Assembly: GCA_006503475.1 (NCBI GenBank) | Contig: RSEH01000111.1 | Coordinates: forward strand, 1 to 64,000 | DNA length: 64,000 nt | Reading direction: 5' to 3' | Origin: Stentor roeselii | Lineage: Eukaryota > Ciliophora > Heterotrichea > Heterotrichida > Stentoridae | Part shown: piece after piece, positions 1-64,000 of the stretch | How positions within the stretch are numbered: position 1 is the stretch's first letter | Layout of the letters: every line of letters begins with the position of its first letter | Notes under the pieces: model-generated | The model's database searches: none | What the model was told of the DNA's origin: nothing | The model's input: the letters and a program-made list of their open reading frames with translations, nothing else | Translations under genes and position numbers: made by a program

Positions 1-1018
1 TTGTGTTCAATGTGCAAGTCCGAGTACCTTTGGGGAAAACTGTACCGAGTGTCAGTCAACATGTAAGACTTGCCATGGAGACAGCCATTGGCATTGTACT
101 TCATGTGAAATCGCTCTTCAAAGCGGATTCTGTTTCAAGTCTTGTGCTCTTGGTTATTCCCTTGTCAAAAACATCTGCATCTTGCAAAACCCTGGACAAC
201 CTGTTTTGAAATTCGACTTTCAGGCAATTGGAAGTGTTTTTTATGATACTCAACATTCTTTGAAGGCTGAAGTTGTTTTAAGAGATAAACAAAGAACACT
301 TCAAAGTGAGTATGGACTTGTCACTTCTTACAAAAGAGGAGTTTATTTTACTGGAGTTTCAAGTTTGAGGTTAAAACTAGATGATCTTCATTTATTGACT
401 CCAAACTTTTCGATTTCGATATGGCTTAAACCGAACTCGTCATCTGGTTGTATTCTTGTGAAATATGGAGGATCGTTGTTAGAAGACTCTGAAAACCTTG
501 GAATAATTGCAAATGAAAGTAGTAACTCATCAATCGAAATAGATCCAGGGTATTACTTCAATTCGACAGAAGATCTACCTGAATTGATATCATTAGAAAT
601 AGAGAATCTGTTAGTTTCATTTACAATAGTTATAGAAAACTTGACATGGTCAATAGTTTCATCAAATGGTTTAGTATTAGACAGTTGGAATCATATTTTA
701 ACAAAGACTTTGTTTACTTCAACAATGTTTATGACACTTTCTATAAATAATGTTATTGATGATAGCAAATCATTCAATTCAGGTCCTTTAAGAGACCCTA
801 TTATATCTGACATGTACTTAGGAGGAGATGCGGGATTACAAAAAATGTTTATTGGGTATTTTCACCTTTTTGAAATTTACCCAGCAACGGTAAATCTTGA
901 TTATGTGAAAAGTCGAGTGATTTCGACATCTTGTAGTGGATGTAAAATTTGCCCATTAACTGAAATTTGTATTCCTTCATGCAATATTGATGAGTTCTTT
1001 GATGAATCATCTAAAAAA
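1..1018 (+). repeat. Left arm of near-identical inverted duplication
   Basis: Position i on the plus strand pairs with 6202-i on the minus strand without indels. I counted about eight substitutions over roughly 1,018 bp. They include 423 (TGG versus TAG), a three-base cluster at 760-762 and one at 784. At about 1018 similarity drops abruptly to the level of old paralogues. The left limit lies outside the window. Confidence 0.9.
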
Positions 1019-2890
1019 TGCTTAAAATGTCCAGATGATTGTCCTACTGGTTGCAAAAACAAAAACTCATGCAGCAATTGCCTTGATCCCTATTGCATAG
1101 GCTGTGCAACCTTCCAAGAAAAAAGCTGCACAGAATGCGAATTCGGGTATGAACCAATTAATTGGCTCTGTGAAAAATGTGGAAATCTAACTTATTATGA
1201 TAAAAAAACCAAAAAATGCCTAAACTGCGAGAATCTCTGCAAGACCTGCATAAGTGATTCAATCTGCTTGACTTGCAAAGACCACAGCTCACTTTCTAAA
1301 GAAACATGCGAATGCAACTTAGGATACGAAGGGAAAAACTCTTGTATAAGAAAAACTTTCACTACTTCTTTTTGGGTAAATCAAGAAAACATCGCAAATT
1401 TCGACTTTTCTAAGCGTTTAAAGCATTCTCTTAGTGATAAGTACCTTGCTGTCTACATTGACAATGAAACAACAAGTTTTTCAGTGGAAACATCTGACAT
1501 GAAGTACTTTCAAATCTCTTTCAATCTGAATAAAATCCAAAAAAAATCATCTTTGTTAATAAAAGTCATTCAAGATATACTCGCTGAGGACAATTCTTTA
1601 CTTCTCAATAAAACTTTCACAGATGAACTAACTGCAACAGAATCAGTCTTAATCTCTCAAAAAATAGCGAAAAAGGCAGCAGCAGCCAAAACAACAGCAA
1701 AGACTGGAACAACAACAGGAGTTTCTCTGGCACTAGGAATGAGTTTATTCAACTTTGACCCAAGTTCTTTCTTTGATTTTCTAAATACAGCAGAAATGTA
1801 TTACTCTGTCTATCTTGATAACCTGGAACTTCACCCAATTCTTACAGAGTTCTTATTAGGTCTTCGTATTCAAGAAAGTATTCCAAATATTTTTTCTTTC
1901 ATCTTAGGAGACCTTCAAGGCTCTCCTATTTCAAAGAAATTTAAGAAATTCGGGTATAAAAGCAACTTGGCAATAGTTAACATTGGAGTCCATATTCAAA
2001 TGATTATCTTTTTTATCATTCTCGCTTTTTTATTTTATCTTTTATCGAAAAACTTGTGGTTTTCTAAAAAAAGTAAAGGAATTAGAAAAAGTTTCAAATT
2101 TGGAGTTTTTCTTAGGTTTTGGCTTCAGTCGTATTTCGAGGTTTTAATTGCCTGTGCTTTAGGAATTAGTTCGAATTTATTAGAAAATGGAATTCAGATT
2201 TTTGATTTCTCTTGTTGTATATTTTTAATTGTAAATTTTAAACAGGTGGTTGAAACTTTTGCGTTTTTTTTCTTTTTTTACTTGATTAGAATGAGGGTAC
2301 AATTGGTTGAAGAAGGGAAAATTAAAGAGTTTACTTCGAAATATGGGACTTTTTTTCAAGAGTTTAAAGAAAAAAGTATGGGTTATTGGTTTTTTTATGT
2401 GTTTTATATTTTCAGAAGAACTTTTTTAGTTTTTGGTTATTATTTTATTGATGATGGAATTTTTCAGCTATCGATTTCTATAGTTTTTTCACTTTCAGTA
2501 TTTTTTATGTAGATTCCGTTTTATATTGCATTTACTAGGTGCTTTAAACATGATATTTACAATATTTTCCATTTTTTTAATGAAATTATCATTGCTGCTT
2601 ATCATTCTTGTATTTTAGTCTCGTTTATTAAAGGAGAAGTGACTCAATCTGAACAACTTTCAAATGTTTGCATTTATTTTATTTTTACCACATGGGCTAT
2701 GAACATTGGAGTGAGTCTTTTGAATACTGTTAAGAATATTGTGGAGAGGATTAAAAAATGTAGAGAAAAAAGATTAAAACGTATTACGGATGTTTATAAG
2801 ATTGATATTGTTACTAACATGTCAATAGCAAATAACAAAACAATCGGCGAAAATATTGATATGGGAAATTCTAATCAGCTTAAGTATTAG
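2..2890 (+). CDS. Giant Cys-rich LamG-like multi-pass membrane protein, 5'-truncated by window edge
   Basis: The window opens inside this gene. The frame from base 2 reads through exons 2-2230, 2246-2497 and 2513-2890 and gives 952 visible residues. In order these are the end of a Cys-rich repeat block, a laminin-G/concanavalin-like region (about residues 70-310), a second Cys-rich stretch (about 310-456) and a C-terminal region with seven or eight hydrophobic segments from about residue 655. Two 15-nt introns interrupt the membrane region. The second contains an in-frame TAG, so without splicing the protein would lose its last two membrane segments. The paralogue at 3321-11132 has both introns at the same places and keeps the same protein beyond them, which supports this model. 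It is probably a cell-surface protein. Function and ligand are unknown. Related ciliate proteins are usually annotated only as growth-factor-receptor Cys-rich or EGF-like. Confidence 0.8.
2231..2245 (+). other. 15-nt intron (left giant gene, intron 1)
   Basis: GTAAATTTTAAACAG, phase 0. It has no in-frame stop, so it looks like coding sequence. The aligned site in the paralogue (3954-3968) is GTATGGGTTAAGTAG, which does contain a stop. The flanking protein, ...FLI then VVETF..., aligns with the paralogue only when the 15 nt are removed from both. Confidence 0.8.
2498..2512 (+). other. 15-nt intron (left giant gene, intron 2)
   Basis: GTATTTTTTATGTAG, phase 0, ending in an in-frame TAG. Conserved protein continues in the same frame after it (IPFYIAFTRCF...) and matches the paralogue across its own intron at 3687-3701. 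Confidence 0.9.
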
Positions 2891-3320
2891 AGATTAGATA
2901 AGATTATTTATTAGTTAGATTAATTTTCAGATATGCTTTTTAATATGAAATACATTTAGTAACTTTTATTTTTATGTTTAGATCAATTTATTAAGATTTG
3001 CTTTTAAGATGAAAAATTTAATTTTGGATTTCAAGATGTGAAATATTTCTGTTCATGAGATATGCGTGCTAATTTTCAGCGTTATCTTTTTCATAAAGTA
3101 AGTATTAATCTATGACTATGAACATATAAATCTCGAAATCCTGTTTAATATTCTATTGTTTTTCTCTAAATTAAGATATTTTTAATAAAATTCTATTAAT
3201 GTTATATGAATCTAGTAATATTTACAAAAATTTTGATATTATGTGAAAGGAGATGGTACTATCATATTATAAAGACTTATCCTATTCTCAAATAATAAAT
3301 TAAACTAAATTATCTCTATC
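2891..3320. other. Convergent spacer between the two giant genes
   Basis: This is an AT-rich 430-bp spacer between two converging stop codons. I see no ORF of note, RNA gene or strong hairpin. It is long compared with other convergent spacers here (7-23 bp), and the two genes are not alike across it. Confidence 0.6.
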
Positions 3321-6300
3321 CTAACGAATATTACTCACATCCATATTTTCTCCAATAGTTTTTTCATTAACAATAGAAGTATCAGACATATTATCAATTT
3401 TGTAAACTTTAGCAACTTTTTTCCCTTTATTTTCTCTACACTTTTTGATCCTTTCAATAATATTCTTCACAGTATTAAATAGACTTACACCAATATTCAA
3501 CGCCCAAGTAGTAAAAATAAGATATATGCAAGTATTTGAAAGATTTTCAGATTCCCTTGCTTCTCCTTTAATGAATGAAACAAGGATGCAAAAATGATAA
3601 GCTGCGATGATAAGTTCATTGAATAGATGATAGATGTTAAAGATGTTTGAATTAAAGCACCAAGTGAATGCAATATAAATAGGAATCTAGATAAATAATA
3701 CAGATAATGAGAAACAGATTCCAAGTGATAATTGGAGAATACCATCTTTGATGAACTGGTAACCTATCACTATGACTGTTCTTCTTAAGATGTAGAGTAA
3801 ATAGAAAAACCAGTAACCCATGCCCTTATCTTTAAACTCCTGAAAAAAAGTCCCATACATCTCACTAAACTCTTTAACTTTCTCTTCATCAATAATCTTC
3901 GATCTTTTCCAAGCCAAATAAAAAACCAAAAAAAACCCAAAAGCTTCAACAAGCTACTTAACCCATACCAAAATAAAAACACAACAACAGAAGTCAAAAA
4001 CCTGAATCCCATTTTCAAAAGTATTCGAACTAACAGCAAAACAGCAAACCAATAAAACCTCAAAATACGACTGAATCCAAAACCTCAAAAAAACTCCAAA
4101 CTTGAAACTATTTTTAATTCCTTTCAATTTATTAGCAAACCACGACTTTTTCGATAATAAAAAAATAATAAAAGCAGAAAAAATAAAAAAGATAAGCATT
4201 TCAATATGAACTCCTATATTCAAAAGGGCCAAGTTGCTTTTATATCCGAATTTTTTATGCTTTTTTGAAGAGGGACCTCCAAGAGAGTCTTCAATGATGT
4301 AGTTAAAAAAATTAGGAGCGCTTCCTTGGATTCGAAGACCGAGTAAAAACTCGGAAAGAACTGGGTGCAGATCAAGGTTGTCAAGATAAACTGAATAAAA
4401 CATCTCTGCTGTGTTTAAAAAGTCAAAAAATGAACTTGGGTCGAAGTTAAATAAACTCATTCCTAGGACTAATGATGCACCTGTTGTTGATCCTGTCTTT
4501 GATATTGATCTTGCTGTAGATGCTTCAGATTCTAGCTTTTTAGCTGATGATAGTGATTTTGTTAGTTTTAGTTTACCTTCAAAGGTTTTGTTGAGGAGTA
4601 AGGAGTTGTCAATGGAAATTATATCTTGAATGACTTCAATGAATAATTTTGCTTCATCCTCAATTCTATCATCATCAAGAGATATCTGAAAGAATTTCAT
4701 ATTAGATGAATCGACCGAAAATTCCGTAATTTTGTTATTTATGTAAATTTTTATAAACTTGTCACTTAATGAATACATCAAACTTTTTGAAAACTCGAAA
4801 TTTACTACATTTTCTTGATTTACCCAGAAAGAAGTTGTAAATGTTTTCCTTGTGCAAAAGAACTTCCCTTGGTATCCAAAGTTGCATTCACAAATTGATT
4901 CTTGAGATAATGAACTGTGATCTTTGCATGTCAAACATAATGATTCAGTTATACAAGTTTCGCATAAATTTGTGCATTGAAGACATCTTTTTGTTTTAGT
5001 ATCGAAATATGTAAAGTTTCCACACTGTTCACAGAGCCAGTCAACAGGTTGATACCCAAATTCACATTCTGTACAGCTTTTTTCTTGCAAATTAGCACAA
5101 CCGATACAATATTCATCTGCACAATGATTGCATGTGTACTCATTTTTACAGCCAGTAGGACACATTTCAGGGCATTTGACACATTTTTTAGATGATTCAT
5201 CAAAGAACTCATCAATATTGCATGAAGGAATACAAATTTCAGTTAATGGGCAAATTTTACAACCACTACACGATGTCGAAATCACTCGACTTTTCACATA
5301 GTCAAGATTTACCGTTGCTGGGTAAATTTCAAAAAGGTGAAAATACCCAATAAACATTTTTTGTAATCCCGCATCTCCTCCTAAGTACATGTCAGATATA
5401 ATAGGGTCTCTTAAAGGGCCTGAATTGAATGATTTGCTAATTTCAATAACATTATTTATAGAAAGTGTCATAAACATTGTTGAAGTAAACAAAGTCTTTG
5501 TTAAAATATGATTCCAACTGTCTAATACTAAACCATTTGATGAAACTATTGACCATGTCAAGTTTTCTATAACTATTGTAAATGAAACTAACAGATTCTC
5601 TATTTCTAATGATATCAATTCAGGTAGATCTTCTGTCGAATTGAAGTAATACCCTGGATCTATTTCGATTGATGAGTTACTACTTTCATTTGCAATTATT
5701 CCAAGGTTTTCAGAGTCTTCTAACAACGATCCTCCATATTTCACAAGAATACAACCAGATGACGAGTTCGGTTTAAGCTATATCGAAATCGAAAAGTTTG
5801 GAGTCAATAAATGAAGATCATCCAGTTTTAACCTCAAACTTGAAACTCCAGTAAAATAAACTCCTCTTTTGTAAGAAGTGACAAGTCCATACTCACTTTG
5901 AAGTGTTCTTTGTTTATCTCTTAAAACAACTTCAGCCTTCAAAGAATGTTGAGTATCATAAAAAACACTTCCAATTGCCTGAAAGTCGAATTTCAAAACA
6001 GGTTGTCCAGGGTTTTGCAAGATGCAGATGTTTTTGACAAGGGAATAACCAAGAGCACAAGACTTGAAACAGAATCCGCTTTGAAGAGCGATTTCACATG
6101 AAGTACAATGCCAATGGCTGTCTCCATGGCAAGTCTTACATGTTGACTGACACTCGGTACAGTTTTCCCCAAAGGTACTCGGACTTGCACATTGAACACA
6201 AATATTGAAATTTGTACAGTTTAAACAAAAATCTTGGCAAGGTTCACAGATTTGAGAAGAATGATTGAAATAGAATCCGAGTTTACAACTGCAACCATGG

Positions 6301-9300
6301 TGATTGTTGGGCTTTGCATTTGGATCGACACACCCGATGCAATATCCTTCAAAGTTACATCTCGAACACTCAGGGTTACAATTGATGCATTCACTTTTTT
6401 TTGATAAGTAAAAATCTTGAAGACATTCGCATCTATTAGATGAATTAAGTTGGGAGTTTGGATCTTTGCAGGTCAGGCAAGTCTTTGAATCTCTACATTT
6501 TTCGCATTCGGGAAGACAATGAGAACAAACTTCATTCAAGTCATAGAAAAACGACTCTTTACATTCGCATCCTATTTTAACAGGAAAACTATTCAGGTCT
6601 AAACAAGTATCACAAGAGTCAGCCTTTGAGCAAGTCTTGCATTGAGGGTGACAAGAAGTGCACAGATTTGTACTTACATTTAAGTAAAATTTTTCCTTAC
6701 AAGGACATTTTCCTAATAAAATCTGTGAATTTTTGTCAAGGCATGATATGCAAGTCGTGAAATCAATGCAAGTTAAGCAAGGCCAAACACAAGATTCACA
6801 TATTTTACTACTCGAGTTGTAATAAAAGGTTTCATTGCATATACAGGAACCTTTTAGTAAATGAGTCTTCGGGTCTTTACATGTTAAACAGCTTCGAGAT
6901 TCATTGCAAGTCTCACAGGAAAAGTGACATGGAGAACAACCTCTAGTTGAATTCATGTAAAACCCTTTGTTGCATTCACAACCAGAAAAATTCCCGTAAT
7001 TTGAATTGGGGTCAAGACATTCAGTGCATTTAAGAGCTGAGTCACAGGATTTGCAATCTTCATGACATTTCTCACAAATAGATCCTAAAAAGTATCCTAT
7101 TTTGCATGAACAAGCACCATTTCCATTTAATTCCGCATTAATATCTGAACAATTTGTGCAAAAATCGAACAACGTGCAAGATGAGCAAACTTTATGGCAA
7201 GTTTCACATCGGCCTGAAGAATTTTTGAAGTATCCAAGAATGCAGTCACATCCTTTAGTTGAAGAAACAATCATATTCGGATATTTACATTCTGTGCATT
7301 TAAGGGCATCTGAACAAGTTAAACACTCATCAAGGCAAGTCTTGCAAGAATCAGAAGTATTAAGATGCGTTCCAAAGTACCCATCATTACATTTGCAGCT
7401 CCCATTATTTAATACTCTTGCATTTAAAGACTTGCAAGTAAGGCACAATGATGATGAGTTACAAGTTGAGCATTCTTCCATACACTGAGTGCAGCCTCGT
7501 GTATTGTTCATATAGAAGCCATCTTTACATTGACATCCTTCAAATTTTCCATAATTTGAATTAGGATCTTTGCATTCTGAACACTCTTTGGGAATAGTGC
7601 AAGCTAGACAATCAGGGTGACAACTTTCGCAATGGTTCCCTTGATAGAAGCCTTTTTTACAAGTGCAAGAACCATACACGTTTGGATCTGCATTTGAATC
7701 TGAGCAATTCAAACAATTACTTAAAGATGTGCATGATGAACAACCTGATTGACACATCTCACACAATCCTGAAGAATTTTTAAAGTACCCTTGAATGCAG
7801 TTACATAGTCCTGTACTCGATAAATACGTTAATGGATATTTGCAGCTTAGGCAAGTTGAATTATCTGAACAAGTCAAGCATTCATTTAAACAACCCTTAC
7901 AAGAATTTTTTCCAACAAGATTCCCTCCAAAGTATCCATCCTCACATCGACATCCCCCAATCACCAAAGGCTTAGCCCAATCAGCTATGCAATCAATACA
8001 AAAACTCGAAGAATTACACGTCAAACATTCACCAATACAATCCTTACAACTTTGATTCGATGAGTTAAAATAAAACCCGACATTACATTCACAAGTTTTA
8101 ACCAATGACGGTAAAAAACCTGGATCTTGACAAGCCAAGCAATTTCCAGTCACATTGCTCAATGCGCCATTACATCGACATTCATTTTCCTTGAGACTTG
8201 AAAAGCTTTTGCAAATTGAGCAGGTTGTAAAATTTAAACATTGTTCACACAGTGGGGGACATTTTTCACATTTCCAGGTAGATTGATTCCAGTAAGTTCC
8301 ATTTAAACAAGCGCAAGTTTGATTGATTAAGACGGAGGTGTTATCACATTTTGTACATTGGGAAGTGGAAAAGTTACTGCATACTTCACATAAGGGATCA
8401 TTGCATAAATTGCAGGAGGTATTTGAAATGCATCCATTTTTACATGAGTTTAAACATGTGATGCAAGAACTGCCTGAATCGAAGGTGTCTATAGGACAGG
8501 TTGAAAGGGAGCTGTTGTAAGTAGTCCATGAGTTGATTCCGTTTAAAAGAGTCAGACGGTAGATGAAACCAGTGAATGAAGATAGGGGATCACCTAATAC
8601 TAGAGAAAAGTTGGAAGACCAGAGCATTCTATTAGAATGACCATTTGTATAATAAATTGCAAGTCCATTTAATCTCATCCAGATATAGAAGTCTCCGTTG
8701 AATTGGGTTTCGACCTCAAATGAAAGCACATGCCAATATGAATTTATTATGTTTCTCAAAATGAAAACACTATTGAATATGTAAAAATTTGTTGATGTCA
8801 GGCTGCATAATTGTCTATTAAAAATTACTCCATTCTTTATATTTTTTATCCAGATGTTCATTGTGTAGTTGTAAGAAATACTGAAAAATGAACTGGACAT
8901 TGAAGATTTTCCACTAAAGTAAAAACCGCGCATCTTTGATGGAATCGGATTAAAATCTGAATAGTTTGGATAAAATAATGAAATATTAGCTACTGAAAAC
9001 TCCACTGGAAAGGAAGAACTTAAAATTTTACTTGAAATTTGGTCAAGCTTTAAATCTATCACTGTCACATTGTTTTGAGTGCAGATTCCAGAAATATTTA
9101 CATAACCTAATGGGCAGAGGGTTGTGCAAAGGTAGCCTAGTTTCACAAATTTATCTGAGCATGAAAAACATTTGAAATTAAAATGTCCATAGCAAGAGGA
9201 ACATTCAGGACTGCAGCATGATCCATCTTCAACCATTTTATAATCCTTTCCACAGTAATTATTATTATAGCTATAGCAAGTAGCATTATCATCATAACTA

Positions 9301-11132
9301 CTGCAATGAGAACAGTTTCTCAAATAGCACTGTCCACACTGTCCAAAATGAGCACATATTTGACTACAACCAGAAATGCAATCAGTGCATTTTTTATCAA
9401 TTTGTCCTAAAAATTGATAAACAGAGCAGTTGTTAAAACAAGAAGTCCCAAGACCAGTCCCACAAGGTTCATAAAAACTTAAAAAATCATTCACAAAAGT
9501 TTGCCAAATCACAATCGAATAAATCAATCCATTAAAAGTATTTTGGTTGAAGTTTCCAATATAAATCGAAGTGTTCTGATCACTGAAAGCATATCCTAAA
9601 GATATCAAAGATTGAACTGAACTTTTATCAACACTTTGATAAATGACTGAAATATTAGAGTCTAATTTTAGTCCTAATGAGAATAATCTCCATCTCCATA
9701 AGCTTTCACCCATATGAGGAGCATTGAATAGTCTGGAATCTTCTTGATTTGAAATTTCAAGAATTCCTCTTATATTACTGTAGATTTTTACTGAAGTTTT
9801 ATCAAAGGTGTAGCCATGACTGGACACATAGATCCACATTATTATTGTGAATTCGGGACTTAGGACCACAGGGTTGATACTTTTAAGGAATATTTTTTTA
9901 TCTTGGAAAAATCCTAATCCTCGAGATTTGCATGGAATTGGGTCATCTTTTTCACTGTTGTTAAATGGACTAAAAGTATTTTGATTCTCTCCACTCTGAA
10001 ACACATCATAAAACTGCTTAAAACTATCGAACTTCACATTAATAACAGGACTATTCAAGCTACTTTCATTATAATTATAAGGAGTTATCGAGCACACCCC
10101 TTTAATATTAACAAATCCACTTTCACAAGTAGTACAATTAACTGGACTTCCTTGAATGCATTTATAAGAAACTCCACAAAGGCCTTCTGTTCCAATTGAG
10201 CAGTTCTTACAGGAATCAATTGAGTAGTCAAGACATTCAAGACAATATTTACTGAAGCAAATATTACAACTTTTTCTAGTACACCATGGCCAATCAGAGC
10301 AGTTCTGACTGCAGTTGTAACACATTTGATTAGAAACGTATTGATTATAATTACAATCAACCTCTGGTAAAAATAAAGTCTTTATATAAGTTAAGCTGTT
10401 TTGAAGGTATCCATCGTATAAGAATCCAGTGAATGATGTCCCATCAGGATTTCCTAGTGAATACCTCAGGCCAGTGTTTTGAGCTCTGAACTCATAGTTA
10501 TCAAATAAAAACTCTCTTCCATAGTTGACTATCCTTACAAGAGCTAACTGTTGTTGGCAAATGAAACACATCACAACCCATCTAGTCGGATGAGACCATT
10601 CAGTGACTACTGACTTATTCACTCCTGCCAAGTTCAACTTGATCTGAACAGTAAAAAATGTCTCATTCCCCGAAAGATCTAAAACAGTTTCATTCCCATC
10701 AGAGACTATAAAAATAACTCCTGCTTTAAAGACCCTCAACGACAAGCAAAGAATAAAATCAGGAGCCAGGACCCAAGAAGTATTAGAGACCAAACTACTA
10801 GAATTTATGAAGTAAATTCCCCGGTCTTCTGTCATAATCGGACCTTTCCTTCCAGGTTCTCTCAACTCGAGTGCTAAGGGATGATAAAACATTTCAACTG
10901 ACTTTGCATTGAAACGAAGAGGAATTCCTGGAGAAAAGGAAAAGAGGGTCAAAGAAGAGTTGCTTGAACAAGAACTTCCAGATATGAAGTAACCTGAAGG
11001 ACAATTGGAAAGACACACAAAGTTTTTGTATCGGTAGCCTTGTGTGCAAGAGCTGCAGGATAAATCTGAACACCAGACCCTTTGAGATGAAGAATAGTTT
11101 AGAAGCAAAATCATCGATAGAATGAAGACCAT
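3321..11132 (-). CDS. Giant Cys-rich LamG-like multi-pass membrane protein, with in-frame TAG
   Basis: The ATG at 11132 opens a signal peptide (MVFILSMILLLNYSSSQ) and a 1,784-residue ORF ending at TAG 5778-5780. The same frame then continues through exons 5777-3969, 3953-3702 and 3686-3321. With the TAG read as Trp, as in the left copy, the whole would be about 2,593 aa. Roughly, LamG-like regions lie at residues 60-240, 365-545, 690-860 and 1710-1945. Cys-rich blocks lie between them, the longest at about 870-1700. The membrane region starts near 2300. Two 15-nt introns lie in the membrane region. If the TAG is real and not read through, the product is a secreted ectodomain without anchor. 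N-glycosylation sequons are abundant. It is probably a surface or secreted adhesin-like protein; no specific function can be given. Confidence 0.8.
3687..3701 (-). other. 15-nt intron (right giant gene, intron 2)
   Basis: In sense orientation GTATTATTTATCTAG, phase 0, with in-frame TAG. It sits exactly where the left copy has its intron at 2498-2512. Protein downstream continues to the stop at 3321. Confidence 0.9.
3954..3968 (-). other. 15-nt intron (right giant gene, intron 1)
   Basis: In sense orientation GTATGGGTTAAGTAG, phase 0, with in-frame TAG. It matches the left-copy intron 2231-2245 in position, while the intron sequences themselves differ at most internal bases. Confidence 0.9.
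5184..6201 (-). repeat. Right arm of near-identical inverted duplication
   Basis: Reverse complement of 1-1018, about 99% identical by eye. It lies inside the right giant gene and covers the end of its Cys-rich repeats and its last LamG-like region. Beyond 5184, toward 3321, the two genes are clearly diverged but still homologous. Confidence 0.9.
5778..5780 (-). other. In-frame TAG within the right giant gene
   Basis: The left copy reads TGG (Trp) at 422-424 in an otherwise identical stretch. No 15- or 16-nt GT...AG interval ends here, so this stop cannot be removed as an intron of the type used in this window. The code is standard, so it should terminate translation unless it is read through or is a sequence error. 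Confidence 0.75.
6832..7941 (-). repeat. Two-unit super-repeat of about 555 bp inside the Cys-rich block
   Basis: Two successive stretches of about 185 aa (coded by 7941-7387 and 7386-6832) run in parallel. Each starts with a GYFG segment, goes through ECLTCSD, a CKYP segment, GYFKNSSG and CSSCT, and reaches DPNSNYG and GFYMN.TRGC in the same order and spacing. The smaller unit within is a module of about 45-50 aa with CxxC pairs. This indicates growth of the gene by duplication of four-module blocks. Confidence 0.75.
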
Positions 11133-13418
11133 TTTTATAAACCATTCAAAATTGGTCTAAATTAGTGGAATGGGGATAAATTGTTTGGTTTTGAAGGGTT
11201 TCTGAAGTTTTAGATCGATTTTTGATGACTTTGGTGTCAATTGTTATTCATAATAGGATTTTATTTATACTCCAGATTAGATTAGTTACATAAAAATGAT
11301 ATTTCAAAGAGTTTTGGCAAAGGTTAACTTGGCTAGTTACTTTTTTGATCCTTTTATAAGATTTGGCTAAATCATTTAGAAAATATGCCTTTAAAAATTA
11401 ATTCAACAACCCATTATTAGGAAGGTTCAAGTCCTAATAACAAGGATTGGACTAGATTTTTATCAAAAAGTCTAAAGAATGCCCAAATAATCTTCATCAT
11501 AACCTCAAACTTAGCTTATAAAAATCGTTAGATTTAAAGTTAATATGATTCAAGGTAGAATACTAAATATTAGCTTGGATTATATAAAGAGAATTGATAA
11601 GTATTAGATGCCTAGGGTTATAGTTTAAAATATTTTAATTTGTATAGGCTTAGGATACTGTTATTAGCAAATAAGTAAATGAAAAGTTACATATAAAACC
11701 TAAGCTCCAAGCTTATTTATTCAATATGACTTAAATAGACCTCTATACAGTATATAGATATGGTAGTATAGTTCAAATTATCTTAATATCATTATATAGA
11801 CAGTTCTTGAAAAGTTTTCATTACTACTATTTTGAAATTTTTTAGAATTTCAAGTTTTATTCAAGTAATTTAAAATTATTGTGCTATTTTTATTTGAAGA
11901 ATTGAAATTAGAGTTTAATCATTACTTTGGTTCAATTTGTAAAATATAAACATTAAGAAGATCAATAAGTTTCTTCGATTCGTAAAATTCTTTTTAACTA
12001 TCTTAACCGAATCCAGGTGTAACTATTGATATCTCGTGAATTTCGAAAAATCAACAATTTTCTTTATGGAAATAATTTTTCAATTATTCTTTCAATAATT
12101 TCATCTATATCTTAAAATTTTGAAGAAATTGTTTTTAAGAATCAAGTATCATATAAAATATCTTATATCAATTACTCATGAATAAAAGATGAACCAGCAA
12201 AGTGTTAACTATTAATGAGAATCTTGATTCATACATTCATTGATACTGTTACTCAGAGGATTGTTTTAATTTGAAAAATTCTAAATAAGATAGTTTGTTC
12301 AATAAAAAGAATTTCATATATTTCATGAGATGATCCAAATCAAAATATATGTAAAGAGCTCAGTATTCTTGAAAAATGAAAACCTGAAAAAATCATAAAA
12401 GTATTAAAAAATTTAAGAGACTGAAGAGAATTGATAAAAAAATAATTATTTAAGTATACTTATTTATTATGATTTAAGTTATGTCATCAATTCTTTGTGG
12501 ATGAAACTAGAAATGTAAATCAGCTAATAAATAGATAAGCCAGAGAAGAAGTTTATGATCTGAAGGCAGGTTTAAGAACAAAATCTAAATCTAATTTAAT
12601 AGAAAATTGCGAAACCCTGATATATTCATATATTCAAACTATTTCTGATACCTAGAAAACTACAAACTTGTTAATGTCTTTGTGATATTATTGTTTTAAA
12701 ATATTATTTATGCTACTATTGATATAAAGAATGATATAATCTAGTACATTATGAGCAGATTAGCAGCCTAGCGCAGATCAGTTCTATCTATACATTATTA
12801 TTTATCACTTTTAATTATTTGATTATAATTTGAAGCACAAAACTTACCATCTTTGCATATAAATATAATAGTTGGTTGAAACAGAAATTTATTTATAAAT
12901 GCCTGGATATTTAGTCTTTCATTATAAGAATACTAGATTGAATCTCTGCAATTATGGTTTTTGTAAGATTGAAAAATTTGCAAGATTGGCTATTGCAGAC
13001 CAGGATGCTCTGATATGATTCGAACAATGAAGTCTATCAATCTTACTATTGAGAAAATATCTTAATTTGAGTGATTTCCTAATCAGACAATATTTATGAT
13101 ATAGATAATATTTCTAGTGCCAGCTCTAATAAAAAAATTAATAAAAATATTCACATATCCTTAGAAATTACCAATGGTAGCATAACTATCAATAATAGTT
13201 TTCAGTAATATTATTTATTATCAAGAATGTATCATTAATTTGTATTATGTGATAAACCTGAGATGGCATAGCTTTAAGGTTCCTCAATATTAGAAGTTGA
13301 TAATCATTAGTTTAGAGATTAAACCTGAAATTTCAAGGTTTTACTGATCTTTGAGATATTCGATGAGATTCAAATTATTTAAAACACATTTCGTATTCAA
13401 AATAACTTTTATACTTAA
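11133..13418. other. Long AT-rich spacer, nothing recognised
   Basis: This 2.3-kb stretch lies upstream of the right giant gene and downstream of the kinase gene. It has stops in all frames, many A/T runs and no ORF with recognisable protein. A GGTTCAAGTCC string near 11424 resembles a tRNA B box but has no stem partners. It may be decayed sequence or the promoter region of the giant gene. It is the longest gene-free stretch of the window. Confidence 0.6.
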
Positions 13419-14462
13419 CTATTTAAATGAATACCCCTCATCAAAAAGTATTCTACCTTTCAAATACAACTCACTCTCTGGCCTATCTAAAAACTCTCCA
13501 CTTTCCTTACAAAATTCATCAAACCTAATCAAAGAATTTTCTAAATAATCAAATCCTTGTGTTCCACCCTTCCACATGGCAAGATCCCAAACAGCCCAAA
13601 CAAAATTGCAACAAACAAAAGCTTTTTTAACCTGAACCCAAAACTGAATCCCTTCTCCATACCTCCTCACATATTCCGCAACAAGTCGATCATCAGGTCC
13701 TTTAACAGGATCAAACCCAAATCCAGGAAATTCATTAACAAGATAATCAAACCTCATGTCAGAAAGTAAAAAAGCTAAATCAAAAGCTTTATGTCCAAAG
13801 CCAGAAAACTCGAAATCAACTAAAGCGATTTTATTTTCATTTCTATTGAAAAGAATATTAAAAAAATTCAGATCAAAATGAACAAAACTTCTTTCTAAAG
13901 CCTTTGGAGCAATAAATAAAAACTTTTCCCAAAGCGAGTCACTTAACAATTCTTCAACTTTTCTCTTTTTTTCTAAGTTTTCAATAAAATCAAGTTTTAA
14001 CCTCCCAATTTTCCTCCACTTTTCCAAGTTTTCTAAAAGAATATCAGGTTCATCGTTCAAAATTTCTTCCATGTTGATCGAATGAATCGCTTTTAATTTA
14101 TCACAAATGAGTTGAATTACTGAAAGTTCGGATAAATCATTGTAAGTTAGAGGAAGGAAGTTTTCTAAGTATTCTTCAACTCGAGTTTCTGAATTCACGA
14201 AGAAAGTTTTAGGACCTTGTCCAAGTTGACCAAGTTTTTCGAATATTTTTCGTTCTCTTGACTTGTCAGTTACTTCGTTGGGGCCGAAGACTCGAAAGAT
14301 GACTGATTCAGGATCGGCTTGGCAGTGATTCGTGACTTTGAAGACTTTGTTTGAAGTGCCTGTCAATAGAGTGAAACTTATGGAATCTTTTGGAAGAAGT
14401 TTCCAATCGATCAAAGAGTTCTGAATGATTTTCAGGTAGTTGTTGAAAACCTCGGTTTCCAT
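13419..14462 (-). CDS. Choline/ethanolamine kinase-like protein
   Basis: 347 aa, starting at the ATG at 14462. The fold is the choline-kinase branch of the protein-kinase-like superfamily. A glycine/Asn loop lies near residues 34-42 (TGTSNKVFKV), followed by the IFRVFG strand typical of these kinases. The Brenner motif is H195-F-D197-L-N-F-F-N202, and the metal-binding aspartate is in LVDFEF (D216). The family phosphorylates choline or ethanolamine with ATP, the first step of the Kennedy pathway for phosphatidylcholine or phosphatidylethanolamine. The length is typical. Substrate choice between choline and ethanolamine cannot be read from the sequence. A decayed relative lies just upstream at about 15040-15700 on the same strand. 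Confidence 0.85.
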   Translation of the reverse strand: METEVFNNYLKIIQNSLIDWKLLPKDSISFTLLTGTSNKVFKVTNHCQADPESVIFRVFGPNEVTDKSRERKIFEKLGQLGQGPKTFFVNSETRVEEYLENFLPLTYNDLSELSVIQLICDKLKAIHSINMEEILNDEPDILLENLEKWRKIGRLKLDFIENLEKKRKVEELLSDSLWEKFLFIAPKALERSFVHFDLNFFNILFNRNENKIALVDFEFSGFGHKAFDLAFLLSDMRFDYLVNEFPGFGFDPVKGPDDRLVAEYVRRYGEGIQFWVQVKKAFVCCNFVWAVWDLAMWKGGTQGFDYLENSLIRFDEFCKESGEFLDRPESELYLKGRILFDEGYSFK

Positions 14463-14743
14463 TATTTATGATTTCAAGAATGGAAATTGAAGGATTTTTA
14501 GTGATTTGAGTTTAGGTATGTTTTTAGTAGTTTTTAGAAAGATGATAAGAATATATTTCTTTCAATCAATAATAAAGTATATGATGGTTATTAAATAAAT
14601 AGGTCCTCAGCTTTCAAATTCAAATAATTATCTCCTTATCTAAAACTTCTCAATTTCAATATCAAACTTTTGAAAACTTGTCAATGCATCATCAAATAAA
14701 ACCTTGTTTTCCAGATAGCAACATCGGAAATCCAGATATGATA
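14463..14743. other. AT-rich spacer upstream of the kinase gene
   Basis: About 280 bp with no ORF or recognisable element. It should contain the promoter of the choline-kinase-like gene and leads into the tandem duplication. Confidence 0.5.
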
Positions 14744-14927
14744 AATAAAATTGTAGTTAATAATAATTTTATCTTATTCTAAGTTCTTTATTTATCCAGG
14801 CATTGTTTCGATCACTGTGATAATTATCAAGAAATAATAAAATTGTAGTTAATAATATTTTAATCTTATTCTAAGTTCTTATTTATCCAGGCCTTGTTTC
14901 GATTACTGTGATAATTATCAAGAAATA
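14744..14927 (+). repeat. Tandem duplication, two copies of 92 bp
   Basis: Copy 1 is 14744-14835 and copy 2 is 14836-14927. They differ by a few substitutions and two compensating single-base length changes. Each contains TTTATCCAGG followed by TTGTTTCGAT and ends in GATAATTATCAAGAAAT. It has no coding potential. It lies between the kinase gene and its decayed copy and looks recent. Confidence 0.85.
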
Positions 14928-15039
14928 AGAAATTTCCAGATTAAATATAAAATAAGGGTGAAAAAATAAGTTTAAGATCAAGTAGAATATTTGAAGGAAA
15001 AATCCTGAAACAACAAAATTCTAACATAAAATCAATAAG

Positions 15040-15700
15040 TTCATCATCAGCAGGCCTTAATTGATCATGGCAAGCTGGAGAATCATTTAACAAGATAGCT
15101 AATCTTAATGTCACAAAAGAATCCCAAAAGCTTATGTAGAACTTAAATCAATAAAAGCAACCTGATTTCTATTCCTATCAAATAAATGTTCAAAAGACTT
15201 TGTCTAGATCAATTTTTTCAGCAGATAAAACAATAGTTAAAATTCCAAAATAATCAAACCACAGAAGATTTTCAAGAGTTGCCCTTTTAGCTGAACTTTC
15301 CCCATTTTCAAGTAAAACCTTCTCTATTTTCTTCCTTTGTAATTCTTATAAACTATTTCATTCTCCCCCATAAATTTTCATATAAACATAGTGAATAGCT
15401 TCCAACTACTCACAAATAGCCTAATTTTTAAATAACGATAATTCTTCCTAGTCCAAACTAAATAATTTTCTAAGTATTCTTCTATTCACATCTAGAAATA
15501 ATACTTAAAGTCCTCGCCTATGCAAGAAACCCTATCAAATCAACTAACTTTAATTCTCTTCCAGTCACCCACTCCATCACTTCCAAATCCCTAAAAAAAT
15601 CTCCACAACATGCCCATCCTCTCCATCCATAAAAACCCAAACATCCTAAATCCCCATCTTCCCAAAACCCTTCAAACCCTTCTAAACATCAACTTTCCAA
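15040..15700 (-). pseudogene. Decayed choline/ethanolamine kinase-like copy
   Basis: The minus strand aligns by eye with the intact kinase gene. The segment ACAAGATAGCTAATCTTAATG at about 15091 matches ACAAGATAATCAAACCTCATG at 13739. The string TTTTCTAAGTATTCTTC at about 15463 is identical to that at 14160. The span between these anchors is about 372 bp against 421 bp in the intact gene, so deletions are present. Stops break every frame. It is a same-strand neighbour, so a tandem gene duplication that decayed is the simplest reading. No ORF above 60 codons remains. Confidence 0.7.
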
Positions 15701-15726
15701 GAAAAATTTAACAATCAAGAAAAGTG

Positions 15727-16104
15727 TTAGTTTTTAAGTTTACGAGTTACACTAAAAGACCTTTTTGAAAGCGGTATCTTCAAAGCTTCATTTTGAAAAG
15801 GGTTGTAGTCAAGTTTCAGTGCATCTTTATAAAAGCTCCTCTCTTGGCAGCGATAGCGAGAGATAGAATCGCCCAGTCCAAATCGAGGTTTGGGACTAGG
15901 AAGAGTTGACTTCCTCTGAGTCAAACAACTCAAAGAATCAGGTCTCTGCTCGAGTTGAATTTTCTTTACGTTGACCTTGAGTCCTGAATCACGTAAACTG
16001 TCCAACTTATACAGAAGTGGTCCTTTTTGAATGATAATCTTCCTCAAGATACGGTTTCTACTTTTACCTAGATGAAAAGAGTCAAAATCATTTAAGTTGA
16101 TCAT
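15727..16104 (-). CDS. Small basic protein, unknown
   Basis: 125 aa from the ATG at 16104; four codons lie upstream in frame only behind a TTG. It is rich in Lys, Arg and Ser with no membrane segment or recognised domain, and it ends ...SKRSFSVTRKLKN. The gene is divergent from the DNA polymerase delta gene with 80 bp between start codons. It belongs to a set of short, basic, probably disordered proteins scattered through the window. No function can be named. Confidence 0.55.
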   Translation of the reverse strand: MINLNDFDSFHLGKSRNRILRKIIIQKGPLLYKLDSLRDSGLKVNVKKIQLEQRPDSLSCLTQRKSTLPSPKPRFGLGDSISRYRCQERSFYKDALKLDYNPFQNEALKIPLSKRSFSVTRKLKN

Positions 16105-16184
16105 AGTTTCTACCAATTCTGAATGAATTATTCATTAAACAGGGAATAATTATTATCTGAACTATTCACGACCCCCTTTGATAA

Positions 16185-19100
16185 ATGGCTGTCGACTTTT
16201 CTTGTGTTTCAAGAAAACAACTGAGTAGTGAGTACCTTAGCAATAAACAGAACTTGGCTTTTATGCAGACTGACATCGATTATTACACGGGCGACAGTAT
16301 TTATAGTTCTAGTCAAGCTGCTATTATTAGGATTTATGGAGTCACTGAAGAAGGATTCTCGGTCATGGTTCATGTTCATTGCTTTGAACCGTATTTTTGG
16401 ACTGATGGACCAAATCATGTCAATGTTGGAACTGCTGAAGAGGTCAAAGCGAAAATCAACTCTTTTCCTCAGTGCAGGGATATGGTGGAAAAAATTGAAG
16501 TTGTTTATAAGGAAAGCATTATGAACTACTCTGAGGAAGGTAGAAGGCACTTTTTGAAGATTTTTACGAATGTACCGAAAAGTATCTCGACTATCAGGGC
16601 TATTATTGAAAAAGGAGCGCTTGAAGAAAAAATCACCGGTTCAAGCCAAACCTACGAGTCCAACATTCCATTCGCTTTACGTTTCATGATCGACACCGGA
16701 ATAGTAGGTATGTGTTGGATCGAATTACCAAGCGAGAACTACACAATCCGTAACGACAAGAACAAAAAATCAACATCTCAAATCGAAGTCGACATTCTTT
16801 ACTCCGAGATCCGAGTTCACAAGCCAGAAGGAGAATGGTCAAAATTGCCTCCTCTTCGAGTTCTATCATTCGACATCGAATGTAATAACAATGGCGTGAC
16901 TTTTCCAACTCCAGACAAAAACGAAGTGATTCAAATCGGCAACATCTGCAAAGTTCCAGGAAGTGATTCAGTGATAAGTCGTTGTATTTTCACTCTTGGA
17001 AAATGTGCCGAGATTGCTGATGCTAAAGTTTACAGTTTTGACAGAGAAGAAGACATGTTGATGAACTGGCGGGACTTCATCGTTGCTTTGGACCCGGATA
17101 TTGTAACAGGTTATAATATTTTGAACTTTGATTATCATTATTTGTTTAAAAGAGCAGAAAAATTGAGACTTAAGAAATTTCCTTATATGGGAAGGATTAG
17201 AGATGCAGCGACTCATATAAAAGATACAACTTTTCAGTCAAAAGCCCAGGGTTTAAGAGAAACTAAAGAAGTTTCTATGGATGGCAGGATTCAGTTAGAT
17301 ATGTTTCAACATATTCAAAGGGAACATAAACTTAGTCATTATTCACTTAATTCTGTTTCGCTTACTTTTCTGAAAGAACAGAAGGAAGATGTGCATTGGA
17401 CTATTTTAAAGGACTTGCAGGAAGGTACTGAGGAAAATAGAAGAAGAATTGCGGTTTATTGCTTGAAGGATTGCTATTTACCTTTGAGATTACTCGAAAA
17501 ACTTATGTGTATTTATAATTATGCGGAAATGGCTAGGGTCACTGGAGTGCCTTTTACTTTCTTGTTAACTCGAGGACAGCAAATAAAAGTCAGTTCGCAA
17601 TTATTGAGAAAAGCTGGGTCGTGTAATATGCTTATTCCTACTTATGTCAAGTCAGAGCTTGGGGATAAGTATGAAGGAGCTTTTGTGTTGGAACCTAAAA
17701 GGAATTATTATAATGTTCCGATAGCTACTTTGGATTTTGCCTCTTTGTACCCGTCGATCATGATGGCTCATAATCTTTGTTATTGCACGCTTGTATCTGG
17801 TGTACTTCGTAATCGCCTTCGTAGAGATGATTTCACTGAAACGCCAACAGGCGAGTACTTCGTGAAACCTTCTCTAAAAAAAGGTATCCTTCCAATGGTC
17901 TTAGAAGAGTTAATCGAGGCAAGAAAAAGAGCAAGAGAAGAGCTAAAAAACACAACCGACCCATTAATGAAAAAGGTTCTCGACGGTCGACAACTGGCTT
18001 TAAAAATTTCAGCAAATTCCGTTTACGGTTACACCGGAGCTCAAGTCGGTCAGCTTCCCTGTCTACAAATAAGTTCAAGCGTGACAGCCTACGGAAGGCT
18101 AATGATAGAAGAAACAAAAAACCAAGTCGAGTCTTTTTACTGTCAAAAAAACGGTTTCACTGCAGACTCCATCGTGATATACGGAGACACCGACTCAGTG
18201 ATGATAAACTTCGGCGTCGACGACCTTCCCACCGTCATGTCCCTTGGCCGAGAAGCAGCTGCTCACGTAACAAAAAGATTCATCAGTCCAATAAAGCTAG
18301 AATTCGAAAAGGTTTACTTTCCTTATTTGCTCCTCAACAAAAAACGATACGCAGGGCTTCTTTGGACGAACCCGTCGAATTACGATAAAATCGACATGAA
18401 AGGCATTGAAAGTGTCAGACGTGATAACTGTGAACTGGTCAGAGAAACTATCAACACCTGCTTACATAAACTTCTCATTGAAAGGAACCTTGATGGAACT
18501 GTGGACTATGTAAAAAATGTTGTTTCTGCCTTGTTGCAAAATCGAATTGACCTCAGCTTACTTGTTATTACTAAAGCTCTTGGAAAGAAATCGAAACAAG
18601 AAGGAAAAAGCACGAAAAATACTTATCAGGCTAAACTTGCACATGTTGAACTTGCTCAGAAAATGCAACAAAGAGATGCTTCTACTGCTCCGGCTGTTGG
18701 TGATCGAGTCGCTTATGTTATGATCAAGGGGACTAAAGGGCAGAAGGCTTATGAACTGGCTGAGGATCCGATCTTTGCATTGAAAAATGACTTGCCGGTT
18801 GATTTTGATTATTATTTGGAAAAACAACTGAAAGCGCCGCTTATGAGAATTTTTGAAGATGTTATTCCTAACTCTCAGTCACTTTTTAATGGGGAACATA
18901 CTAGGAAGAGGTATCAGCCCAAAGTCACTAGTGGGGCTATGTCTAAGTTTATTCATATCACTAATACCTGTATTGGGTGTAAAACGAGCTTGAAAAGTGG
19001 ATATCTTTGTGAGGGCTGTTTCCGCAACGCACCATCCATATACATGGAAAAAGCAATAAACGCCGGTAATTCCGAAAAGAACTTCCAAGAGCTCTGGGCC

Positions 19101-19244
19101 GAGTGCCAAAGATGTCAAGGTTCAGTATGCCAAGAAGTCCTATGCACAAACCGTGACTGTCCAATCTTCTACCGTCGAGAAAAGGTAAAAAAAGAGATGG
19201 ACCACATAAAAAACGAGCTTGACAAAATGTCAGCAGTTTGGTAA
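16185..19244 (+). CDS. POLD1: DNA polymerase delta catalytic subunit
   Basis: 1,019 aa family-B replicative polymerase, starting at the ATG after ATAA. The 3'-5' exonuclease motifs are visible: Exo I FDIE (D230, E232), Exo II NFDYH near 316 and Exo III YCLKDC near 428. Polymerase motif A is DFASLYPS at about 517, motif B KISANSVYGYTG at about 608 and motif C YGDTDS at about 666. The C-terminus has both Cys modules. CysA is CxxC...CxxC near 929-945. CysB is near 975-991, the motif that binds a 4Fe-4S cluster and the B subunit. These features separate delta from epsilon, alpha and zeta. It copies the lagging strand and proofreads in the nucleus. Codon choice flips between T/G-ending and C/A-ending blocks several times along the gene. 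Confidence 0.97.
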   Translation: MAVDFSCVSRKQLSSEYLSNKQNLAFMQTDIDYYTGDSIYSSSQAAIIRIYGVTEEGFSVMVHVHCFEPYFWTDGPNHVNVGTAEEVKAKINSFPQCRDMVEKIEVVYKESIMNYSEEGRRHFLKIFTNVPKSISTIRAIIEKGALEEKITGSSQTYESNIPFALRFMIDTGIVGMCWIELPSENYTIRNDKNKKSTSQIEVDILYSEIRVHKPEGEWSKLPPLRVLSFDIECNNNGVTFPTPDKNEVIQIGNICKVPGSDSVISRCIFTLGKCAEIADAKVYSFDREEDMLMNWRDFIVALDPDIVTGYNILNFDYHYLFKRAEKLRLKKFPYMGRIRDAATHIKDTTFQSKAQGLRETKEVSMDGRIQLDMFQHIQREHKLSHYSLNSVSLTFLKEQKEDVHWTILKDLQEGTEENRRRIAVYCLKDCYLPLRLLEKLMCIYNYAEMARVTGVPFTFLLTRGQQIKVSSQLLRKAGSCNMLIPTYVKSELGDKYEGAFVLEPKRNYYNVPIATLDFASLYPSIMMAHNLCYCTLVSGVLRNRLRRDDFTETPTGEYFVKPSLKKGILPMVLEELIEARKRAREELKNTTDPLMKKVLDGRQLALKISANSVYGYTGAQVGQLPCLQISSSVTAYGRLMIEETKNQVESFYCQKNGFTADSIVIYGDTDSVMINFGVDDLPTVMSLGREAAAHVTKRFISPIKLEFEKVYFPYLLLNKKRYAGLLWTNPSNYDKIDMKGIESVRRDNCELVRETINTCLHKLLIERNLDGTVDYVKNVVSALLQNRIDLSLLVITKALGKKSKQEGKSTKNTYQAKLAHVELAQKMQQRDASTAPAVGDRVAYVMIKGTKGQKAYELAEDPIFALKNDLPVDFDYYLEKQLKAPLMRIFEDVIPNSQSLFNGEHTRKRYQPKVTSGAMSKFIHITNTCIGCKTSLKSGYLCEGCFRNAPSIYMEKAINAGNSEKNFQELWAECQRCQGSVCQEVLCTNRDCPIFYRREKVKKEMDHIKNELDKMSAVW

Positions 19245-19293
19245 TTATTTCCTTTATAATCACTTCTTTCATAATAATTCTAATCCCGGCAAA

Positions 19294-21831
19294 ATGAATT
19301 TAGCGAAAAACAAAAGCAGTTCAAAAGTTCTCAATGAAAAAACAGTCGCTGAAGTCAACTTGCTTCAAAAACTCAAACCACGGCAGGTGACAATCGAAAA
19401 AGAAAGACTTTACGAAGAAAACCTCGAACTTAAACTAATCAGCAACAACCTGAAAGAAGAAAACTTGAAACTCAAGACAAAAATCCAGCAGATGGAAAAA
19501 GAAATCAACAAAAAAGAAGAAAACGAGGAAAAACACGCTTATTCCATTAAACCTCCAAATCTTGTCGCGAATTTCAAGTCAAAAATCAAAGACCTGAAAA
19601 ATCAACTACGAGAAAAAACTGAAGAAATTGAAAAACTCACAAAAAATATCAAGTCTAGCAAAATCTTTGAACAGGAAAAAGAAATTTCAGCTTATGTTGA
19701 AGAATGTTCGAGACTCAAGAAAATAATTGAAGCGACTTTAGGTCCTAATGAGAATCTTCATAAAGTAATCACGGAAAAATACTCAGATCTCAACTCGATG
19801 ATTGAAGATATCAACAAAGAAAACAAAGACCTGCATAAATCTCTCGCTTTTCACAAGCAAGAACTTGAAAAAGCTCGACAAAAAATCCTGGAAAATGAAA
19901 AACGCAAGAAAAAAATGACTTCAAATAAATCTGACGTCCAACTTCTTAAAAAAGAAATTTTTAAATTGAAAGAACTCAATGAAAGTCTCGCAAGGTCCAT
20001 CGATGAAGGTTCGAACAAGGAAAAGATGTTTAGAGAAGAGGTCTTTAAATTGAAAAAAGCTTTAAAGGACTCAAAAACTCGGACTTTGACTTTAGAAGCT
20101 AGTCTAAAAGAAGCGAATTTTCAAATCGTGCAGCTTTCTCAAACAACGCAAAAAGGGAACTCGACAACTGAAACAGTTCTTCCTTTAGGCCTGGTTGAAC
20201 CGATGCCCTTGATGGTCAAAACTGTTCGGCTCGCTCTTGGAAGGGCAGGAGTCTCTGTTAATAGTTTTTTCGAGGGGCTTGACAAGTCGAAGACGGGAAA
20301 AGTCTCTTATGATGAGTTCAGCCAAGCACTTCAAAGGCTTGGGACTTATTTGACAAACTCGCATTTCAACTCTGTGCCTTCTGCTTGTCTTAAGAATGAG
20401 TTTATGATTGATTTGAATGTTTTGGAGAGAATTGTTAAGGAATCATCGAAAATATTAATTATTGATAGCAAGGAACAAACACCTATTGTTAGCACTTTTG
20501 ATTTTGAAAGCCCTGTTCACCCTGGAAAGGGAGAAAAAATGCTCTTGGGGGGGAAACCAGTAGAGTCTCCTAAAGATGATTTGATGAAAATTTCTATTTT
20601 TCCTCCAGTGGACAACACAAAACAGGTGAACTCCGACAGTTGCAAACATTCAAAACGTTCAAAAGGTAAGAAATTCGAGGTTTTCGTAGTTTCAGACGAG
20701 GACTCAAAGAACTCAAAAACCTCAAAAAATCCAAAAAGTCGTCCAAAAAGCAAAACGTCAGACAAAAGAAAATCCATAAAACGAGCATCAAGAGATTCAG
20801 AAGACAAGTCCTCACAATCCCTAATAAGCCAAGAGCCAGTTTACACCCGTGAGCTTTTAAGTTCCTTTGAGCACATCTGCTACAAAATGCAGTTAAACCG
20901 CCTTTTAAAGTCAAAACTTCAGATAACTTTATTCGGCGCCATCGACAAAGACAAAGTTTTAACTCGAGCCGAACTTTTCCAGTTCTTACAAAAAAGTCCA
21001 TTTTCCATAAAAAATGGAGAAATTTCTGACCCACTTCTCGACTTCTTCATCACAAGTGGGTCTACTGCGAGGCTTATCTGTGAAAAAATGCTTCCATTGC
21101 TGCAAGAATGGGAAGTTTTCACTGCTGAGGATGAAGAGGTCTTTGACTATCAACTTGGACTTATTATCAGTAAAAATAAGTCGTTTTTGAAGACAAAGTG
21201 TAAAGAAGCTGATAAAGATGCACGTGGGTCGATTAAAGTTAGTGACTTTGAAAAGATTTTAAGTGAGTTGGGAGTCGTTGTGCCTGATAGACTTTGGAGT
21301 TATATGAAACTTTTGTTCTATTCGAATGACTCGGAATTGGATGTCATGCCTTATCGATACTTTATTAAAGCTTATGGAAATCCTATTGAGTCTAGACATG
21401 AACATTCGAATATTTCAGAAAGTCCGGACTCGCAGACTGTTAATTTTTATCTCTCTGCTATATGCTCGGCTTTGGCCAGTCATAACCTTCACCTATCCGA
21501 GGTATTCGAATGTGACGAAGACGGTTTGATCTTCATAGACCAGTTCCTATCAGGTTTAAAACTATTAGGTTTCGAAGAAATAGACGAGGAGCAGGTTTCA
21601 ATAGTGATGGAAGCACTGCGTTACCAAGGCAGTTACGATTTATGTCTCTCTCTCCAAGAAATGACAGAGATCCTTCAAAATTTCGACCAATGTCGACTAT
21701 CAAACAACCCAAGTGGTTCCCAACTAGAACTTCCCGATCATCTAGTTACAGAAGACAGTAAAAAGTTCGGAATCATTAAACTGATCAAAAATGATTCATT
21801 TGAGGATTCTCCAGTGCATCTTTCAGTATAA
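19294..21831 (+). CDS. Coiled-coil protein with EF-hand-like repeats
   Basis: 845 aa from the ATG at 19294. A longer in-frame reading from a TTG inside the polymerase gene is unlikely. Residues about 20-290 form a long Lys/Glu-rich coiled coil. EF-hand-like helices follow: DKSKTGKVSYDEF near 330-345, DKDKVLTRAELF near 548, ADKDARGSIKVSDF near 640 and CDEDGLIFIDQF near 740. A basic Ser/Lys linker lies near 460-520. Several loops keep Asp/Glu ligands, so calcium binding is possible. The architecture suits a cytoskeletal or cortical scaffold, which is inference. It converges on the eIF4G-like gene with 13 bp between stops. Confidence 0.75.
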   Translation: MNLAKNKSSSKVLNEKTVAEVNLLQKLKPRQVTIEKERLYEENLELKLISNNLKEENLKLKTKIQQMEKEINKKEENEEKHAYSIKPPNLVANFKSKIKDLKNQLREKTEEIEKLTKNIKSSKIFEQEKEISAYVEECSRLKKIIEATLGPNENLHKVITEKYSDLNSMIEDINKENKDLHKSLAFHKQELEKARQKILENEKRKKKMTSNKSDVQLLKKEIFKLKELNESLARSIDEGSNKEKMFREEVFKLKKALKDSKTRTLTLEASLKEANFQIVQLSQTTQKGNSTTETVLPLGLVEPMPLMVKTVRLALGRAGVSVNSFFEGLDKSKTGKVSYDEFSQALQRLGTYLTNSHFNSVPSACLKNEFMIDLNVLERIVKESSKILIIDSKEQTPIVSTFDFESPVHPGKGEKMLLGGKPVESPKDDLMKISIFPPVDNTKQVNSDSCKHSKRSKGKKFEVFVVSDEDSKNSKTSKNPKSRPKSKTSDKRKSIKRASRDSEDKSSQSLISQEPVYTRELLSSFEHICYKMQLNRLLKSKLQITLFGAIDKDKVLTRAELFQFLQKSPFSIKNGEISDPLLDFFITSGSTARLICEKMLPLLQEWEVFTAEDEEVFDYQLGLIISKNKSFLKTKCKEADKDARGSIKVSDFEKILSELGVVVPDRLWSYMKLLFYSNDSELDVMPYRYFIKAYGNPIESRHEHSNISESPDSQTVNFYLSAICSALASHNLHLSEVFECDEDGLIFIDQFLSGLKLLGFEEIDEEQVSIVMEALRYQGSYDLCLSLQEMTEILQNFDQCRLSNNPSGSQLELPDHLVTEDSKKFGIIKLIKNDSFEDSPVHLSV

Positions 21832-21844
21832 TAATTATTTATAC

Positions 21845-23221
21845 CTAATTTTTCTTACGGTCGAACTCTTCCCGGATCTCCTCAACAGTCTTCGGCTGCT
21901 CAGACACGTCTTTGACCCATCCAGCCTTCCTTTCATCAACTAAGTTCATTATAGAAAACTTGACTTTACTTGACATTGCAGGGTTGGCATCAAGGATCTC
22001 AGCAAGATACGCAAAAATTTTATCAGTCTCTGCCCTCAAGTTCGCTTTTTCATTAAAACCTGCAGCAGTTGAAATCAAGACACAAGCGACTTCAACTTTT
22101 TCCTCATCTACGAATAACGGGTCTTTATTATTCAAGTTAATCAAACTTTCAACGATATCTTGAATAATCTTCGCACTAATAATTCCGACTTTAAGTAATT
22201 CAGCAATAAATCGAACACTTCCATGAGTTTTCTTTTTGTGTAGTAAAGCTTTAGTCTCCGCGTCTTTACTTGGGGAGTCTTGAGTGTCTTCAAAAGCGTG
22301 CTGAACATGATTCAACAAACAATACCTGAACCAGTTCTGGTTCTTTTTCGAAGGACTTTCGCCATCATAAAGAAAACCAGTGAATTCCTGCTTTAATATC
22401 TGGCAAAGCTGTGCATACATCGCGGTATACTTCACTTCTGCCCAAGACTTCTCGAAAATCGTCTGAATTAAAAAGGCCAAAGCTTCTCTAGAAGTTTTCG
22501 CAAGTGATAAAAGTTCAGGTTGAAGTTTTGGCAAGTTACTTGGGGAGAGTTTATTCAAAGTTATTTTTATTTTCCTTGTGATTTGTTCACGGTCGTCTTT
22601 TGTGCTTGTTAGTTTCAAAGTTGTTCCTACTGCTTGTTTACGGATTTTCTCTTCTTCGAGACTTTTTGCTTTTCTCCAGTTTTCTAGTTCTGCTGGTTTA
22701 AATTCTTCGTTTCGGATTGGCTCGTGCTTGGTTTTCTTTGTTTTTTGGGAATTTCCTCGACGGAAAACTCGGAAAACCTGGTTTTTTCGATGAGCGAATG
22801 AAGCGAGTTTTGGGTCCAGACGACGAAAGTCCTCGATTTGAAGGAATTCATTGAAGGCTAAAAGGATTTGATCGGAAGTGTATTTGTAATGGTCTGGCTT
22901 TGTTAATTTTGATTCTTCTTCGCATGGGGCACTTGGTTGCACTGAAGTCACTGATGAAAGTACCGAGGACTTTTGATGGGAATCGCTTGGGCTTGGCTTC
23001 TGAGATGTTATGGGAGTTTGATCGATTGTTGGAGTGAACTCCGTCGCGTCAACATTCAGCTTTAGTGAAGACATTGGAACGAATTCCTTGATGTCTCCAA
23101 ATCGCTCAGCCAGCTGAGTGATCTGCAGACCTTTAGAACTACCCACCGGATTTTTAAACGTAGGATAATGATAAGGAGGGTAAGGTATGTAGTTTGGCAC
23201 TATTGAATTACCACCTTTCAT
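21845..23221 (-). CDS. Short eIF4G-like MIF4G-domain protein
   Basis: 458 aa. The N-terminus is Pro/Tyr/Ser-rich. Near residue 115 the segment YTSDQILLAFNEF resembles the region that precedes MIF4G in plant eIF(iso)4G. The MIF4G helical-repeat domain runs from about 205 to 430, with the typical KITLNKLSPSN, YAQLCQILKQEF, and FIAELLKVGIISAKIIQDIV helices. MIF4G binds eIF4A and eIF3 to bring the small ribosomal subunit to capped mRNA. There is no MA3 or W2 domain, so this is a minimal eIF4G like those reported in other protists. An eIF4E-binding YxxxxL motif is not clear to me. Confidence 0.88.
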   Translation of the reverse strand: MKGGNSIVPNYIPYPPYHYPTFKNPVGSSKGLQITQLAERFGDIKEFVPMSSLKLNVDATEFTPTIDQTPITSQKPSPSDSHQKSSVLSSVTSVQPSAPCEEESKLTKPDHYKYTSDQILLAFNEFLQIEDFRRLDPKLASFAHRKNQVFRVFRRGNSQKTKKTKHEPIRNEEFKPAELENWRKAKSLEEEKIRKQAVGTTLKLTSTKDDREQITRKIKITLNKLSPSNLPKLQPELLSLAKTSREALAFLIQTIFEKSWAEVKYTAMYAQLCQILKQEFTGFLYDGESPSKKNQNWFRYCLLNHVQHAFEDTQDSPSKDAETKALLHKKKTHGSVRFIAELLKVGIISAKIIQDIVESLINLNNKDPLFVDEEKVEVACVLISTAAGFNEKANLRAETDKIFAYLAEILDANPAMSSKVKFSIMNLVDERKAGWVKDVSEQPKTVEEIREEFDRKKN

Positions 23222-24109
23222 ATATTATTAGAAATTTGAACTGAGGATTGATCGACTTCTAGTATTTTCTCATTACTTTAGATAAAAAGATCATTCTGAA
23301 TAGTAAAACAACCTGCTCAAGTCTAGGTTTAAGGCTTTTCGTATGACTTTGAATAAATGATTTGAACAACATTAAGGAAGTCACAATCGAAATAGTTTTA
23401 TGCATTTTTGAGAAATTACTTATTGGCTTGTTATAAAGAAGGATCACGGAGTTTTGACTGTAGAAATTTTTAAAACTTTAAAGAAAGGTAGGAAATGGTT
23501 TTTTATTTTAGGATCTAAAATTTGATTGAAATATTTAGCTTATAATTTCCCTTGAGTTCAATAAATTTGTTCTGTGTTAAAATTTAGTTTAACATCAGTA
23601 TAATTTGTTTTTTAATTAAATTATTGGCTTTCTATACTTTTCTTTTTAGAGGTCCCCTTTATTCTAGAATATATTACATTAAAATTTTGATAAAATATCT
23701 AAGATTTAGATTCAGTCATTTTTTTTTTGGATATAATAGCATAAGTAGAATATTAGATGAGAAAATACACGAGATCTTATATTCATAACACTTCAAATAT
23801 AAGCATTTTTTTGAAATTCAAATGTTTAAGTTTCCTATCTTCATTCAACTGATATTTCACCTTTCTGATGATAAAATAGTTCTTCTAATATGTATAAAAA
23901 ATCATTTTTTAATAAACCTATCCAACTCAAAACATTCAAAAGTATTCCTCATCAATACAAACCTATCAACTCTCAACTATCCAATCCATTATCATGAAAG
24001 TCCAACACCTACTAAAATTCAAATCTAATTAAACCAGAACCTTAAACCATAAATAAATTTGAATCCTATTCGAAAAATCTTCACCCTTTCCCATGTTTAT
24101 TCTATAAAT
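23222..24109. other. AT-rich spacer between eIF4G-like and kelch genes
   Basis: About 890 bp with very high A/T and a poly-T run at 23719-23728. A minus-strand ORF of about 48-62 codons (23259-23447) begins without a well-placed ATG, has no recognisable content and is probably chance. This divergent spacer must hold both promoters. Confidence 0.5.
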
Positions 24110-25570
24110 ATGAGCAGCGTGCCTCGAAACACTATCAAGAATGTCTGCACATGCAAGCAGATAGAAAAATATTCCTGCAACTGCGAAGTTCCTTCAAAGT
24201 CCTTAAGTGAACTAAACGAAAACCAGATAATAGAACTGAAAAAAAAGGTAAAACAAGACCACTCAGTAATCATCCAATCAATCAACACCCTCATCAATGA
24301 TTATAACAAAAGACTTCAAAGCCTCTGTGATGAAAAGTGCCGAATAATCATAGCAGGTCTAGACAAACGATACGAAGCCCACTACGAAGTAGCTGAGTCC
24401 TTAGAATCCGAGTTCAACCTTGAAATCAAAAACTACAAGATTGAAATATCACTTCAAAAAATTACCAAAAGAAAAATCATCAGTTTTGAGAAGTTTTTAA
24501 ATAAAGAAACGAAAGAAAAGTCAAAATACAAAAAAATCCTCAGCAAATTTTACTCTTCGAAGACAGTCATCCCCCCTACACTGATTCCTTTACAGAAGAA
24601 AAATGAAAGTCTCTCGATTTACGAATCAGTTCCTCTGTCATCAAATCGACATTCTTTAGAATTTTCTAGAGTTTCTGAAAACCAGACCCTAGCTCGGGCG
24701 AACACTCAGAAGTACGACTGTCATCAAATGGACTTGATAACAAAACTAGGAGTTCACGAGAAAAATTATGAAAAAACCAAACTTTTTTTCATATTCGCTC
24801 CGAATATTCTATTTTCATACGATACAAACACCTTTCAAGAAGCAAGAATTCCAATAAATTCTCATACTTCCTTGCATGATGGAATGATCAATGTGAATAT
24901 CGCGGATTCTTATGTCTTCATGTTTTACTCCAACACCAAGAGTCATAGTCTAACCATGAATAAAAAATGTTACATGTTAAATTTACAGAACATGATGTTA
25001 GATAGTTTACCTGAAAGTTACTTTTTAAAACAGTGCTCAAGTTGTCCTTTGTTATGCTCTGATAATCTTTACTTCTTCGGAGGACTTAGTGAACAAGGCA
25101 CGAAATCAGCTGAATGTGAAGTTTACAGCATTATTGATAAGAACTGGAAAATAATAACTCAGTTGGACACTCCCGCATTTTACGTCTCTTCTGTTATGAT
25201 GAATGAAAATATCCTGTTGGCAAGTAATGACTTTAATTGTGTCAAGATGTTTAACCCGAAGTCGAACTTTTATCAACAGTTTTTCAATCATGATAAAATT
25301 ACTTTGCCGAATAGTTTCGTTTTTCTTATAAAAATTGGGCAGAGTGTTTACTTTTTTTATCAGAAAGGAGTTTACATGATCAATGAACCGGCAAATCCGG
25401 TTTACTTTGGAGCTTTTGGAGCTCTTGCCAATTTGAGGGATATGGTTCAGTATCATGTTAGAGGGAATACTGCGTATTTATTGATGTCTACACAGAGAAT
25501 CATTAAATTTACACCGGTTAGAGGAAAAAATAACTGTGCCGAAGTGATGTCAATTTTTAGAAGTCAGTAA
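24110..25570 (+). CDS. Kelch-repeat protein with degenerate B-box-like N-terminus
   Basis: 486 aa from the ATG at 24110 (MSSVPRNTIK), preceded by TATAAAT. The N-terminus has CTC...CNC cysteines that look like a worn B-box zinc finger. A coiled coil follows (about 45-150), then a beta-propeller of kelch-like blades from about 230 to the end. One clear blade has YFFGG followed by a downstream W. The organisation matches the gene that starts at 62934, so the two are paralogues. Kelch propellers bind protein partners, but no partner can be named. Codons are AT-richer than in the housekeeping genes. Confidence 0.75.
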   Translation: MSSVPRNTIKNVCTCKQIEKYSCNCEVPSKSLSELNENQIIELKKKVKQDHSVIIQSINTLINDYNKRLQSLCDEKCRIIIAGLDKRYEAHYEVAESLESEFNLEIKNYKIEISLQKITKRKIISFEKFLNKETKEKSKYKKILSKFYSSKTVIPPTLIPLQKKNESLSIYESVPLSSNRHSLEFSRVSENQTLARANTQKYDCHQMDLITKLGVHEKNYEKTKLFFIFAPNILFSYDTNTFQEARIPINSHTSLHDGMINVNIADSYVFMFYSNTKSHSLTMNKKCYMLNLQNMMLDSLPESYFLKQCSSCPLLCSDNLYFFGGLSEQGTKSAECEVYSIIDKNWKIITQLDTPAFYVSSVMMNENILLASNDFNCVKMFNPKSNFYQQFFNHDKITLPNSFVFLIKIGQSVYFFYQKGVYMINEPANPVYFGAFGALANLRDMVQYHVRGNTAYLLMSTQRIIKFTPVRGKNNCAEVMSIFRSQ

Positions 25571-25868
25571 GAGAATAGATTAATGGGTTTGGATAATTTT
25601 ATGGAAGGGTTAAATAGGTTAGTGAATGGTTTTAATGATAGAGTAATAATTTGTATCAAATAAATTTTGATTATATCATTTTTTATGTTTATTTCAAATT
25701 TACCCTAAACTAAAATCTTATATTCAAGAAACAATCTGTAAAATTTTAAATATTCAGGACTTTTATATTTTTAAACCAACTCAATAAACTCCTTAAATAA
25801 TCTCCCACATCATTTCTATTAAAAGTATAAACCCTCAGTCCTCTAATATCCAAACTTAAAACAAAAAA
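25571..25868. other. AT-rich spacer between same-strand genes
   Basis: 298 bp between the kelch gene stop and the next ATG. There is no ORF or RNA gene. The segment just before the ATG is A/C-rich on the plus strand. Confidence 0.4.
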
Positions 25869-27608
25869 ATGAGAAAAAATCGTTCTTCTACTTCCTTCAG
25901 TACATCCCCATCCAGAATTCATCGTTTATCAACAAAGAGCCTCCAAACAAAATCGCCTCACTACCGTCATCTCAACGATTCATCCTCAACCTTTCCCGAC
26001 GCTTCAAAGCTGTTAAATACTTTAAAAGCTCGAAAAACGACTCCATCAATTTCAGTGACCCCATCCTTAGCATCTTCAGTAGTAAAAAACTTCATCCTTC
26101 CATTATTCGCGCAAGAAAGTCAGCACCATCAATCGAAATCTCGGTCCTCTTTATATAACAATCGATCTCCAAGTCACAATCCGAAGCCACCATCACTTCT
26201 AAGCCAGCAGCTGCTTGATTTATTAGAATCAACTGAAAACTACTTAGAACTTCTTCAATCAAAACTGGCAAAAACTCAGTCAATTACTGAAACAACCCGA
26301 GCATCGCTTCATGAAATGAGACAGAAATTGAATGAAAGTCAAACTATTCAAACTTCTTTAGAAAGTGGGTTGAAAGTCATACAGGATGAGGTGAAGAATG
26401 AAAAATTGAGGAATACTTTTAGACATAAAGAAAAAATTGAACTTATGGGGAAACTGAAAGAAGAGTTTAAAGAAAGGGATAGGGTAATTGCGATGTACGA
26501 GGAAAGAGCGAAACTAAACTTATCCCTCAATGATATCACAATGCAGCACTCTCACAATCAACTAATGGTCACAATGGACAGCGCCATCGTCGGTGAACGA
26601 CTCAAAGGTCTTTACGACGCCTCTTTAAATGTCTCATACCCAGCCGGTCTGGAAGACCGGCTCCAACTAATCTTAAACGAGACCAACAAGCAAGCAACCC
26701 GAGCAACTCTCCAAACAGACCTTCGATTAAAACATGCTGAAATCGAACTTCCCAACATAGTCCATCTAATGAAAGGATCCACTTCAACTTTTCACAAACG
26801 AAACGAACTTCTATCTGACCTAAAAAAAATGAAACTCGTAATAACCAACAAAATTCAAAACCTCGATCAAAGCATTTCCAGTAGTTTTAATGAAGCTTCT
26901 CAACTTCTCCGTTCTCAGTCTTTTGTTGAAACAAAAGTATTAAATTTCACAGAAGACTTCTCAAGAGTCAAGGCAAAAATGGAAGAGTTGACTGGTCAAA
27001 ACAAGCGAAATGACCCGAATGCAGAAAGAGTTTGTGAATGTTGTGGAAAAGTTTTTCTAGAAAAAGATAATTTTAACTGGTCTTGTCGGACTCATAGCGG
27101 CGCTTGGAGTGGGTCGATGTACTGGTGCTGTGGAAAGACTACTAAAGAATCACTTGGATGTCGTCTTCAGAAACACTTTTATCGAGATGAGGCTCAGATT
27201 GAAAATGGAAAAACAGAGGACTCGAAGAAAGTCTTTTGCATGACCTGTAAATGTTTCGGACACCCTGCAAAAGAATGTCATTTAGACCCGAATATTCGTA
27301 AAAATATCGACTCTCGAAGTGCATCATCAGTAAAAATTTCTCTTGATAAAATCATTGATGTTTATCGGAAAAAGAGGAAAAAGTTCAAGGTAAAGAAACT
27401 GGGAGAAAGTATTGAAGACCTGAAACAAAGTCTTGAAAAGAAAAACATGTTCACACCGAAAAAACTGAAAAAGTTCAGAACTGGAGTCTTCAGTGCAGAG
27501 CCTTCAACACCAAGTATATCAAGCAACAGTCCTTTATTCGAGCATTTCCCTCTGATATCACGAGTGCGAGGTTCATTGAAAGTTTCAGTAAAACACGATA
27601 TATCTTGA
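25869..27608 (+). CDS. Coiled-coil protein with CHORD-like zinc module and CCHC knuckle
   Basis: 579 aa. The N-terminal 100 residues are Ser/Thr-rich and basic. Residues about 105-190 form a coiled coil, and a helical region continues to about 385. From about 388 a Cys/His module reads CECCG...SCRTH.G.W...YWCCGK...GC....H. This spacing resembles the CHORD zinc domain (C..C...C..H.G...W.CC...GC...H) without being a full match. Just downstream is an exact CX2CX4HX4C zinc knuckle (CMTCKCFGHPAKEC, about 457-470). CHORD domains act as HSP90 co-chaperone modules; knuckles usually bind single-stranded nucleic acid. The combination is not one I recognise. The tail is basic. Confidence 0.65.
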   Translation: MRKNRSSTSFSTSPSRIHRLSTKSLQTKSPHYRHLNDSSSTFPDASKLLNTLKARKTTPSISVTPSLASSVVKNFILPLFAQESQHHQSKSRSSLYNNRSPSHNPKPPSLLSQQLLDLLESTENYLELLQSKLAKTQSITETTRASLHEMRQKLNESQTIQTSLESGLKVIQDEVKNEKLRNTFRHKEKIELMGKLKEEFKERDRVIAMYEERAKLNLSLNDITMQHSHNQLMVTMDSAIVGERLKGLYDASLNVSYPAGLEDRLQLILNETNKQATRATLQTDLRLKHAEIELPNIVHLMKGSTSTFHKRNELLSDLKKMKLVITNKIQNLDQSISSSFNEASQLLRSQSFVETKVLNFTEDFSRVKAKMEELTGQNKRNDPNAERVCECCGKVFLEKDNFNWSCRTHSGAWSGSMYWCCGKTTKESLGCRLQKHFYRDEAQIENGKTEDSKKVFCMTCKCFGHPAKECHLDPNIRKNIDSRSASSVKISLDKIIDVYRKKRKKFKVKKLGESIEDLKQSLEKKNMFTPKKLKKFRTGVFSAEPSTPSISSNSPLFEHFPLISRVRGSLKVSVKHDIS

Positions 27609-27627
27609 GTATCTTTAATTTAATTAA

Positions 27628-28242
27628 TCACTTCGGCTTGGCAATAGACTCATCAAAAATCCTTTTATATTTCGGAAAGACGACTTTCACATCACTCAAA
27701 GGATAATCATCAATAACTGACTTCCTCGCTTTATTCGTAGAAATCGATCTTGCAAAAGCTTTCATGATTCTTTCACCTTTTTCCTTTTTCTTCGAATCGT
27801 TACACATCAAGGCATTCATGATCATTTGTCTACGATAAGCACTGACAACAGTTCGAAAAGGAAGAACTTTTGAGTCCTTTATCAACTTGCCTTCGATGAG
27901 TCCTTTGAAGAATTTGGAAATCGGGGCGTTATCCTTGCCACCCTTCACAATTTCTAGAAATTCTTCGAATTCTATCTGGCCTGAGTCGTCTGAATCGACT
28001 GATTTTATCATGTCTTCGACTTGTTTCCGGTTCTCAGCCAGGCCTAAGGCGATCAGAGGCTCTTCTAGTTCTTTACAACCGATCGAACCTTTTTTCTCTT
28101 GGTCAAGGGAGGTGAAGTATTTCATTAGCTTTGATCTTTCTTCGTCGTCGAAGTCGATGTACTTGTTTTTTCCTCGGCTTTTCAGCCACTTACGGATCTC
28201 TGGGTTCTAAGTGATGAGTACTGATGTTATTGAGGATTTCAT
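27628..28242 (-). CDS. EF-hand protein with one 15-nt intron
   Basis: 199 aa from exons 28242-28222 and 28206-27628. The first exon codes MKSSITS. The intron removes an in-frame TAG and joins NPEIRKWLKSRGKNKYIDFDDEE to the main reading frame. The unspliced ORF would begin only at residue 35. One EF-hand is canonical: DSDDSGQIEFEEF, near residue 85. The preceding DQEKKGSIGCKEL loop is a plausible partner. The C-terminus is basic. It looks like a calmodulin-superfamily calcium sensor with a long C-terminal extension; its target is unknown. It converges on the zinc-module gene with 19 bp between stops. Confidence 0.8.
28207..28221 (-). other. 15-nt intron (EF-hand gene)
   Basis: In sense orientation GTACTCATCACTTAG, phase 0, with in-frame TAG. 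Removing it joins the only upstream in-frame ATG to the EF-hand ORF. Confidence 0.85.
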
Positions 28243-28253
28243 ATTTAAATTAA

Positions 28254-30092
28254 TTAAGTTTTTTTCTTGCTTGAACGGATATTCGTTGGGATATAGTGAC
28301 TTGACTTACTGTTAACCGATGGAAAATGTGTTTTCGTTACCCAAATATAAAAGAAAAGAAGAATAAGTGAGCTTGATATTTGATGAAGATGTTTAAATAG
28401 TGAAGGGTTGAACAACTCGATTAGGTGCACTGATAGGAGCAAAATATAAATTAAAGAAACTCTATATCCTGAACGGCCTGATAGGTAATTTAAAGTCTTG
28501 GAGAAGTAATGGCTAAGGAGGTAAAAAGCTAGAATTGAAATGAAGTAAGCCATGCGAGAGCCGTCTAATACCGTTTGAGGATATAAAGTGAATGCAGTAA
28601 CAACTGAAAAAAGACTGAACATTTCAGGACATTCAATCACATTAAACAAAGAAAAAATCAAGTTGATCATAAGAATCGAGTTTTGAATAGGTGCTTCCGA
28701 TAGAAGGTAAACCATCAAACTAGGCAGAAACAAAGAAAGATAAACTCGTGATCGAATCGATTTTTGATTAAAAATCAAGTATAAAGTTGGAAGAGTAAAC
28801 AATAAGTAGAGTGAAAACTGGACAAGGACCCTACTTTCCAGAGGAACCCAATCAAGAAGTACCTTTAAAAGCGTTGGAGACTTGACACGAATAATACTTT
28901 CTGGGTTGAACATAGTAAAAATATCTACTTTCATCAACCAGGGGGATGAAATAATAACTAAAGGGCAAAAAAAGCTAAAAAAACAGGTCAATACTCCTAA
29001 AACAATTTCAGAGACCAAAAAGATTTTCTTATATTGTGTAATCCTCTGCGATTTTTCTAGTTCCTTCTCTGAGATAAGCCAAATAATAATAAAACAGATA
29101 AGAAACACCTGAAAAGCACTTTCAACACTGAATGCGAATGACAAGGCTAAACAAAAGGTAGCCCATGCAAATTTTTCAGTTAATATCATGCAAACGGCAC
29201 ATATAACAAGTCCAATATTGACTTCACAGTAGCTAAAAAAAACATGTCCTATAATTACCGTTGTTGGACTAGACAACGTAAGCCAACAAGCTGCAAGTCT
29301 CACATTTTGTACTAAACTTTTGTAAAATCTTTCGAAAAATATATAAATAGGCCAAGCCAATAGAAAAAATTCAAATAAAACAACTGAAATTCTAAAAAAA
29401 GCCTTCTGCTCAACAGATTGATATCCTGGAGATGTCTGAAGTTCAATACTTTCAGGGTCTATCAAAAGAAAAAAGTATGAAAGAACATAAGAGAAGTAAG
29501 CGAAAAGTGGAGGTTCTTTGATTTCTTGAACCACTTCCGTATGATACCAAGAACCCATCTGAAAATTCTGCGTGACTTCCATGGCATTTCTAAACTTTTC
29601 ATAAGGGCCGAATTCAGGAAGACAATTCCAGTCCATATGGGGAAAGTTGATAACCAATACCCTAGAAACAAGTACCAAAAGTAGCATTAAAGGAACCTTA
29701 AGTTTGATATGAAAAATATCTAAAATCAGTGATTTTTCAACTGGTTTAAACGAAATCTGTGCATAAAGACGCAAAGATTCAATAATTTGAGTCAAGTTCA
29801 TAACAGGAAGCCAATGTTCACAGATAATAAACTCAAGAGGCGATTCGAGTTCAGATAAGTCAGTGAGTGAATCAAGGCCATAGCTCGACAACAGTCTAAG
29901 TTCAGGAGGTGCAAAAGGGTACCCAGAAGGAAACTCCATTAAAAACGACACACAAAACGTAGAAACTTCAAAATTGATTAAAAGCGACTCATCATTCTCC
30001 AAGAACTCCACCTTGATTTTATCATTCTGCATCTTTCTCAACATTTCTTTTTCCTTCTCAATTCTACTCTTCCAAATCATATTTTTTTCCAT
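28254..30092 (-). CDS. E2/RWD-like domain fused to ALG6/ALG8-type glucosyltransferase
   Basis: 612 aa in one uninterrupted frame. Residues about 1-115 look like the ubiquitin-conjugating/RWD fold. A two-strand start leads to FLMEFPSGYPFAPPELRLL, the E2 YPF.PP signature, and later HWLPVMNLTQIIESL, which matches the E2 W.P.l.l..il segment. The catalytic-Cys position is not conserved; the only nearby Cys is three residues before that Trp. From about 130 onward lies a polytopic membrane protein. Its luminal loop with SWYHTEVVQEIKEPPLFAYF and the following SVEQKAFFRISVVL resemble ALG8, the ER enzyme that adds the second glucose from dolichyl-phosphate-glucose to the N-glycan precursor. ALG6 is the alternative. 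An internal Met near 134 could start an ALG8-only product. Confidence 0.75.
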   Translation of the reverse strand: MEKNMIWKSRIEKEKEMLRKMQNDKIKVEFLENDESLLINFEVSTFCVSFLMEFPSGYPFAPPELRLLSSYGLDSLTDLSELESPLEFIICEHWLPVMNLTQIIESLRLYAQISFKPVEKSLILDIFHIKLKVPLMLLLVLVSRVLVINFPHMDWNCLPEFGPYEKFRNAMEVTQNFQMGSWYHTEVVQEIKEPPLFAYFSYVLSYFFLLIDPESIELQTSPGYQSVEQKAFFRISVVLFEFFLLAWPIYIFFERFYKSLVQNVRLAACWLTLSSPTTVIIGHVFFSYCEVNIGLVICAVCMILTEKFAWATFCLALSFAFSVESAFQVFLICFIIIWLISEKELEKSQRITQYKKIFLVSEIVLGVLTCFFSFFCPLVIISSPWLMKVDIFTMFNPESIIRVKSPTLLKVLLDWVPLESRVLVQFSLYLLFTLPTLYLIFNQKSIRSRVYLSLFLPSLMVYLLSEAPIQNSILMINLIFSLFNVIECPEMFSLFSVVTAFTLYPQTVLDGSRMAYFISILAFYLLSHYFSKTLNYLSGRSGYRVSLIYILLLSVHLIELFNPSLFKHLHQISSSLILLFFYIWVTKTHFPSVNSKSSHYIPTNIRSSKKKT

Positions 30093-30104
30093 TATTACCG
30101 TCTA

Positions 30105-31232
30105 TTACACCTCTCTACATGCCATAAACTTCTCAAAGCTGTAGTCATTCAACGAGCACCAAACAACTCTCCTCATTTTCTCGATTTCCATAGAAGAGTT
30201 AGTAGAAATCGAATACAACGAGTAAAGATTTACTTCTGAGTCAAGTAAAGCCCCTCGACTAGCCCTGACTAGTTTATCAATAAAATCATCATCAAGTTCA
30301 CTTTTCTCAACAATTTCAGGAATTTCCAAAACCTCTCCAAATTCTTCTCTAAAGCCAAAATGTTTCTCCCACTTTTCCCCAACCAAGACAAATTCTTCAA
30401 AGTCAACTTTCCCATCATCCACCTGAAAAGCCCTAAAGCTCGGACTAGTATTATAAACAGGAGAAACTGCAGGATTAACCAAAACAGGAACTCCAGAAAT
30501 GCTAGAAAAAGTCCCTCTATGCAAATGTCCAGCAAGAATAACTAAAATTTTCTCTCGAAACTCTTTAACAACACTTCTAAACCGAAAAAAACTTTTTTCA
30601 TTCCAGACCCTTTCTCCCGAGTTAAACATGGAATTGACAGGAGGACAATGAGTTAAAATAATGACAGAAGAATTTTCTGCTTCTTTCAATTCGTCGAGGA
30701 CCCAGTCCAACTGTTCAGTGCTGCCAAGGGCGTCGTTGGTGAAGTGGTTGCTGTTCAGCACGAGGAACTTGAAGCTGGCGACTTGAAGACTGAAGTAGCC
30801 GTTTTTGAGGAACTTGTAACTATGCCATGAACTCGGCACCCAGAACTGATACAAATAAGCCAGGTGGTCGAGGTACTCTCGTTGGGATTGCTTTGAATGG
30901 AAACCTTCGTTGTTGCCTATTGTGTGAAGCTTCGGAGTGAATGGGAAGAACCACGAGTAGTATGAGAAAAGAGCGCTTATTGAAGATTTCACTTGGAAGG
31001 GACTTCGCTGGTTGTGGGAAATTTCGTCGCCTAAGGAGATTATTAGGTCTGTTGATGGGAATAAATCGGACATCGCGCTTAGGGTTGAGTTTAAAAGGGC
31101 CTCGGATGTGTCGCATGATGATGCTGATAGTTGCTTGTTGCAGGATGGGTGAGATGGGTAGTGCAAGTCGGAAAATAAAAGGAATTGTAGTGAGTTTGCA
31201 TGGGTTAGATGCAGTAGCAGAAGAAAAGACAT
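30105..31232 (-). CDS. Secreted acid-sphingomyelinase-like metallophosphoesterase
   Basis: 375 aa. A signal peptide of about 12 residues precedes the calcineurin-like phosphoesterase fold. Metal motifs in order are D22-x-H24, GDE at 68-70, GNNE at 106-109, THCPP and GHLHR. Spacing and the QLDWVLDELKEAENSSVIILTH region fit the SMPD/SMPDL3 group, which cleaves phosphodiester or nucleotide bonds in the lumen or outside the cell. The third motif has Asn where the family usually has His (GNHD/E), a possible effect on catalysis. N-glycosylation sequons occur. Start codons of this and the flanking genes are well placed; the downstream neighbour begins 12 bp beyond this stop. Confidence 0.85.
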   Translation of the reverse strand: MSFLLLLHLTHANSLQFLLFSDLHYPSHPSCNKQLSASSCDTSEALLNSTLSAMSDLFPSTDLIISLGDEISHNQRSPFQVKSSISALFSYYSWFFPFTPKLHTIGNNEGFHSKQSQREYLDHLAYLYQFWVPSSWHSYKFLKNGYFSLQVASFKFLVLNSNHFTNDALGSTEQLDWVLDELKEAENSSVIILTHCPPVNSMFNSGERVWNEKSFFRFRSVVKEFREKILVILAGHLHRGTFSSISGVPVLVNPAVSPVYNTSPSFRAFQVDDGKVDFEEFVLVGEKWEKHFGFREEFGEVLEIPEIVEKSELDDDFIDKLVRASRGALLDSEVNLYSLYSISTNSSMEIEKMRRVVWCSLNDYSFEKFMACREV

Positions 31233-31374
31233 TTCCCTTGTTTATTGTTGTTATCTTTGATTAACAATTGATTTCAATTTGTAGGTTTCAAGACAACAGG
31301 GCTTCACATCTGAAAATTCCATAAAAAACCTTTAAAAACTCTTTCAATCTAAAAATCCTTTAAAACTGATTATT

Positions 31375-31839
31375 TTAATTCTTGTGAGTATCTCGCTCAA
31401 TTGAAATCGAGCCATTGTTGTACGATTTCAAATGAAGTTGTTTCGGAGCTCCCAAGATTTCAGTAAGCGTCTGTTCATCTCTCTTGAGATAAAAAGGACT
31501 TTGAGACCTTCTTGAAAGATTCAACTGAGAATCTCTCAATTTTTTAAGGGAAACGTTGCTGATATTAGAGTAAATTTTAATAGGTCTGAACTGAGCATAG
31601 GACTCTGAACTGGAAATTGATTTTTGCTCTAGTCCAGGAGGAATAAGGCTGACTTTGGTAACTGGATAAGGCCTCGACAAGCTTTTCATAGAGCTGTTGG
31701 GACTAAGTGCAGGAAGTTTAAGGTCCGCACTTTTGTTGCTAGGCTTTGAAGGGTCTTCTTGGTTCATATATCTCAAGTCTCTCCGTTTTTTGATAGGGGC
31801 TCGAGGCCTAATGGAAATGATAGAAGGTATCTGGTTCAT
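31375..31839 (-). CDS. Small basic Ser/Lys-rich protein, unknown
   Basis: 154 aa from the ATG at 31839, which is followed upstream by ATAATAAAG-type sequence. Rich in Ser, Pro, Lys and Arg, without membrane segments or known domain. The short repeated theme SLSRPYP / SRRSQSPF suggests a disordered protein that could be phosphorylated. It is divergent from the cyclic-nucleotide-binding gene. Confidence 0.6.
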   Translation of the reverse strand: MNQIPSIISIRPRAPIKKRRDLRYMNQEDPSKPSNKSADLKLPALSPNSSMKSLSRPYPVTKVSLIPPGLEQKSISSSESYAQFRPIKIYSNISNVSLKKLRDSQLNLSRRSQSPFYLKRDEQTLTEILGAPKQLHLKSYNNGSISIERDTHKN

Positions 31840-32056
31840 AATAAAGAATAATAATGCTAGACTATTAAGATTTCTCCATTAAGTCCTGGTACTTCGAATG
31901 TTCAACTTCTCAATCTTTTCATTAAAATTCAAGAAATTCTTTAAAGAAATGTCTAACGATATAAAAATTTTCATTACTCAAGCTGTTACCTTTAACCATA
32001 AATCACTAAATCTCTTCTCTAAACATCATCAAGAATCATTGACCTTCCTTAAATAA

Positions 32057-33616
32057 ATGGACTTTTCAGCACTCGATATTTTTTCAATTCTTCGAATTCC
32101 TCCTCAATTCCGTTCAACTCCTCAAGTGGAGTCCTTAATGAAACTCACTCAAAACGTCCAGTTCTTCCGAAAAATCTCGACAGAGGAGAATTTTCAAGAA
32201 ATGCACAAAGAATGTTGCAAAGCAATGACTCTTGAAGAGTACTCATCAGATGACTTCATCTTCGACATCGGTGCAGCAGGGACCAAATTTTTCATAATCT
32301 TGACAGGGTCAGTTTCAATAAAAATCCCATCAAAAAAACAGTTCCATATCGGGAAAGAAAGCATAACTCGCATTGAAAACGACCTTTTTTTCCGTCCAGA
32401 CTCGCAAGACTCTCTTGCAGAAGGGACTCCAAGACCTTCCCTTAAACTTCGATCAACTCTTCAACTACCTGAAACAATTCCTAAACTTTTATCTTCCTTG
32501 ACAATCAGAGAAAATTTGGAAAATCGTCTTTCAAATGACGAGAAACTTTTTTTAAACCTGCTAAGGCAAAAAACGCCTTCAGAACAAGAGGCGCTTATTC
32601 GGAAAGTGAAAGAATGTGACTCAGATAAATGTGAACTTGAAGTTATAGACCATCTTGAAATCGGGATTTTGTATGCTGGAAGTTCTTTTGGAGAACTTGC
32701 ACTAATCTCAGATAAACCCAGGTCAGCAAGTGTGCAAGCAAGAGAAAGAAGTTCTTTTTTAGTACTTACCAAGACGGACTTCAAGAAAATCCTGGGCTCG
32801 ATGTCAGAAAACAAACTGTTGAACCAAGTGAAATTTCTACAAAGGGTTCATTATTTTCAGAACTGGAGTAAAAGTTCTTTGACGAAAATCGCTTATTACT
32901 TTGATACTCTTAAGTTCAAAAAAAATCAACCGGTTTATAAAGAAGGGGATCAAGTTGAAGGCATTTATTTTATCAGGGAAGGCGAAATCGTCATTGAAAA
33001 AAAAGTGGTTTGCAAAGCGGAAACTCCTTCAGTTTTTTCTTCTTCACCGAAACATTTCGCTGTGAAAGCTGTGAAGAAGACGAGGATAGTGAATGATGTT
33101 AAAATTATTATTAAGAGCAAATTTGAAGCTTTTGGAGGACTTGAAGTCTGTGATCGACTTGATCGAAGACAGTTTTCAGCTGTTTGTGCCTCGGCACTTT
33201 CTGAAGTACTTTTCATTAAAAAAGAGGACTTTTTGAACCGAGTTCCAAATTTAGAGAACATCAGAGGACTAGTCTTGCAGGAAAGTGACAGGGTCAGGGC
33301 ATTATTCAGTGAAATCATGGAAAAAGAAGAAAATTTAAGAAACTCTAGTTTCATGACAGGACTCATCGAAAAACATGATTTTCCTACTTTGAGTCCAATT
33401 TTAAAAGTTAAAACAAGCTCGACTTGCAAGAGAATCTTGCCAAGACTCAGCAAATCGCCAGCAAGTCATTTTCTAAGAAAACTGACGAAAAGAGAAATCG
33501 AGGACGCTGTGAACGGCAGAAGTTCTGCGATGAGGATGTATGGGTCTAAGTGTCATCTAGCGAACTCTTCATTTGCAAGACTAATTAAAAGGGCACCGAT
33601 AGACTTACTTCGATGA
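32057..33616 (+). CDS. Protein with two cyclic-nucleotide-binding domains
   Basis: 519 aa, soluble. The first CNB domain spans about residues 55-255, with a Ser-rich, Arg/Lys-rich insertion inside its beta-roll at roughly 100-190. Its phosphate-binding cassette reads FGELALISDKPRSASV, near 222-237, with the Glu and Arg that contact cyclic nucleotide. The second CNB domain (about 265-400) has a typical YKEGDQVEGIYFIREGEI strand but an eroded cassette (FGGLEVCDRLDRRQFSAV). There is no kinase or channel domain. Such stand-alone tandem CNB proteins are common in ciliates. It is probably a cAMP or cGMP sensor or a regulatory scaffold; the partner is unknown. Confidence 0.85.
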   Translation: MDFSALDIFSILRIPPQFRSTPQVESLMKLTQNVQFFRKISTEENFQEMHKECCKAMTLEEYSSDDFIFDIGAAGTKFFIILTGSVSIKIPSKKQFHIGKESITRIENDLFFRPDSQDSLAEGTPRPSLKLRSTLQLPETIPKLLSSLTIRENLENRLSNDEKLFLNLLRQKTPSEQEALIRKVKECDSDKCELEVIDHLEIGILYAGSSFGELALISDKPRSASVQARERSSFLVLTKTDFKKILGSMSENKLLNQVKFLQRVHYFQNWSKSSLTKIAYYFDTLKFKKNQPVYKEGDQVEGIYFIREGEIVIEKKVVCKAETPSVFSSSPKHFAVKAVKKTRIVNDVKIIIKSKFEAFGGLEVCDRLDRRQFSAVCASALSEVLFIKKEDFLNRVPNLENIRGLVLQESDRVRALFSEIMEKEENLRNSSFMTGLIEKHDFPTLSPILKVKTSSTCKRILPRLSKSPASHFLRKLTKREIEDAVNGRSSAMRMYGSKCHLANSSFARLIKRAPIDLLR

Positions 33617-33636
33617 AAAGTTAAACTAATTTAATA

Positions 33637-33828
33637 CTACTTTGAATTATTGATTTTTTGGATGATTTCAGCAGGTCTATCAGCAATGGTGATATCAAAC
33701 TCGTATAACTCACTATTTTCCTTGATAAGTTCAGCAGCTTTCGCATAGTCTCCACTTTCAATAGCGAAATTAATATCATATTCAAGCCTGACAAGTTCTA
33801 CAGATATAAAGCCCTGATTATTTGCCAT
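33637..33828 (-). CDS. 63-aa helical protein, weakly UVR-like
   Basis: Starts at the ATG at 33828, preceded upstream by ATAAAT-type sequence. The middle reads VRLEYDINFAIESGDYAKAAELIKENSEL, predicted as a helical hairpin that resembles the UVR motif (L...M..A.....FE.AA..RD.I..L) seen in UvrB, UvrC and chaperone-associated proteins. The match is loose. It lies 15 bp downstream of the D-glutamate-cyclase-like gene on the same strand and converges on the CNB gene with 20 bp between stops. Confidence 0.5.
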   Translation of the reverse strand: MANNQGFISVELVRLEYDINFAIESGDYAKAAELIKENSELYEFDITIADRPAEIIQKINNSK

Positions 33829-33843
33829 ATTTATAACACTACC

Positions 33844-34692
33844 TCATTCATCATCCCTGCAAATCTTTTCCAAGTCTTTAATGATTTTTTCAGTTTCACT
33901 CCAGTCAAGTCCATCGACTCCCAAGTTTGCGATTCCAGTGATTCCATCACAAATTCCTATTTCCATCATTTTTTCAGAGACTTTTCTCTCTCCTTCAACG
34001 TTTACTGCGAATTCAGAGGTGAAGGACTTGTCCAGGGCGAAGGACAGGCCGTAGGCTCCCCAGGTGCTGACTGAGCTGATTAGGATGAAGTCACTTTTGC
34101 TGCAACTTGCGATTTTTTCACCGTTTTTTATGAATTTTTCAACTTTTTCTCTGACTGGACCGAGACCTGCCTCGTTTCCACCGTCTCCGATTGCGACTCG
34201 CACCTTGCCTTGAAAGTTGTCGAGGTAGATTGAGTCTAGAGGACTCAGGTCTTGCATTGGTAGGCCTCTCATTGTGTAGTAGTTACCGTCTTGGCTACGA
34301 CCTGCTCGCTCGATTGAAATTATTCCTTCGGAGGATAAGGAAAGGCTGCTGGAAACTTGAAGATTTGATGAAAACTCGGAATTGTGCCAGGTTACAAGAT
34401 CTTGAAGGATTGACTCGTATTGAGGGTCTATTATTATGGTAACTGACCTACCTTGCCGCTCAAGAGATCTACCAACAGCCAAAGACCCAGCCAAGCCATC
34501 AGTTTCAATTTGTATCCGATTTGAAAAAAGACAAGGAAACCCAGTAAGTATTAAAACCGACTGACACTCCCTTATCCTCTCCACAGCCGGTAATAAACAA
34601 GGACCTTCCGGTAAAATCATTTGAATTCCTCGACCACCTTCATCCACCTGAATCCTATTTTCAATCCTTCTGCAAATCCTCAGAAAATTCAT
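33844..34692 (-). CDS. D-glutamate cyclase-like (DUF4392) protein
   Basis: 282 aa, starting at the ATG at 34692. The family pattern is clear: LTGFPCLF...ETDGLAGSLAVGRSLERQGRSVTIIID near residues 48-90, the IGDGGNEAGLG motif near 168 and a C-terminal SVSTWGAYGLSFAL. These correspond to the C-terminal domain of mitochondrial D-glutamate cyclase (DGLUCY), which converts D-glutamate to 5-oxo-D-proline. The N-terminal half of the human enzyme (DUF1445) is absent, as in many stand-alone bacterial and protist forms. Activity is inferred from family only. Confidence 0.8.
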   Translation of the reverse strand: MNFLRICRRIENRIQVDEGGRGIQMILPEGPCLLPAVERIRECQSVLILTGFPCLFSNRIQIETDGLAGSLAVGRSLERQGRSVTIIIDPQYESILQDLVTWHNSEFSSNLQVSSSLSLSSEGIISIERAGRSQDGNYYTMRGLPMQDLSPLDSIYLDNFQGKVRVAIGDGGNEAGLGPVREKVEKFIKNGEKIASCSKSDFILISSVSTWGAYGLSFALDKSFTSEFAVNVEGERKVSEKMMEIGICDGITGIANLGVDGLDWSETEKIIKDLEKICRDDE

Positions 34693-34742
34693 TATTCCTA
34701 AAAAAATCCCTTCTCCTTACTAACCATCGTTATAGATAAAAT

Positions 34743-34940
34743 TTAAATAACTCCTAAAGTCGGACTTTGCAACACATTCCCATTCCGATCATGTATCATA
34801 TCAAAAACCCCTAAACTGTGATTCCCATTTATCCTCAAAACCTCATCCGACCTCTCCAGTTCTTTTTCATTTTTCGCTAGATCTCGATTATCATTCTTAT
34901 AAAAACAGCACAATTTACAGAAAATGTAAACTTTTTTCAT
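34743..34940 (-). CDS. Small protein, unknown
   Basis: 65 aa from the ATG at 34940, 44 bp divergent from the aminotransferase-like gene. The N-terminus (MKKVYIFCKLCCFYKND) has three cysteines; the rest is polar. No domain is recognised. It could be a small metal-binding or membrane-associated protein, but evidence is limited to an open frame with a well-placed start. Confidence 0.45.
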   Translation of the reverse strand: MKKVYIFCKLCCFYKNDNRDLAKNEKELERSDEVLRINGNHSLGVFDMIHDRNGNVLQSPTLGVI

Positions 34941-34984
34941 GAAATTATTGTCCCATTCTCAATAATTACAATTTCCATTATTCA

Positions 34985-36103
34985 ATGGCACTAAGAAGAT
35001 GTTTTTCCCGTCCACTACTATTCCAAACAGGTCCAGTCCAAACATCTGAAAAGATAAAATCCTCAGTTCAAATCGACTACGGTTCAAGAGACCCTAACTT
35101 CGGACGTCAAGTAGAAAGTATCAAGTCAAAAATTCTTTCTTTCTGTAACCTTGACTCATCTTCCCACGACTGCATAATAATGCAAGGTCCTGCATCTTAC
35201 ATATCAGAATCCCTGATCAGTACAGTGAAGTCTTCAGACAACTTGATGATTTTATCTAACGGTAAACTTGCTGAAGAGTTAATAAAAATATCATCAATTC
35301 TTCAAGTGCCTCATCAAGCCCATATTTTTTCAGATGTTATCCGTGCAAGTGACTTGACATCAGTGAACTTCGACAACGTCTCTCATGTGGCTTTGGTCCA
35401 CGAGGAGTCGACAGGTCTTTTAAACCCAGTGAACGAGCTTTCAGCGTATTTGAAGAAAAACTACCCGAATATTGTGCAGTTCGTTGACGGGCAGCAAGCT
35501 TTTGACTGGATTTATCTGAAGTTCAGTGATATTGACTTTTACTATTCAGGGTTTTCTTCTGTGATCCAGGCCTTTAACGGGATTTCTTTTTGTATTGCCA
35601 ACAATGCAAGTCTTTCAAAGTCGAAAGGAAAGTACCTGAGCCTTTCTCTTGACTTGCAAGATCAATGCCAGTACCAAAAAGAAAACCCGGGGCAATTTCG
35701 CTTTACTCCACCGACTCACCTTATCGCTGCAGCCTTCGCAGGTATCAACGAATGGGAAGAAGAAGGTGTTAACAAGCGTTTTTTAAGGATAAAAGAGGTA
35801 AAAAGACGTCTTGTTAACATTTTAAGCATTTTTGGCTTTGAATTCCTTCATGATATAGAAAGCACTGGGTATTCCTGCATCGCTTTGAAATATCCCACTG
35901 TGAAAAACTGGGACTTTCCCTTATTCTGCGCTCATTTGAAACGAAAAGGCTTTCTAGTTAACAGCGAGCACATGAAAAATAAAGACGTTATCGAACTAGG
36001 CGTCGCTGGAGACATCACTGTTGAAGACGTGCTGCTTCTAGCGAAGGCGATTGAAGAAGTACTGAAAGAAATGAGGATTCCTGTTCCAATCAAGACGGGA
36101 TAA
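34985..36103 (+). CDS. PhnW-like class V aminotransferase fold lacking the PLP lysine
   Basis: 372 aa. The match to 2-aminoethylphosphonate:pyruvate transaminase (PhnW) runs the whole length. It covers LFQTGPVQTSEKIKS, DYGSRDPNFGRQVESI, IIMQGPASYISESLI, VHEESTGLLNP, VDGQQAF, and the C-terminal FLRIKEVKRRL segment. In the family the PLP lysine sits in a stretch of the form SSANKCIQGVPGFGF. Here the same stretch reads SGFSSVIQAFNGISF, with Ser in place of Lys. The PLP-binding Asp of VD is kept. Without the lysine a Schiff base cannot form, so this is probably a pseudoenzyme with a structural or regulatory role. A short basic N-terminus could target mitochondria (inference). Confidence 0.8.
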   Translation: MALRRCFSRPLLFQTGPVQTSEKIKSSVQIDYGSRDPNFGRQVESIKSKILSFCNLDSSSHDCIIMQGPASYISESLISTVKSSDNLMILSNGKLAEELIKISSILQVPHQAHIFSDVIRASDLTSVNFDNVSHVALVHEESTGLLNPVNELSAYLKKNYPNIVQFVDGQQAFDWIYLKFSDIDFYYSGFSSVIQAFNGISFCIANNASLSKSKGKYLSLSLDLQDQCQYQKENPGQFRFTPPTHLIAAAFAGINEWEEEGVNKRFLRIKEVKRRLVNILSIFGFEFLHDIESTGYSCIALKYPTVKNWDFPLFCAHLKRKGFLVNSEHMKNKDVIELGVAGDITVEDVLLLAKAIEEVLKEMRIPVPIKTG

Positions 36104-36110
36104 TTACATT

Positions 36111-36944
36111 CTAATGGTTAGTTTGGGATACCACAATGTTATGAACCAACTTCGAACGATTTACAGGGACTGGCTTGTTCGATAAGCCTTTCGCCAGTTT
36201 CCCTTTTTTCACTTGTTTTCGCACTGGACGCGATAGGCAGTAAGGAGAAGAGACTATCAACCCGATACGCTCTGAACCTGCTCGCTTTTCATCTAATTTA
36301 GAAGTGAAACTTCGGTCGAAATAATCGCAAATCGCTTGATTCTCGATCACGTTGTTGGAATTTGCAAGGATTCCTATTGAGTTCTTTGAGGGGATTAGTT
36401 TAGAGAAATAATCACCGTAGTCCTCGTCGAGAAATTTCGGGTCTAAAGGGGTTAGAAGGTCGGAGTCGCCGTAGGAATAAACGGAACTCCGCTTTTTTAG
36501 GGAGATCAGATTTGGAGTTTTGCGAGAGTCAGGATAGGCTGAGGTTGCTGTCAGGGGACGACCTTGAATTAGGAGGTTTAAGGCTTTTGAGGGTTTTCTT
36601 CTTGGGTTTGAAGGTTTTCTTGAGTAGAACTTTGGGGATTTTTTAGGTATTTTTAGTGGTTTTAGTGTGTCAACTTGAACTGCCAAGTCCTCTTTAAGGT
36701 TTCCAAAAGTCTCCAAATACATAAGTTGTGACCTACGAAAAGACTGAATAGATCGACTAGATTCATCACTCTGTATAGCCTGAGATTCAAAACTGATCTC
36801 AGGGTACTTAAAGCTAGATTGCGGTCTAGTCTCCTTCATCGATTCTTCAGTGAACCTGCTGTTAGTCAAGTCGAGGATGATCTGGCTGTTGGGAGTTTTT
36901 TGAATAATGGGTCTTCTCATATTGATAATTATATTCTCTATCAT
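36111..36944 (-). CDS. Basic, probably disordered protein, unknown
   Basis: 277 aa from the ATG at 36944. An internal ATG at 36920 (MRRPIIQKTPNSQ), preceded by ATAATTATCAAT, may be the real start. Rich in Ser, Lys, Arg and Pro with PKIPKKSPKF-like stretches, and no domain or membrane segment. Only 7 bp separate its stop from that of the converging aminotransferase-like gene. Confidence 0.6.
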   Translation of the reverse strand: MIENIIINMRRPIIQKTPNSQIILDLTNSRFTEESMKETRPQSSFKYPEISFESQAIQSDESSRSIQSFRRSQLMYLETFGNLKEDLAVQVDTLKPLKIPKKSPKFYSRKPSNPRRKPSKALNLLIQGRPLTATSAYPDSRKTPNLISLKKRSSVYSYGDSDLLTPLDPKFLDEDYGDYFSKLIPSKNSIGILANSNNVIENQAICDYFDRSFTSKLDEKRAGSERIGLIVSSPYCLSRPVRKQVKKGKLAKGLSNKPVPVNRSKLVHNIVVSQTNH

Positions 36945-37020
36945 GTCCCTTGACTTGAAAGTTTTTGAAGGTTGAAAGGCTTTTCAGATATTCTATCTAC
37001 TCGATTATAACTGGGTAATA

Positions 37021-37749
37021 ATGGAAAATGACTATCAAGCCAACCCCATTGAAGGCTTTGGCAAAAAAATACTCATGAAACAAGGATGGTTCCATGGAAG
37101 GGGCATCGGAAAAACTGCTGCTGGGGAAATCGCTCCTTTTTCTAGCTATACTGGAAGAAGTGAACGGAGTGGACTCGGATCTGATAAAGAATTCATTAAT
37201 AGGCAAAAGAGTACTTTGAAAACTGGAGATTTAGTTGAAGTCGTTCGTGGAAAACATGCTGGAGTTATTGGAACTCTTGTTAGGGTTGAGGACGAAGCTG
37301 CTGTTGTTGAAATTAGGGATAATGTAAAGGCTTTGAAAGTGCCTATTACTTTAATTGCACTTACGCAGAAAAGTTTAGAAGGTCAAAATAGTGTCGTGAA
37401 AAAACAACTTAGGTGGGTTATTCCGGACTTGATTGTTCGAGTCAGAAGCAAAACGGTCTACAAAGGTTCATTATACGGTTGCAAAGGAACAATTGAAGAC
37501 GTAATCGACCAGTTCTCATTCTCTCTAAAAATAAACGGAAAGGTCTACGAAGACCTAACCGAGAAAGATCTGGAAACCGTAATCCCAAGTCCAGGAAAAA
37601 CCATCAGGATAGTTCGAGGTCCTCACAAAGGAGAAGTCTGCAAACTTCTCTCTCGTAACAAATCTCAAAACCAAGTCACCCTTCAATGTCTAAACGAAAT
37701 TCTTTCTTTAAAACAAGACGACATCTGCGATTTCCTCCACTCTAATTGA
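37021..37749 (+). CDS. GPKOW / Spp2 / MOS2-like spliceosomal G-patch-KOW protein
   Basis: 242 aa. Residues about 9-33 (PIEGFGKKILMKQGWFHGRGIGK) form the Spp2-type G-patch that contacts a DExH-box splicing helicase (Prp2/DHX16). One KOW motif lies near 73-100 (KTGDLVEVVRGKHAGVIGTL) and a second near 194-220 (PGKTIRIVRGPHKGEV). The order G-patch, KOW, KOW is that of GPKOW in animals and MOS2 in plants, which act at spliceosome activation. The protein is shorter than the animal form at its N-terminus. It is notable in a genome whose visible introns are 15 nt. Confidence 0.9.
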   Translation: MENDYQANPIEGFGKKILMKQGWFHGRGIGKTAAGEIAPFSSYTGRSERSGLGSDKEFINRQKSTLKTGDLVEVVRGKHAGVIGTLVRVEDEAAVVEIRDNVKALKVPITLIALTQKSLEGQNSVVKKQLRWVIPDLIVRVRSKTVYKGSLYGCKGTIEDVIDQFSFSLKINGKVYEDLTEKDLETVIPSPGKTIRIVRGPHKGEVCKLLSRNKSQNQVTLQCLNEILSLKQDDICDFLHSN

Positions 37750-37780
37750 CAACCCTGTAATAATCATAAGTTAATAATCG

Positions 37781-38407
37781 ATGCTGAGTAATTCAGAATC
37801 CAAAAAATTTTCCAAATGGACAAGTGTGAACTCGAAGATATTTAAAATGTATCGAGACTCCTTCAACCGAGTCATTCCTGGATCTTTAAAAGAAATCGAA
37901 TTCCAGAGTTTCAGGAGAACAGAAAAACTTTCAACCTATAAAAGCTCGCCTGTTCCGGGAAAGTCACTAAAATTAACTGAGTTCTCGAAAAACCATGTAA
38001 ATCTCGCCTCAGGAACGAAAATTATCGAACTTCCCATGAGTCCTTTCGGAAAACATACAAGTTATAACAATGAAACTGAATTCAAATCAAAGCACTTCTT
38101 AAACTCAACATCGACGGAGAACCGAGCTTTAGAAAAGCAGATAAAGCTTTTAAGGAAGAGAATCAACAGTAATTTAAAAAATTCAGTCGTGAAAAAAGGT
38201 TATTTTCGAGCCAACCAGTTCATGAACGTCTTTAAAACGAATGGAGGGAGTCTTTATTCAAGTGTGATTAAAGAGAGGTACCTCAAAACAGAGAGAAGCG
38301 TATCAGAAGAAGACCGGAAGTCAACTTCAATGAACAGCTCAACAGTGAAAGACTTAAGAAGTTTCGGAAAGATTTCGCCGATACGCGAATTAAGAGAGTG
38401 TAATTAA
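37781..38407 (+). CDS. Basic Ser/Lys-rich protein, unknown
   Basis: 208 aa from the ATG at 37781, preceded by TAATAATCG. Highly charged, with no membrane segment and a short predicted helix near 115-135 (RALEKQIKLLRKRINSN). It ends KISPIRELRECN. It is one of several disordered basic proteins in the window. Function unknown. Confidence 0.6.
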   Translation: MLSNSESKKFSKWTSVNSKIFKMYRDSFNRVIPGSLKEIEFQSFRRTEKLSTYKSSPVPGKSLKLTEFSKNHVNLASGTKIIELPMSPFGKHTSYNNETEFKSKHFLNSTSTENRALEKQIKLLRKRINSNLKNSVVKKGYFRANQFMNVFKTNGGSLYSSVIKERYLKTERSVSEEDRKSTSMNSSTVKDLRSFGKISPIRELRECN

Positions 38408-38516
38408 AGATAAATGAATCCTAAAATCAATCAAATCTTTTCAGTATTTCTAAAAGTATCCCATTTAACCCATATCTAGAAAATGGCCAATAAGATGCCT
38501 AAATTCGGATAATAAA

Positions 38517-38867
38517 ATGAAGCTACAGCAAAAACTTGAATCTTCTCTTGATGACATCATCAAAACCTCTAAGAAAAAACCTGAAGTCTCCAAAAAGTCA
38601 AAAGGCATCACTCGTGGAGCTTTGAACAAATTGAAAAGACTCAAAAATAAACCTGGAAATGCCCAGAGGAACAACGACAAACCCAAAAAACAAAACGAAA
38701 AAAATATTGGAGAAAATGAAAAACGACAGAAAGATCGAGGATTTGAAGGCAAAGGCAAAAATCGCAACAGGAATGGACCTAGAGATTTTCCGGCTAGAAA
38801 AAAGTGGACCGCTCCTAAGAGGGGCTCGAAATTCAGCAGAAACTTCAGGGGAAGGAATAGAAACTAA
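38517..38867 (+). CDS. Small basic protein with UAP56-binding motif (ALY/UIF-like)
   Basis: 116 aa. The N-terminus reads ESSLDDIIKTSKKK at residues 8-21. This matches the UAP56-binding motif (LDDIIK) found at the ends of mRNA-export adaptors such as ALYREF and UIF/FYTTD1. The rest is Lys/Arg/Asn/Gly-rich and ends KFSRNFRGRNRN, which suits RNA binding. No RRM is present, so it is closer in form to UIF than to ALYREF. The inferred role is to hand spliced mRNA to the export receptor. Confidence 0.65.
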   Translation: MKLQQKLESSLDDIIKTSKKKPEVSKKSKGITRGALNKLKRLKNKPGNAQRNNDKPKKQNEKNIGENEKRQKDRGFEGKGKNRNRNGPRDFPARKKWTAPKRGSKFSRNFRGRNRN

Positions 38868-39329
38868 TAAACTAGACTTTTCTTTAGTGAATTTTGGTTT
38901 GGGTGTTGGGTTAGAGATTTCTAGAATTTTAGAGTGAAGGGGGCTGAGGGATTATGGAATTTTTTTGAATATGTTTAGGATGGATTGGGTAATGAAGGAT
39001 TAGTTTTTAGGGATTATCTGGTTAATTTTTATTTTTGAAGAAGGACTCTTGTGGATTTATTTGAAGGATGTAGGTTTAGGATATCTTGGATTAGTAACCA
39101 TCTCTTACAATAATTATTAATAAAGAATAAGCAATACTCTCAGTTGTTTTAATCAAGCGAATAATTTTAGTTATTAGTAAGAAAAATATAGAATAAGTCT
39201 ATTCAATACCCTATAATTTTCAATTTAATGATTAACAGAATAAACTATTCAACAGATTGATCTAAGGACCCTACTACCAAATTTCTAAAAAGTCCTTAAT
39301 TCACTTTCATACTATTGTCTATAATTAAT
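38868..39329. other. AT-rich spacer
   Basis: 460 bp between two same-strand genes. The first 190 bp are G/T-rich and the last 100 bp A/C-rich on the plus strand. No ORF or RNA gene was seen. Confidence 0.5.
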
Positions 39330-40961
39330 ATGAAGATCCTAAATATAGAAGTTCCCGACGACAAACTAATTTCCATGAACCACCTAAAAGGTCTCGAAAC
39401 CATTTTCAGCGATTTCCACAAGCTCTGTTCAGAAATATACCAAAAGTCCCAAAACATTCACCTAGTCAAATCAGACGTCGAGTCATTTTTTATCAAAAAC
39501 CTAATCATATCTAAAGAAAACCAATCTCAGGTTTCAAAGCAATTCTTTGAACTTCTAAGTAAACTATCTCTCTTAAAGATAATCCGACTCTACCAAGCAG
39601 GTCTAAACCAAAATTTCAAAACACTTGAAGTTTTAGAACTTTCAAACAGCCTCTTAAAGCAAACCCTTTCCTTAAGCGACCTTCAGTCCTGGTACTCAGA
39701 AAACATTTCTTCAACTCCAAGTGAAGTGATTTGCTTTTACCTTCCAGACGACTACCAAGCCAACTGTTTAAACATCTTCGAGTCAACCTTTAGACTTGCT
39801 TCTAGTTCTTGGGTGTTAAAAGGAATTTCGCTTCTTCGTGAAAATTTCAGCTCTGTAATCGTCAGACGACAGAAAAACTGGTCTTTTGAGAGTGTCAATA
39901 AAACTATCAACAATTACTCGAATTTAAGAACTGCTCTTCAGGCCGCTGCTGAGATTGGCTTCATTCCTGCTGCTTTTTGGTATTTTAATGACTGTAGTCA
40001 GGTGGCTTCTGAAGTTATCAGCAATGACCTCATCAACTTTCTGACATCGTTGCAACTTCAGTTCAAGGAGAAGAAAAATTTCAAGGGAAAAAATTTCAGA
40101 GATTTAAAAAAAGTTATTCGTGAAGAGGCTAAACAAAAAGGGATTGATTTAGGTTTTTATAGTAAAGCGAAACAATCACAAATTTATACTTCTTGTCTGA
40201 CAAATGCATTATATGGTCGAATTTCAGCGAATATGCCTCAGAATAATCCTCCTTTGAATGAGCGGAAATCAGGACTTGCTGCGAATCAACAGCCTGTTGG
40301 AAAAACGCCTTCATTAGAAAAGAAGGGCTTGTATCAAGAAATTCCAGAAAATCCTTCACCTCCAAAACAAGAAATTCCAAAAGCTCCTTCATATGGATCC
40401 CAAGCTATTCCAGTTCATAATTCTGGTATCCAGGGAACTCCAGTCGTTGAATCATTCCAGAATTTTTCACCTTTTAAACAAGATGCGCAGATAATAGCTT
40501 CAGACGTAAAAGAACCTTCTTCAGGTAATCCTTCATTTGTAGCGAAAGTGCAAAGCCCAGTTAAAAACTTTGAAGTTGCAAGTGATCCTTTTTCATTACC
40601 CATAAATCCATATGATAGCATTGAAAAGCAGCCTCCACCTTTACCAAATATATCTTCTCAGGTTTCTAATAAGCCCCATACGAAATATGAGAATGAATTC
40701 AGCATAAAGATTAAAAGAGGAGTCAATAGTTCAAACGTTTATAATTTGAAAGAAGTGGAAAATCAACATAATTTAGGAATTATTGTTGAGGAACCTTATC
40801 AACAAGTATCTAATTCCTGGAAATGTGGATATTGTGAGATGGAAAACGGGTATCATCTCCCTTTATGTGAACATCATATTATATGCAGTTGCGGATATAT
40901 TAACTACATTACCAATTTCAAATGTTATAACTGCAATGATGATCTCACGAAATTAGAATAA
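39330..40961 (+). CDS. Large helical protein with C-terminal Cys-rich zinc-like tail
   Basis: 543 aa from the ATG at 39330; a longer frame starts only at a TTG. Residues 1-300 look all-helical and unrelated to any family I recognise. A Pro/Ser-rich linker runs from about 305 to 490. The end has CxxC pairs and His residues (WKCGYCEMENGYHLPLCEHH...CSCGY...FKCYNCND), a likely pair of zinc ribbons reminiscent of RanBP2-type fingers. Such tails often bind RNA or ubiquitin, but no specific role can be claimed. Codons are C/A-ending at the 5' end and T/G-ending in the middle. Confidence 0.6.
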   Translation: MKILNIEVPDDKLISMNHLKGLETIFSDFHKLCSEIYQKSQNIHLVKSDVESFFIKNLIISKENQSQVSKQFFELLSKLSLLKIIRLYQAGLNQNFKTLEVLELSNSLLKQTLSLSDLQSWYSENISSTPSEVICFYLPDDYQANCLNIFESTFRLASSSWVLKGISLLRENFSSVIVRRQKNWSFESVNKTINNYSNLRTALQAAAEIGFIPAAFWYFNDCSQVASEVISNDLINFLTSLQLQFKEKKNFKGKNFRDLKKVIREEAKQKGIDLGFYSKAKQSQIYTSCLTNALYGRISANMPQNNPPLNERKSGLAANQQPVGKTPSLEKKGLYQEIPENPSPPKQEIPKAPSYGSQAIPVHNSGIQGTPVVESFQNFSPFKQDAQIIASDVKEPSSGNPSFVAKVQSPVKNFEVASDPFSLPINPYDSIEKQPPPLPNISSQVSNKPHTKYENEFSIKIKRGVNSSNVYNLKEVENQHNLGIIVEEPYQQVSNSWKCGYCEMENGYHLPLCEHHIICSCGYINYITNFKCYNCNDDLTKLE

Positions 40962-41013
40962 TTCTATTAAAATTTGGATTAATTATTTACTATAAGTGAA
41001 ATATTATACTTTA

Positions 41014-41220
41014 ATGGATACCTGCTTCAGTCAGAGATCAAGAAGAAATGTTTCAATGTCCTTCCTCTACAACGGTAACACTCACAAGTTCGTGAAAGTT
41101 GAATTATCCAGTAACTCCTGCGATACAAGTAAAGACCATGGAAGACGAAAAGATTATCAACGAAATTTCTTTAACTCTCCAATTCCAGAAGGAAAATCTG
41201 ATAACAATGATTATCAGTAA
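41014..41220 (+). CDS. Small basic protein, unknown
   Basis: 68 aa from the ATG at 41014 (MDTCFSQRSRRNVSMSF), preceded by TATACTTTA. Polar, rich in Ser, Arg, Lys and Asn; no domain. It could be a chance ORF, but its codon use and spacing resemble those of neighbouring small genes. Confidence 0.4.
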   Translation: MDTCFSQRSRRNVSMSFLYNGNTHKFVKVELSSNSCDTSKDHGRRKDYQRNFFNSPIPEGKSDNNDYQ

Positions 41221-41406
41221 GTCTTTCTCCTAATTAGATTAATCTTTGATTATCTGACCGACATTAAAGCCATCTAAAAATCATCAACTCTTCCCAGATA
41301 CCCAGTCACCCAAATACCTCAACCTTAAATATCCTGTAACCCAAAATATTCCATCTTTCTTCGATCATTAAAGAATAATTCAAATCTCTAAACAATCTGC
41401 AAATAA

Positions 41407-41916
41407 ATGGAATGTGAAAACCTATCCTATTCCAAATCGCGAGACTCGAAATTCACGTCTCGATTTGGTTCGAATTTCGCAACCCGACACAAAAAAGCTT
41501 ACCTTCTCGAGTACCAACAGTCTCTAGCTTCTCCATTTCGGGTATCCCGACAGTCAAGCATCGACAAAAGCACAACTTTCCAGTCATTAAAAGACTCTGA
41601 CCGTCGTCAGACACCTCCTCCATCATCCAGTCAAGTACTAAGTCATTATTCCAGTCTTTTATCATTCAAGCAGAAGATGTCTACCCAATTATCTCGCCTG
41701 TCACAAGACATTCAGCCTCATGCAAGAAAATCAAGTTTCGACAGGTTAAACTACGACCGCCTTGGAGAGTCCAACGAAATCTGGGAAAAAATCAACTTAA
41801 AAGTCATTCTCCAGGCGAAAGAAATAGTAAAAAAATCAGGAGTCGAAGACGTGAGTTGGACCTACAAACGTCAGTTGCGTCAATTTTGTGTGGAAGTTTT
41901 AAAAGTTCTAAACTAG
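41407..41916 (+). CDS. Ser-rich basic protein, unknown
   Basis: 169 aa, ATG at 41407 after CAAATAA. The first 125 residues are Ser/Arg/Gln-rich and probably disordered. The last 45 form an amphipathic helical segment (IWEKINLKVILQAKEIV...VEDVSWTYKRQLRQFCVEVL). No family recognised. Stop TAG; 15 bp to the converging microprotein gene. Confidence 0.6.
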   Translation: MECENLSYSKSRDSKFTSRFGSNFATRHKKAYLLEYQQSLASPFRVSRQSSIDKSTTFQSLKDSDRRQTPPPSSSQVLSHYSSLLSFKQKMSTQLSRLSQDIQPHARKSSFDRLNYDRLGESNEIWEKINLKVILQAKEIVKKSGVEDVSWTYKRQLRQFCVEVLKVLN

Positions 41917-41931
41917 TGTAAATTATTCTAT

Positions 41932-42066
41932 TTAAATAAAATTCTCTTGTCTCGTTCTTCGTCTTCTCTCTTTGTAGCACCTGAAGACCAGGACAGCGGA
42001 GACGATAATTAAAATTGAGTTAAGAATAATCCACTCGATGACGATCGGTTCACTTACAGACACCAT
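41932..42066 (-). CDS. 44-aa single-pass membrane microprotein
   Basis: The ATG at 42066 opens 44 codons ending in TAA at 41932-41934. The product is a short acidic/polar head (MVSVSEPIVIEW), one hydrophobic segment of about 18-20 residues (IILNSILIIVSAVLVF), then a strongly basic tail (RCYKERRRRTRQENFI). By the positive-inside rule this predicts an N-out, C-in membrane peptide. Location fits a gene: it fills the whole gap between two converging neighbours and ends 26 bp before the MetRS stop. Its function is unknown. Small integral membrane proteins of this form often regulate larger membrane complexes. Confidence 0.6.
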   Translation of the reverse strand: MVSVSEPIVIEWIILNSILIIVSAVLVFRCYKERRRRTRQENFI

Positions 42067-42092
42067 TTATATCGAATGAGTCTTTATTCAAC

Positions 42093-44411
42093 CTAATTAT
42101 TCTTCCCTGCGTATCTCGCTTTCAGCGAGTTCACCTGCTCGTTTGAGATCTGCTTGAATATTGGAAGTGGGTTCGAAACCACCATCCCTGCATCGACTAG
42201 AGTCAAGATCACGGAAAAGTCAGAAGAATTTCCAAGGGCTTCTAATAAACGCTCTTCACGGATGGTACGTGTGAGACCCATTTGACTGTAAACTTTCGCT
42301 GATAGAGAAGGCATGAACGGCTCGATTAAAAGGGCAACTAGACGAAGGAGGTTTATTGCTACTGTTATTGTTGTTGAAAAACGTGAAGGGTTCTTCTTCT
42401 CTAGTCCCCAGAATTCTGCGTCTTGAAGGTACTTGTTTACTATCATTGATGTGTCCATCGCGGTTTTTAAAGCGCTTTTTAACTTGATTTCTTCCATCTC
42501 TTGAAGATATTTTTGGACTTGGCTGAAGGCTTTTTCTAAAGTTGATCTGTCGATTTCTTCTAGGATAGAGGCTGGCTCGAATGGCTTTCCTCGTTTGTTT
42601 AGGAATTTTAGAAGACGGTTGAATAGGTTTCCGAGGTTTGGAAGAAGCTCTCCGTTGTTTTTTTCTGCGAGGTCTGTCCATTTGAAGACTGTATCTGAAC
42701 TTTCAGGTCGATTACTCAGCAAATAATACCTAAAAATTTCGACAGGAATTCCAGTTTCAGCAGCATTATCACCAAAGACTCCAGTTCCCCTAGACTTAGA
42801 AAACTTTCCATCTTCATAATTAAGATACTCAGTAGAGCTGATATTTTTCAACAGAGTCCAGTTATCATTAGCTCCAATGAGTGAGCAAGGAAAGATAACA
42901 GTATGAAAAGGAATATTATCCTTGCCCATGAACTGAATCAACTCGACATTATCAGGATTTTTCCACCATTTTTCCCATTCACTTGTATAATTCGCAGTGA
43001 TAGAGATATACCCGATGGGAGCATCAAACCAAACATAAAAAACTTTTTCTGAGTATTCAGGAAGAGGCACTGGGGTTCCCCACTTCAAGTCGCGGGTGAT
43101 GCATCTCGGTTTAAGCCCATCACGTATCCAGGCATTTGTAGCTTTCACACAGTTACTCGACCAGTTCCCATCAGCAGAGCTTTTATTAACCCAAGCCTCG
43201 AGTCTATCTTTAATATTAGGCAAGTTGATGAAAATATGTCGAGAAGTTCTAACTTCCGGGGTAGAATTACACAAGAAGCATTTAGGATTGATCAATTCAA
43301 CAGGATTCAACAAATTTCCACATTTATCACACTGATCCCCACGCGCATCGTTATAACTACAATGAGGACAAGTTCCAAGTACGAACCTATCAGCTAAGAA
43401 CCTGGAGCACTTAACACAGAAGCTTTGTTCAACGTCATCTTCGAGCAACTCGCCATTATTTCTTAATTTTTGAAAGATGTCTGAAGCGATTTCTGTCTGT
43501 TGTTGAGTTGTCGTCCTTCCGAATATATCGAAGTCAATGTCAAACCATTCGTATATCTCCTGGTGGACCTTGTTGTACTTGTCGCAGATCTGCTGAGGAC
43601 TCAGACCTTCTTGAATCGCTTTTGTTTCAGTTGCGGTGCCGTACTCGTCAGTCCCGCACACGTAAATCGTGTTGTACCCTCGAAGTCTGCAGAACCTGGC
43701 GTAAACATCGGCACTCAGCACACAGCCGATGATGTTTCCTAAATGAGGCACGTTGTTCACGTAGGGCAAGGCACTTGTTATGAGAATGTTTCTTTTACCC
43801 TCTTGTGGAAGGGTTTTTAATGATTTGTCTCTTTTTATTGTGCAGTGAGGAGCGAATTCTTCAACTTCTTTTCCGGTTTTTAATGGAATTTTTACCTTTT
43901 CACCTAAAAGTTCGGAAACTTTTAGGTTGATTTGAGAGATTTCTTTGTAGGATTCTGCCAGGCGGGGGAATGTCTTTAGAGTCCATGGGTTTCCTGAGAA
44001 GTACTGGTAGAGGTAGGTGAAGGCTAATACGTCTGCTGAACCTGGATTGTCACCTCCTAGGTACTTTGTGGTTATCTGGCTTTCTAGGAAGGAGATCTCG
44101 TTTAGAAGAGCTGGAGTTGACTTTAGGTTAGATTTGGGAGTCGCCAGAACTATCGGACGAAGATGGTAAAAAACCCACTCGTCGAGGTTTAGCGTGTCAG
44201 GTACCTTCCAAGAGCACTGCTTCATTAAATATCGGGTGATACTCAGCTCGCCCATGAGTTCGATGAGGTTTCCACAGCGGTCAATATCACCAATCTCTAA
44301 AGTGACCAAAGGTACTGGACGAACTTCTAGTTTAGCTTCAATGCCTGAGTACTGAAGAGCTAACAAGCAGGCCCTTACAGGTTCTTTGGGATGCTCATAA
44401 ACTATCTTCAT
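42093..44411 (-). CDS. MARS1: Cytosolic methionyl-tRNA synthetase with N-terminal GST-like domain
   Basis: 772 aa. Residues 1-180 form a GST-like domain as in eukaryotic cytosolic MetRS, which docks the enzyme in multisynthetase complexes. The class I catalytic core starts near 207. Its HIGH motif is HLGN (223-226), a zinc-binding insert has several CxxC knuckles (about 335-385), and KMSKS appears as KFSKS near 537. The anticodon-binding helical domain follows to the end. There is no C-terminal EMAPII/tRBD domain. It charges initiator and elongator tRNA-Met. Start at the ATG at 44411, 37 bp divergent from the next gene. The middle is C/A-rich on the plus strand, while both ends are G/T-rich. 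Confidence 0.97.
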   Translation of the reverse strand: MKIVYEHPKEPVRACLLALQYSGIEAKLEVRPVPLVTLEIGDIDRCGNLIELMGELSITRYLMKQCSWKVPDTLNLDEWVFYHLRPIVLATPKSNLKSTPALLNEISFLESQITTKYLGGDNPGSADVLAFTYLYQYFSGNPWTLKTFPRLAESYKEISQINLKVSELLGEKVKIPLKTGKEVEEFAPHCTIKRDKSLKTLPQEGKRNILITSALPYVNNVPHLGNIIGCVLSADVYARFCRLRGYNTIYVCGTDEYGTATETKAIQEGLSPQQICDKYNKVHQEIYEWFDIDFDIFGRTTTQQQTEIASDIFQKLRNNGELLEDDVEQSFCVKCSRFLADRFVLGTCPHCSYNDARGDQCDKCGNLLNPVELINPKCFLCNSTPEVRTSRHIFINLPNIKDRLEAWVNKSSADGNWSSNCVKATNAWIRDGLKPRCITRDLKWGTPVPLPEYSEKVFYVWFDAPIGYISITANYTSEWEKWWKNPDNVELIQFMGKDNIPFHTVIFPCSLIGANDNWTLLKNISSTEYLNYEDGKFSKSRGTGVFGDNAAETGIPVEIFRYYLLSNRPESSDTVFKWTDLAEKNNGELLPNLGNLFNRLLKFLNKRGKPFEPASILEEIDRSTLEKAFSQVQKYLQEMEEIKLKSALKTAMDTSMIVNKYLQDAEFWGLEKKNPSRFSTTITVAINLLRLVALLIEPFMPSLSAKVYSQMGLTRTIREERLLEALGNSSDFSVILTLVDAGMVVSNPLPIFKQISNEQVNSLKARYAGKNN

Positions 44412-44448
44412 TTATAGCCATCTGGTGAGTATGGAAACTTCGAAATAA

Positions 44449-45549
44449 ATGCAAGACCTCAAATATTTTAATTCAATTGAAGAGGTGTTTTTGTATGTTC
44501 GCACTATTGAATCGAATATTTCTACTGTTCTTTCGGTTGATGCTAACTCTCAGGCTGGGTTTAAGTTGATTAAGAAGATGATGGTTCTTTGCAATTCTAT
44601 TAGTATCACTTTACTACAACAGGAGTTTATGGAAGATACACTTTCATTACTTAAAATTGCTGATAAGGCTGACTCGGAACTTTCGAGGTTTGGACAAGTT
44701 GGTCTCACATGGCAAGGTCGTTTAATGACTCCAGCGATTCTATCATTTTTGTATTTCAAACAAAGCCGGTACATGGATTCTTTAAAGTTTTTATACAAAT
44801 CCCACACCTTAGTCCAAGAAATAAAAGACACAGGTCTTCTAGTTCACGGACACATCAGAAATCTTTTAAACCTTTTAACCTTCCTAGTCCTATGGAAGCT
44901 GCAAAAGTTCCACGAGTGCGAAAAGTATCTGGACACAATGATCGAGCCAGACCTAGGTTCAATAAGAGGCAGAAACCTCTTCGGTCTAGTCTGCACATCG
45001 AAAGCTGCAGTTCTCTGCAAGAAAGGAAAAGACTTCCTCCTAGCAGCCCAAATCTGCCAACAAGCTTTAGAAAAACTTGAAAAAGACGACATTTGCGTTG
45101 ATTTACTCAAAGACGCAATTGACTCCATCTTTCAAGAAATCAAAAAAACGAAAGAAGACTGGCTTGTTGATAAAATTTTTTTAACAGTTTTTTTTGTTAC
45201 TTGTTTCATTCCACTGATAGCGCCAGGCACGCCAGTTCTAAAGATGTCCACCTTGACGAAAGAACCAAGAATCGTGGCTTCTACAAGTAGGACGAAACAT
45301 GTCTGGGCAAATAACTTGAAAATAGAAATCGACGAGCCACTGACTACCCGCAGAGGAAAAAACACTTTTTCAAAGGGAAAGTTGCAGAACCAGTCATTTA
45401 ACTTACCTTATTCAAGTATTCAAAAGGCTTATTTAAATGCAGCCGGAAAGTTAAATTTTCTCAGTCCAAGAGTCTCAAATGTAAAGCGACCAAAGTCCTC
45501 AAAAGTGAATGTGAAGCGAAAGCTGTTGTATGGAGTGGACAGGAAATAA
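44449..45549 (+). CDS. Helical (TPR-like) repeat protein, unknown
   Basis: 366 aa from the ATG at 44449 after GAAATAA. Residues about 1-235 are alpha-helical with TPR-like pairs (for example LSFLYFKQSRYMDSLKFLYKS and KGKDFLLAAQICQQALEKLE). A hydrophobic stretch at about 243-260 (IFLTVFFVTCFIPLIAPG) may be buried or a membrane segment. The remaining 100 residues are basic and probably disordered. It is probably a scaffold; partner unknown. Confidence 0.65.
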   Translation: MQDLKYFNSIEEVFLYVRTIESNISTVLSVDANSQAGFKLIKKMMVLCNSISITLLQQEFMEDTLSLLKIADKADSELSRFGQVGLTWQGRLMTPAILSFLYFKQSRYMDSLKFLYKSHTLVQEIKDTGLLVHGHIRNLLNLLTFLVLWKLQKFHECEKYLDTMIEPDLGSIRGRNLFGLVCTSKAAVLCKKGKDFLLAAQICQQALEKLEKDDICVDLLKDAIDSIFQEIKKTKEDWLVDKIFLTVFFVTCFIPLIAPGTPVLKMSTLTKEPRIVASTSRTKHVWANNLKIEIDEPLTTRRGKNTFSKGKLQNQSFNLPYSSIQKAYLNAAGKLNFLSPRVSNVKRPKSSKVNVKRKLLYGVDRK

Positions 45550-45632
45550 TTGTATTTAGTAAATCTATGAAAAATAACCAGATTTTTAGAATCCAGTCCA
45601 AGTCTAACAATTCAAGATAAACTAGTCTATCC

Positions 45633-45878
45633 TTACATACTAAGGTCCTTATCAAGCTCGATAGGAGGAAGAGCTTTGCTAAGCGAATCGATCTGCACCC
45701 TGGAGACTTCTTTGCCATTCTTGTATTCTCTCAATTTGAAGCCAGTCCTGCCACTTGAAGCCAGAACTACTTTTCGAGGACCTACGCCGAACTTGGAAAC
45801 TAAGTTGATAGAGTGACACCACATTCGATTCCAGCTGAGTCTTCCATAATACCAACCAAGAATATGATTAACTCCCAT
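45633..45878 (-). CDS. 81-aa protein, unknown
   Basis: Starts at the ATG at 45878 followed upstream by ATTTATTATTC. Sequence MGVNHILGWYYGRLSWNRMW leads into a segment with Gly, Lys and aromatic residues (GVGPRKVVLASSGRTGFKL). It is compact rather than disordered. It could be a small mitochondrial or ribosome-associated protein, but I cannot assign it. Confidence 0.5.
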   Translation of the reverse strand: MGVNHILGWYYGRLSWNRMWCHSINLVSKFGVGPRKVVLASSGRTGFKLREYKNGKEVSRVQIDSLSKALPPIELDKDLSM

Positions 45879-45896
45879 ATTTATTATTCAGTCAAA

Positions 45897-47345
45897 CTAG
45901 TGAGACACTAGAGCTCTCATCATTTCTTTGAACTCTTGAAAATCGATTTCTCCGTCACCGTTTTTGTCGACTTGTTGGATTAGACGGTAGTAGGCGGATA
46001 TGTCGATTTTTATACTTGACTCGAGAAAGTATTTTAACTCTTGAGCGGTGATCTTACCGTTGTGGTCACGGTCAAATGCTTTGAACGTTGCTTCCAGCTT
46101 TTCCTCGGAGAGGAGTTTTTTTTTGTCCATCGCTGCTGCGATGAACTCGCTGTAGTCGATGTAGCCGGAATTATCGGTGTCCACTCGGGTCATAATAGAA
46201 TGAATTTCTTCATCAGTAAAGCTATCCCCAAAGATTTTCTTACAATAAGGAATAAGTTCCTCCTCAGTCAATTTCCCAGTTCCAGTTTTATCAAGTGACT
46301 TAAAAATCGAGATATACTCAGCCTTATCCTTTTGACTCAACAACTGACTAGCAATATACCGAATGACAGCCCTTTGAAACTTATGAGTTTCCCTGAAATT
46401 CTTCAAGTTATTCGCCGTAGTTTCCAAAAGACTAGACCTAACTTCAGGAGCCTTAGCAACCATAAGCCAAGGGTCCAAAAGGGCATTACTAGCAGAGTAC
46501 CTCATCTTAACATCAACCTCAAGCAACTTCCTCAAAAAATTCTTCGCTTCATTACTAACCAGTTCCCACCTTCCAACATCCAAACTGAATTTCCCCTCAG
46601 CAATAAGAGCTAAAGTTTTCTTTTTACTACTACTCTTAAAAGGAAGAGTTCCTGAAAGTAGTATAAACATAATAACCCCAGCACTCCACAAGTCACACTG
46701 ATTATTGTATTTCCTTTTAACCACTTCTGGCGCGATATAGTTCATCGTTCCAATTAACATAGAAAGAAACTTTCCAGGTTTCAACTCAGTCGCGATTCCA
46801 AAGTCCGCAAGTTTCAAAACCTGTGAGTTCGGCTTTTCGATTAACATGTTTTCCAGTTTTAAATCGCGATGAACAATGTTCAGTGAATGCAGATAAACAA
46901 GTGCAGAAAGAATCTGTTTCATATAAGTAGCAGTGAGTGCTTCACTTAAACAGTTCACTCTTGAAATCGAGTCGAGAAGTTCACCGCCAGTGCAAAGTTC
47001 CATCACAAGGTACAAGTTGTACTCGTCTTCGTGGAATTCGAAGACTTTAACGATGTTTGGATGGTCAAGTTTTCGCTGAATTTCGACTTCTGTCATTATT
47101 TTCTTTCGGAGCTCGTCGCTGTGAATCGCGAGTTTGTTGATTATTTTTATTGCTCGACGTTCTCGTGTTTTTTTGTGGATTCCTGTCACGACTCGACCGT
47201 AGGAACCTACTCCTAGTTCTTCGCGGAATTCGTAAAGGTGGTGAATGTCTTCTTCGATACTTTTCACGAATTGACCGGGGAATAACACGATTGAGCTTCT
47301 TTTGTCTGAGGGTTTTTCGTATTTTTTTAGTGATCCGCAGCCCAT
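45897..47345 (-). CDS. Calcium-dependent protein kinase (CDPK)
   Basis: 482 aa. The N-terminus MGCGSLKK fits N-myristoylation at Gly2 and palmitoylation at Cys3, which would place it at membranes. The kinase domain runs from about 40 to 300, with a glycine loop GVGSYG, catalytic Lys in RRAIKII, HRDLKLEN, DFG and APE. A junction helix follows, then four EF-hands: DKTGTGKLTEEEL, DTDNSGYIDYSEF, DRDHNGKITAQEL and DKNGDGEIDFQEF. All loops keep key acidic ligands. CDPKs are abundant in ciliates and apicomplexans and couple calcium to phosphorylation. Start at the ATG at 47345. Confidence 0.97.
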   Translation of the reverse strand: MGCGSLKKYEKPSDKRSSIVLFPGQFVKSIEEDIHHLYEFREELGVGSYGRVVTGIHKKTRERRAIKIINKLAIHSDELRKKIMTEVEIQRKLDHPNIVKVFEFHEDEYNLYLVMELCTGGELLDSISRVNCLSEALTATYMKQILSALVYLHSLNIVHRDLKLENMLIEKPNSQVLKLADFGIATELKPGKFLSMLIGTMNYIAPEVVKRKYNNQCDLWSAGVIMFILLSGTLPFKSSSKKKTLALIAEGKFSLDVGRWELVSNEAKNFLRKLLEVDVKMRYSASNALLDPWLMVAKAPEVRSSLLETTANNLKNFRETHKFQRAVIRYIASQLLSQKDKAEYISIFKSLDKTGTGKLTEEELIPYCKKIFGDSFTDEEIHSIMTRVDTDNSGYIDYSEFIAAAMDKKKLLSEEKLEATFKAFDRDHNGKITAQELKYFLESSIKIDISAYYRLIQQVDKNGDGEIDFQEFKEMMRALVSH

Positions 47346-47719
47346 TATGTTTATTTTGATGTGATTTTAGGGTTTTTTAATGAGCTTTAGAGGGGTGGGA
47401 GAGGATTTTTTTGGTTTGGATTATGGAATTGTGATGAAGGAGATTAAGTGGTTTTTTTTTTGAATTTTGATAATATGGAATTGTTCATTTTTTGAATTTG
47501 ATATACGACTTGTTTATTATTTTAACGTGGATTAAAGAGAAATTTGTTTAGTAGAGATTATAGAGAGATTCATTATTTTAATAAGGAATTTCATGTTATT
47601 CATTGGATTAAGGTGATTTTTTATTTTATGACTAGTTCAATTTTTCAACGTAAATTACAAGGAATTTAAAAAAAATCATGCATTTACAGAATAATCGAAA
47701 ATCTTTCAAATTATTAATT
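47346..47719. other. AT-rich spacer upstream of the CDPK gene
   Basis: 374 bp, T/G-rich on the plus strand near the kinase start (47346-47520) and A/T-rich after that. No ORF, repeat or RNA gene was seen. It should include the CDPK promoter and the 3' end of the neighbouring minus-strand gene. Confidence 0.5.
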
Positions 47720-48217
47720 TTAATTATTTGTAGGACTTAGATACAGTTTATTAAAATAACCCTCATCAATTCTAAACTCATCACTACTACATTGATGCCT
47801 GAGAGTTTTATTTTCCCTTCGATTCACAGGAGTGACCCTTGTATAAACCTGCACTCTTTTTTTAAACGGAAGTTTTCCAATATTCCTAACCCCCGAGTTC
47901 CTCTGATTCTTTTCATTTCTCCTATTCAAATACCTATCAGTTGCCTGAATGACTTCTTTTTCAAACCCATGATCAAATCGATCCGGTTTAATTTTCAAAA
48001 TTTTCTCCTCAACAAGTTCTCTCAACACCTCAGCCCTAACAAAAGAATTTTTCTTTTTCTTTAAAACCGGAGTAGTGGCCCTTCTTCCAGCATCCCTCGC
48101 TGAATAATATCCAAAATGACTAAATTTCTTAGAGTTTGTCGCAGATCTTACATTAAACCCATTCTTAATCCCAAGTTTTCTTCTAGTTCTTTCAAGAAAA
48201 CAAGAAAACATGTCCAT
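47720..48217 (-). CDS. Basic protein, unknown
   Basis: 165 aa from the ATG at 48217 (MDMFSCFLERTRRKLG). Lys/Arg/Asn-rich. A helical segment lies at about 65-105 (FVRAEVLRELVEEKILKIKPDRFDHGF) and the tail is basic. Only 20 bp separate its start codon from the start codon of the divergent PDI gene. No family recognised. Confidence 0.6.
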   Translation of the reverse strand: MDMFSCFLERTRRKLGIKNGFNVRSATNSKKFSHFGYYSARDAGRRATTPVLKKKKNSFVRAEVLRELVEEKILKIKPDRFDHGFEKEVIQATDRYLNRRNEKNQRNSGVRNIGKLPFKKRVQVYTRVTPVNRRENKTLRHQCSSDEFRIDEGYFNKLYLSPTNN

Positions 48218-48237
48218 TTTATAATCATTTCAATCAT
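48218..48237. promoter_or_regulatory. 20-bp divergent intergenic interval (two starts)
   Basis: Both 5' leaders of the flanking divergent genes start here if the predicted ATGs are right. The interval is A/T-rich with TTTATAAT and ATCATTTCAATCAT. Promoter elements must lie at least partly in the coding sequence of the opposite gene. Confidence 0.4.
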
Positions 48238-49635
48238 ATGGTTTTCATTTTCGTCCTTTTCCACGTCACTTCCGCTCTGTTCAAAGAAGAAGACCACGTG
48301 ATTGTCCTTGAAGACTCCAACTTCGAAGAAGCTCTTCAGACATATCCTTCTCTTTTAGTCGAGTTTTACGCTCCTTGGTGCAAGTTCTGTCAACAACTCG
48401 CTCCGATGTACGCGAAAGCTGCGGATAGGCTCTTGAAGCATGACCCTCCGATTCGAATAGCGAAGACTGACGCGACTGTTCACATTGAGTCAGCTCGAAA
48501 GTACAACATTGAAGGATACCCTACTTTGAAATTCTTCACCTCAGGAGTACCTAACGAGTTCACAGGTGTTAAAAATGAAGAGGGCATCGTCAGTTGGCTT
48601 GTGAAGAGAATCGACCCACCTGCAAAGATTTTGGAAAATCAGGAACAGTTGGAAGGTTTTATTGATCTTCATCCGGTTAGTGTTGTTTTGTTTGGAGGAG
48701 AAAGTCAGGTTGTTAGGTTGTTTGAAAAAGTGGCAAAGAATTTAGAAGGGAATTTTTATGCTGTTTGTAATGATTTACTAGTTGCGAAGAAGTTTGTACA
48801 GGATAATGCTATTGTTGTGTTTAAGGATAAGGAAAATCGCAAGTCTGAGTTTTTTGGACCGTTTGTGGAAAGTGAGATTAATAAGTTTATTGAAAAAAAT
48901 TTGGTGCCTTGGATTCTTCCTTTTGATGACCGAATAGTCCAGTTAGTATTCAAAAAGCAAAACCCAGGACTATTCATCTTCAGAAAAGAAAAAGACTCAT
49001 CTTCATTCCAAGAAACATTAGAAACCCTATCCAACAAATTAAAAGGTTATCCAATAGTAACCTACGCTGACCTAGAAAGTTCAAACAATAAAAGACTAGT
49101 CGAGTTTCTAGGTCTTCCTGCGAACTGGATGCCATTTGCCGTGATAGTAAATGAAAAATTTCAAAAATTCATTTTAAGGACAGATCTTTCTCTTTCCTCC
49201 CTCGAGTCTTTTTGGCTCAGATGGACCAACAACGAAGAAAAACCTTTTCTTAAGAGTCAGCCGATCCCTTCTAGCACCTTCGACAATGATGTGAGAATAC
49301 TTGTCGGAGATAACTTTAAAGATATAGTATTTGATAGAAATTTCGACGTTTTAGTCGAGTTTTATGCGCCTTGGTGCGGCCACTGTAAGAAAATCGCTCC
49401 TGAATACACAAAATTAGCTAAAAGGTTCAAAGGTGTTAGTAGTGTGGTTATTGGAAAAATTGATGCGACTGAAAATGAAATTGAAAATTTTGATATTCAG
49501 GAATTCCCGACTATCAAATTCTTTCCTGCTAATAACAAGGATGGAATTGATTTCATTGGGAAAAAAGATGTGGATGGTCTTGAGAGGTTTGTTCTGGACA
49601 ATGCCGCTCTCCCAATAAGAAAAGAAGAACTTTGA
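48238..49635 (+). CDS. Protein disulfide isomerase
   Basis: 465 aa with a signal peptide (about residues 1-14) and a C-terminal KEEL (462-465), a KDEL-type ER retrieval signal. Domains are a-b-b'-a'. The first thioredoxin domain carries C48-K-F-C51 instead of CGHC. The second carries the classical C380-G-H-C383. The middle domains have thioredoxin-like strands without active cysteines. The enzyme forms and rearranges disulfides in the ER lumen. CKFC would change the redox potential of the first site. The neighbouring giant Cys-rich surface proteins would be natural clients (inference). Confidence 0.95.
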   Translation: MVFIFVLFHVTSALFKEEDHVIVLEDSNFEEALQTYPSLLVEFYAPWCKFCQQLAPMYAKAADRLLKHDPPIRIAKTDATVHIESARKYNIEGYPTLKFFTSGVPNEFTGVKNEEGIVSWLVKRIDPPAKILENQEQLEGFIDLHPVSVVLFGGESQVVRLFEKVAKNLEGNFYAVCNDLLVAKKFVQDNAIVVFKDKENRKSEFFGPFVESEINKFIEKNLVPWILPFDDRIVQLVFKKQNPGLFIFRKEKDSSSFQETLETLSNKLKGYPIVTYADLESSNNKRLVEFLGLPANWMPFAVIVNEKFQKFILRTDLSLSSLESFWLRWTNNEEKPFLKSQPIPSSTFDNDVRILVGDNFKDIVFDRNFDVLVEFYAPWCGHCKKIAPEYTKLAKRFKGVSSVVIGKIDATENEIENFDIQEFPTIKFFPANNKDGIDFIGKKDVDGLERFVLDNAALPIRKEEL

Positions 49636-49653
49636 ATAGGAATTAGAATAAAA

Positions 49654-50616
49654 ATGATTAGAGACCTAGAAAGTCACCGAAAGATGCAATCAAAATCTCC
49701 CTGCCTAAGCCAATCACCGAATTCCTTCGGTTTTATGAAGCTCCGAAGAAGTACAAGTCCAAAGCGGTACATAATTCCATGCGAATTATCCGAATCCAAA
49801 AAAAATCATCTGATAAGCAACTCAGGAAGCATCACAAAAGCAGCTCCATGCGAATCCTCAAATTTAAAAGTCCCAAACCTTTCACTTTCCACCAGATCAG
49901 AACTTCCACCACCAAGCCTAAAGTCCTCAGACGCTCCAATCGCAATGCGGAAGGCCTCTCCAAGGCCATCCCTTCATTCAAAGCCTCCAGCATCAGCCTC
50001 TTCGAAAATCAAGGACTTTTCCAAAGGCAAACTAACGAAATTCTCATCACTTCCTAAAAAAATCACCCAAAATCGTTCTACTCCGAAAAATGACGAAAAT
50101 TCCGAGTTTCATTCAAAAAAACACCAAAAAGCCTGGAGTTGTAGAGGACAACAGCGAGACTTGAAAGACTTTCAGCAAGTAAAAGACATGAAAACTACGA
50201 AAGACTATCAAGAAACAAGAGAAATAAAAGAAACAAAAGAAAATTCCGAGCAACGAAAGGCTTTAGCGCCTCGAAACCCTACAAAGCCAATAAATCAAGG
50301 AAATCAAGGAAATCAAGGAAACCGTTCAAGTTCAATTGAAAAAAGGAAGCTTCCAGCGCGTTACTTGAAAATCGAAACAGTGCATCCTCAGCGTAGATGC
50401 GATTTTCAGTCACATGTCTCAGAAGACCTGAAGCTTCTTCATGAAACTAGTTCTTCTAGTTTGATGAAAGACTTAGAAGCAGCGAAACTCAGCAGGTTAC
50501 ATCGAGAGTCTTTAAAAAAACAGAGTATCTTGAAAAATGTTTGGGAAGAAGAAAGCTGGGACTGGAGTTCTCCTGAGATTTCCCCGGCGAGGATTAGAAA
50601 AGTTCGATTTTTGTAA
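49654..50616 (+). CDS. Long basic disordered protein, unknown
   Basis: 320 aa, ATG at 49654, 18 bp after the PDI stop. Ser, Lys, Pro and Asn-rich in the first 170 residues, then charged repeats such as ETREIKETKE and GNQGNQGN (a short tandem of GGAAATCAA units near 50299-50320). The C-terminus has a helix and ends SPARIRKVRFL. No domain. It could be a microtubule- or nucleic-acid-associated disordered protein, but this is only from composition. Confidence 0.6.
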   Translation: MIRDLESHRKMQSKSPCLSQSPNSFGFMKLRRSTSPKRYIIPCELSESKKNHLISNSGSITKAAPCESSNLKVPNLSLSTRSELPPPSLKSSDAPIAMRKASPRPSLHSKPPASASSKIKDFSKGKLTKFSSLPKKITQNRSTPKNDENSEFHSKKHQKAWSCRGQQRDLKDFQQVKDMKTTKDYQETREIKETKENSEQRKALAPRNPTKPINQGNQGNQGNRSSSIEKRKLPARYLKIETVHPQRRCDFQSHVSEDLKLLHETSSSSLMKDLEAAKLSRLHRESLKKQSILKNVWEEESWDWSSPEISPARIRKVRFL

Positions 50617-50630
50617 GGAATCTTAAATAA

Positions 50631-52082
50631 TCAAAAAGTTTTGAGGTTCGGGTCTATTTTAAATGAACATTCAGTCACATTTTTTATTTTTTCAATAGTT
50701 GCTCCTTCAGCGATCTCTTTTAGAGTGATTTCGCCATTTTCGAAAACGAATACACTTAGTTCAGTTATAAGCATTGATATCACTTTTCGAGCTGTTAATG
50801 GTAAATAGCATTCTTTTGTTATTCGTAGACTATTTTTGCCATAATGCTCCATCATTACCAATATACGGGTGCCTGATATTGCTACGTCCATATTTGACCC
50901 GATTCCTTTTACCATTTTGCCTGAAATGAACCAGTTCGCGAGGTCCCCTTTACTTGAGATTTGCACGCTTCCTACAATAGCAAGATCGAGGTGGCCTCCA
51001 CGGATCATTGCAGCACTTTCTGCACTGTCGAAGAAAGCACCTCCTGGAAGAATGGTGCATGTTTCTTTTCCTCCGTTTATTAAGTCAGGGTCTTCATTTC
51101 CGGGCTTCGGGTAGAAACCTGTACCGAATATACCGGTTTCACTGAGAAACATTACTTTTAGCTCCTTTGGAGCGAGTGAAGGGATCAGGGTAGGCAAACC
51201 GATTCCTATTTGAACTTGAGAATTTGGTTTTAACTCTTTGAGGGTTCGATTTATGATCTTTTCTCTGGTTGGCTTTTTATCGCTTTTACCTGGAATCATG
51301 AAAGAAGCGCCTATGTCTAGATTTAGTCTTTCGATCTTTTTTTCATATCTTGAGCCTTTCAGAATCCTTTGAACGTAGATACCAGGAGTGTGTATTTCAT
51401 TAGGTTCTAACTCGCCAGGCTCGACAAGGTGCTCTACTTCTGCTATTGTGGTTTTAGCAGCCATAGCAACAAGTGGGTTAAAGTTCCTAGCCGTTCCTCT
51501 ATAAACCAAATTTCCAAGTTTATCTCCTTTCCAAGCCTTAACAAATCCAAACTCAGGCTTCAAAGCTTCTTCAAAGCTACAAAGTTTATTTCCAAAGGTT
51601 CTCATTTCCTTCGGTTTTGTAAATAAGCATGGAGTTTCATTGACCGGGTCAAATTTAGTAGGAAAGTTTCCTTCACTGATGGGAGTTCCAGCGCCTGAAG
51701 GGCAATAAAACCCAGGAATTCCTGCACCCCCTGCCCGAAGTTTTTCAGCCAAAGTGCCTTGAGGAAAGAACTCGACTTCAATGTCTCCACCCAAGTACCT
51801 TAATTCGAAGTTTTCGTTATCTCCAACATAAGAGGCAATGATTTTTTTCACCATTCTTCTTATGAAGAAATTATGAACACCGTATCCTTCTACTCCGCAG
51901 TTATTTGAGATCAAAGTCAAGTCTTTTATCTTTTTTTTGCATAGAGAATTTATCAGGTTCTCTGGAATTCCACAGTTTCCGAAACCTCCAACTGCTAAAG
52001 TAGCACCTGATGGAATGTCTTCTACTGCCTTTTCAGCACTTTCGAATAGTTTTGAGTAGAGTCTTGAGTGTCGTAGCCACAT
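50631..52082 (-). CDS. OXCT1: Succinyl-CoA:3-ketoacid CoA transferase (SCOT)
   Basis: 483 aa covering both halves of the family I CoA transferase. The A half begins with FESAEKAVEDIPSGATLAVGGFGNCGIPENLI and includes GGDIEVEFFPQGTLAEKLRAGGAGIPGFYCPSGAGT. The B half has QIGIGLPTLIPS, the catalytic-Glu segment LSETGIFG (near residue 311) and GGHLDLAIVGSVQIS. A short basic N-terminus (MWLRHSRLYSKLF) is consistent with mitochondrial import. The enzyme activates acetoacetate with succinyl-CoA for ketone-body use. The usual SENG reads SETG here, with the Glu kept. Divergent from GRASP by 29 bp. Confidence 0.95.
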   Translation of the reverse strand: MWLRHSRLYSKLFESAEKAVEDIPSGATLAVGGFGNCGIPENLINSLCKKKIKDLTLISNNCGVEGYGVHNFFIRRMVKKIIASYVGDNENFELRYLGGDIEVEFFPQGTLAEKLRAGGAGIPGFYCPSGAGTPISEGNFPTKFDPVNETPCLFTKPKEMRTFGNKLCSFEEALKPEFGFVKAWKGDKLGNLVYRGTARNFNPLVAMAAKTTIAEVEHLVEPGELEPNEIHTPGIYVQRILKGSRYEKKIERLNLDIGASFMIPGKSDKKPTREKIINRTLKELKPNSQVQIGIGLPTLIPSLAPKELKVMFLSETGIFGTGFYPKPGNEDPDLINGGKETCTILPGGAFFDSAESAAMIRGGHLDLAIVGSVQISSKGDLANWFISGKMVKGIGSNMDVAISGTRILVMMEHYGKNSLRITKECYLPLTARKVISMLITELSVFVFENGEITLKEIAEGATIEKIKNVTECSFKIDPNLKTF

Positions 52083-52111
52083 TTATAGTTGTTTATTATT
52101 TAGAATACGTG
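52083..52111. promoter_or_regulatory. 29-bp divergent interval between SCOT and GRASP starts
   Basis: Contains TTTATAG and TTATTATTTAG, the A/T string type seen before many start codons in this window. Both leaders must be very short, or promoter information must lie in coding sequence. Confidence 0.35.
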
Positions 52112-52687
52112 ATGGGAGGACAGGAAAGCAAGCCAGGCTATCGAGTCATTCAGGTCATCCCTGATTCACCTGCTCATGGGAAAGGGTTTGTTGAGTTTTT
52201 GGACTTTATTGTTAGTATCAATGGCACTGATATTCTAGAATCTTCCCTGCCTTTCCAGGAACTTATAAAATCCAACATCGACTGTCCTGTAACTTTAGGA
52301 GTATTTAGTGTTCTGACGATGGAACTAAGAGAAGTTTGTGTTACCCCGCAAGTGTGGAAAGGAGAAGGCTTGATAGGAATAAACTTGAGATATGAAGACG
52401 CGATGCAAGTTTCAAATAATATTCTGAGAATAACTAAAGTTTTTCCAGACTCTTCAGCAAGTCGTGCAGGTCTCATCGAGGGGGAGTACATCGTTGGGTG
52501 TAAAGAAGCAAAAATCAAAGACTCTGAAGACATTCTTGGTATTCTTGATAAACTCAAAAAAATCACTTTGGCTGTTTTTAATAATGTCGACCTAGCTGTT
52601 CATTACTTGGAATTACAGGCTGATGATGGAAGTATTGGAATTGAAGTCGCTAGTGGGGTTATGCATAGAATTGTTGCGAATAACTAA
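52112..52687 (+). CDS. GORASP: Golgi reassembly stacking protein (GRASP55/65-like)
   Basis: 191 aa from the ATG at 52112. MGGQ puts Gly2 in place for myristoylation, as in known GRASPs. Two PDZ-like GRASP domains follow: the first with GYRVIQVIPDSPAHGKGFVEFLDFIVSINGTDI (about 9-45), the second with LRITKVFPDSSASRAGLIEGEYIVGC (about 108-135). The Ser/Pro-rich C-terminal tail of animal GRASPs is absent, as in several protists. It tethers Golgi membranes and supports stacking and unconventional secretion. The ORF is open upstream to inside the SCOT gene, but only via a non-ATG start. Confidence 0.92.
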   Translation: MGGQESKPGYRVIQVIPDSPAHGKGFVEFLDFIVSINGTDILESSLPFQELIKSNIDCPVTLGVFSVLTMELREVCVTPQVWKGEGLIGINLRYEDAMQVSNNILRITKVFPDSSASRAGLIEGEYIVGCKEAKIKDSEDILGILDKLKKITLAVFNNVDLAVHYLELQADDGSIGIEVASGVMHRIVANN

Positions 52688-52763
52688 GAGATGGTATTAG
52701 AGTTAGTTTATGGGAAGAAAGAATAAAAGATTGATTTAATTGAGTTTTTATAGCTCTGAATAT

Positions 52764-54326
52764 ATGAAAATAGCCATAGTTGGTGCAGGACCAGTAGGTT
52801 TGACAATGTCGCACCTGCTCTCAAAGATCGGTATCTCCAACTCGATATACGAGGGAAAGCCAACACTATCCACGCATCCAAGTGCTCACTTCATCCATTC
52901 ACGTTCAATGGAAATCTTTTCCTCTCTAGATCTTTCATCTCCCATCTACTCCAAAATGACTCCTGAAAATGACTGGCGTCGATTTATCTACACATCCTCA
53001 ATAACAAGCGACCCTTACCGGATCCAAGATCATTTCCTTTCACCATCCTACAAAAAAAACCAATTACTGACCTCATACCCTCCAGTTCACTTTTCCCAAC
53101 ACAAACTAGTATCTCTTCTTTCTTCAACCCTGCCATCAACGAGCACTCTTCACCTAAACAAAGAAATAAAACTAGTAGTTCCAGGGCAAAGAGAAAAAGA
53201 CTCGTTAAAAACAACCCCAGCAAGACTTTTCACAGCAGACAATGAAATAATCGAAGCTGACTACGTCATCGCCTGTGATGGTTCCAGAGGCCAAACACGA
53301 GAACAGCTGGGAATCAATCTTGACTCAAGCGAATCCCTTCAAAATTTCCTTAACATTCACTTTTCCTCTAAACAACTCGCGGAAGTCTGTAGAAAAAACC
53401 CGGGAATGATTTATTTTATTTACAACCCCAAAGCAGTTGTTGTACTCGTCATGCACAGCGTGGAAGATGCGGAATTTGTAATTCAGGTCCCTGACTTCCC
53501 GCCTCTTACAAGAGCGAATGACTATTCAATAGAAAAAGCGGTGGAAGTTATTAACTCTTGCTTTTCAACAGGAGAAAATCATTCAAAACTTGAAGATATC
53601 AGCATAAAATCAATTAAAAACTGGAAAATGTCTGTAAGATCAGCTGAAAAACTCAGAGTTGAAAATGTTTTCTTAGCAGGCGACGCTGCACACACGATGA
53701 CACCGGCAGGAGGATTCGGTTTAAATACAGGAATAGGAGATGTGCATAACTTATACTGGAAATTTTTGTTTCCTGAGATTTTAGACTCATATGAAGAAGA
53801 AAGAAAAGACAAAATCCAGAAAGTTCTTAATAAAAGTTATGCAAATTACATGGTCGTTGTGAAAATCGCTGAAAACTTCGGTTTGGATATTAGAATGATC
53901 AAACCTATCAAATCAATCATGGAATTTATTCCTTTTGGTTCTTTTTTTTTTAAGAATATTGTAAAAACTGGTCAAGAGGTTTTATTTAATGATACAAATG
54001 CCAGGACGTTTCTGGCTAAAGATACAAATTTACTGAATTTGATATTTCCTGAAGATGATCTGGAATTCAGATATGCTCAAGGATTCTTCATTGATGAAGC
54101 TGGTGAACTTGCTAGTAATAAAAAAGTGTTTTTTGAAGGAAAAGAAGAAGATTTGCGTCTTTTGCCAGGAATTCTTACAAATCGATTTAAAACCCCGATG
54201 TTTTTAAAGGTTGTGGGAAATTCTCCAGTACAAGAAGTGGATTTTCCTACTTTTGACTTGAATTTAAATGAGGAGCAGTCAATGATTATCAGGCCAGATG
54301 GTCATATTTACTGGAAAAGCATTTAA
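52764..54326 (+). CDS. FAD-dependent aromatic-type monooxygenase
   Basis: 520 aa from the ATG at 52764 (MKIAIVGAGPVGLTMSHLL). The Rossmann motif GAGPVG is at residues 7-12. The DG motif reads YVIACDGSRGQTR near 172, and the GD motif FLAGDAAHTMTPAGGFGLNTGIGD near 300. This order defines class A flavoprotein hydroxylases (PheA/TfdB/UbiH group), which insert one oxygen into an aromatic ring using NAD(P)H. A C-terminal thioredoxin-like region is suggested by length. The substrate is unknown. Closest types are phenol- or polyketide-modifying hydroxylases, and a role in pigment or secondary metabolism is possible but unsupported here. Confidence 0.88.
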   Translation: MKIAIVGAGPVGLTMSHLLSKIGISNSIYEGKPTLSTHPSAHFIHSRSMEIFSSLDLSSPIYSKMTPENDWRRFIYTSSITSDPYRIQDHFLSPSYKKNQLLTSYPPVHFSQHKLVSLLSSTLPSTSTLHLNKEIKLVVPGQREKDSLKTTPARLFTADNEIIEADYVIACDGSRGQTREQLGINLDSSESLQNFLNIHFSSKQLAEVCRKNPGMIYFIYNPKAVVVLVMHSVEDAEFVIQVPDFPPLTRANDYSIEKAVEVINSCFSTGENHSKLEDISIKSIKNWKMSVRSAEKLRVENVFLAGDAAHTMTPAGGFGLNTGIGDVHNLYWKFLFPEILDSYEEERKDKIQKVLNKSYANYMVVVKIAENFGLDIRMIKPIKSIMEFIPFGSFFFKNIVKTGQEVLFNDTNARTFLAKDTNLLNLIFPEDDLEFRYAQGFFIDEAGELASNKKVFFEGKEEDLRLLPGILTNRFKTPMFLKVVGNSPVQEVDFPTFDLNLNEEQSMIIRPDGHIYWKSI

Positions 54327-54348
54327 AGCAACTATAATCTTAGCTTAA

Positions 54349-56667
54349 CTACTCAATAGAAGGTGGTTCTTCATGTTTCACTTCTTCTTTTAAGCTTTTT
54401 TCACTCATTGGCCTGCTTTTTTTCTCTTCTTTTGGATGGGCTTCTTCTTTTCCGGAGCCGTTGTGGTCTGAGTGGTGCTCACTTAGTTTGACCTCTTCAT
54501 GACTTTCTTTCGCCTCTGGCTTCAGAGATCGCTTGGATGAGGACTGCTTCAGTTCTTCGTGGTCTGAATGCGGCTTGGACTCGCTTGGTTTTACTTCGCT
54601 GTGGACTTTTGAGTCTTCATGTGCTGGAGCTTCTGGAGGCTTTGCTGATGGCTCTGGAGGCTTTACTACGGGCTCTGGAGCCTTTGCTACGGGCTCTGGA
54701 GCTTTTGCTACGGGCTCTGGAGCTTTTGCTACGGGCTCTGGAGCTTTTGCTACGGGCTCTGGAGCGTTTTTTGGAGGCTCAGGAGCTTTCGGAGCAGGTT
54801 CAGGTGCTTTCTGCACAGGTTCAGGTGCTTTTTGCACAGGTTCAGGTGCTTTCACAGGAACTTCACTTTTCTCTTCTTTTTTCTGTGCAATTTCAGGAGG
54901 TTTCTGTTTGCTAGGAACAGGATGACTTTCTTCCTTCTTCTTATCAACCCTAACCTCTTCACCAATTCCAACCTGATGAAAGAAATCAGTTTCAAGTTTT
55001 CTAATCCTCTCAGCAAGTTTTTCCTTCTGTTTTAAAATCAAAGTTTCATCCCTTTTCGCACTTCTCTTTCCTTCATTCTGCCTTTTCGCGGCTTTCAAGT
55101 TTTTTTCCCTCGTATATTCCCTTTCAAGCATTTGTTTAATCGACAACTTTTCATTACTTTGTGGGACATAAAGACTTTCACAGAGTTCAATAAGAGTGAC
55201 AGTTCCTTCAGCATCTCCAATAGCGACAAGTGACCCGAACTTAGCAGCATTGATATTAGACTGAACATTGATAGTAGTAAGCATGCAATCTCCAACTTTA
55301 TGCGAATAAGCGATTTCATTTTGCCTGTAGTGATAGTCCCAGATATGCATCCACCCGTCCATCTGTGTCAAAAAGAATACTCCAGGACGCGTGGGGCTCC
55401 AACAGCCGTCAGTCAAGTAAGTGTCATGATACTTCGTCGTCATTATCGGGGTGTTAATGTCTTCTGACCAGATCTTCGCGGTCCAGTCGCCGACAGTTAA
55501 AAAACATTTACTTTCTTCAGGGTTCCTCTGAATCGCATAAATCGGGCCATGGTGTTTTCCACCTTCAATGCCGTATCGATGACTGATGTCCACCGCTTTC
55601 TGAGGCTTTTTATTCGCCTGGATCACGATGCCTTGTTCAGTCCCTGCCAGGTACTTCGTCGCTCCTGCTTCTGGGTTGTATTCCAAACAAGTACCTCCTA
55701 AGATGCTTTCTTCGTTTGTCTCGGGGTTGATCATTCCGTCTGTGATTTTGCAGGAATCGATCGGCTCCTTGTCTTTGCGGAAGTCCCACCACATCATCCG
55801 CCCGTCTGTCGACGCGGATACGAACTCGTTGCCTGACTTGCCGTGGAGCCAGTAAATGTCGTACACTGGCTCGTGATGAGATTTTTCTATCTGCGTCTGC
55901 CAGTTTGGAGAGTTCTTGGTTTCTCGCATGTCCCATACTGATATCACACCGTTGTAACAACCTCCTACTAGGAAGTCTGTGTACTTTGTGTTGAAGGCTA
56001 GGGTGCATAATGGACTTGCACCTTGAATCGTTTTTACTGCTGTGTTTGGAGCTGACATGTCCCAGATGTAACTTTGGATGGGCATGCGTTCAGGCATTTG
56101 CTGAAACCTCATAATTGAATAAGCAACAGCGAGTTTATTTCCAGGACTTTCAGGGTTAAATGCAACTTTATTGACACTTCTCTTGATATCATTGGGGTCT
56201 TTAAAGAGCATCAAAGTTTTAGTGCTTAAAGTTTCAGTAGAGTGATCGACAGTTTCTCCAATAAAGTATTCTTCAAACAAGTCAATCTGATTGTTCATCT
56301 TAATTGTTTTAGTGGTGAGTTCTGACAACTCCTTGACCGCCTGAGACAACTCCTCCTTTTTTAGCGCCTTCGTGCGCCACTTGACAATATCATGTTCTTC
56401 GCTATAGTCGACTTCAGCAGGCCATCCTCCTTCAACATGCTTCATTCCTTTAGGCTTAAGACTCAGGCGCTCTGTGTTGACCTCATGCGTTGACAGCAAA
56501 GGAATGTTGTCCAGGGTTATCGTTGAAGGGTCCCGCGTCACGTATTGGTTTTTTCGCTTTTCGAACTCGCTTGGGTGGTTTGCAAGGGACTTCAGCTCTG
56601 AATCTTCGAAAACGAATCCTCGTTCAAACAGGTTTCTCTTCTTTTTGTAAGTGAAGGGTTCCACCAT
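54349..56667 (-). CDS. DNAI2: Outer-arm dynein intermediate chain 2 (DNAI2/IC69-like)
   Basis: 772 aa. The N-terminal YKKKRNLFERGFVFEDSE and the following GGWPAEVDYSEEHDIVKWRTKALKKE segment are hallmarks of the IC2/IC69 (ODA6) family. WD40 repeats occupy about 200-560. The C-terminal 200 residues begin with a helix (about 505-555) and then carry an 11-unit heptad repeat of the KAPEPVA type before a Ser/Lys/Glu-rich acidic tail. The family holds the outer dynein arm to the axonemal doublet. The long repeat tail is an extension beyond the conserved core. Confidence 0.95.
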   Translation of the reverse strand: MVEPFTYKKKRNLFERGFVFEDSELKSLANHPSEFEKRKNQYVTRDPSTITLDNIPLLSTHEVNTERLSLKPKGMKHVEGGWPAEVDYSEEHDIVKWRTKALKKEELSQAVKELSELTTKTIKMNNQIDLFEEYFIGETVDHSTETLSTKTLMLFKDPNDIKRSVNKVAFNPESPGNKLAVAYSIMRFQQMPERMPIQSYIWDMSAPNTAVKTIQGASPLCTLAFNTKYTDFLVGGCYNGVISVWDMRETKNSPNWQTQIEKSHHEPVYDIYWLHGKSGNEFVSASTDGRMMWWDFRKDKEPIDSCKITDGMINPETNEESILGGTCLEYNPEAGATKYLAGTEQGIVIQANKKPQKAVDISHRYGIEGGKHHGPIYAIQRNPEESKCFLTVGDWTAKIWSEDINTPIMTTKYHDTYLTDGCWSPTRPGVFFLTQMDGWMHIWDYHYRQNEIAYSHKVGDCMLTTINVQSNINAAKFGSLVAIGDAEGTVTLIELCESLYVPQSNEKLSIKQMLEREYTREKNLKAAKRQNEGKRSAKRDETLILKQKEKLAERIRKLETDFFHQVGIGEEVRVDKKKEESHPVPSKQKPPEIAQKKEEKSEVPVKAPEPVQKAPEPVQKAPEPAPKAPEPPKNAPEPVAKAPEPVAKAPEPVAKAPEPVAKAPEPVVKPPEPSAKPPEAPAHEDSKVHSEVKPSESKPHSDHEELKQSSSKRSLKPEAKESHEEVKLSEHHSDHNGSGKEEAHPKEEKKSRPMSEKSLKEEVKHEEPPSIE
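54622..54852 (-). repeat. Coding minisatellite, 11 units of 21 bp in dynein IC2
   Basis: Eleven in-frame 21-bp units encode KAPEPVQ/KAPEPVA-type heptads. The central four units (about 54680-54763) are nearly identical, while the outer ones have drifted, so expansion is recent in the middle. Glycine-rich ORFs on the opposite strand over this region are by-products of the repeat. Confidence 0.9.
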
Positions 56668-56940
56668 TTATATATAACTGCTCCAGGTTTCGCATCTCTA
56701 CTCATTTGGTGCAGGAGGATATGGAAGTGAGGTGAAGGGTTTATTGTTTGGGATTTTAGAGATTTTTTGGGAATTTTTAAGGATTTATTTTTTGGATTTT
56801 TTTTTATTTAGGGGTTTTTGAAAGGGATGTGAAGGGAATGATTAACAGGACTTCAAAAGAATAAATTTTAATATTTTCTAAATATCATATTTTATTTACT
56901 CGATGTTTTTAGAAACAAGTACTGAACTTGTTTTATTTGT
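56668..56940. other. AT/GT-rich spacer
   Basis: 273 bp between the dynein gene start and the stop of the next minus-strand gene. T/G-rich with long T runs near 56790-56815. Nothing else was seen. Confidence 0.4.
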
Positions 56941-57423
56941 CTAGAACTTTGAATGGCTTCTACGTTTTTTACTATTCAAAGAAAACACGTGTCTTGGAAA
57001 TCGTTGTTTGTTCTTGATTTGTAAAAAATGCGGGGTTGAGTCGTTATTATCTAGAATCTCATGTTGAAAAGATTCTTGTTTTTTCGCACCCTTGTTAAAA
57101 ACGAGTGGTTGTTTCACATCACAATGTTGATTAATGATGCGTTTTATGAAGTTATTCATGACATTCACTTCTTGAAGGTTTTCTTTTTTTCGACAGTCAA
57201 AACTTCTGTGAACTTTAAACAACTTCCTCTGTTCCTTTACATAAAAGTCTTTGATAAGAGGTCTTCTAGAGACTTCAAAGCTGGAAGGACTTCTCTTGAT
57301 CAAAGCAGGTTTCCAGTCAGCGAAGCTAAAATTGACTGAATCCTCTTCACTTCTAAGTTCTTTATTAGGAGTGAACCTTTGTCTAAACTTGTTGAATTCT
57401 CTACCATTCGAGTTGAATTCCAT
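56941..57423 (-). CDS. Basic protein, unknown
   Basis: 160 aa from the ATG at 57423 (MEFNSNGREFNKFRQRF); further upstream only a TTG is available. Lys/Arg/Phe/Asn-rich, no membrane segment, ending with KKRRSHSKF. It precedes, on the same strand and 72 bp after its stop, another small basic protein gene. No family recognised. Confidence 0.55.
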   Translation of the reverse strand: MEFNSNGREFNKFRQRFTPNKELRSEEDSVNFSFADWKPALIKRSPSSFEVSRRPLIKDFYVKEQRKLFKVHRSFDCRKKENLQEVNVMNNFIKRIINQHCDVKQPLVFNKGAKKQESFQHEILDNNDSTPHFLQIKNKQRFPRHVFSLNSKKRRSHSKF

Positions 57424-57495
57424 GAAAATGTTTAATAAAACAATAGCTCTATACAAAGAGATTCCATTGAAAAAGTGTTAAATTAATAAACTCTT

Positions 57496-57981
57496 TTAAG
57501 CCCTATGTAAATACTTCGGCTTTATAACAGGAGAAGGAGTTTCAATGTCTTCCTTCACCCAGTCCATATTTTCAAAGGTGATGACTGACTTTTCAATAGT
57601 CCTAGTTCGAGACTCGCAGTTAAACAACCGAATCAATTTTTCTCTTATCGGGTTAAGTCTTCTGCACTTCGGCACAACACATAAACTTTCAATCAACAAA
57701 CTTTCATTATGACTTGAAATCTTTTCATGTTGAAAACTCAGAACCTTCCGATTTTCCTTCAATTCTTTCCCTTTAAATTCTCTTGAAACTGAAGGCGGTC
57801 CTTTCCCCATTTGTTGACTTGTCTTTGAAATCTGCATCAAAGGAGTCCGACTTGAAACTTTAGAAGTCTCTCGACTTTTATTCCCTCGAGAACTGGAAAA
57901 AAACCTGACATTCGGCAGTTGTCCTGCAAGATTAACTGAGTTCGCAAGTTTAAACTGTGAAAATTTGACTTTCGCTGCCAT
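57496..57981 (-). CDS. Basic Ser-rich protein, unknown
   Basis: 161 aa from the ATG at 57981 (MAAKVKFSQFKLANSVN), divergent from the UBX-domain gene by 51 bp. The first 80 residues are Ser/Lys-rich. A second part has LCVVPKCRRLNPIREKLIRLFN. No domain recognised. Confidence 0.6.
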   Translation of the reverse strand: MAAKVKFSQFKLANSVNLAGQLPNVRFFSSSRGNKSRETSKVSSRTPLMQISKTSQQMGKGPPSVSREFKGKELKENRKVLSFQHEKISSHNESLLIESLCVVPKCRRLNPIREKLIRLFNCESRTRTIEKSVITFENMDWVKEDIETPSPVIKPKYLHRA

Positions 57982-58032
57982 TCTTCTCTTTATTATTCGA
58001 AATTAGGATGAAACCCTTCATATTTATTGTTC

Positions 58033-59166
58033 ATGACTGACACAAGGTCCTTTCTACTGCAAATCGCAAAAGAAAACAACATCCCTGAGTCAAGAGTCCT
58101 TCCTGTGATTGAAAAACTGGAAGAAGACTGGTATGATAAGGCAGAGACCTTGAAAGAACTGTCAGATTCTCAGTTCTCTGCCCTTTCAGTCCCTGGGAGG
58201 CTTGTGGAACTCATAAAAAAGAAGCTTTTGACTGAAGACCCCCCTGCCCTTGAGTCCTCCCTCGAAGCCCTAGTCGAGGATCTGAACTCAAGACCCGAGC
58301 CAGTCCTTCAGACCTGTTTAGAAACTTTAAAAATCCTTCTGTCAAACATTTTAAAGTCCTCTGACCAAAAATTCAGAAAACTCAACAAAAGCAACCCGAA
58401 CTTTTACTCAAAAATCGGACAATTCTCTTCTGCAGTCACTTTTCTGGTCTCTCTTGGATTTCAAGACTCAGGTGAATTTCTGATACTTCAAAAAGAATCC
58501 CCAGGTCTGTTGGAGTCACAAGTCTTGAAACTTGAAGAGCTGCTCGATTCCATGATTTCTTCGAAGTTCAACCCTTTTGTTTCTGGCATCACTTCAACGA
58601 ACCCTGAAGTCCCAAAAATCCTTTCTCGGGAAAACGACCCTTTGGCCATTTCAAGTGAAATAAAAAGACTGAAAAGTCAGGAGTTTCCAAGAATTGAAAG
58701 AAATCCGCAAGTTTTTAAAGTTGAGGGCAATGCCAGTTTGTTTTTCAAAACACTTGACGAAGAGACCAGTGAAAAAGATGAAGAAGTCGCTCAATTGGCG
58801 AATATTCAGACAGTGATGCGTCAACGGGAAGAGTTTTCTACTTTTCGAAACAAAAGGAAAAATGAACTTAACAAGTTGAAAGAGTTTCTTCCAGTAAAAG
58901 CGACGATTCGAGTGAAATTTCCTGATAAAATCTTACTTCAAGGAGAGTTTTCAGTGAAAGAAACCGCTAGAGACTTGTACCAGTTCGTCAGAAGTTTCCT
59001 GGTGCAGGAAGGACGAGAGTTCTTCTTATATGAAAACCCGCTGAAAAAAACCATTAAAGACGGAAGCCATGTTTTGCAACCTTTAGCACCTGCAACAATT
59101 CTTTACTTCGCGTGGACAGGCCTCGATGAAACTAATGAAAGTCATGGGCCATTTATTAATAACTAG
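58033..59166 (+). CDS. PUB-UBX domain protein, UBXN6-like p97 cofactor
   Basis: 377 aa from the ATG at 58033. Residues about 75-150 form a PUB domain (SLEALVEDLNSRPEP...LETLKILLSNIL...FRKLNKSNPNFYSKIG...VTFLVSLGF), which binds the C-terminal tail of p97/CDC48. Residues about 295-370 form a UBX domain (KATIRVKFPDKILLQGEFSVKETARDLYQFV...ATILYFAW). The PUB plus UBX combination is that of UBXN6/UBXD1. It directs p97 in lysosomal and ER-associated protein turnover. The UBX cis-Pro FPR loop is not obvious. The next gene's ATG lies 2 bp past its TAG. Confidence 0.88.
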   Translation: MTDTRSFLLQIAKENNIPESRVLPVIEKLEEDWYDKAETLKELSDSQFSALSVPGRLVELIKKKLLTEDPPALESSLEALVEDLNSRPEPVLQTCLETLKILLSNILKSSDQKFRKLNKSNPNFYSKIGQFSSAVTFLVSLGFQDSGEFLILQKESPGLLESQVLKLEELLDSMISSKFNPFVSGITSTNPEVPKILSRENDPLAISSEIKRLKSQEFPRIERNPQVFKVEGNASLFFKTLDEETSEKDEEVAQLANIQTVMRQREEFSTFRNKRKNELNKLKEFLPVKATIRVKFPDKILLQGEFSVKETARDLYQFVRSFLVQEGREFFLYENPLKKTIKDGSHVLQPLAPATILYFAWTGLDETNESHGPFINN

Positions 59167-59168
59167 AA

Positions 59169-59735
59169 ATGTTGTTCCTCAAGTCTCGCTCTAGCTGGCT
59201 TAAACGCAATAAAGAAATTTCTCCTGTCAGGGGAGGACGGAAAAGGTTTGATGTGCATAAAAATCGAGAAAGCTTTAAAGATGTTGACTCGATTCGCTTC
59301 TCGAAGACGCCTTTGAAGTCGATAAGATCGGAAAGAAAACATTTTCGAGTCGATTTGTCTGCGGAAAATTCATCTGCTAGGAACTTGTCACATGTCAAGC
59401 TTAGTCCTATTGATGGGTACTTTCAAAAAAAATTGAAGGAAAAAGAATCAGAAATTCATTTGTTGAAAGGGTTGTATAAAGATACTAATCAACAGTTACT
59501 TGAAATTAAAAAACAGTATCGGGTTAAACGGCCGATTATTGAACAGTTTAGACCTGTTGAGGTACCTAGAATGGACTTTACACCTGAACCTAGGTTATAT
59601 ACGAATATGGAAATTTTTAAACAGAGGGTGTTGACACAGCCTAAGTTTACAAAATCGAATCCGAAAATTATTTTGACCAGTCCAATAACAGGTGTATCTC
59701 CAAATTTTTCATCAATATCTCCTACTTTCCTTTAG
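59169..59735 (+). CDS. Basic protein with central helix, unknown
   Basis: 188 aa, ATG at 59169, two bases after the UBXN6-like stop (TAG AA ATG). Lys/Arg/Ser-rich N-terminus, a coiled-coil-like helix at about 82-115 (YFQKKLKEKESEIHLLKGLYKDTNQQLLEIKK), and a Pro-rich end (ITGVSPNFSSISPTFL). No 15-nt intron joins it to the upstream frame. The tight spacing leaves no room for its own leader unless it starts within the upstream gene. Confidence 0.6.
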   Translation: MLFLKSRSSWLKRNKEISPVRGGRKRFDVHKNRESFKDVDSIRFSKTPLKSIRSERKHFRVDLSAENSSARNLSHVKLSPIDGYFQKKLKEKESEIHLLKGLYKDTNQQLLEIKKQYRVKRPIIEQFRPVEVPRMDFTPEPRLYTNMEIFKQRVLTQPKFTKSNPKIILTSPITGVSPNFSSISPTFL

Positions 59736-59789
59736 TTACTAATAACCTGAATAATCTTCCCAATTATTCTCTCTATATGTGAATTAAGA

Positions 59790-60446
59790 ATGGACTTTTC
59801 CTCATATGCAAATACTTTCGAAGATCCAATCGATTCAACAGCAGAAGTCCGAGTTCTCAAGCCACGAATCGAGATGAGTCCGTATTCAATCCACTCAAAT
59901 TTAAAACTAAAACCTCACCACCCAAGAAACAAGCGAATCCTGAAGGTGGAATCAATCGGTTTAGAAATTTTTCATATAAAAGACTCAAAAAACGAAGATT
60001 TTTCACTAAGTCTCCAAGGCCCTTCATATTTACACGTCTACAAAGAAGACAAGTTCATAGAGCAAGCTCTTTTTTCATTAAGAACGTCGAAAAGATCGAA
60101 AAATTCTCAAGGCTGTTACGTTAAAATCCCTGAACAAGGACTGTTTTTACCGAGTCAACAAGGAAAAAGAAGCCCTAATCAAGCGAGACTCAGTTCTTCA
60201 AGACAGTTTAAAAGTTCTCAAAGGTCTCAAACAGCTGAAGCTGTCAGAGAACCTTCCCCTGTTAGAAGTAGTTTTCGCCAAAAAGAAGCGAAATTCGTGA
60301 AAAGAGAACTTTTACCTCAGACTAAAGCGAGTCTTGCTTCGAAATTGAAACTGAATCTGGAAAGTTTGAATGTTAGAGGAACTATCAAGGATTTTGCTAT
60401 TAGGCAGCTTGGAAGAAGTAGAGGATGGAGCCAAAGTCCGAGATAG
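59790..60446 (+). CDS. Basic protein, unknown
   Basis: 218 aa from the ATG at 59790, preceded by TATATGTGAATTAAGA. The N-terminal half may be folded (LKVESIGLEIFHIKD...SLQGPSYLHVYKEDKF), and the C-terminal half is Ser/Arg/Lys-rich and disordered. No domain recognised. Confidence 0.6.
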   Translation: MDFSSYANTFEDPIDSTAEVRVLKPRIEMSPYSIHSNLKLKPHHPRNKRILKVESIGLEIFHIKDSKNEDFSLSLQGPSYLHVYKEDKFIEQALFSLRTSKRSKNSQGCYVKIPEQGLFLPSQQGKRSPNQARLSSSRQFKSSQRSQTAEAVREPSPVRSSFRQKEAKFVKRELLPQTKASLASKLKLNLESLNVRGTIKDFAIRQLGRSRGWSQSPR

Positions 60447-60506
60447 GGTGGAGGGATTGTAATTTGAATTGGTCGTGATTACTGAAAGTTTAGAATTTAA
60501 TAAATT

Positions 60507-61754
60507 ATGTCAGGCTGTCCCTTTTTCTCGACTACCAAGCCAATAAAACAACCCTTTTCTAATATTCCGAAACCGTCTTCATCAGATCCGAGTCCTTTTA
60601 TAATAGAGCGTAAGTACGAACAGCCTTATTTCTCTCCATACCAAGAGATGTTCTTGAAATACGAGTTGACCGCAAACAAGCCATTGAGTTCAATGGAATT
60701 TCACATGAAAAACTCTATTTTCCATCATTCATACGTCACGAAATTCCGAACATCAGACCTATCCAGCCGAGTTCTAATGGCAAACGAGTTGCGAGAAGCA
60801 GGGAACCGAAACTACAACAAAGGTCACTATTCAAAGGCCTGTCTGTGTTACGAGCACGCATATGGTTTATTTAATTACTACCAGCAAGTCGGAGGCGACT
60901 TCCTCCTGACCAGACTCGACCCAAGCGAGTCAAAACTTGACGGCGCGATTGAAATGCTAGAAAAAGTCCTGACAAACTACGCCTATGGACTTATCGCTCT
61001 CAGTCACTTCAAACAAGCGCAAATTCTATTAAAAGAAGCTAAAAGTTATTTAAACTCAAGTGAAGTAAAAGCTGCTGAAATCGTTTTAGTTCTGAATAAC
61101 CTCGAAAGTGACTTCGAGACAATCTGCAAGTTTTCAGTGATTTTCCCTGAACTTCAAGTGAAAAACAAGAAGTTTTTGGAACTTGAGAAAAGCTTTAATG
61201 CGGTTATTTACAAGATTCAACAGGAAAGATGTCAGTTCTGGGCATTGTTTTTTCAAGAGTATTCGAATGAAGCTCGCACGAAACCTTTAAGCAACTTTGA
61301 CTTGGAGTTCATTGTTGTGAGTAGTTTGAATGAAAAGTATGAGAAAATGATGGAGTATTATAAAGAAACTGAAAACTTTGAAAAAGTTGCTGCGGAAAGG
61401 AAGGAAGTTATGAAAGTTCTCAGTTTGATGAAAATGGCTAAAAAGGTGAAGATCACTGATAATGATGATATCATGCTTGCCCATGCCAAAAGTGCTGGAA
61501 TCTCACTTGAACATTATGCTGCTGGGATTAGATTTGAAGCTGCTAAGAGAAGCTTTATTACCAAAGTTTTTAATCAGGGAAGCTTTAATAAAAGGCTTTT
61601 GTATGATTGTATACAACAGGCTATGAGTGAGTTTGAGCAAAAGGTAGAGGTTAAGGATAAAACGGACTTGGAACTTCAGTTTTGGCAAAGGAATTTAGTC
61701 GCTTGTGTTGTTTTTGCTGTTATCGCATTTTTTATGTCGGCTTCTCCGTTTTAG
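60507..61754 (+). CDS. Tail-anchored TPR-like protein
   Basis: 415 aa from the ATG at 60507, preceded by TTTAATAAATT. A Pro/Ser-rich N-terminus is followed by helical pairs. One good TPR reads ANELREAGNRNYNKGHYSKACLCYEHAYGLF (about 90-122), and helices NYAYGLIALSHFKQAQILLKEAKSYL lie near 162-187. The last 20 residues are a hydrophobic segment (NLVACVVFAVIAFFMSASPF) with only a few residues beyond it, which is a tail-anchor for ER, mitochondrial or peroxisomal membrane insertion. It is probably a co-chaperone-type membrane adaptor; exact identity unknown. Confidence 0.75.
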   Translation: MSGCPFFSTTKPIKQPFSNIPKPSSSDPSPFIIERKYEQPYFSPYQEMFLKYELTANKPLSSMEFHMKNSIFHHSYVTKFRTSDLSSRVLMANELREAGNRNYNKGHYSKACLCYEHAYGLFNYYQQVGGDFLLTRLDPSESKLDGAIEMLEKVLTNYAYGLIALSHFKQAQILLKEAKSYLNSSEVKAAEIVLVLNNLESDFETICKFSVIFPELQVKNKKFLELEKSFNAVIYKIQQERCQFWALFFQEYSNEARTKPLSNFDLEFIVVSSLNEKYEKMMEYYKETENFEKVAAERKEVMKVLSLMKMAKKVKITDNDDIMLAHAKSAGISLEHYAAGIRFEAAKRSFITKVFNQGSFNKRLLYDCIQQAMSEFEQKVEVKDKTDLELQFWQRNLVACVVFAVIAFFMSASPF

Positions 61755-62933
61755 ATAGACATTGATTATTAATAGTTATGTTAAGGATTATTTGATGATT
61801 AGGTATGTTCTTTCGATAAGAAAATGATTAGATTTTAAAATAAACTGATCTTAATTAAAATGTTTAGATTTGATCATCGTTAGAACAATAATAGTTTCAT
61901 TTGAAGTATTTATTGGATTTTGTTTTATATCTGTTATTTTTATGCAAAGCACAGATTAATATGCTCAAAACTTACATTTGAAAAGATGAACATTTTTAGG
62001 GAATATAGAACTATTCTACCTTCTCTTTGATTAAATATCTAATGTGAACTTTTTACCTATTCTATATTTTATAGTCTTGTTTATGCGGTGAATCATTATT
62101 TTAATTTATTTTTGCTTAAAGTAAGTTAAAAAATATGATTTAATTATTGGCATTTATAACCGGATATTAATCCAAAGTTTGGAAAGATATCAGTAATTAG
62201 TATTATTTTACAAGATAAAAAACTTATTCTATCAACATAATGCATGTTATCTACGAATCCATACGTGATTCTTGATATTTTTTTATTTTTCATGAACTGA
62301 ATGAATTTCAAATTTACTTCTTTATAATTCCTAATACATCATTTCTATCTTGTTACACTTTTATTCCTGATTCTCTATCCTTTAGTCAATTTTTATTTGA
62401 ATAAAGTATTAATCGTGATGTAAATATTTTCGTATAGGTGATGTTTTTATCATAATGTCTTTTGGCTATGATTAGTATGCTATACTCTTGCTTTCTTTAT
62501 GATAAAATCATGAACTTCCCTTTAAATTAATATTCGAATATCAGTAAATTTTTTTCAATAAAATTAAATAGATAGTTGAAGCATTGATTAGATAAAATTT
62601 GGTGTGGCATTAAATTTATAAGTTTGATGAAAGTTTTGAAATTAAATGGGCAAATTAGAATCCCAAGTATAAAACTAGTTAAAACAATAGATACAAAATA
62701 AAAAAAATTTACTAAAAATATTAAATAATCTTATTACTTATATATTGTCATTTTATTTTCACTAACATAATAAAATTTATATCGATAATTAAATTATTAT
62801 TAAAAATATAAATTAAAAATTAATCAGATCTTATCTATCACGTGAGTTTAGGATATTTATCATAATTATATTTTCCATATTATAGACATATTTAAATATA
62901 GACATTATACCCTATCTAAGATAATCATATAAA
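61755..62933. other. Long AT-rich spacer before the right-edge kelch gene
   Basis: 1.18 kb, very A/T-rich, with short ORFs only and no recognisable RNA or repeat. It resembles the other long spacers beside less conserved genes (11133-13418 and 23222-24109). Confidence 0.55.
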
Positions 62934-64000
62934 ATGGATTTGAAATGCTTTGTTGAATCCTGTGATTATACCCCTGTTTTTTTCTGTGAATGTTCTGGAT
63001 ATCTTGAGTTAATGTGCCAAAGCCACCATTCAATTCATTTAAATACAAAACAATCAGTGATGCACAATCTCAATCCTGTATTCAAGAAACTGACTGCCGA
63101 GTCCGAAGTAGAGATCATAAAATATATTAAAGATATGCTAAAATCAAATGAACAAATAAAGACTAAATTAAGACAAAACACTGAAAGTTTATTAAAAACT
63201 TTTGATCACCTTACAAAATGCATCAATAATATAAACAGCTGTCTCAAATCAAATTTAAATCAAATAATTAAATATAGAAGAATTTTTAACTCATCTATAT
63301 TTGTATGCACTCAATCAAGTGAATTATATCAAGGAAGCTATAAAGATATTAAAAGCCTTGTTAAGGAAATTATCGATCTATTTAAAATTTGTGATTTGGA
63401 AGATTCAGTTGTTTACTATGCTAAAAGACAGATTTATCTAATTCAAGATGTTCTTTTTATGGGTTGGGAGAACCTTGATGCAGAAGAACTATTTTATTTT
63501 AAACAAAATTCGAAAAATTTATATAAATTTACACCTCATAACGAAAGCTTTAACATCAGAAATATTGATTCAATTCAGGTCCAAGGCAATCTTGCATCTA
63601 TATGCAAAGTTGATAAAGAGAAACTCTTTGTTTATGGAGGATATTCTTCAAATTATATGGTTACTGCTTATCTAATAAACACTACAAATAATCAAGTAGA
63701 AACTTTAAGGTCGAGTATCTACAGTTCTTCATGTTCATGCCAACTATTCAACAATAAAGTTTATATATTTGGTGGATATTATAATGGGAATCCTACAAAC
63801 AATTCAAGATATTTTGATTTAAGACTATCTGTTTGGGTATACTTATCACCATTACCTGTATGTGCTGTTAATGTTTCAACTTTATTAATGAATTATTCTA
63901 TTCTTATAGCTGGCTATCAGAATGTTTTTTATTCATTTGATCCTATCGAAAACCGTTTCAAAAAAGAAGCAGAATCAATCGAAATAGGCTATGCAAATAT
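62934..64000 (+). CDS. B-box and kelch-repeat protein, 3'-truncated by window edge
   Basis: The ATG at 62934 (AAAATGG) opens a frame with no stop to the end of the window, 355 codons. The N-terminus reads CFVESCDYTPVFFCECSGY...MCQSHHSIH, a B-box-type zinc finger (C..C...C..C...C..H...H). Residues about 40-130 form a coiled coil. Kelch blades follow: LFVYGGYSSNYM near 225, VYIFGGYYNG near 280 and SILIAGYQN near 322. The layout is that of the gene at 24110 and of a B-box/kelch family common in ciliates. Codons are strongly AT-ending. Function unknown. Confidence 0.8.
   Translation, partial: MDLKCFVESCDYTPVFFCECSGYLELMCQSHHSIHLNTKQSVMHNLNPVFKKLTAESEVEIIKYIKDMLKSNEQIKTKLRQNTESLLKTFDHLTKCINNINSCLKSNLNQIIKYRRIFNSSIFVCTQSSELYQGSYKDIKSLVKEIIDLFKICDLEDSVVYYAKRQIYLIQDVLFMGWENLDAEELFYFKQNSKNLYKFTPHNESFNIRNIDSIQVQGNLASICKVDKEKLFVYGGYSSNYMVTAYLINTTNNQVETLRSSIYSSSCSCQLFNNKVYIFGGYYNGNPTNNSRYFDLRLSVWVYLSPLPVCAVNVSTLLMNYSILIAGYQNVFYSFDPIENRFKKEAESIEIGYAN

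Follow-up and report, generated by a model that had tools for sequence, protein, structure and literature searches.

Skew domains of the human genome form a sawtooth on the megabase scale, in which one kind of flip is sharp and the other gradual, with a ramp from border to border. At human PRDM9 hotspots, according to the available part of one report, C>N and A>N mutations lie on the forward strand and their complements on the reverse strand, and the tails are on the forward strand to the left of the break and on the reverse strand to the right (PMC7615360). The asymmetry was attributed to single-stranded tails and re-synthesis; resection at meiotic hotspots spans 1–2 kb and breaks are spread over about 100 bp (PMC7615360). 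In yeast, bidirectional resection gave mutated C to the left and mutated G to the right of a switch, as described in the available part of PMC6786661. The 41 Mbp genome of the heterotrich Blepharisma is associated with some forty thousand internal eliminated sequences, of which about 70% are intragenic, without regard to reading frame, and three quarters are bounded by TA (PMC9942856). In the available portion of that report, no mention of strand-asymmetric flanks was found, the word "strand" occurring 0 times. For the nanochromosomes of Halteria, GC skew of the 3' subtelomere has been reported, and its authors propose that exposed single strands are deaminated (available part of PMC7858049).

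Here we describe skews at silent sites that are real in the stretches examined and symmetric around fixed points. Searches of open PMC papers found no earlier description of such a pattern.

Results

Skew at silent sites

The window is a stretch of 64,000 nucleotides of Stentor roeselii (assembly GCA_006503475.1, contig RSEH01000111.1, positions 1–64,000). It was included in a data set of 267 kb on three contigs of this heterotrich-type ciliate genome; one contig (C40) was fetched separately and served for replication, and the remaining stretches comprise 227 kb. Base composition was used as a proxy for mutation throughout. For autocorrelation and window variance, the null consisted of codon shuffles that held the codon usage and amino acids of each gene, for 31 hand-listed ORFs (14,816 codons). 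Flip centres were scored with thresholds of at least 8, 15 and 25, applied to both sides.

A sequence-only reading of the window had reported stretches that switch between G/T and A/C within exons, and its counts were reproduced exactly. In POLD1, 19 of 24 codons end in G or T at 18711–18782 and 7 of 30 at 19020–19109; the 60-base lines hold 19 G and 10 C (18721–18780) and 10 G and 16 C (19021–19080). The flip near 30660 was recovered as 58 of 186 third positions with G/T in 30105–30660, followed by 127 of 190 in 30661–31232, and that near 37430/37440 as 76 of 136 (37021–37430) followed by 27 of 104 (37440–37749). Across the three stretches named in the methionyl-tRNA synthetase gene (42100–42690, 42720–43400 and 43480–44200), G/T third positions alternate as 126/200, 76/227 and 154/240. 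The skew is also independent of the coding strand, having an identical plus-strand sign in plus- and minus-strand genes.

Same-sign runs exceeded the shuffled-codon null, as did third-position autocorrelation and window variance. Autocorrelation was 0.042–0.067 at seven lags from 6 to 60 bp, where the maximum of 300 shuffles was 0.024; at a lag of 3 bp it lay within the null. It was about zero at 240 bp, −0.031 and −0.044 at 450 and 600 bp, and within ±0.006 over 1 to 6 kb, so no period was seen. The variance of 30-codon windows was 65.4, against 24.3 ± 1.6 in the null. As the skew persists beyond shuffles in which codon usage and amino acids are fixed, neither of the two accounts for it.

Centres scoring at least 25 on both sides numbered 79 in 267 kb, compared with 1–4 in 8 codon-shuffled copies; at least 15 was reached by 148 (37–47 in the copies) and at least 8 by 215 (176–198). 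Centres at the lowest threshold are mostly chance. A density of 0.8–0.9 centres per kb, with a spacing of about 1 kb, was rejected because shuffled sequence gives nearly as many at that threshold. Net of chance, the density is about 0.4 per kb (at least 15) and 0.29 per kb (at least 25), and the coefficient of variation of the spacing is 0.78 and 0.91, respectively. In the three stretches, 48% of the bases are no more than 450 bp away from one of the centres that score at least 15; about one quarter to one third of these centres are expected by chance.

Sharp and gradual flips

Along the plus strand the skew forms a sawtooth and not a series of flipping blocks. The sequence-only reading had treated flips in both directions as equivalent; the sharp ones run almost all from G/T to A/C. 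In the 227 kb, sharp steps in this direction outnumbered the reverse by 26 to 1, 43 to 12 and 58 to 21 with arms of 60, 90 and 120 bp, and counts were equal from arms of 250 bp upward. An exponential kernel of 60 bp gave 36 steps from G/T to A/C and 0 in reverse. The direction was the same on C40, where counts were small (2 vs 0, 4 vs 2, 7 vs 3 and 7 vs 6).

With free amplitudes, the pooled width of flips from G/T to A/C was best at 6–10 bp, and a width of 30 bp lost 17.0 and 22.5 log units (n = 121 and 68); for flips from A/C to G/T it was best at 60–90 bp, and a width of 10 bp lost 67.0 and 17.6 (n = 138 and 55). With fixed amplitudes a width of 180 bp was best for both kinds, since such a fit gives weak arms the full amplitude, and this was reversed once the amplitudes were free. 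Even with free amplitudes, 28 of the 121 single sharp centres fitted best at 130–180 bp, which we count against the explanation by breakage discussed below. Held-out sites reproduced the sharp and gradual shapes; within 10 bp of the fitted centre their signal was about zero, as location error would give. The contrast in sharpness was weaker in plain counts of all bases.

The outer amplitudes on the left and right were correlated at sharp flips (rho 0.42, 0.46, 0.40 and 0.29); no such correlation was present at gradual flips (0.03, −0.05, 0.00 and 0.03). This covariation of the two arms is unexpected for separate blocks, and the consistent block length looked for by the sequence-only reading gave way to a point-centred pattern.

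Paired fields around the sharp flips

Around each sharp change a paired field extends approximately 450–500 bp per side. Beyond this reach the skew is about zero, even where the next centre is more than 1.8 kb away (39 sides), which argues against the replication unit that had been proposed. On each side, the strand that enters the centre 5' to 3' is enriched in T over C and in G over A. The two shifts occur jointly and in all neighbour contexts, and codon positions 1 and 2 drift as well (keto +0.031 ± 0.006).

Fields occur in genes of both strands and between genes. In the intergenic test, centres were located from coding sites only; with coding sequence required on both sides of the centre, the intergenic skew was +0.137, +0.124, +0.096, +0.052 and +0.010, followed by −0.040 and −0.039. 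In an earlier tally made without this requirement, intergenic bases near centres looked reversed, because coding-only placement had put some centres at gene ends. Strong centres showed no preferred position along ORFs (8, 8, 13, 11 and 12 by fifths, n = 52), and 64 of the 79 were inside ORFs, which make up 79.6% of the sequence, in a detection that favours coding sequence. The proposal of a strand-asymmetric, mutation-like process is thus supported for silent sites on both coding strands, between genes and beyond codon usage and amino-acid content; simple blocks of reversing polarity are not supported.

Centres in the window

Centres, which carry no strand, are given here as peak, range (90% of the posterior) and score. 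The ORF of POLD1, the catalytic subunit of DNA polymerase delta (16185–19244, plus strand; Pfam DNA_pol_B, exo and zf-C4pol; PDB pol delta chains), contains three strong centres, at 16624 (16607–16633, 27.2), 17832 (17812–17858, 31.8) and 19016 (19009–19023, 42.8). The last was the main example of the sequence-only reading. On the plus strand its G/T-rich arm runs over approximately 450 bp on the left (about 18570–19015, from third-position bins) and its A/C-rich arm over approximately 19017–19460 on the right (from 100-bp skew), where it crosses the stop codon and enters the following gene. The ORF of cytosolic methionyl-tRNA synthetase (42093–44411, minus strand; PDB MetRS chains) has a centre at 42698 (42689–42715, 37.2), corresponding to the flip noted at 42690/42720, and the flip at 37430/37440 is the centre at 37438 (37428–37449, 41.1).

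The highest score of the window, 49.0, belongs to the centre at 46190 (46178–46211). Four centres are not in listed ORFs: 25695 (25649–25704, 30.8), 31289 (31207–31312, 28.9), which closes the G/T stretch at 30660–31260, 39096 (39083–39204, 32.2) and 47638 (47621–47691, 35.5). Further centres are at 9969 (9955–9984, 32.8), 20612 (20597–20629, 34.5), 21476 (21450–21491, 31.9), 26511 (26492–26517, 27.7), 34440 (34434–34450, 46.5), 44755 (44694–44791, 38.4), 48929 (48919–48942, 45.4), 49598 (49593–49635, 28.3), 52754 (52742–52812, 26.6), 54775 (54757–54792, 29.6), 59676 (59670–59711, 32.0) and, poorly placed, 60630 (60493–60669, 25.8). The two copies of POLD1 have strong centres at differing positions, and one tandem pair has them at the identical base. 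The ORFs of paralogues remain open and their amino acids are aligned.

Sequence at the centres and gene content

Four motifs were over-represented at the first 69 centres, CAGTC (10 vs 2.0 expected), CTGAC (7 vs 1.7), ACCAG (7 vs 1.6) and GATCC (8 vs 2.1). At 123 centres the respective counts were 12 vs 6.1, 12 vs 3.6, 11 vs 4.9 and 10 vs 3.9, and at the 30 centres of C40 they were 1 vs 1.3, 2 vs 1.1, 2 vs 1.1 and 0 vs 1.5; none was replicated and none was accepted. Inverted-repeat stems at centres were judged no different (mean 5.07 vs 4.85). TA was not enriched at 37 well-placed centres (within 6 bp at 20, 20.0 expected; within 4 bp at 17, 14.0 expected; within 8 bp at 23, 24.0 expected), which argues against TA-bound eliminated sequences.

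Contig ends carry CCCTAACA telomeres (220 forward and 327 reverse triple repeats; 0 and 0 with a reversed-pattern control), and the telomere repeat of Blepharisma is also CCCTAACA (PMC9942806). TAA, TAG and TGA each terminate long ORFs here, and UGA encodes tryptophan in Blepharisma, according to the available part of the same report (PMC9942806). Telomere-addition sites found no support as the points: at 13 telomeric ends the first two bins gave a mean skew of +1.8 ± 3.0 and +7.1 ± 2.8 per 100 bp, with nothing consistent beyond them and no strong field.

A protein-family search of the genome gave 1 match to Spo11 (TP6A_N), 12 to Piwi, 12 to IS1595, including six long ORFs that look intact, 4 to dCMP deaminase and 1 to uracil glycosylase. 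DDE_3 and MULE gave 0 matches. PiggyBac (PF13843) and ADAR also gave 0, but the controls gave no match to either, so that these two zeros do not show absence. None of the families searched decides the mechanism.

Discussion

On balance, we consider it probable that the paired fields arise because germline DNA is broken again and again at fixed points and the resulting tails, about 0.45 kb long, undergo deamination. A fixed point in the inherited DNA (in a ciliate, the micronuclear germline) would be repeatedly broken or opened, the 5' ends would be cut back, and both 3' strands would be single-stranded over about 0.45 kb. Until the duplex is re-formed, cytosines and adenines of the tails would deaminate or be copied wrongly (C to T, A to G). 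Over evolutionary time the strand entering the point 5' to 3' would become G/T-rich on each side, so that the plus strand would be G/T-rich on the left and A/C-rich on the right, with a skew that changes sharply at the point and fades with tail length. Purifying selection would clear most protein-altering changes, and the scar would for this reason be found mainly at silent and intergenic sites. The observed polarity is the one that published work gives for the single-stranded 3' tails of broken DNA; it counts in favour of breakage, as do the direction and narrow width of the sharp flips, the correlation of their arms, the constant reach, the independence from genes and the presence of a Spo11-type gene. 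The 13 telomeric ends, real 3' ends with no strong field, count against it, and so do the lack of a motif replicated on C40 and of a TA excess.

As to the nature of the points, we tentatively favour germline insertions precisely removed from the sequenced genome. Meiotic break sites are our second choice and an unlikely one; the reach of 0.45 kb and the width of about 10 bp are unlike those of meiotic hotspots and count against breakage of the meiotic type. A further reading, which we hold to be rather unlikely, is that the strong centres mark germline-limited DNA which is cut from the somatic genome and leaves no TA behind as a mark; the excisase might then be an IS1595-type transposase or some other enzyme that is not PiggyBac.

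Replication polarity could produce the same sign if forks converged at the centres, or started there with an opposite bias, and exposure of the lagging strand skewed the two sides; human replication domains are known for sharp-plus-gradual skew. Those domains, however, jump sharply upward and not downward, the field here stops at 450–500 bp no matter how close the next centre is, with no ramp to the midpoint, and start and stop points would be required every 1–3 kb or so, the spacing of the centres. We regard this explanation as improbable. Slightly less probable still is an explanation by transcription, in which the non-template strand is exposed by converging non-coding transcripts, R-loops or small-RNA-guided opening that stop at the centres. 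C>T changes are raised on such a strand, as the authors on Halteria propose for 3' subtelomeric GC skew (available part of PMC7858049), and the twelve Piwi matches would suit it; but the field ignores gene strand, strong centres have no preference along ORFs and lie in them as often as the sequence does, and the ends of two transcripts would have to lie no more than about 10 bp apart every time.

Selection on composition, by which flanks of germline insertions would be kept G/T-rich and A/C-rich for an excision or targeting machinery, like exonic enhancers beside introns, suits sharp, paired and gene-independent fields and the common position in one tandem pair. Against it, every neighbour context shifts, there is drift at codon positions 1 and 2 as well, and the field extends over hundreds of bases, for which a broad mutational push is the simpler explanation; we give selection marginally less credence than transcription. 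Independent blocks of opposite polarity without special points, the model of the sequence-only reading, would account for the long same-sign runs that exceed codon-shuffled controls; they are contradicted by the asymmetry in flip sharpness and by arm correlation at one kind of flip only, and hardly deserve belief. Finally, we practically discount an origin in chance, in codon usage or amino-acid composition, or in faulty assembly: most centres at a score of 8 are indeed chance, but such an origin is contradicted by the codon-shuffle controls, by the intergenic signal and by paralogues whose ORFs stay open and whose amino acids are aligned.

Breakage-linked single-strand mutagenesis is already known from yeast, in the form of rare clusters, and from human hotspots, where its footprint is mild. 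If recurrent breakage is the cause here, mutation at fixed points and not codon preference shapes many genes, and single-strand mutagenesis would be strong and local enough to set codon usage patchwise in ordinary genes. Maps of breaks or insertions would be readable from plain sequence, direct tests of ciliate germline cutting sites would become possible, and uncorrected work on codon usage and dN/dS would be unsafe in such species. If excision without TA is true, leaky or programmed germline cutting would be a major source of point mutations in the species, and somatic sequence alone would map the hidden insertions and breaks of its germline.

Comparison with known systems

The sawtooth with sharp and gradual flips resembles human skew domains, from which it differs in the opposite sign of the sharp flip and in its fixed reach of 450–500 bp. 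The points share with the eliminated sequences of Blepharisma (available part of PMC9942856) that they are fixed and mostly intragenic in a heterotrich genome, and differ in having no TA excess. In Halteria, as far as described in the available text, the skew is at the ends of one-gene chromosomes, whereas here it is inside exons and the telomeric ends have no strong field. Parallels in strand order, in the available parts of the reports, are found at breaks. The order of C on the left and G on the right in yeast clusters is that expected from 5' to 3' resection on both sides (PMC6786661), although those clusters arose once in mutagenised cells, and here the changes would have accumulated over evolution at recurrent points and include A to G. 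At PRDM9 hotspots, too, strand asymmetry swaps sides at a point, there in observed mutations and here in base composition. Those hotspots have a sequence motif, 1–2 kb and about 100 bp where we find no motif, about 0.45 kb and about 10 bp, and their mutations were counted in people, whereas the effect in this genome is strong or old enough to have marked its base composition.

Skew in the sequence and its relation to genes

The genome comprises 44.4 Mb in 522 contigs, of which three (C16, containing the window as positions 1-64,000, C35 and C40), or 0.6% of the genome, were analysed. The genome was taken to be somatic and to come from a heterotrich ciliate that uses the standard code: contig termini carry CCCTAACA repeats, as reported for Blepharisma in a section of PMC9942806, and long ORFs terminate at TAA, TAG and TGA alike. 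ORFs of at least 120 codons cover approximately 80-82% of the sequence, in an unannotated set of which some members may be wrong. The identities of POLD1 and the cytosolic methionyl-tRNA synthetase were both confirmed.

The sequence-only reading had described blocks that flip between G/T and A/C on the plus strand within single exons. Its figures were all exact on recount, and the other stretches it named differ in the way described. With codon usage and amino acids fixed per gene, the third-position correlation lay far outside 300 shuffles, persisting to approximately 180 bp and giving way to anticorrelation at 450-900 bp. The G-over-A and T-over-C skews co-vary (r = 0.32, 360 windows).

The skew field is unrelated to genes. 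As the same reading had claimed, the coding strand is immaterial, plus and minus genes sharing the plus-strand sign. Strong flip centres (sharp G/T-to-A/C changes) lie at any position along ORFs. Intergenic bases carry the field around 164 centres placed with coding sites alone: from +0.137 ± 0.033 at 40-120 bp the value declines to +0.010 ± 0.020 at 400-500 bp, with error bars that ignore correlation between sites. Codon positions 1 and 2 drift weakly in the same direction (+0.031 ± 0.006), so proteins are affected too.

Shape and reach of the flips

The skew pattern is a sawtooth. After removal of coding strand and amino acid effects, sharp G/T-to-A/C steps in 227 kb outnumbered opposite steps by 26 to 1, 43 to 12 and 58 to 21 (arms of 60, 90 and 120 bp), with equal numbers of both at long arms. 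This asymmetry is identical from either strand, because the reverse complement of a G/T-to-A/C flip is the same flip. C40, analysed separately, showed the same direction with few events (2 vs 0, 4 vs 2, 7 vs 3 and 7 vs 6). When half of the sites placed the centres and the other half were measured (50-62 centres per run), sharp flips reached full strength by 20-30 bp, kept it to approximately 300 bp and were gone near 475 bp, whereas gradual (A/C-to-G/T) flips needed 100-150 bp. With amplitudes free, the fitted width was 6-10 bp for sharp flips (121 of 148 centres scoring at least 15 and 68 of 79 scoring at least 25, those with enough sites) versus 60-90 bp for gradual ones. Single sharp centres vary, 28 of the 121 preferring 130-180 bp, and about 40 of the 148 are attributable to chance.

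The two arms of a sharp flip belong to one event. Measured beyond the detection zone, the strengths of the left and right arms are correlated for sharp flips (rho = 0.42, 0.46, 0.40 and 0.29; n = 237, 120, 212 and 118) but not for gradual ones (rho = 0.03, -0.05, 0.00 and 0.03; n = 248, 103, 242 and 103). Both where the next centre lies 1.3-1.8 kb away (69 sides) and where it is farther (39 sides), the field extends 450-500 bp. At fourfold sites around 59 centres, whose selection for strength inflates the values, T/(T+C) on the affected strand was approximately 0.84-0.93 within 240 bp versus 0.67 beyond 600 bp, and G/(A+G) approximately 0.5 versus 0.28-0.33. Held-out third positions gave approximately 0.77 near centres versus 0.62, and 0.50 versus 0.36. 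If composition were at equilibrium, these values would imply a rise of roughly two- to four-fold in C>T near strong centres, and of roughly two-fold in A>G.

Persistence in paralogues

A second full-length POLD1 ORF (1,024 codons, protein 79% identical to the window copy) lies at C35:104346-107417. Centres are at 16624, 17832 and 19016 in the C16 copy and at 105261 (score only 18.3), 106399 and 107054 in the C35 copy. The copies are near saturation (fourfold identity 0.36 vs 0.29 by chance). Their fields at third positions show no relationship (r = -0.17, 50 bins), and each copy tends toward its own field (r = 0.52) at the 317 silent sites that are G/T in one and A/C in the other. Closer paralogues have similar fields (r = 0.93, 0.85 and 0.70; 0.36 in the 72% pair), although these values use all bases and common protein sequence contributes. 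The pair with r = 0.93 is unsaturated (fourfold identity 0.59 vs 0.31), and, judged by eye from the flanking sequence, its strongest centre coincides between the copies to within one or two bases. The points marked by sharp flips thus survive duplications, and turn over in about the time needed for silent-site saturation.

Tandem duplicated ORFs with common skew fields occupy C35:123100-131636. The window starts with an inverted duplication of approximately 2.9 kb (1-2869 and 3330-6201, 82% identity), whose copies are almost identical in stretches at one alignment end and divergent in the rest.

Possible origin of the points

On both sides of a point, T is gained for C and G for A on the strand running 5' to 3' into it. 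Recurrent germline breakage followed by 5' resection would expose 3' single-stranded tails and leave this polarity, which passages of PMC6786661 (yeast) and PMC7615360 (human hotspots) describe as that expected of such tails. The shift occurs in every neighbour context, smallest after G, which suits general single-strand damage better than a deaminase tied strongly to a motif. Skew of the right sign could also come from the polarity of forks or transcripts, but this would not easily account for a reach that is both short and fixed, for the sharpness or for the field's indifference to genes.

As to what fixes the points, meiotic breaks are one candidate. The lack of a sequence mark, the sharpness of approximately 10 bp, the indifference to genes and the copying with duplications suggest instead germline insertions, absent from the sequenced genome after removal. 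No motif replicated at the centres and hairpins were not enriched there. In the genome, DDE_3 and MULE gave no matches, nor did PiggyBac (a weak negative). IS1595-type transposase gave twelve (on C3, C339, C20, C135, C61, C8 and other contigs), six with open frames of 385-473 aa and several others containing stops; one match is at the telomeric end of C11. Twelve Piwi-domain matches (C46, C43, C114, C73 and others) indicate that small-RNA machinery is well represented.

The suggested germline insertions have a parallel in Blepharisma. Three quarters of the insertions in that ciliate are TA-bound according to portions of PMC9942856, whereas TA is at chance level at the centres here; the same portions give approximately forty thousand such insertions, about 70% of them intragenic.
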